Source: Gaeumannomyces sp. JS-464
Lineage: Eukaryota; Ascomycota; Sordariomycetes; Magnaporthales; Magnaporthaceae
Length of the DNA: 22,275 nucleotides
Assembly: GCA_002197995.1 (NCBI GenBank)
Contig: NGZR01000019.1
Span: forward strand, 1-22,275
Direction: 5' to 3'
Part shown: positions 1 through 22,275 of the stretch, one piece after another
Layout: every line of letters starts with the position of its first letter
Numbering within the stretch: the stretch's first letter is position 1
Made by a program: the position numbers and the translations under genes
Notes under the pieces: model-generated
Seen by the model: only the letters and a program-made list of their open reading frames with translations
Database searches by the model: none
What the model was told of the DNA's origin: nothing

Positions 1-242
1 TAGTAGTGTGTAAGTGTGTGAGTCCGTAGTGTGTGTAGGGTACGAAAAGTGTCGTGTAGTAAAAAGTGTGTGTGTAAAAAGTGTAGTACGTGAGGCGTGT
101 CACAAGTAGTGTGTGTGAGTGTGCAGGTAGTGTCGGTACACGTGTGTCGTAGAGTAGTAGTGTGAGTAAAGAGTAGTAAGTAGTAGTAAAAAAGAAGTGT
201 CGTAGTAGTGTGTACACGTAAAGAGTAGTGTAGGTAAGGTAG
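1..242 (+). CDS. Fold-back copy of GIY-YIG frame tail
   Basis: Collapsed plus strand from base 1 repeats the minus strand of 5072-4833, beginning TATATTTAATTTGATCC and passing through AATTATACTGAGG to the same KDISK and TAG. It lacks one A in a run compared with the right arm. It is the same gene read a second time. Confidence 0.88.
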
Positions 243-454
243 GGTGTAGTGTGTCCGTGTGTGTGTAGGTGCGAAGCGTAACGTGTCAGTACAGAAGGTA
301 GGTAAGTGTAGTGTGTAGTGTAGGTGTAGAGACAAGTGTAGTAGTAGTGTGTGGTGTAGAGTGTAGTAGTGGTGTACAGTAAGTGTAAGTCGTGTGTAGG
401 GGTAGGGAGTGGGTGGCGCGAAGTAAGTGTGGTCGTCAAAGACAAACCGCGTGT

Positions 455-945
455 CAGTAAGTAAGTGAAAAGTAAGTGTAGTGAAGTGTGTGTAAGGTGT
501 GTAAGTGTGCGTGACGTGTGTCGTAACGTGTCGTACAGGTAAAAAAAGTGTAGAAGTGAAGTAAACCAAAACCGTGAAGTAGTAGAGGTGTAGAACGTAC
601 GAGGTGTGTAAGGTAGGTAAGTGTAGTAGTAGTGTAGGTAGAAGTAGTCGTGTGAAAAGGTAGTCCGTGTGTGTAGTGTGTGTCGTAGGTAAAGTAGTGT
701 GTAAAGTGTAGTAAAGAGTGTGAAGTAAAGGTAGTGTGGTCGTGTAGTGTGTGTGAAACGTAAAAAGTCAGACAGAACCGTGAAGTCGTAGTGTAACGTA
801 AGCGTGTAGTAGGTGGAAAGTGTAAGTCGCAAAGTGAAGTAAGTAAAAGAACAGAAGTGTGTAAGTGTGAGAACAGTGTGTAAAGTAGTGTGTGTGTAGT
901 AACGTGTAGTACAAAGTAAAAGTAGTAGGTCCCAACAAGTAGTGG
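455..945 (+). pseudogene. Fold-back copy of truncated LAGLIDADG frame
   Basis: Collapsed plus strand repeats the frame at 4085-4590, including the shared ATAGTCCCAACAATATGGAG end at about 917-945. The stretch 243-454 corresponds to 4600-4830 and likewise shows no gene. Between 946 and 1074 lies the copied 3' end of intron 7. Confidence 0.85.
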
Positions 946-1074
946 AGACAGTAGTGTGAGGTAGTCGTACCGTGTAAACAAGTGTGTGTGGTGTGTAGTG
1001 AGGGTGTAAAAGTAGTGTAACCAGTGAGACCGTAGGTCGTAGGTAGAGTCAAGAAGTGTAAGTGTGTAGTGTGG

Positions 1075-1199
1075 GGGTAGTAACAAGTGGGTACGTGTAC
1101 GTGAGTAGAAAGTGTGTGTAAGTACGTGTCAGTGTCGTGTGTGAAACAGCGTGGGGTGTGGGTGAGTCCGTAGTAGTGTAGTGTCCAACAGTCGTGTGT
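1075..1199 (+). CDS. cox1: Fold-back copy of cox1 exon (GITMVLTDR..QHL)
   Basis: This is the same exon as 3861-3977, read on the plus strand after GT is collapsed to T: GGTATAACAATGGTACTTAC onward through AATACTTCATTC and CCAACATCTTT. It sits in the left arm of the inverted duplication. It is useful for correcting the right-arm copy because their indels differ. It is not an independent gene. Confidence 0.92.
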
Positions 1200-1269
1200 C
1201 GTGTAAGTAAAACAAACGTGTGCAGTGTAGTAGTGTAGTGTGTAGTGTACAAGTAACGTAGGTCGTGTA

Positions 1270-2410
1270 CAGTGTGTGTACGTGTGTAGTGGTACGTGGT
1301 GTGAGGTAGTAAGGCGGAGTAAGGTCCGTGTGTAACGTGTGTGAAGGTAGTGTGTGTAGTAAAGAAGTACGTGTGTAAAGTGTAGTAGTCCAGAGTAAAA
1401 AAGTGTACCGTAAGTGTCGTCGTCGTCGTAAAAAAAAAGTGTGTGTGTGTAGGTAGGTGAGGTGACGTGTAGTAGGAGTGTGTACGTGAAGGGGAAGGTG
1501 TCGTGTGTGTACAGGTAGCGTAAAAGAGGAGAGTTGTGTGTCGTGTGTGTGTGGTCAGAACGTCAAGTCAACGTACAAGTAGTAGAGTGTGGTGTGTAAA
1601 GTGTGTCAGTGTAAAGAGTAACGTGTAGGAGTGTGTGGTGTAAAGGTGTAGTGTAAACAAGTCGTAGTAAAAAAGTAAGTACGTCAGTAGAGTGTGTAGT
1701 AGGTCCAAGAGTAGTGTAAAAAGTGTGTAAGTAAGTGTAGTGTGTGGTAACGTGTAGTGTGTAAGTGGGTAAGTAGTGGTAGTGTGTCGTAACGTAGAAA
1801 GTGCGTAAAGTGTGTGTGTAGTAGTGTGTCGTGTGTCGTGCAGTGTAAGTGAAAAAGTGTAGTGTAAAAAAGTAACAGTGGAGAAAAGTAGTCGTGGTGT
1901 AGTAGAAAGCACAGGTAGTGTACCGTGTCGTGTGTAGAGTGAGTGCAGTGACGTAGTCGTGGGTAGTGTGTCAGAGTGGGTGAAGCAGTCAGTGTCACGT
2001 GGGTAGGTAGTCGTGTAGTCGTGAACCGTAGGTACAGGAGTAGTAGAGTGTGTAGAGTAGTAGTAGTGTAACGTGTAAAAAGTGAGAGTAGGTAAGTAAA
2101 CCGTACGTGTGGAAGTAGTAGTAAAGTAAGTGTGTAGTGTCGGAGAGTAAAGTGTGGGGCAAGTAGTGGTCCGTCAGTCAGTGAAGTCGTAAAGTAAGTG
2201 TGTGTAAGTAGTGTGTGAGGAACGTGTAGAGGTAAAGTGGGGGTAAAACAGTGTGTGGTGAAAAAAACGTCGTGTGTAAAGTAGTGTGTGTGAGTAAAGT
2301 GTGTCGTCCGTGTAAGTAGGTCAAAAGGGGTCGTGTAGGTGTAGTAAAAAAGTGAAAGGAAGGTCGTAGTGTAGTAAGTGTAAAAAAGTGGGTGAGTCAG
2401 TGTGTGGTAG
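1270..2410 (+). CDS. Fold-back copy of intron 8 LAGLIDADG endonuclease
   Basis: Collapsed plus strand carries the same protein as 2641-3850, with the first motif (GACTTATAGGATTTACTGAA) at about 1464-1500 and the stop TAG at 2410. The frame contains one of the two Ts lacking a preceding G (1535), in the run of five T (GATTTTTC) that the right arm also shows as five T. This confirms that the T itself is genuine. Confidence 0.88.
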
Positions 2411-2480
2411 CGTGTGCGCACAGAAAAAGAGTGTCGAAAGTAAAGGACGTGTAAGGTAAAAAGTAAAGTAAGTAAGTGGT

Positions 2481-2552
2481 CAGTAGTGTGTCAGTCGTCG
2501 TGTGTGTGTGTGTGTGTGTGGTAAGTGCGTGTGCGTAAAGTGTGCACAAAGT
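2481..2552. repeat. Turn-round (loop) of the inverted duplication
   Basis: The arms match up to roughly 2480 and from roughly 2553. Between them lie about 50 collapsed bases that do not pair, including a collapsed run of ten T on the plus strand (about 2500-2520) and the segment reading GCAATTTAGC on the minus strand. This could be a natural hairpin apex where replication or library synthesis snapped back, or read-through around a hairpin end. No gene is visible in it. Confidence 0.8.
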
Positions 2553-3860
2553 ACAGTGTAGTGTGTAGTGTAGTGTGTGTGTGTGTACGTGTAAGGTCCG
2601 TGTGTAGTGTCGAAGTCGTGTGTGTGTGTCGGTGCGCAAGCGTACAAAGTGAGTCACCAGTGTGTGTGTAAGTGTGTAGTAAGTAGACGTGTCCGTGTGT
2701 CAGTGTGTGTGTAGTAACGTAAGACCCGTGTGTGTGACGTAGTGTAAGGGGTAAAGTGTGTAGTCAAAAGTAGTGTGTAAAGAGGTGTGTGTGTCACAAA
2801 GTGTGTGTACCCCAGTGTGTACGTCAAGGTGTCGTCAAAGTAGTGTAAAGTGTAGTGTGTGTGTAGAGTGTCAGTGAGTGAGGACAGTAGTGTGCCCCAA
2901 CGTGTGTAGTCGTCCGAAGTAAAGTGTAGTGTGTAGTAGTAGTGTCCAAGTGGTAGGGTGTGTAGTGTACGTAGTCGTCAGTGTGTGTAAGGTGTAAGTA
3001 GTAGTAGTCGTAAAGTCGTAGTAGTCCGTGGTACGTAGGGTGTCAGAGTAAGAGTACGTACCAGGTGAAGTGAGTGCGTGTCACCAGTCGTGAAAGTACC
3101 AGAGTAGGTCAGTGCAGTCAGTCGTAAAGAAGGGTAAGTACGTGGTGCGTGTGTCGTAGTAACAGAGTAGTGTGTGTCGTCCAGTGGTGTAGTGTGTGTG
3201 TAAGTAAGTGTGTCAGTGTAAGTAGCAGAAAGAAAGTAGTGTAAAAAGTGTGTAGCAGTGTGTCGTAGGTGTAGAAAGTACCAGTAGTGTACCAGTGTAA
3301 AGTAAGGTGTACAAAGTAAGTGTAGTGTAAAGTGTGTGTAAGTAGTCGTGTGGACGTAGTAAAGTCGTAGTGAGGTAGTGTAGTGTGTGTGTGTAGTAGA
3401 GTGTGGGTGTAAGTAACGTGTGTACCAAAGTCCGTAAGGTGTAGTCGTGTGTAAGTGAAAGTGTGTAAACAAGTCGTAGTAGTCGTGGTAGGTGTGAGTG
3501 TGAGGTGTAGTGACAAAAGAAAAAGTCGTCCGTCGTGTGTGTAGCGTACGTGGTAAAAGAACCGTGTCCCCGTGTCAGGTAAAGTCCGTAGTAAGGTCAC
3601 GTCACGTCACGTAAAAAAAAGTGTGTGTGTGTGTGTGTAGAGAGAGAAGTGTAGGGTAAGTGTGTGTGTGTAGTCGTGGAGTAGTAAGTGTGTAAAGGTA
3701 GTGTCGTGTGTAAAAGTACGTGTCAAAGGTGTAAAGGACGTGTAGTCCGCCGTGTAGTACGTCAACAGGTACAGTAAAGGTAAAGTAAGTGGTAAGACGT
3801 AGGTGTAGTGTGGTAAGTAAAGTAAGTAGTAAGTGCAAGGTGTGGTGTGTGTAGTGTAAG
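2553..3860 (-). mobile_element. Intron 8, partial (after QHL-F of cox1)
   Basis: Inserted at the conserved HLF-WFFGHPEV junction. Only the 5' part is present: the endonuclease frame and about 50 collapsed bases beyond its stop. No P, Q, R or S box was found before the sequence folds back, so assignment to group I rests on the family of its endonuclease. Confidence 0.75.
2641..3850 (-). CDS. LAGLIDADG homing endonuclease (intron 8)
   Basis: Nearly continuous with the cox1 exon upstream. It opens with a hydrophobic stretch (IILFITITSLTLFTLC, then EYKADKSFNFE). First motif WLIGFTEGEGSFTVA at about 3541-3600, then KRGDFSFVITQST, NFIKDNLGFG, SIKNNTHRFIVQDIKNL, FNGNMVFLTR. Second motif DAWLSGISDGEASFT at about 3061-3120, then TGYRFRY and a tail ending KEVYYKLKNGDHL with TAG at 2641. 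Both motifs have acidic residues. The small differences between this and the left-arm copy are homopolymer errors. Confidence 0.92.
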
Positions 3861-3977
3861 AAAGAGTGGTGTGGAAGTAAGTAGTAGGAGTCACACCACC
3901 AGCGTGGTGTGTCAAAGAAGTGAAGGTAGTGTAAAAGTGTGTCGTAGTCAGGTAAGGTACCAGTGTGGTGTAGTACC
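3861..3977 (-). CDS. cox1: cox1 exon (GITMVLTDRNFNTSFFE..QHL)
   Basis: Collapsed it encodes GITMVLTDRNFNTSFFETA, then GG(G)DPILFQHL(F). Joined to the previous exon it gives LAGGITMVLTDR, the active-centre region of cox1. One base is missing within the triple Gly run here (GGTGGTGTGATCC). The fold-back copy at 1075-1199 has a different error at the same place (GGGTTGGTGATCC), so this is a read error and not a mutation. The exon ends within CATCTTT, ahead of the WFFGHPEV part, which lies outside the unique sequence of the window. Confidence 0.94.
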
Positions 3978-4084
3978 CAAAGTAAAGTGTAAGTGTCGTG
4001 TGAGTCGTACGTAGACGTAGGGTCGTCAGTGGGTGTAAGTAGTGTGTGTAACCGTCAGTAAACAAAAGTGTGGTGTGTAAGGGT

Positions 4085-4590
4085 AGAGTACGTCAAGTAG
4101 TGGTCGTCCAGTAGTGTGGTGTGGGACGTAGTAGTGTGTGTAGTGTGTGGTAGTAAGGTGTAGTAAAAACGTAGTGTGTAAAGTGGTGTCGTCAAGTGTA
4201 AAGTGTCGTGGTGTCGTGTGTGTGTAGTGTCAGTGTGTGCGAGTGTGTAAGTGTGTCCACGTAGTAGCGTGTGTAAGTAGAGTGTCAGGGTGTCGTGGTC
4301 GTGAGTGTGTGTAGGTGTGTCAAAAGTAAGACAAGTACGTGTGTGTAGTGTCAAGTCGTGTGTAGTAAGTGTGTAAAGTAGTGTGTACGTAGAAAAGTAA
4401 AGGAGTACGTGTGTGTCAAGAGTAGTGTCGTACGTAAGTAGTAGTAAGTGTACGTACGTGTAAACGTCGGTAGGTGTCGTAACGTCGTAGTAGTGTCAGG
4501 GTGTGTGGGTGTGTGTCAGTGTCGTAAGTGTGTCGTGTGTGTACGTGGTAGAAGGTGTAGAAAGGTCAGCAAGTGTAAACGTGTAGAAAG
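4085..4590 (-). pseudogene. C-terminal half of a LAGLIDADG endonuclease (intron 7, third frame)
   Basis: Reads FLSLIADFLTSTVKEIRMKT, KPEYRVRTTSLSSNYI, LVEYLEKYPLFSSKYLNYKD, then SDRTLESIKAI and SQMNKKRTEFNWEHLNSFYN. These are the blocks that follow the second motif in this family. Neither LAGLIDADG motif can be found upstream (4600-4830), so the frame is truncated at the 5' end, possibly where the GIY-YIG unit inserted or recombined. The same is seen in the left-arm copy, so the truncation is not a read error. Confidence 0.82.
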
Positions 4591-4832
4591 TGTCAGTAAG
4601 TGTAGTGTGTCAGTGTAGTGTAGTGAGCGGGTGTGGTCGTGTGTGAGACAAGTGTAGTGTCGCCCACCAGTCCCGTACCCGTAAAGAGTGTAAGTGTAGT
4701 GGTAACAGTAGTAAGTGTAGTCGTCGTAACAAAGTAGTAGTAAGTGTGGTCGTCGTAACGTAAGTAAAGTAAGTGTACGTACGTGTCGTGGTAGTGAAGG
4801 TGTAGCGTGTCGCACGTAAAAAGGAAAGTAAC

Positions 4833-5775
4833 CGTACGTGTACGTAAGTAGTCGTGTGTAGGTGGTAAAGTAGTAGAAGTGTCGTGTGTGTGTAGTAGTA
4901 GTGTAGTAGTCGTGTGTAGTCAAGTAGTAGTCGTAGAAAGGTGGTACGAAGTACGTGCAAGTCAAAAGTAGTGTGGTGAAGCCGTCAGGTAGTAAGTGTG
5001 TGTAAAAAGTGTGTGTAGTAAGAAGTGTGTGTCGGTACCGTAAAAGTAGGAGTCAAAGTGTGTAAAGTAGTAAAGTACGTGTGTGTCGTGCGTAGTGTGT
5101 GGTGTAAACCAAGTGTGTGTGTAGGTGTGTAGGTAGTCAGTCGTGAAGTGGTAAGTGTGTCCGTAGTGTGTAAGAGTGTACGTGTGTGTGTGTAGGTGTG
5201 TAGGTGTGTCGTGTCGTGGTAGTGAAAGTGTGTACGTAAACAGTAGGAGTGTAGTGTGTCAGTGTAAGTGTGTGTGGCGTGTGTGTGTGTAAAGTGTGTA
5301 GCGTAGTGTGGTGAGTAGCGTGAAGTGGTGTGTAAAACCGTAAGTAAAGAGTCCGTGCAGGTGTCGTGAAAAGTAGTGTAGTAGTGTCAGGGGTGTGTAG
5401 AAGAGTCAAGTAGTAAAAGTGTGGTGTCGTCGTACGTGTAGTGTAGTAAGTAGTCGTGTGTAGCGTGTCACGTGTGTAGGTGTAAAGTCGTGTGTACAGT
5501 GTAACGGTAGTGTCAAGAAGTAGGTGTAAAGAAAAGCGTGAAGTGGTCCAGTAGGTGAAGGTAACGCAGTGTACAGTAGTGTCGTACGTAGTGTAGGTGG
5601 TGTACGGTGGTGTAAAGTGTAGCGTGTGTAGAAGTAAGTAAGTAGTGTGTAAACCGGTCGTAGTAGTAAAGTGTGTGTCGTGAGTGAGCCGTACAGTACA
5701 GTGTGTGTAGTGTAGTGTCGTAAAGTGGTGTGTAAGTAGAGTAGTAGTACCGTGAGTGTGTAGTCGTGTAGTGTA
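4833..5775 (-). CDS. GIY-YIG homing endonuclease with NUMOD repeats (intron 7, second frame)
   Basis: Starts near SGIYLLKHLENNKMYVGSSE at about 5650-5755 (GIY and YVG), then NLYRRFKYYYSKANLTRN, CNALLHYGHSAFSLTILEYV, and ISREQFYIDL at about 5401-5440, where the catalytic Glu is in the usual place. LNPEYNIFRTAGSLLG and GFKHSAITIAKFK follow, then an NPMFSK NUMOD3-type piece and a NUMOD1-type tail (FDCSIRTLSRYIDKNI) ending KDISK, with TAG at 4833. All the family landmarks are present in order. The right part (4833-5072) is repeated in the left arm. Confidence 0.93.
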
Positions 5776-5941
5776 GTCAGTCGTAAGTAGTGAGTGTGGT
5801 GTGTGTGTCGTAACAAGTGCGGTGTAGGTAGTAGTAGTAACAGAGTGAAACAAAGTAGAGTGTGTGAGTGTGTAGTGTGTAAAGTGTAGTCAGTGTAAGT
5901 AAGTGTAAACGGTGGTAGTGTGTAAGTAACGGTGCACGGTG

Positions 5942-5961
5942 CGGTAGGCGTCCGCCGTACG
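5942..5961. repeat. CGTAGGC-GGA-GCCTACG hairpin
   Basis: Perfect 7-bp stem with a 3-base loop after collapse. It sits in the short spacer between the LAGLIDADG and GIY-YIG frames of intron 7, next to a second small palindrome (ACGTGCACGT, about 5927-5940). Confidence 0.8.
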
Positions 5962-6084
5962 GGTACAGTGAAGAAAAGTGTGTGTCGTAGGTAAAAGTGT
6001 GTGAAGTGTAGTGTGTAGGTAAAGTGTAGTGTCGGTAAGTAGGTGTAAGTGTGTGTGTGTAGTGTAGTGTAAGGCCAAAAGTGT

Positions 6085-7315
6085 AGAACGTGTCGTAAGT
6101 GTGTGTGTAGGTAGTCACAAAGTAGTCAGTAAAAAGTGTAGTGTGTAAAGTGAGTGTGTCAAGTGTAAAGTGTCGTGGTGTCGTGTCGAGTAGTAGTGTC
6201 GTGTGTGTAAGGTGTAGTGTAACAGTAGTGTCGTAAAGTCGTAAAGTGTAGTCGTAACGTGTGTAAGTCCCGGTGTGTGTGTGTGTAGTGTAGAGTAGAG
6301 TCGTGTGTGTGTGTGTAAGTAGTCGTCGTAAGTAGTGTAAACCAAAAGTCCGTGAGAAGTCGTAAAGTAGTGTGTGTACAGAGAAAAGTAGGGAAGTAAG
6401 CGTAAAGTAGTGTAAGGTAAAAGTGTGTCAGTGTACGTGTGTGTAAGTGTGTGTGGTGGTGTGTGTAAGTAGAAAAAGTGTAAACCCGTGTGTAGAGTGG
6501 TGTGTGTACGTGTGGTGTGTAAAACGTAGTAAGTCAGGGTAGTGTGCGTAAGAAAGTGTGTGCAAGTAGTGTCGTGTCAGTCAAAGTGGTGTGTAGGTAG
6601 TGTGTGTCAAGTAGTCGTAAAAGTAGTGTAGTGTAAACAAAAAAGTCGACAAGTGTCAAAGTGTGTACAGTGTCGTAGTGTCGTGTGGAGTAGTGTGTAG
6701 AAGTCGTAAAGGTGTGTGTGTCGTGTACGTGAGAAAGTGACCAGTCGTGCAGTCGTAGAAACCCGTGCGTAAGTCAACAAGTGTAGAGGTGTGTAGTAGT
6801 GTGCGTCAGTAGTCGTGTAGTGTGTGTCGTGTGTGTCGTAGTACGTGTAAAGTCAGTAGTCGTGTGAAGTGTGTAAGTCAGGTCAAGTGTAAGTCGTAGT
6901 GGTAAAACAGTAAAGTGTGTGTAGGGGGTGTCGTCAGTAGTAACCAGTGTGTAGTAAGTGGTGGGGTGTAGTGTAGAAGTGTAGTACCGTGTCGTAAGTG
7001 TAGTGTAACGTGGTGTAAGTACAGTAAGCAGTGTAGAACCGTGTGTGTGTGTGTGTAGAAAGTAGAGTCCGGTGGCGTGTAAGTGTGTAGAGTGTGGTAA
7101 GTAGTGTAAAGCGTAAAGGAAAAGTCGTCGTGTGAAGTCGAAGTACGTAGTGTGTGGTAGTAGAAGGAGTAAGTAGTAAAGTCACCGTGTGTGGGGAGTC
7201 GTGTGTCGGGTGTGTGTAGGGTACGTAGTGTAGTAGGTACCAGTCGTCCGTGTCGAGTGTAAACCGGGTGTAAAGTAAGAGGCAAAGTCGTAAGTAGTCA
7301 AAGTGTCGTGTGTAG
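6085..7315 (-). CDS. LAGLIDADG homing endonuclease (intron 7, first frame)
   Basis: First motif RFASYLTGLIEGDGTIIVPK at about 7201-7295, then SPKGDLYYPSIQIVF, DFPLALILQSKL, GSNAYV, INGYMRTPKI (about 6905-6935) and YRLIDWLNSRYDL. Second motif CWLAGFLDADGHFSVR at about 6722-6775, then RIECKFEL, IANFLA, the YLD block and TEFNWNHLNNFYD (about 6121-6170). Both motifs keep acidic residues. This frame lies between R and the presumed S box, in the P8 loop position. Confidence 0.9.
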
Positions 7316-7596
7316 TGGTGTAGTGTAAAGACAAAGTCGTCGTGTGTCACGTACCCGGAGGGGTGGTAAAAGTAAGTCGTACGAGTCGTACGTGTGTGTA
7401 AAGTGTGTGTGTAAAACAGTACAAAGTGTGTGTGGCAGTAGTAGCCGTCGTGAAGAGTACGTGTAAGTAAGTAGTGGTAAGTGTAGGTGTAAGCAGTCCG
7501 TGCGTGAGTAAAGAGTAGTAAGTAAAGTAAAGTAGTAGTCGTGGTGTGTCCAGCAAGTGTAGCCAAAGTGTGTAAAGCGTGGCAGGTAGTGTGTGT

Positions 7597-7755
7597 ACCA
7601 GCGTAACACAGGGTAAGTGAGTAAGTAAGTAAGTAAGTACAGCGTGGTAAGTAACGTACAGCGTCAGTCCAAACAAGGCGTAGCGTGTAGTGGTAAGTCG
7701 TGTAGTACCGTGGAGGTGTCGTCAGTAGTGTGTACAAGTGTGGTGTGGTAAGTGA
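7597..7755 (-). CDS. cox1: cox1 exon (FITTIVNMRTPG..SLPVLAG)
   Basis: Collapsed it encodes FITTIVNMRTPGIRLHKL, ALFGWAVVITAVLLLL, SLPVLAG. The LHKLALFGWAV wording resembles basidiomycete cox1 more than ascomycete sequences (LHKLPLFVWAI), which is the main basis for the taxonomic guess. The exon ends GCTGGT. The following intron holds GCCAGC, which pairs with it and puts a U-G wobble at the splice site. Confidence 0.96.
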
Positions 7756-7980
7756 CACAGTGTGTAGTGTAACAGTAAGTAGTGTACGTAGTGTAGTGAG
7801 TGTGGACCAGTAGTCGTGTAAGCGCAGTCGAGTGTAAGTCGACACGGGTCGTAGTAACGGTAAGGCCGTCGTGAGGAGTCCGTACGTGTACAGGTAAGGA
7901 GTGTACGTGGTGTGTGTGGTGTGTCCGTGCGTGAGTGTGGTCCGTAAAGTAAAGTGTAAGTGCAAGTAAGACAGTAGTAA

Positions 7981-8065
7981 AGTAGTAGTAGTGTGTGTGT
8001 GTGTACAGTAGCCGTGTGACGGCGACGTGTACAAGGAGGTCGCCGTAGGCAGCCGGAGGCCGGGA
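7981..8065. repeat. GC-rich patch with GGCGACT..AGTCGCC hairpin
   Basis: Collapsed minus strand CCCGGCCTCCGGCTGCC is followed by GGCGACT, an 8-base loop and AGTCGCC: a 7-bp perfect stem in a strongly GC-rich patch of intron 6. It lies between the P-like and Q boxes, so it is either a peripheral ribozyme helix or an inserted GC cluster. Confidence 0.75.
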
Positions 8066-8184
8066 AAGTAGGAGTAGTGTCCAGCAGTAGTAGGTCAAAA
8101 GTGTGTAGTAGTCAACCGTCACGTACGTACGTAGTGTGTGTGTAAGTAGTAAAGTAAGTGTCGGTGTAGGTAGTAGGTAAACGT

Positions 8185-8206
8185 GTACGAAGGTACACGT
8201 GTCGGT
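8185..8206. repeat. TACGAAG-TG-TACTTCGTA palindrome
   Basis: Collapsed minus strand GCATACGAAGTGTACTTCGTAA contains the inverted pair TACGAAGT and ACTTCGTA. It lies between the GIY-YIG frame and the core of intron 6 and belongs to the same dispersed family as the short palindromes listed nearby. Confidence 0.7.
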
Positions 8207-8239
8207 AGTGCCGTACCGTACGGACGTAGCGTACGAGGG

Positions 8240-9540
8240 TAGTGCGTACGCCAAAAGTGTGTGTCGGTGTGGTGTGTGTACAAAGTAGTACCCACGAGTA
8301 AGGGTAGTAGTGTGTGGTGTCGTAGGTCGGTGTGTAACGTAAGGGTGTGCGTGTGAGAGACGTGGGTAGACCGTGTGACGTGTAAGAAGAACGTGTGTAC
8401 ACAGTGTGTACCGTAAACGTGTGTCAAAAACAAGTGTGTCAGTCGTCCACGTGTGTGTAAGTAGTGAGTGTAAGTAAGTACAGAGTACACGTAGTGTGTG
8501 TGCGTAAGTAGGGTGTAGGTGTCGTAGTGTAAACGTGTAACGTCGTGGTCGTGTGGTGTGGTAACAGTGTAGTAGCGTAGTGTGTCGTGGGTAAAGGTCA
8601 GTCGTCCGGTAACGTGTGGCAGGTAGTCCACCCGGTGTCCCGTGTAAAAAGTAAAGTAGTGTGTGTCCGTAGGGTAAGTAAGGTGTCCCGTGTACGTCAG
8701 GGTGGTGTGTAGGTAAACGGTAGGTAGTGAGTCAAGTAGTGTAAGGTGTGTAGAGTAGTAAAAGTCCGTGTGTGTGGTGTGGTAAAGGTAAAAGTAAAGA
8801 AGTAGAGTGTGTAGTCGTCGTAGTGTGGTACAGTAGTAGTAAAGGGTGTGTAGCGTCCAGAGTCCACGTAGGAGTGTAGTGTCGAAAGTGTGTGTGTAGT
8901 AGGTAGTGTGTAAAGTGTAAAAGAAGGGGTCCAAGTAAAGTAAGTAGTGTGCGTCGTAAAACAAGTCGTCGTGGGTGTGTAGTAGTCAGGAGTAAGTGAG
9001 GGTAAACAGTAGTGTACGTGTCGTAAGTCGTAAAACGTAGAGTAAACCGTGTGTGTGTCCGTGTAAGTGTAAAGGAAGTGTAACGTGTGTCCGTAGTACG
9101 TGTCGTAGTGGTGGTGTCCAGTGTGTAAAGTAACCCGTGTGTAAGTCGTAAAAGCCAACGTGGTGAAGAGTGAACCGTACAGTAGTGTGTGAGTGTGTGG
9201 TACCGTAGTAAGACGTAAAGAGTAGTAAAGTACCACGGTGTGGTGTGTAAGTGTGTACCAGTGAGGGTAAGCCGTAACGCCGTGTAGTCAAGTGTAAGTC
9301 GTGTCGTAGGTGTGTCGTAAGTGTGTAGTGGTAAAGTCAGTGTAAAGAGTGTAAGTCGTAGGCAGTAGTGTAAGTGTAAAGAAGGTGTAAGTGTGTGTGT
9401 CAGTGTAACGTAAAAGTACCGTGAGGTAAGCGTAAAAGTAGTGTAGTGTGTAAGTACCGTGTGTAAGGGTAACAGGGTGTGTACCACGTGTAAGTAGGTG
9501 TGAGCGTGTGTAGCGTAACGTGAGTGAACAGTAAACACGT
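8240..9540 (-). CDS. GIY-YIG homing endonuclease with long N-terminal extension (intron 6)
   Basis: The catalytic region reads RGIYIFSLIGTNQIYVGSSS at about 9170-9245: GIY, then YVG in place of YIG. It continues QLAFRLKGYL, GKLIPLIK, FRLEVICL, NPEIVLEQYYL and NPSGSGAKPLYMYN, with a C-terminal NUMOD-like DNA-binding part (ISKNSVSV, KSGDEIVFESLGKC, FLSQGLPVSQATL). Ahead of GIY is a well-read extension (VHQLAKAQLLSGKPVTLKVL, NNILAYSGILVNEKLTSLIN, DLHKLETRRLIDKALGLPHG) that I do not recognise. Single-base slips are present. The upstream start is uncertain. Confidence 0.88.
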
Positions 9541-9556
9541 AGTCGTCCGTGTGTAC

Positions 9557-9571
9557 GGTAGCGAAGCGTAC
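9557..9571. repeat. GTAGC-TTC-GCTAC palindrome
   Basis: A 5-bp stem with TTC loop after collapse. The same core (GCTTCGC, TACTTCGTA or the reverse, GCGAAGC) recurs across the introns at about 4805, 8190, 14740, 15035, 15480, 15620, 16845 and 18825. It marks a family of short dispersed GC palindromes. Confidence 0.7.
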
Positions 9572-9840
9572 GTAAAAGTAAAACCACAAGTCGTGAGTGT
9601 CGTGTGTAGTGTGTGAAGTCGTGTGTAGCCAGGTGTGTCGTGTGTCAAGGGTGCGGTAGGCGTGCACGTGAACACACCGTGTAGTGTACGTGTGTGGAGT
9701 GTCGCGTACGTAGTAGGTGTAGCGTGTGTGTAGGTAGTGTAAGCGTACCGTGTGTAGGTGAGGCGTGTCGTAGTCCGTGTGTAGGTAGCCCGTGTGTAGG
9801 ACGTAGGTAGGTAAGAAAACAACGTAGACGTGTGTAAGTG

Positions 9841-9866
9841 GTGGTAGCCCGTGTAGTGGGCGTACA
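9841..9866. repeat. Perfect hairpin (TGTAGCCC / GGGCTACA)
   Basis: Collapsed minus strand reads TGTAGCCC, loop ATAA, GGGCTACA: an 8-bp perfect stem near the start of intron 6. A related GGGCTACTA string lies just downstream (about 9781-9795). It is flanked by CGCTACGAAGTGCTCCGCT, another partly palindromic GC patch at about 9876-9900. Confidence 0.8.
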
Positions 9867-9956
9867 GGTGGTGTAAGTAGCGGAGCACGTGTCGGTAGCG
9901 GACACGGTGTGGTAAGTGTGTGTCAGTAAGTGTAAAAGTCGTAAGTAAAGTGTGTA

Positions 9957-10090
9957 AAGTGTGAGTAGCCCCGTAAGTAAACGTACGTGTACACCGTGAG
10001 TAAGGTGGTAAAGCAAAAGTAGCCAAGGTCGTACACGTAGGGTCCACGTGGTGACGTGTGTGGTACGTCCGTGAGTAAGTGGAGGGGTAA
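9957..10090 (-). CDS. cox1: cox1 exon (YPPLSGVQSHSG..LLGAIN)
   Basis: Collapsed it reads (T)TA CCC TCC ATT with one apparent base slip at YPP, then LSGVQSHSGPSVDLA, IFALHLSGVSSLLGAIN. This is the segment after transmembrane helix III in cox1. The preceding intron ends ..CATTTG. The exon ends at ATCAATT, with Phe completed by TC from the next exon (N-F-I-T-T). Reading is otherwise uninterrupted and highly conserved. Confidence 0.95.
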
Positions 10091-10264
10091 CAAAGTGCGC
10101 GGTGTGAGTAACGTGTCAGTGTGTAGTGCGTGTGCGTGCGGTAACCAGCAAGCAGTAAAGTGGTGTAGTACGTCAAGTAAAGTGTGTCGTGTGTAGTGTG
10201 GTGTCGGACGTAGTACCAGTCAGTCCGTGTAAAGTCGTAAGTGTGTGTGTGTAGTGTGTCCAAG

Positions 10265-11460
10265 TAAGTGTGGTGTGTGTCGTGTAGTGTGTGTCGTAAG
10301 TAGGTAGTCGTCGTAAGTGGTGTGAGTAAGTGTGTAGTCAGTAAGTGTACCGTGTGTAGTAGTGTGTAGGTAGTAGTGAGTCGTAGCGTCAGTAGTGTGT
10401 GTAGTGTCGTAAAGAGTGTGTACACCGTGTGTCAGTGTAGTAGTCGTGTGTAAAAGTAAGTAAAGTAAGGGTGGTGTCGTAGTGTGGTGTGTGTAGAGGT
10501 GTGTGGTGTGGTAGTCGTAAGTAGTAGTAAGTGAGTGTAGTGGTAGTGTGTCGTGTGTAAACCGTGTACGTGTGTACGTAGGTAGTAGTGGTAAGTAAGA
10601 GTCGTGTAGTACGTGTGTCGTAAAACAAGTAGTGTAGTCGTAAGTGTGTGTGTGAGGTGTAAACCAAAGCCAGTGGTACGTAGTGTCGTAGTGTGTGAAG
10701 TCGTGTGTCGACACGTAAAGTAAAAACGTACCGTGTCAGCGTGTCGTAGTAAAGTCCGTACGTAGTGTCAAGGGTGTGTAGGTAACGTAGTAGTCCGTGT
10801 AAGTGTAGTAGTGTGTAGTAGTCAGGTGTAAAGGGTAAAGAGTAGTAGTGTGGTGTCCAAACAGGAGAGTAAAGTAGTGTGTAGTCAGTCGTGTGTGTAC
10901 CCGTCCGGCCCAGGACCCACGGCGTCCGTGAGCCGTGGGGCCGAGGGGCGTAGTGTGTGTAAGGTAGTGTAAAAGGTGTCCGTGTAGTCGTCGTGTGTGT
11001 GTCGTGTGTAGACAGTAGTCGTGTAGTCGGTGTGTAAGTAAAGTAGTAAGGCGTGGTGTGTAAAGTCGTAGAAGTAAGTCAAAAGTAGTGTGTACGTAGG
11101 TGTAAGTAAAGGAGTAGTGTGTAGTCAAAAAGTAGGGTAAGTAGTGTAGTAGTCGTGTCGTAGTGGTGGTGTGTGTCGTGGTCGTCGTGTAGTAAAAAAC
11201 GTGGTCCGTGTGTAGTGTGTGTAGTCGTGTAGGTAACAGAACCGTACACCGTAACGTCGTGTGTGTGTGTGTAGTAGTAAGTAAAGGTAAGTCGTGTAAA
11301 GTGTAGTAGTCGTAGAGTGTAAGCGTAGTGTGTGTAAAAGAGTAAGTCCGTCAGTGTGTACCAGTGTAGAGGTAAGTGTGAGTAGAAAAAGTGTACCAGT
11401 CACCAGTCGGGTAACACCGTACGTAAGTCAGTGTGGTGTCAAAAGTAAGCGTGTGTAGAG
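10265..11460 (-). CDS. LAGLIDADG homing endonuclease with GC-cluster insertion (intron 5, second frame)
   Basis: First motif QWLVGVTDGDGNFSINYSNG at about 11341-11440, then IAQSRYNLRL, KKELGVGSVTK, RDRKHI, EDIILPIFDKYPLLTSKYF. Then a GC-rich insertion at 10902-10948, PVWNNISLPLTDI, and the second motif PWIVGFIEAEGSFYL at about 10710-10780, followed by HGFGLTQKLDNIVL, IEHLIYYFKD, MKGVKSLEY and KIRDTIRK. It is paralogous to the first frame of the same intron. Both motifs are intact; the GC cluster falls in the linker between domains. Confidence 0.9.
10902..10948. repeat. GC-rich hairpin cluster inside an endonuclease frame
   Basis: Collapsed minus strand has CCCTCGGCCCCAGG and, after about 16 bases, CCTGGGCCGGAGGG, which are near-perfect inverted arms. 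The inner part contains a smaller inverted pair (CTCAGGAG). It is the most GC-rich stretch of the window and sits in AT-rich coding sequence in the linker between the two endonuclease domains. It resembles the double-hairpin GC elements described in fungal mitochondrial genomes; this identity is an inference. Confidence 0.8.
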
Positions 11461-11884
11461 TCAAGGAGTGCGTCGTCCGGTGTGTAGGTCGTCGTGAGTG
11501 GAGTAAAGTGTGTAGTGTGTACCCAAGCGGTGGTGTGGTCGTCCAGTGAAGTCAGTACAGTGTGTGTGTACAGTACGGTAGTGTGTAGTGTAAAGTAAGT
11601 AAAACAGTGAGGTAGGTAGTAAAAGTGTAGTGTAGAAGAGGTGTCACCGTGGTAAAGTGTGTACCCAGGCGGTGTGTGCGACAAGGAAGTAAACAGTGTG
11701 TGTACGAAGTGCGTGTGTAAAGTGTAGCAAGAGGTAGGTGTGTACAACGTGTAAGTAAAAAGTAAAGTGGAAGTAAAGGGGTGTAAAAAGGTGTGTAAGT
11801 GTGTAGGTGAGTGTGTGTAGGGTAGTAGTGTCGTAGTGTCACGTAGTAGCGTGTGTAGGGTGTGGTCGTAGCGTGTACGCGTAG

Positions 11885-13010
11885 TACGTAGCGTGTGTGT
11901 ACGGTCGTACCGTAAGTGTGTAGGTAAGTAGGTGTGTAGTGTGTAGTGTGTAAGTGTACGTGTGTAGTCGAGTAGTGTAGGTCGTGTGTCGAGTAAGTAA
12001 GTGGTGCCACAGAGTCAGTAACGTGTAAAGTGTCAGAGAGTGTGTCAGTACCACGGAACGTGTACCGTGTGTAAAGTAGTAGTCAAGTAAGTAGTGTGGT
12101 GTAAGTGGTCCCGTAGAAGTGTACCGTGGTAGAGTAAGTACAGTGAAGTAGTGTGTCGTAGCGTGTGTAGTGTAGTAAGTGTAACAGTGTACGTGTGTGT
12201 AAGTAGTGGTAAAGGTACGGTGTGTAAGTAAGAAACAAGTAAGAAGTGTGTAGTCGTAAGTGTGTGTGTGGACAAGTAGGTAAAAGTCGTAGTACGAACG
12301 TGTGACGTGTGGAGTAAACAGTAAACACCAAAAGTGCCCGTGTCAGCGTGTCGTAGTAAACCCCGCGTAAGTCAAGTAAACAGAGTAGTAACAGGTAGCA
12401 AGTACGTAGTGTAGTGAGTCACGTGTGTCGTGCGGTGTGTAAAGTGGCGTAAGCAGGAGAAAGTAGTAAGTGTAGCGTGGAAGGTGTCGTGTGTGTGAGT
12501 CGTGTAAGTGTGTGTGTCGTAGTCAGTAGTCAGTGTGTGTAAGTCGTCGTAGGTGTAAGTGTCGTGTGTAGTGTGTGTCGTAAGTAGTAGTGTGGTAGTG
12601 CGTGTCGTGTGTAAGTGTGTGTAAAGTAAGTGTAGTAGTGTACGTAGAGTAAGTAAAGGAGTAGTCGTAGTCAAAAAGTAGGAAAAAGTGTACGTGTCGT
12701 GTGTGTAAAACCGTGTGTCGTAGTCGTGTAAGTGTCGTAAAGTGTACCGTCAACGTGTGTGGTGTGTGTGAACGTGTGTGTAGAAACACGTACCAGTAAC
12801 CGTAAGTGTGTGTGTAACAGTAAGTGTGTGTGTGTAAAGCAACCGTGTAAAGTGTAGTAGTGTCAGAGTGTGACGTGTAAACGTAGTAGTGTGAAGACGG
12901 AAGTGGTACCGTCCAGAGTGTGTGACAAGTACGTAAAACAACCAGTCACCAGTCGTGGTAAAGTCCCACGTAAGTCACAAGTGTGTAAACGTGTGTGTCG
13001 TCCAGTCACG
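11885..13010 (-). CDS. LAGLIDADG homing endonuclease (intron 5, first frame)
   Basis: First motif LWLVGFTDGDGCFSIVKSGG at about 12901-12975, then LSQSEYNLRV, LGYGSVS, EVIFPIFDKYPLLSSKYNYL, and PANYISPAW at about 12440-12475. Second motif YWLAGFIEAEGHFGVY at about 12310-12385, then a tail with FRGMKSLNLSYDLW. This is the WLVGFTDGDG/FIEAEGSF family common in fungal mitochondrial introns. Several A-run slips are present. Ends are approximate. Confidence 0.9.
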
Positions 13011-13143
13011 TGTAAAGTGTAGTGTGAAGTGTGTAGTGTGTGTGTAGTAGTGTGTGTCGGTGTGTGTCACGCAGTCGAGGAGAGGTGTGTGTAGTGTGCC
13101 GTCGTAGTGGTGTACCAGTAAAGCAACGTCCGTGTACACGTCA

Positions 13144-13161
13144 AGAGGTGTCAACCGTGGT
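13144..13161 (-). CDS. cox1: cox1 micro-exon, 14 nt (TGWTL)
   Basis: Collapsed bases ACAGGTTGAACTCT encode T-G-W-T-(L), joining EGGVG upstream to YPPLSG downstream in the order required by cox1. Trp is again TGA. The upstream intron ends ..AAAATG. The downstream intron contains AAGGAGT, complementary to the exon end ACTCT with a U-G pair, so the cut after ACTCT is supported and Leu is completed by the T of the next exon. Group I introns with neighbouring insertion sites in conserved cox1 stretches are common, but an exon this short is notable. Confidence 0.88.
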
Positions 13162-13200
13162 CAGTGTGTGTGTGTGTGTAGTGTAACCCAGTGCGGTAGC

Positions 13201-13233
13201 AGGGTCCAGACAGTAAGGTCGTGTGTGGACCGT
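13201..13233. repeat. Hairpin near the intron 4 3' splice site
   Basis: Collapsed minus strand AGGTCC..AGAC, loop TTAT, GTCT..GGACCT forms a stem of about ten pairs with one bulge. It is 40 collapsed bases or fewer upstream of the micro-exon, so it may be part of the P9 region that positions the 3' splice site. Confidence 0.7.
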
Positions 13234-13284
13234 GGGGTCGGTAGGAGTGTAAGTGTGTAACCGTAGTCGTCAGTGTCAGTGTGC

Positions 13285-14620
13285 GTAACCCCAAGTGTAC
13301 AGTGTAAAGTAGTAAAACGTGTAGTGTGTAAGTGAAGTCGTCAAGTGTAAAGTGTGAGGTGTCGTGTGTGTAGGTAGTGTCAGTGCGTAGTGTGTGTAGT
13401 GGAAAGGTAACGTGTAGAAGGTACCGTGTCGTGTGAGGTCAGTAGTGTAGTGTGTCGAGAAAGTGTGTGTGAGTAAGAGTAGTGCGTGTGAGTGGTCAAG
13501 TCGTAAGAAAGTCGTGTGAGTGTGTAGAGCGTAAAGTAACGGAGTGTGTGTGTGTAAAGTAAGTGTGTAGTGTAAAAGTGTGTCACAAGAACGTAGTGTC
13601 GTGTAAGTGTGCGTGTGTGTACAACAGTAAGCGTGGTGTGTCAAGTAGTAAGTGTGTGTCGTGTGTAAGTCCGTGTGTGTGTAGTGTGTCAGTGTGTACA
13701 GGTGTGTGTGTAGTGGTCGTAGAAAGTGTCGTGTGAAGTACGTGTGTGTCAGTAAAAGTGTGTAAAGTGTAGAAGTGTAGTGTGTGTGTAAGTGTGTGGT
13801 CCGAAGTGTAGCGTGTGTGGTAGTAAGTGTGGTGTGTCGTGGTGAGTAGTAGCCAGTAGTAACAGTGTGTAACCGTGTAGGTAGCGTAAACCACGTGTGC
13901 AGTGTGTAAAGTCAAACCCACAAGTAAAAAGTGACCAGTCGGCGTGTCAAGTAAAACCGGCGTAAGTCAAGGAGTGTGGGTGTGTCGTAAGTGAGCGTAG
14001 AAGTCCACACCGTAAGTGTGTGTGTCGTAGTGTGTGTAAGTGGGTGTCCAGTAGGTAAGCGTGTGTGCAGTGTACGGTAAGCGTAGAGTGAGTGTGTAGC
14101 AGTGTCAAGTCAGGTCAAGTGTAGGTCGAGTAGTAAAGCGTGTCAAGTCGTGTAGGAGGTGTCGTCAGTAGTGTGTCCAGTGTCAACAGGTACAGCGTAG
14201 TGTGTGTCGGTAGTAGAAGTGTGTAAAGTCGTGTGGAAGTAAAAGAAGTCACAGTAAGTGTGTGAAGTGTCGTGTGTGGAGTGGTGTCCAAAGGTCCCGT
14301 CCGTCCGAGTAACCGTCGTGTGTGTAGTGTGTGTAAGAGCGTAAAGGGAGAGTCCGTGTGTGTGTCACAAACACGAGTGTGTGTGTACGTAGTGGGAGTA
14401 AAGCAAGTGTGTACCCGTGTGTGTGAGTGTGTCGTAGCGTGGTGTGTGTAGGACAACGTAGTAGAGTCCAGTCGTCCGTGTCGTAGTGTAAACCGTGCGT
14501 AAAGTAACGTACCGTAAGTAGACGACGTAGTGTAAAGTAAAGTGTAGTGTAGTGTGTGGGTAAGGGTGTAGAGTGTGGAGAAAAGGGAGAGTAGTACACA
14601 GTAAGTAGTAAGAGTGTCAC
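13285..14620 (-). CDS. LAGLIDADG homing endonuclease (intron 4)
   Basis: First motif LGSYLAGLIEGDGS at about 14461-14525, then PKTARNQKGK, YPIVKIVFVKKDLPLA, INSIRKIAVLLNGNMRTPKI (14110-14200) and EALYRLIDWLN. Second motif NPWLAGFIEADGHFY at about 13925-13975, then DLNASGLATKVK and ISQKQLYKANS, QEGTSKLL, and NTKRTQFNWDSLNK at about 13325-13365. Both motifs keep their acidic residues. The C-terminus is not exactly fixed because of indels. It belongs to the same broad family as the intron 7 frame (IEGDG, then NxKRTxFNWxxLN tail). Confidence 0.92.
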
Positions 14621-15108
14621 CGTGGTCGTGTACGTGTAGTAGTAAGTGCGTAGTGTCGTGTAGTGTAAGTGTCGCGTGTGTGTGTACAAAAGAGAGTGTG
14701 GACGTAGTAGTGTGTGTCACGTCACCGTAGTGGTACGAAGGGGTGCGTGTCGCGTAGGAGTGAGGTGGTACCACGGTGGTAGGTCGTCGTGAAGAGTAGT
14801 GTGCGTGTGGTGTAGTAGTACGTAACGTGCGTGTGTGCGTGTGCAAGTAGTGTCCGTGCGTGAGTGTGTGTCCGTGTAAAGTGTGTGTGTGTAGTGAAGG
14901 AGACAAGTAGTCAGTGTGAAGAGTAGTAGGAGGTGTCCCAGCAAGTGTGTAGGTGGGTAGTACGTGTGTAGTAGGTAAGTAAGTGTGTGTCGTAAGTGTA
15001 GGTGTAAAACGTAGGTCCGTGTAAAAAGTAAGTGTAGCGAAGCGTAGAAAGCAACGTCGTGTAAGTAAACGTAAGTGTACGTAGTGTGTGTGGCACAGGG
15101 TGTGTGGT

Positions 15109-15225
15109 ACCAACGTCCGTCCGTGTCGTAGTACAAGCAGAAAAGTACGTAAGTAGGTAGTGTAAACGTAGGGGGTAAGTAAGTCAAAAACGTAAGTGGT
15201 GTAGTGTGTAGGTCGTGTGGAAAGT
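15109..15225 (-). CDS. cox1: cox1 exon (FPRLNNISFW..EGGVG)
   Basis: Collapsed, it encodes FPRLNNISFWLLPPS, then LILLVFSACIEGGVG, with no frameshift. The Trp of ISFW is written TGA, which fixes the genetic code as mould mitochondrial. The exon ends at GGT. The following intron bases can form a P1 helix (GGTACA with TGTGCC) placing a U-G wobble at the exon end, the standard group I 5' splice signal. The upstream end (intron ..AAACG, exon ATTTCC) completes the Ala codon of DMAFPR. Confidence 0.95.
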
Positions 15226-17047
15226 CGGTGTGTACAAGTGGGTAGGTGTGTCCGTACCACCACGGACGTAGTGGTCGTGTCACCCGTGTAGTGTGTAAGT
15301 ACAAGTAAGGGGCGTGTCGCAGTGGTAGGTCGTCGTGAGGAGTCCGTGCGTCAGTAAGTGTGTAAAGTGTAGTGTGTGGGTGTCCCGTGCACAGTGTAGT
15401 GTCCCAGTGGTAGTACAGTAAGGTGGTGTACGACGTAAGTGTCAGGTGTAGTGTGTGGTGGTGCGTGCGTGCGTGTCGCAGCAAGCGTAAAGCGTACAAC
15501 GTGTGTAGTGAGGTGTGTAGGTGTGTGGTAAACCCCAAGTGTAGGGTGGTCGTAGTGGTAGTCGTGGTGTAAGTAGGAAAAGTGTAAGTGTCCAGTGTGT
15601 CGAGAGTAGTGTCGTAGTGCAGTAGTAGCGAAGGTAAGTAAGTGTAAAAAGCGTGTACACGTGTGTGTGTAACGGCAGTGTGTCCGTGTGGTGTGTAGTG
15701 GGGCGTAGTAGTAAAAAGTAACAGTAAAAGTAAAGTGTAGGTAAGAAGTGTGGTAAAGTGTGTAAGTAGACGTCCGTCCGTCCGTCCGTGAGTAAGTGTG
15801 TAGTGTGTAAAGTGAGTCCCAAGTGTGAAAGTAAGGTGTCGTAGTGTGTCGTAGTGTCAGTACCAGTCGTCGTAACAGAAGTCAGGTGTGTGTAAGTGTA
15901 AACCGTGTCGTGTCGTGGTAGTAAGTGGTGTGTGGTGTGTCAAGCAGTGTAAGTAACACAAGTGTGTCGTCGTGTCAAGTCGTGTGTAGTAAGTCGTAAA
16001 GTGGTGTGTACGTGTGAGAAGTAAAGAAGTAGTCGTAGTCGTAAAGTAGTGTGTACCAAAAGTGTGTCAGGTAGAAGTGTGTGTGTACGTGTGAGTGCGT
16101 GGTAAGAAGTAGTAAGTACGTCAGTGTAGTGTGGTAGAGTGTGTCGTGAAGTGTCGTAGGTGTAAGTAAACGTACAAGTGTAAGAAAGTGTGTAGCGTAG
16201 TAGTGTGGGTGTAAAACAGTCGTAAAGTAACGTCGTGTACCAGGTGTACAGGAGTCGTAACAGTGTCGTCGTGCGTCAAGTGTCGTGTAAGTCGTACAAG
16301 AGTAGTGTGTGTGTCGTGTGTGTGTGTGTGTGCAGTAGTGTGTGTCGTACGTGTGTAGGTACGGTGTGCACAGAAAAACGTGTCCAGTCGTGAAGTCAAG
16401 TAAAGTCCACGTGTAAGTCAGCGTAGTCAGTGTAGCGTAAAGGTACCGTGTCGTGTGTGTAAAAGGTGACGTGTAGTCGTAGTAGTGTAGGTAGTGTAGT
16501 GAGTGGTGTGTAGTGTGTAAGTCAAGTCAAGTCAAGTGTGTAGTACAAGTGTGAGTGGTAGTCGTGTAGGGTGGTGTCGTGTAAGTGTCACCAGTGTGTA
16601 GTGTAAAGTAAACGTAGTGTGTCGTGTGTAAACCGTAGTGTACAGGGTGAAAGTGTACGTAAGTACACAAGCAGTGTAGTCGTGTGTAGGGTGTGTAGTA
16701 GTCGTAAGTAAAACCAGAGTGTCGTAGTGTAGTAGTCGTAAGTAGGTGTGTGTGTGTGGCGTAAGTGGGTGTCAGTGTGTGTGTGTAAACGTAAAAGGTG
16801 TAGTACAAAACCGTAGGGGTGTAGTGGTGTCGTGTGTGTGTAGTGCGAAGCACCCCCAGTCAGAAGTGTGTGTGGTAGTGTCAAAGTAGTGCCCAGTCAC
16901 CGTGTCAAAGTAAGCCAGCGTAGAGTAGTGAAGTGTGTAAGGTGTAGTGTAGTGTGTGTGTAACAGTGTGTGGTACGTAGTAAGTAGTCGTGTTGTGTAG
17001 TGTGTAGTGTAGTACCCCAAAGGGTGGGCCGTGTGTGTGTCGTGTGT
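15226..17047 (-). mobile_element. Group I intron with LAGLIDADG frame (intron 3)
   Basis: Interrupts the DMAFPR codons of cox1. Core boxes: R box GGATCCTCAGAGACTACATG at 15322-15349 and S box AAGACATAGTCCG at 15264-15280; 3' end ..AAACG. At its 5' end AGGCCCACC pairs perfectly with nine bases of the upstream exon region (GGTGGGCCT). Downstream of the frame are several GC-rich palindromes (about 15480-15640). One endonuclease frame precedes the R box. Confidence 0.88.
15770..16975 (-). CDS. LAGLIDADG homing endonuclease (intron 3)
   Basis: First motif SYLAGLFEGDGHIWIQNS at about 16861-16930. Then NEPLAKKLLDIIESGFIRYK, DNACVLVISPVIGLK, INGELRTPKIHQLYKLIDW. Second motif DSWLSGFIDSDGSFSVQRTK at about 16345-16420. 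Then LDPVTGKSYLDVLT, KYLDRYSLFSSKHLDYKDW, and a terminal RTYFNWDHLNKLSGGG. Order and wording match the widespread fungal cox1 intron maturase family with a GDGHI first motif. Acidic residues are present in both motifs. One T of the window-wide exceptions (16994) lies just upstream. Confidence 0.93.
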
Positions 17048-17097
17048 GCCAGTAGTCAGGCCCACCGTACCAGTAAGGTGGCAGTGTAAAAAAGTGT
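17048..17097 (-). CDS. cox1: cox1 exon (NFLMPLMVGGPDM)
   Basis: Collapsed minus strand reads AAT TTT TTA ATG CCA CTT ATG GTA GGT GGG CCT GAT ATG GC, giving NFLMPLMVGGPDM(A), which follows GGFG in cox1 proteins. It starts just after an intron end in G. The right-hand phase fits the next exon (GC joined to A TTT CCA gives A-F-P). The exact 5' splice site of the next intron is uncertain. Directly downstream, AGGCCCACC is a perfect complement of the exon bases GGTGGGCCT, as expected for a P1 guide helix, but this would suggest a slightly earlier cut. Confidence 0.9.
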
Positions 17098-17491
17098 CAG
17101 TGTGTGTAGTGTGGTAAGTGGTGTAAAGTGTACAGTGTGTGGACGTAGTCGTCGTGTCAGTCCAAAAAAAAGTAGTAGTGTGTGTGTGTGGAGGTAGTAA
17201 CGGTAGTAGGTCGTCGTGAGGAGTACGTAGTAGTAAAAAAAAGTGTGTGTGTGTGTGTAGTCGTGTCGGTGTGTCCGTACGGAGTGTAGTCCAGTGTAGT
17301 GTCAGTCAGGTGTGTGTAAGGGGTCAGTGGTACGGTGTGTAAGTAGTAAAGTGTGTCAGTGACGTCCGTAGTGACGAAACGTGTGTAGGAACGTGTGTCC
17401 GCAGTAGTAGGTGTAGTAGTGTGTAGTAGTGAGTAAGTAGTGTACGTAGTGTACCGTGTGTGGCAAAGTGTGTGTGTGTAGTAAAAAAAGT

Positions 17492-18730
17492 GTGTAAGTG
17501 TACCGAGAGTGTAGTCGTAAAGTGAGAAAAAGTCAAAGTACGTGTGTACGGGTGTAGTGTGGTGTAAAGTGTGAGCCGTGTAAGTAGTGTGTGTGAAGTA
17601 GTCGTAAGTAGTAGTGTGTGTCAGCGTGGTGTAAAGGGTGTGTACCGGTCCCGCAGTGTGTGTAAGTGTGTGGTGTCGTACGTACGGTAGTGTGTGTCAA
17701 GTCGTGTGTAGTAGGCGTAAAGTAGTGTGAAGAAGTAGTAAAGGAGTAACGAGTCAAAAGTAGTGTCGTAGTGGGTGTGTGTGTGAGTGGCGTGTGTCGT
17801 GAGGTGTAGTGGTGCGTAGTAACCAGTAAAAGAAGTAGAAGAGTGTGTAGTCGTGTGTGTGTGCGTCGTCGTAGAGTCGTAGAAGTACAAAGTGTAACGT
17901 AGGTAAGGTAGTCGTAGCGTAGTGTGTAGTCGTAAGTAGTGTGTCAAAAGTAACGTAGGTACCCCCGTGTGGTGTCGTAGTGTGAAGCCGTCGTCGTAGG
18001 AGTAAGTGTGTGTGGTCGTGTAACGTCGTAGTACGAAAGAAAGGTGTGTGAACGTGTGTGTGTGTGGTAGGTAACGTACACCGTGTGTGTGTGTCGTGTG
18101 TCGTAGTCGTGGTGTAAAGTGTGTAGTACGTAAAAGTGTACCGGTCGTCCAGTCGTGGTAAAGTCCGTGCGTAAGTCAAGAAGTGTACGTAGTGTAAGTA
18201 GAAGAACGAGTCGTAAGCCGTAAAGGGTGTGTAAGTGTGTGTCAGTGTAGTCAGTGTAGTCAGTGTAGTAGTCAGTGTGTGTGTGTGCGTCGTAGTGCAA
18301 GTGCCGTCGTAGTGTGTGTGTGGAGGTACGCAGTAGTAACCAGTGTGTAGTAAGTAGTGAAGTGTAGTGTGTGTGTAGTAACAGTCGTACGCGTAGTGTG
18401 TGTGAAGTACGTGTCACAGTACACACACCAGTGAGTGTGTGTCGTGTGTGTGTAGTAGTAGTGTGTGTACCGTACGTGTGTAGGTGAGTGTGAGTACGTA
18501 AGTGTGTGTGTCAGCGTAAAGGACGTAGTCAGTGTGTAAACGTAAACACGTAGTAAGTGTAGTGTGTGGTGCAGTAGTGTGTGTGTGTGCCGTGTGTGAA
18601 GTGTAGAAGTCAGTGGTAGTAGCCAAGTGAACCGGTCAGCCGTCGTAGTGTAGGTCCAGCGTAAAGTAGTGTAAGTAAGTAGTGAGGTGTGTGTACCGTG
18701 TGTGCCGTCGTAAAAAAAGAGAAAACGGCG
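17492..18730 (-). CDS. LAGLIDADG homing endonuclease (intron 2, third frame)
   Basis: The best preserved of the three. First motif YLAGLIEADGSLAIHDS at about 18601-18665, then LNDSPLAEKLVSIT, then INGYMRTPKIEALHR at about 18290-18345. Second motif NSWLAGFTDGDGNFSI at about 18121-18165, then QTFFRIELRQNY, EASIEQGGTSYFEI, VIAHNSESHQ, EYFDRYPLYSS and RKVFDFSHLDNLGN followed by TAA at 17492. Both motifs keep their acidic residues, so an active two-domain enzyme is likely. It lies just upstream of the R and S boxes of the intron. A few single-base slips remain. Confidence 0.93.
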
Positions 18731-19059
18731 TACGGTGTGTAGTGTGTGTGTAAGTAAGTAAGCGTAGTGGCGTACGTAGACGGTGCCGTGTGTGTGTAGT
18801 GTAGTGTGTGTAAGAGCGTGTGCGTACGAAGGTACGTAAACACAAAGTAAGACGTGTAAAAAGCAGTGCAGTGTGTAGTAAACGAAGTAACGTAAAAAGT
18901 GTAGCGAGTAGTGTGTAGTGTGTAAAGTGTGTGCAGTGGTAAGTAAAAGTACAAGGGGTGCGTGTCAGAGTGTGTGTCCGGTAGGTAGTCCGTGTGCGTG
19001 TGTGTCAGTGTAAGTGTGTAGGTGTGTGTAACGTGTCAAGGTAAAGTGTCAGTGTGGTG

Positions 19060-20215
19060 TGTGTGTGTAGTAGTGTAGTGTAGTGTGTAAGTGTGAAAAG
19101 TGTAGTAACAAGTGTGTAACCAACGGTGTCAGTAAGTCGTAAAGAAAGTGTAGTACCGTAACAGTAGGAAAGTGTGTAGTGTAAAAGTAGTGTCGTAGTG
19201 TAGAAGTAGTGTGTGTGTACGTGTGTCAGTGTGGGTAAAAGCGCGTGTAGTGTAGTAAAAGGTACGTGTGTAACAGTAGAAGGTGTCGTGTGTGAGTGTG
19301 TGTGTGGTAGGTGTAAAGTAGTGGTGTGTGTGTAGAAAGTGTCACGTGTAAGTGTGTAGAAAAGTAGGTAAAAGAGTAAGTCAGACAGTGTGTCGGACGT
19401 CAACACCACGTAGGCGTGGTGCAGAAAGTGTAGTAAGTAGTGTGTACCGGTGTAAAGGTAGTGGTGTGTGTAAGTAGTGTAAGTCGTAGAGTGTCAGTGT
19501 CGTGGTAACGGTAGCGTGTGTAAACAAGGAGTGTGTAGTGTGTGTGACAAAAGTCCGTGCAAAGTCAGTGCAGTGTACGTAGTCGTAAAGAAGAGGTAGT
19601 CGTGTAGTCGTAAGTAAGTCGTGTAGGTAGCGTGAGGCGTGCGTGTGTGCAGCCGTCAGCGCGTGTGGTGTGTGTAGTAGGTGTAAAGGTGTAGTAGTCA
19701 AGTCAAGTAAGTGTGTGTAGTGGTAACAGTAGTGTAGTGTGTGTAGTAGTGGTGTCGTCAGTAGTAACCAGTGTAAGTGTAGTGTAAGAGTGTAAGTGTG
19801 TAAAAAGGTCAGTCGTGTGTAGTGTGTGGTAGCAGTGTAAGTGTGTCGTCAGTAGTAAGTGTCCAGAGTGTGTGTAAGTGTGTGGAGTAAAGGTACCGTA
19901 AGTGTGTGTGGTAAGTAGAAAGTGTAAGTGTCCGTCGTACGTAAAAAAACAGTCAGTGTAAGTGTGTAAAGTAAGTAGTCAAGTAAGTCGTAGGAGTAAG
20001 TGTAAAAGTGTCGTGTGTGTGTAGGGTAAAACAAAGTGGTACCAGAACGTGTGTCAAGTGTAAGTCCAGCAAAAGTAAGACGAAAAGTCGTAGTAAGTCG
20101 TAGTAGTGTGGGTAAAAGGTAGTCGTGTGTACGTGCGTACAGGTGTGTGGTCGTGTAGGTCGAAAAACGTGTCGTAAACCCGTGTGTAGGGCCGTGTGTA
20201 GGGTGAAGGTGTGTA
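19060..20215 (-). CDS. LAGLIDADG homing endonuclease, second motif degenerate (intron 2, second frame)
   Basis: Begins with a Gly/Pro-rich leader (PKGPKGFRSFSTK) and reaches SSYFAGLIESSG at about 20041-20090, a first motif in which the usual acidic residue is replaced by Ser. Further blocks ARE typical: ITKLGTLSKLKSG, INGYMRT, LDSNAWFAGF at about 19540. The second motif reads AGFCQNKSLF in place of a GFSDADGNF type, losing the catalytic acidic residue. The tail IEYFNKFPMLG is intact. A perfect GC-rich hairpin (19630-19660) interrupts the middle of the frame. The protein is probably inactive as a nuclease; the hairpin may have disrupted it. Confidence 0.8.
19630..19660. repeat. GC-rich perfect hairpin inside an endonuclease frame
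   Basis: Collapsed minus strand reads GCTGAGGCTGC, loop AAA, GCAGCCTCAGC: an 11-bp perfect stem with a 3-base loop in AT-rich surroundings. It lies between the INGYMRT block and the second motif of the endonuclease, where the protein alignment is lost. It looks like an inserted mobile GC cluster of the kind known in fungal mitochondrial DNA. The hairpin is perfect only after GT is collapsed. Confidence 0.85.
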
Positions 20216-20404
20216 GGTGTACGTGTGTGTAAGGTGTACCGTGTGTGTGGAGTGTCGTGTAGTCCGTGTAAGCGTCGTAAAGGTAGGTGTAGACCGTAAC
20301 GGTAGTCGTGAGTAAAAGTAGTCAGTCAGTAAGTCAACGTGTGTCGCCGTGCGTGAGTGTAGTGTCGAAGTGTAGCAGCGTGAAGTAGTGTAGTGTAAGG
20401 TGTG

Positions 20405-21560
20405 TAGAGTCGTGTAAAGTGTGTGTAGTCGTGAGTGTAAGTGTCCGTGTCGTGAGGTGTAAAGTGAACGTCGTAGAAGTGTAACGTGTGTAAGTGTAAA
20501 AGTAGTCGTGTGTCAGTAGTGTAAAGTAAGTGAAGTAGTGTGTGTGTAGTAACCGTAGTGTAAGCCAGTAGTGTGTAGTCGAAAGTGAGGGTAGTAAGTG
20601 TGTGTGTCACGTAAGAGTCGTGTAAGTAGTGTACCGTAGTAGGTGGTAGGTAAACGTACGTGTGTGTGTGTAGTCGTGAACGTAGTAACGTGTAGTGTCG
20701 TGTCCGTGTGTAGTGTGGTCAAAAAGTGTGTAAGAAGTCAAAGTCAAGTGTAAAAAACGTGTGTCGTCGTGTGTGAGTGTGTAAGTCCGTAGTGTGGTGT
20801 AAACGAAGAGTGTGTACAGTAAGTGTAGGTGTGGTGTGGTGTCAAGTACGTGGCAGGTAAAGTGACCCGGTCGTCCAGTCGTAGTAAAGTCCGCGTGTAC
20901 GTCAGGTGGTGGAGTGTGTAGAGGTAGAAAGAGTGTAGTGTGTAGTGGTAGACAGACAGTAGTCGTAAGTGCAGAAAAGTGTGTAGGAAAAGCAGGTGTG
21001 TGTGTAAGCGTAGCAGGGTAAACCGTGTGTAGTGTCAAACCAGAGTCGTGTAAGTGAGTAGTGTGTGTGTGTAAGTAAACCGTGTCGTGTCAGGTGTAAA
21101 GTGGTGTCCGTGTAGTGTGTGTGTGTAGTCAAAAAGTACACGTAGTCGTGTGTGTCAAAGTGTGTGAAAAGTCGTAGTGGAGTGTGTCGCACGTGTGTGA
21201 AGGTGGAGTAGTGCGTCAAAAGTGCGGGTAGTAACGTACGTCCAAGTGTAGTAGTCCGTGTCAAGTGTGTAGAGTAGTGTCGTGGTAGTCGTGTGCAGGT
21301 AGTGTACCACGTAAGTCGGTGACGTGAACCAGCACCACCAAAAAAGAGTGTGAAGTGTGTGTAGTAAAGGTAGTAGTCAAGTAGTCAGCAAGTAGTGCAA
21401 GTGTGTAAGTCAGTAAAGTCGTGTGCAGCAACACGTGTCAAGTGTCGTGTAGTGTACGGTAAGGTGTGTGAGAGTAGTCGTAAAGTGTAAAACAACCGTG
21501 TCAGCGGTCAGGTAAACCCCGGTGTACAGTAGGTGGGGTGTCAGTACCCGTGTCACAGTG
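20405..21560 (-). CDS. LAGLIDADG homing endonuclease (intron 2, first frame)
   Basis: Two-motif LAGLIDADG endonuclease/maturase, which cuts intronless alleles and may assist splicing. First motif GFTDAEGCFNL at about 21496-21521, followed by VAARFMIKLHIADIDIL and YKIQSFFGGAGSVTISGN, then ARYRISKLKDIIGVVIPHFE, a typical first-domain order. Second motif HWVSGFIDGDGSFTA at about 20860-20900, then LRLTIGLNQRE. It is broken by several one-base slips, nearly all in A or T runs (for example after HFE and in the KNKEHLTEEG tail), which look like read errors. TGA reads Trp. N-terminus not determined. Confidence 0.88.
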
Positions 21561-21731
21561 TGTGTGTGGTGGTGAGGTAGAAAAGTGTGTGTCGGTGTGT
21601 GTGGGGCCCGTAGTGTGTGTGTGTGTACGGTAAGTAAAGTGTGTAAAGTGTAGTGTGTGTGTAGTCAGTGTAGTCCGTCGGAGTAGTGTAAAGGTGTGAA
21701 AAAGGTGTGTGTGTGTGTGTGTGTGTCGTGT

Positions 21732-21766
21732 ACCAAAGTCCACCGTAGTGTAAGTGCGTGGCAGTA
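21732..21766 (-). CDS. cox1: cox1 exon (VMPALIGGFG)
   Basis: Cytochrome c oxidase subunit 1, the haem-copper core subunit of respiratory complex IV in the inner mitochondrial membrane. Collapsed, this short exon reads (G)T ATG CCA GCA TTA ATA GGT GGA TTT GGT, giving VMPALIGGFG, an invariant stretch of the protein. It is only 28 collapsed bases long. The upstream intron ends in G (..AAACG, then TATG) and the next intron starts after GGT, a usual group I site after a U. Earlier exons lie beyond the right edge of the window. The boundaries fit the phase of the following exon, which begins with Asn (GGFG-N). Confidence 0.93.
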
Positions 21767-22275
21767 CGGTGTGTGTACCAGTGTGTAAGTGAAAAGTGTA
21801 AAGTGCGTGGACGTAGTAGTCGTGTGTAGTCGTGTGTAAGTGTAGTAAAGTGTGTAGTAAGTAGTAGTGTGGTAGTAGTGTGTACGTAAGAGTAGTGTGT
21901 CACGGTAGTAGGTCGTCGTGAGGAGTCCGTACGTAAAGTAAAAGGTGGTGTGTAAGTAAGTGCGTGCGTGTACGTGTCGGTACGTCCGGTACGTGTCGGT
22001 ACGTGTCGGTAGCGGCGTACCCGTGTGGTAAAAGGTAGCCAGTAACCAGCCCGTGTGTACCGGTGTGGGTGTGTCCGTGCGTGAGTGTGCCAAGTGTGTG
22101 TGTGAAAGTGGTGTACGTGGTAGTGTCGTGCCGTCGTGTGTGTGTGTGTGTGTAAGAAAGGTAGTGCAAGACGTAGGTGTCCAAAAACGTCGTGTAAAGG
22201 AGTGTCCAGCAAAGTAGGTGAAAGAAAGGTAAGAGTAGTGTGTCGTACCGTGTACCCGGCCAGTGCCAGTGTGTA
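21767..22275 (-). mobile_element. Group I intron core, partial (intron 1)
   Basis: All four core boxes of a group I ribozyme can be seen after collapse, in the right order on the minus strand: P box TTTGCTGGAATCC (about 22195-22215), Q box AATCAGCAGGAAACC (about 22060-22090), R box CCTCAGAGACTATACG (21901-21928) and S box AAGATATAGTCC (21809-21825). The intron ends ..AAAACG before the VMPALIGG exon. No endonuclease frame is visible in the part present; the 5' end is beyond the window. Between Q and R lies a short tandem array described separately. Confidence 0.88.
21961..22013 (-). repeat. Short tandem array of TACGAAG units
   Basis: Collapsed minus strand holds about four consecutive 7-base units of the form TACGAAG, one varied to TACGGAG, closing with CCGCTAC. 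It lies between the Q and R boxes of intron 1, in a peripheral loop. The unit is a half of the dispersed TACTTCGTA palindromes seen elsewhere in the window. Confidence 0.8.

Follow-up and report, generated by a model that had tools for sequence, protein, structure and literature searches.

An extra G before nearly every T in a likely fungal mitochondrial contig, probably a base-calling fault

The window analysed here is one entire contig (C11, 22,275 nucleotides) of a 53 Mb eukaryotic assembly. It is likely to be ordinary fungal mitochondrial sequence, and its locus is likely the cox1 region, hidden under an extra G written ahead of almost every T. Replacing each GT by T reduces the window to 16146 bases, with a G+C content of 27% and an ordinary dinucleotide table. 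The collapsed window contains 11 open reading frames (ORFs) of at least 100 amino acids under code 4, eight of which were scanned against Pfam. One, at 7328..7781 on the minus strand, is scored as a COX1 exon piece (PF00115, 32.0 bits, slightly below the curated cut-off of 34.8). Two others, both on the minus strand, match LAGLIDADG_1 (PF00961) above the cut-off, at 3330..3802 (30.2 bits) and at 11959..12501 (39.2 bits), and the remaining five gave no match. A LAGLIDADG-like motif occurs 9 times after the GT to T collapse, and 0 times in the raw window or after five other collapses. No Pfam match was found in the ten longest of the 19 stop-to-stop ORFs (table 11) of the raw window, where Rfam returned 0 families and ARAGORN 0 hits. 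An earlier note, made from the letters of this DNA, had proposed that the inserted G's hide a normal genome. This is supported, since COX1 and LAGLIDADG appear only after collapsing; the reverse outcome, protein matches in the raw window and none in the collapsed one, was looked for and the opposite was seen. As to the conserved protein blocks which the note announced, three of the eight scanned ORFs have a Pfam match, the COX1 one just below its cut-off; its figure of “dozens” exceeds what was verified.

The rule that hides this sequence runs over the whole contig (1..22275, plus strand as written). By letter count, 6129 of the 6132 T's have a G directly before them; the dinucleotides AT and CT are absent, and TT occurs twice. 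The first of the three exceptions is position 1, where no letter stands ahead of the T. The other two, each a T after a T on the plus strand, lie at 1535..1535 and 16994..16994, which confirms the note's count of two internal exceptions; 2 of 6131 internal T's therefore lack the inserted G. Seven normal pieces from this assembly have a G ahead of 15–27% of their T's, and the runner-up among such “X before Y” preferences in the window, T before A, reaches 39%.

The collapsed sequence of positions 1–3681 matches its own reverse complement with 94.9% identity over 3753 columns. This self-match defines an inverted duplicate, with a left arm at 1..2480, a T-rich loop at 2481..2545 (ends approximate, 42 letters once collapsed) and a right arm at 2546..5072 which is the reverse complement of the left one; all three follow the rule on the plus strand. 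The loop is without match to the genome that another contig, C4, reads through at that place, and C4 passes straight across it without folding. The window is a fold-back read as well. Two loops were compared with nanopore and PacBio adapter sequences. Against a mitochondrial background, and uncorrected over four adapter forms, the nanopore adapter scored 0.006 with each loop and the PacBio adapter 0.018 and 0.009; against shuffles they ranged from 0.06 to 0.20 for both adapters alike (four forms, uncorrected). The two bottom-strand adapter forms gave no match to the loops. Judged on sequence, neither adapter could be said to match the loops clearly. In one survey, in which only three samples were PacBio, fold-backs made up about 0.55–0.6% of the genomic reads from nanopore and were virtually missing from PacBio HiFi reads (PMC12870357). 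The window resembles the artefact described there, being near-palindromic around a loop of 42 letters without match to the genome. The fold-back accounts for the palindrome, but not for the change of T into GT.

Both arms obey the rule as written, although they are reverse complements of each other. The same was seen between contigs: C22 (96.9% identity with the window over 7569 columns) and C4 (96.6% over 4020 columns) carry the rule on the genomic strand opposite to that of the window, while further contig pairs have it on the same strand. The rule therefore tracks the direction of writing and not the genomic strand, as expected of a systematic base-calling artefact. Because opposite-direction contigs carry the G on opposite strands, and both arms obey the rule as written, we conclude that the G is absent from the DNA.

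Two other affected loci also occur in clean form in the same assembly. After collapsing, the start of C28, a nuclear contig, matches the normal contig C12 at 97% (7957058–7958311) and its end at 98% (7965049–7965760), in the same order and 8.7 kb apart; raw C28 reached just 78–80% with the same queries. Likewise, collapsed rDNA of C19 matches the normal rDNA contig C10 at 98%, compared to 72–78% for the raw copies in C16 and C19. For the locus of the window itself, two collapsed 800-base pieces detected no clean counterpart in the readable assembly (C2, of 144 kb, was N in the 6000 bases sampled), and a COX1 search of the assembly returned two NUMT-like pieces only. The case at this locus consequently rests on the opposite-direction copies, and that for mitochondrial DNA at large on a clean stretch in C9.

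Among the 33 contigs with a readable sampled piece, 21 show the rule on one of their two strands, all of them shorter than 90 kb. By length they total 656 kb, or 1.2% of the assembly; nine of nine contigs above 1 Mb were normal in the sampled pieces. Some affected contigs bear A to AC rather than T to GT, which is the same rule on the opposite strand. Over 20 sampled pieces, including the window, 80 exceptions were counted in 42878 sites, and in C8 and C17 the exceptions are clustered. C9 passes gradually from normal to affected over about 2 kb; successive 150-base bins at the onset include 3/43, 17/42, 34/51, 53/63 and 40/44, and the insertion context along this ramp is mild, without a clear rule. 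A collapsed ORF of C8 had no match in Pfam, and a normal nuclear ORF had none in NCBIfam.

The errors that remain after collapsing are of the long-read type, mostly deletions, 61–74% of which fall in homopolymers. In 2542 bases of C28 there were 67 deletions, 14 insertions and 7 substitutions, and the G was absent at 9 of 490 T's. The inserted G itself takes part in this noise. A lone native G was shortened in 27 of 420 cases before T, versus 11 of 1143 before other bases (Fisher, 1e-8), more often even than a real GG (10 of 329, p 0.04). The sites are not independent to the extent that the rDNA copies share one reference. When the window was compared with its opposite-direction copies, the figures were 13/385 before T and 3/571 otherwise (p 0.001). 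Losses of A (10/354 vs 17/907) and of C (14/488 vs 20/1092) were slightly commoner before T. Between same-direction contigs, T runs of length 2 to 6 disagree in length 2–3 times as often as A runs (length 3: T 126/396 vs A 35/360; length 4: T 62/133 vs A 24/137), and runs of 7 or more show no T excess (T 13/19 vs A 14/23). In opposite-direction pairs, T runs did not clearly differ in mean length between the side written as GT and the side written as A. The more frequent shortening of G before T means that indel noise acted on a string in which the G was already present. As homopolymer-type errors hit the inserted G, its origin likely lies at base calling.

We conclude that the change of T into GT is probably a base-calling fault of a long-read sequencer on an ordinary, likely mitochondrial contig. 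Rather than a new kind of DNA, the window very likely represents an artefact; the rule is an unusual fault in the data and no feature of the biology. The base caller would have split each T into G and T in a minority of reads. Such reads would align neither with normal reads nor with affected reads of the opposite strand, and for this reason the assembler would have piled them into separate, direction-specific contigs. Their source would be mostly high-copy DNA (mitochondrion and rDNA), where enough affected reads coincided, with at least one nuclear locus, that of C28.

We know of no described mechanism for a fault hitting nearly every T, and no description of it was present among the literature matches listed (titles and abstract starts). 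A T homopolymer gives a flat level in nanopore signal, so that GTGTGT out of TTTT would be odd for that technique; a pulse-by-pulse sequencer would ease the step. More than 99.9% of the window's T's are hit, compared to an error of 1–5% at other bases, and this is hard to picture as noise.

An alternative which we consider unlikely, while giving it some weight, is that some of the reads, in FASTQ or FASTA form, had T replaced by GT as text ahead of assembly, the assembly then giving rise to both orientations, the mixed contigs and the rare exceptions. The near-determinism of the rule, with its 80 exceptions in 42878 sites, speaks for such an edit, as does the window's loss of G at only 2 of 6131 internal T's when native bases err at 1–5% in other affected contigs. 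It does not explain, however, why a native G is lost about 6 times as often before T as before other bases, nor the greater noise of (GT)n units compared to A runs; an edit made after base calling would alter neither noise pattern, unless a consensus step added noise. It would also have had to concern a subset of reads, given that two affected loci were assembled in clean form as well.

Very unlikely, in our view, is a modified or analogue thymidine present in both strands of some DNA molecules, which the base caller hears as G and T. It would affect T alone, and would do so in both strands of a molecule, in line with what was observed, and no clean copy of the window's mitochondrial locus turned up in the readable assembly. 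Yet the effect makes no difference between mitochondrial, rDNA and nuclear loci, one nuclear locus and the rDNA also occur clean, and the rule fades within one contig (C9). The loop, unmatched by the genome read there, obeys it as well, which a modification of the sample DNA would not explain if the loop is adapter. The biological form of this reading, a fully modified thymine of unknown kind in mitochondrial and nuclear DNA, on both strands, heard as two bases and switching along the molecule, deserves even less credence. Of the causes that the earlier note offered, the T-specific base-calling fault fits best; its modified thymidine is made unlikely by the clean copies and by the loop, and a substitution on finished sequence is excluded. 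Such an edit of the finished contig file would account for how regular the rule is in the window, but neither the TT exceptions at 1535 and 16994 nor the contigs with A to AC, the gradual onset in C9 and the exception clusters in C8 and C17; its chance is remote, and, short of later edits reproducing every one of these features, it was rejected on the exceptions and the onset. Finally, a G truly present before each T and removed by deletional editing of transcripts suits only the window taken alone and is next to impossible: it was rejected as one locus cannot hold the insertion on both strands, which the opposite-direction contigs and the arms display, and two other affected loci have clean copies.

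Returning to the base-calling fault, about 656 kb of contigs appear to hold false text to which Rfam, ARAGORN and Pfam were blind before collapsing. Screening for the signature, a letter that on either strand stands almost always within one and the same dinucleotide, is trivial, and such contigs can therefore be flagged in databases before being misread as a new genome or code. If the fault is a reproducible state of a base caller, it is a failure mode worth including in assembly checks. The T to GT and A to AC forms of a conserved 16S stretch were each found 0 times in 84,980 prokaryote species, a result that says little on rarity, being limited to exact matches at one site.

In insertional and deletional RNA editing, genomic text loses or gains letters before it codes (cryptogenes), and the window shares this need. 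Unlike in cryptogenes, its extra letter is found on both strands of one locus, according to the contig, and other affected loci have clean copies that lack it. Thymidine analogues such as BrdU in nanopore reads resemble the window in acting on T alone and in read direction, but none would be expected to turn up across mitochondrial, rDNA and nuclear loci beside clean copies. Also related are the errors which nanopore base callers make at telomeric repeats in a strand-specific way, where most reads of one strand are more than 90% wrong and other reads are not (Tan et al. 2022, PMC9414165). Both cases consist of systematic wrong calls over long stretches that depend on read direction. At telomeres, one repeat is called as another with a similar current profile (PMC9414165), whereas in the window a single letter becomes GT in any context and the rest stays readable.

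G precedes 6129 of the 6132 T's in the window, AT and CT are both absent (0 each), and only three T's depart from this, the one at position 1 and those at 1535 and 16994, the latter two each following another T. In seven normal pieces of the assembly, 15 to 27% of T's are preceded by G. This count confirmed the observation of the earlier note that G stands before T throughout. Replacing GT by T (collapse) gave 16146 bases with a G+C content of 27% and an ordinary dinucleotide table, the window being 38% longer than its collapsed form. Eleven ORFs of at least 100 aa were then found with code 4, all on the minus strand, and eight of them were scanned with Pfam: one matched COX1 (32.0 bits, below the curated cut-off of 34.8), two matched LAGLIDADG_1 above cut-off, and five gave no match. 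No match was obtained with the ten longest of the 19 ORFs of the raw window. A pattern resembling the LAGLIDADG motif occurred 9 times after GT to T collapse, and 0 times in the raw window or after five other collapses. Based on these matches and motif counts, the window likely carries mitochondrial DNA with intron ORFs, which we take to be fungal on the basis of code 4, of LAGLIDADG proteins encoded in introns and of the ITS region.

The window is the whole of contig C11 in an assembly of 53.0 Mb and 34 contigs (C1 to C34). Every contig was sampled, most of them in part; the 6000 bases sampled from C2 were N. Twelve contigs were normal where sampled (C1, C10, C12, C21, C23, C24, C29–C34), and 21 obeyed the rule (C3–C9, C11, C13–C20, C22, C25–C28), some as G before T and others as C after A, the form that it takes when the complementary strand is written. 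These 21 contigs measure 10 to 88 kb each, 656 kb in sum, or 1.2% of the assembly. Exceptions amounted to 80 of 42878 sites over the 20 sampled pieces clearing 90%, window included, a few of them being mere piece ends; C9 is just below this mark because its text changes along its length. T's without the extra G were clustered locally in otherwise affected pieces of C8 (L016, 4035–4600) and C17 (L024, 8032–9692).

Fifteen of the 21 look mitochondrial, by Pfam matches of collapsed ORFs (COX1 in the window, COX3 in C3, COX2 in C26, NADH chain 6 in C9, LAGLIDADG in C6 and C18, GIY-YIG in C4), by tRNA genes (C15), or by overlap with such contigs (C7, C13, C14, C17, C20, C22, C25). C16 and C19 are rDNA and C28 is nuclear; these assignments cover all of the 21 but C5, C8 and C27. 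COX1-like pieces were also seen in normal nuclear contigs, at C31:2170651–2170854 and C33:374184–374543, each interrupted in frame by a stop codon, TGA in one and TAG in the other. Under code 4, TGA does not end translation. They are likely nuclear copies of mitochondrial DNA. The starts of C1, C12, C24 and C32 (L009, L019, L033, L039) share an A+T-rich sequence, 85–96% alike, that is likely subtelomeric.

Clean copies of affected loci were found. Once collapsed, the first 1500 bases of C28 matched the normal nuclear contig C12 at 7957058–7958311 (97%) and its last 700 matched 7965049–7965760 (98%), in the same order and 8.7 kb apart; in the C12 copy, an open frame of 817 aa, truncated by the start of the locus, encodes WD40 repeats and a Utp12 domain. 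Nuclear DNA other than rDNA was therefore hit too. Collapsed C19 matched the normal rDNA contig C10 at 98%. Rfam found SSU, LSU and 5.8S rRNA in clean rDNA pieces (L046, L047), and nothing in four affected ones (L050–L053). The nuclear SSU rRNA gene of C10 contains a Group I intron (L047:1535–1822; RF00028, 57.6 bits, gathering 50). With code 4, ARAGORN detected no tRNA gene in 18 loci read as written, 16 of them affected and 2 unaffected; after collapse, 20 loci yielded 21 such genes, distributed over 5 loci (4, 5, 2, 9 and 1), one gene being without clear identity. The cluster of nine, in C15 (L022), appeared only after AC to A collapse. From the collapsed window itself none was obtained with code 4, and four weak candidates when the mitochondrial mode was used. 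Some mitochondrial DNA is free of the rule, since the sample of C9 starts with a clean stretch matching collapsed C3. When two 800-base pieces of the collapsed window (5201–6000 and 13001–13800) were searched against the readable assembly, no clean copy of this locus was retrieved; a clean mitochondrial copy may lie in an unread stretch or be missing.

The direction of the rule was informative. Collapsed positions 1–3681 of the window match their own reverse complement at 94.9%, so that this contig is also a fold-back, and both arms obey G before T in the direction of writing. Were the G in the duplex, C after A would be expected in one arm. Similarly, in C22 and C4, which match the collapsed window at 7795–15261 (96.9%) and 1864–5811 (96.6%) respectively, it is the opposite genomic strand that bears the rule; in the remaining contig pairs the strand agrees. 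We conclude from this direction and from the clean copies that the inserted G is not in the DNA. The 42-letter loop of the fold-back (2481–2545) contains a T tract, does not match the genome as C4 reads it there, and bears a weak likeness to the nanopore adapter, that to the PacBio adapter being only a little weaker. A second fold-back was seen in C7 (L015, collapsed 5319–7436; 95.1% over 2150 columns). The rule holds in both of its arms, and close to its centre lies a T-rich loop whose sequence is no continuation of the genome.

Most differences between affected contigs and clean references were deletions, substitutions and insertions being few (substitutions, insertions and deletions were 7, 14 and 67 over 2542 bases for C28; 1, 1 and 19 over 1467, then 10, 3 and 112 over 2352, for C19; 4, 4 and 85 over 2356 for C16), 61–74% of deletions being in homopolymers. 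A lone native G was shortened in 27/420 cases before T, versus 11/1143 before other bases and 10/329 for a real GG (p 0.04 against G before T). Rises were slight for A (10/354 before T, 17/907 before others) and C (14/488, 20/1092). Between the window and its opposite-direction copies, G was shortened in 13/385 cases before T versus 3/571. In same-direction contigs, T-runs, written (GT)n, disagreed in length 2–3 times as often as A-runs for lengths 2–6, with no excess at lengths of at least 7. Given this shortening and disagreement, indel noise acted on the inserted G as on a genuine base; judging by these errors, the G arose no later than the step producing them. A base caller emitting G plus T for each T would give such noise, while a text edit after base calling could mimic it only through a noisy consensus step. 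An edit of the finished file is ruled out by the exceptions, the two orientations, the exception clusters of C8 and C17 and the gradual onset in C9.

This onset lies in C9:10001–12900 (L017), where normal, likely mitochondrial text passes to full C after A over some 2 kb. In successive 150-base bins, the last partial, A's with an extra C were 3/43, 1/36, 1/48, 2/44, 17/42, 16/42, 34/51, 32/44, 35/46, 53/63, 34/39, 32/39, 24/26, 36/39, 40/44 and 11/15. In C3, C25 and C20, the pieces that overlap with it show the rule throughout. The ramp could come from normal and affected reads being merged into one consensus, or from a change within one read.

The rule is a technical artefact that came in while the sequence was being produced, likely at base calling, and no biological novelty; the core interpretation first proposed, inserted G's of technical origin over ordinary genome text, holds. 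A minority of reads would have had every T called as G plus T. Such reads would be longer and would fail to align with normal reads, and likewise with affected reads from the opposite strand, so that the assembler would have set them apart, stacking single-direction reads only. It is mainly in high-copy DNA that enough of them would coincide, and this would account for the mostly mitochondrial contigs and the two rDNA ones.

Among the matches listed in searches of open-licence PMC papers, none described a T to GT rule acting in arbitrary sequence, and two forms of the rule were not found in genome_contigs at one exact conserved 16S site. In nanopore sequencing a T homopolymer gives a flat signal, from which GTGTGT for TTTT is unexpected. 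The fold-backs of the window and C7, together with the deletion-type errors, suggest nanopore reads: in one survey, fold-backs make up about 0.55–0.6% of nanopore genomic reads and are virtually absent from PacBio HiFi reads, represented there by three samples (PMC12870357).
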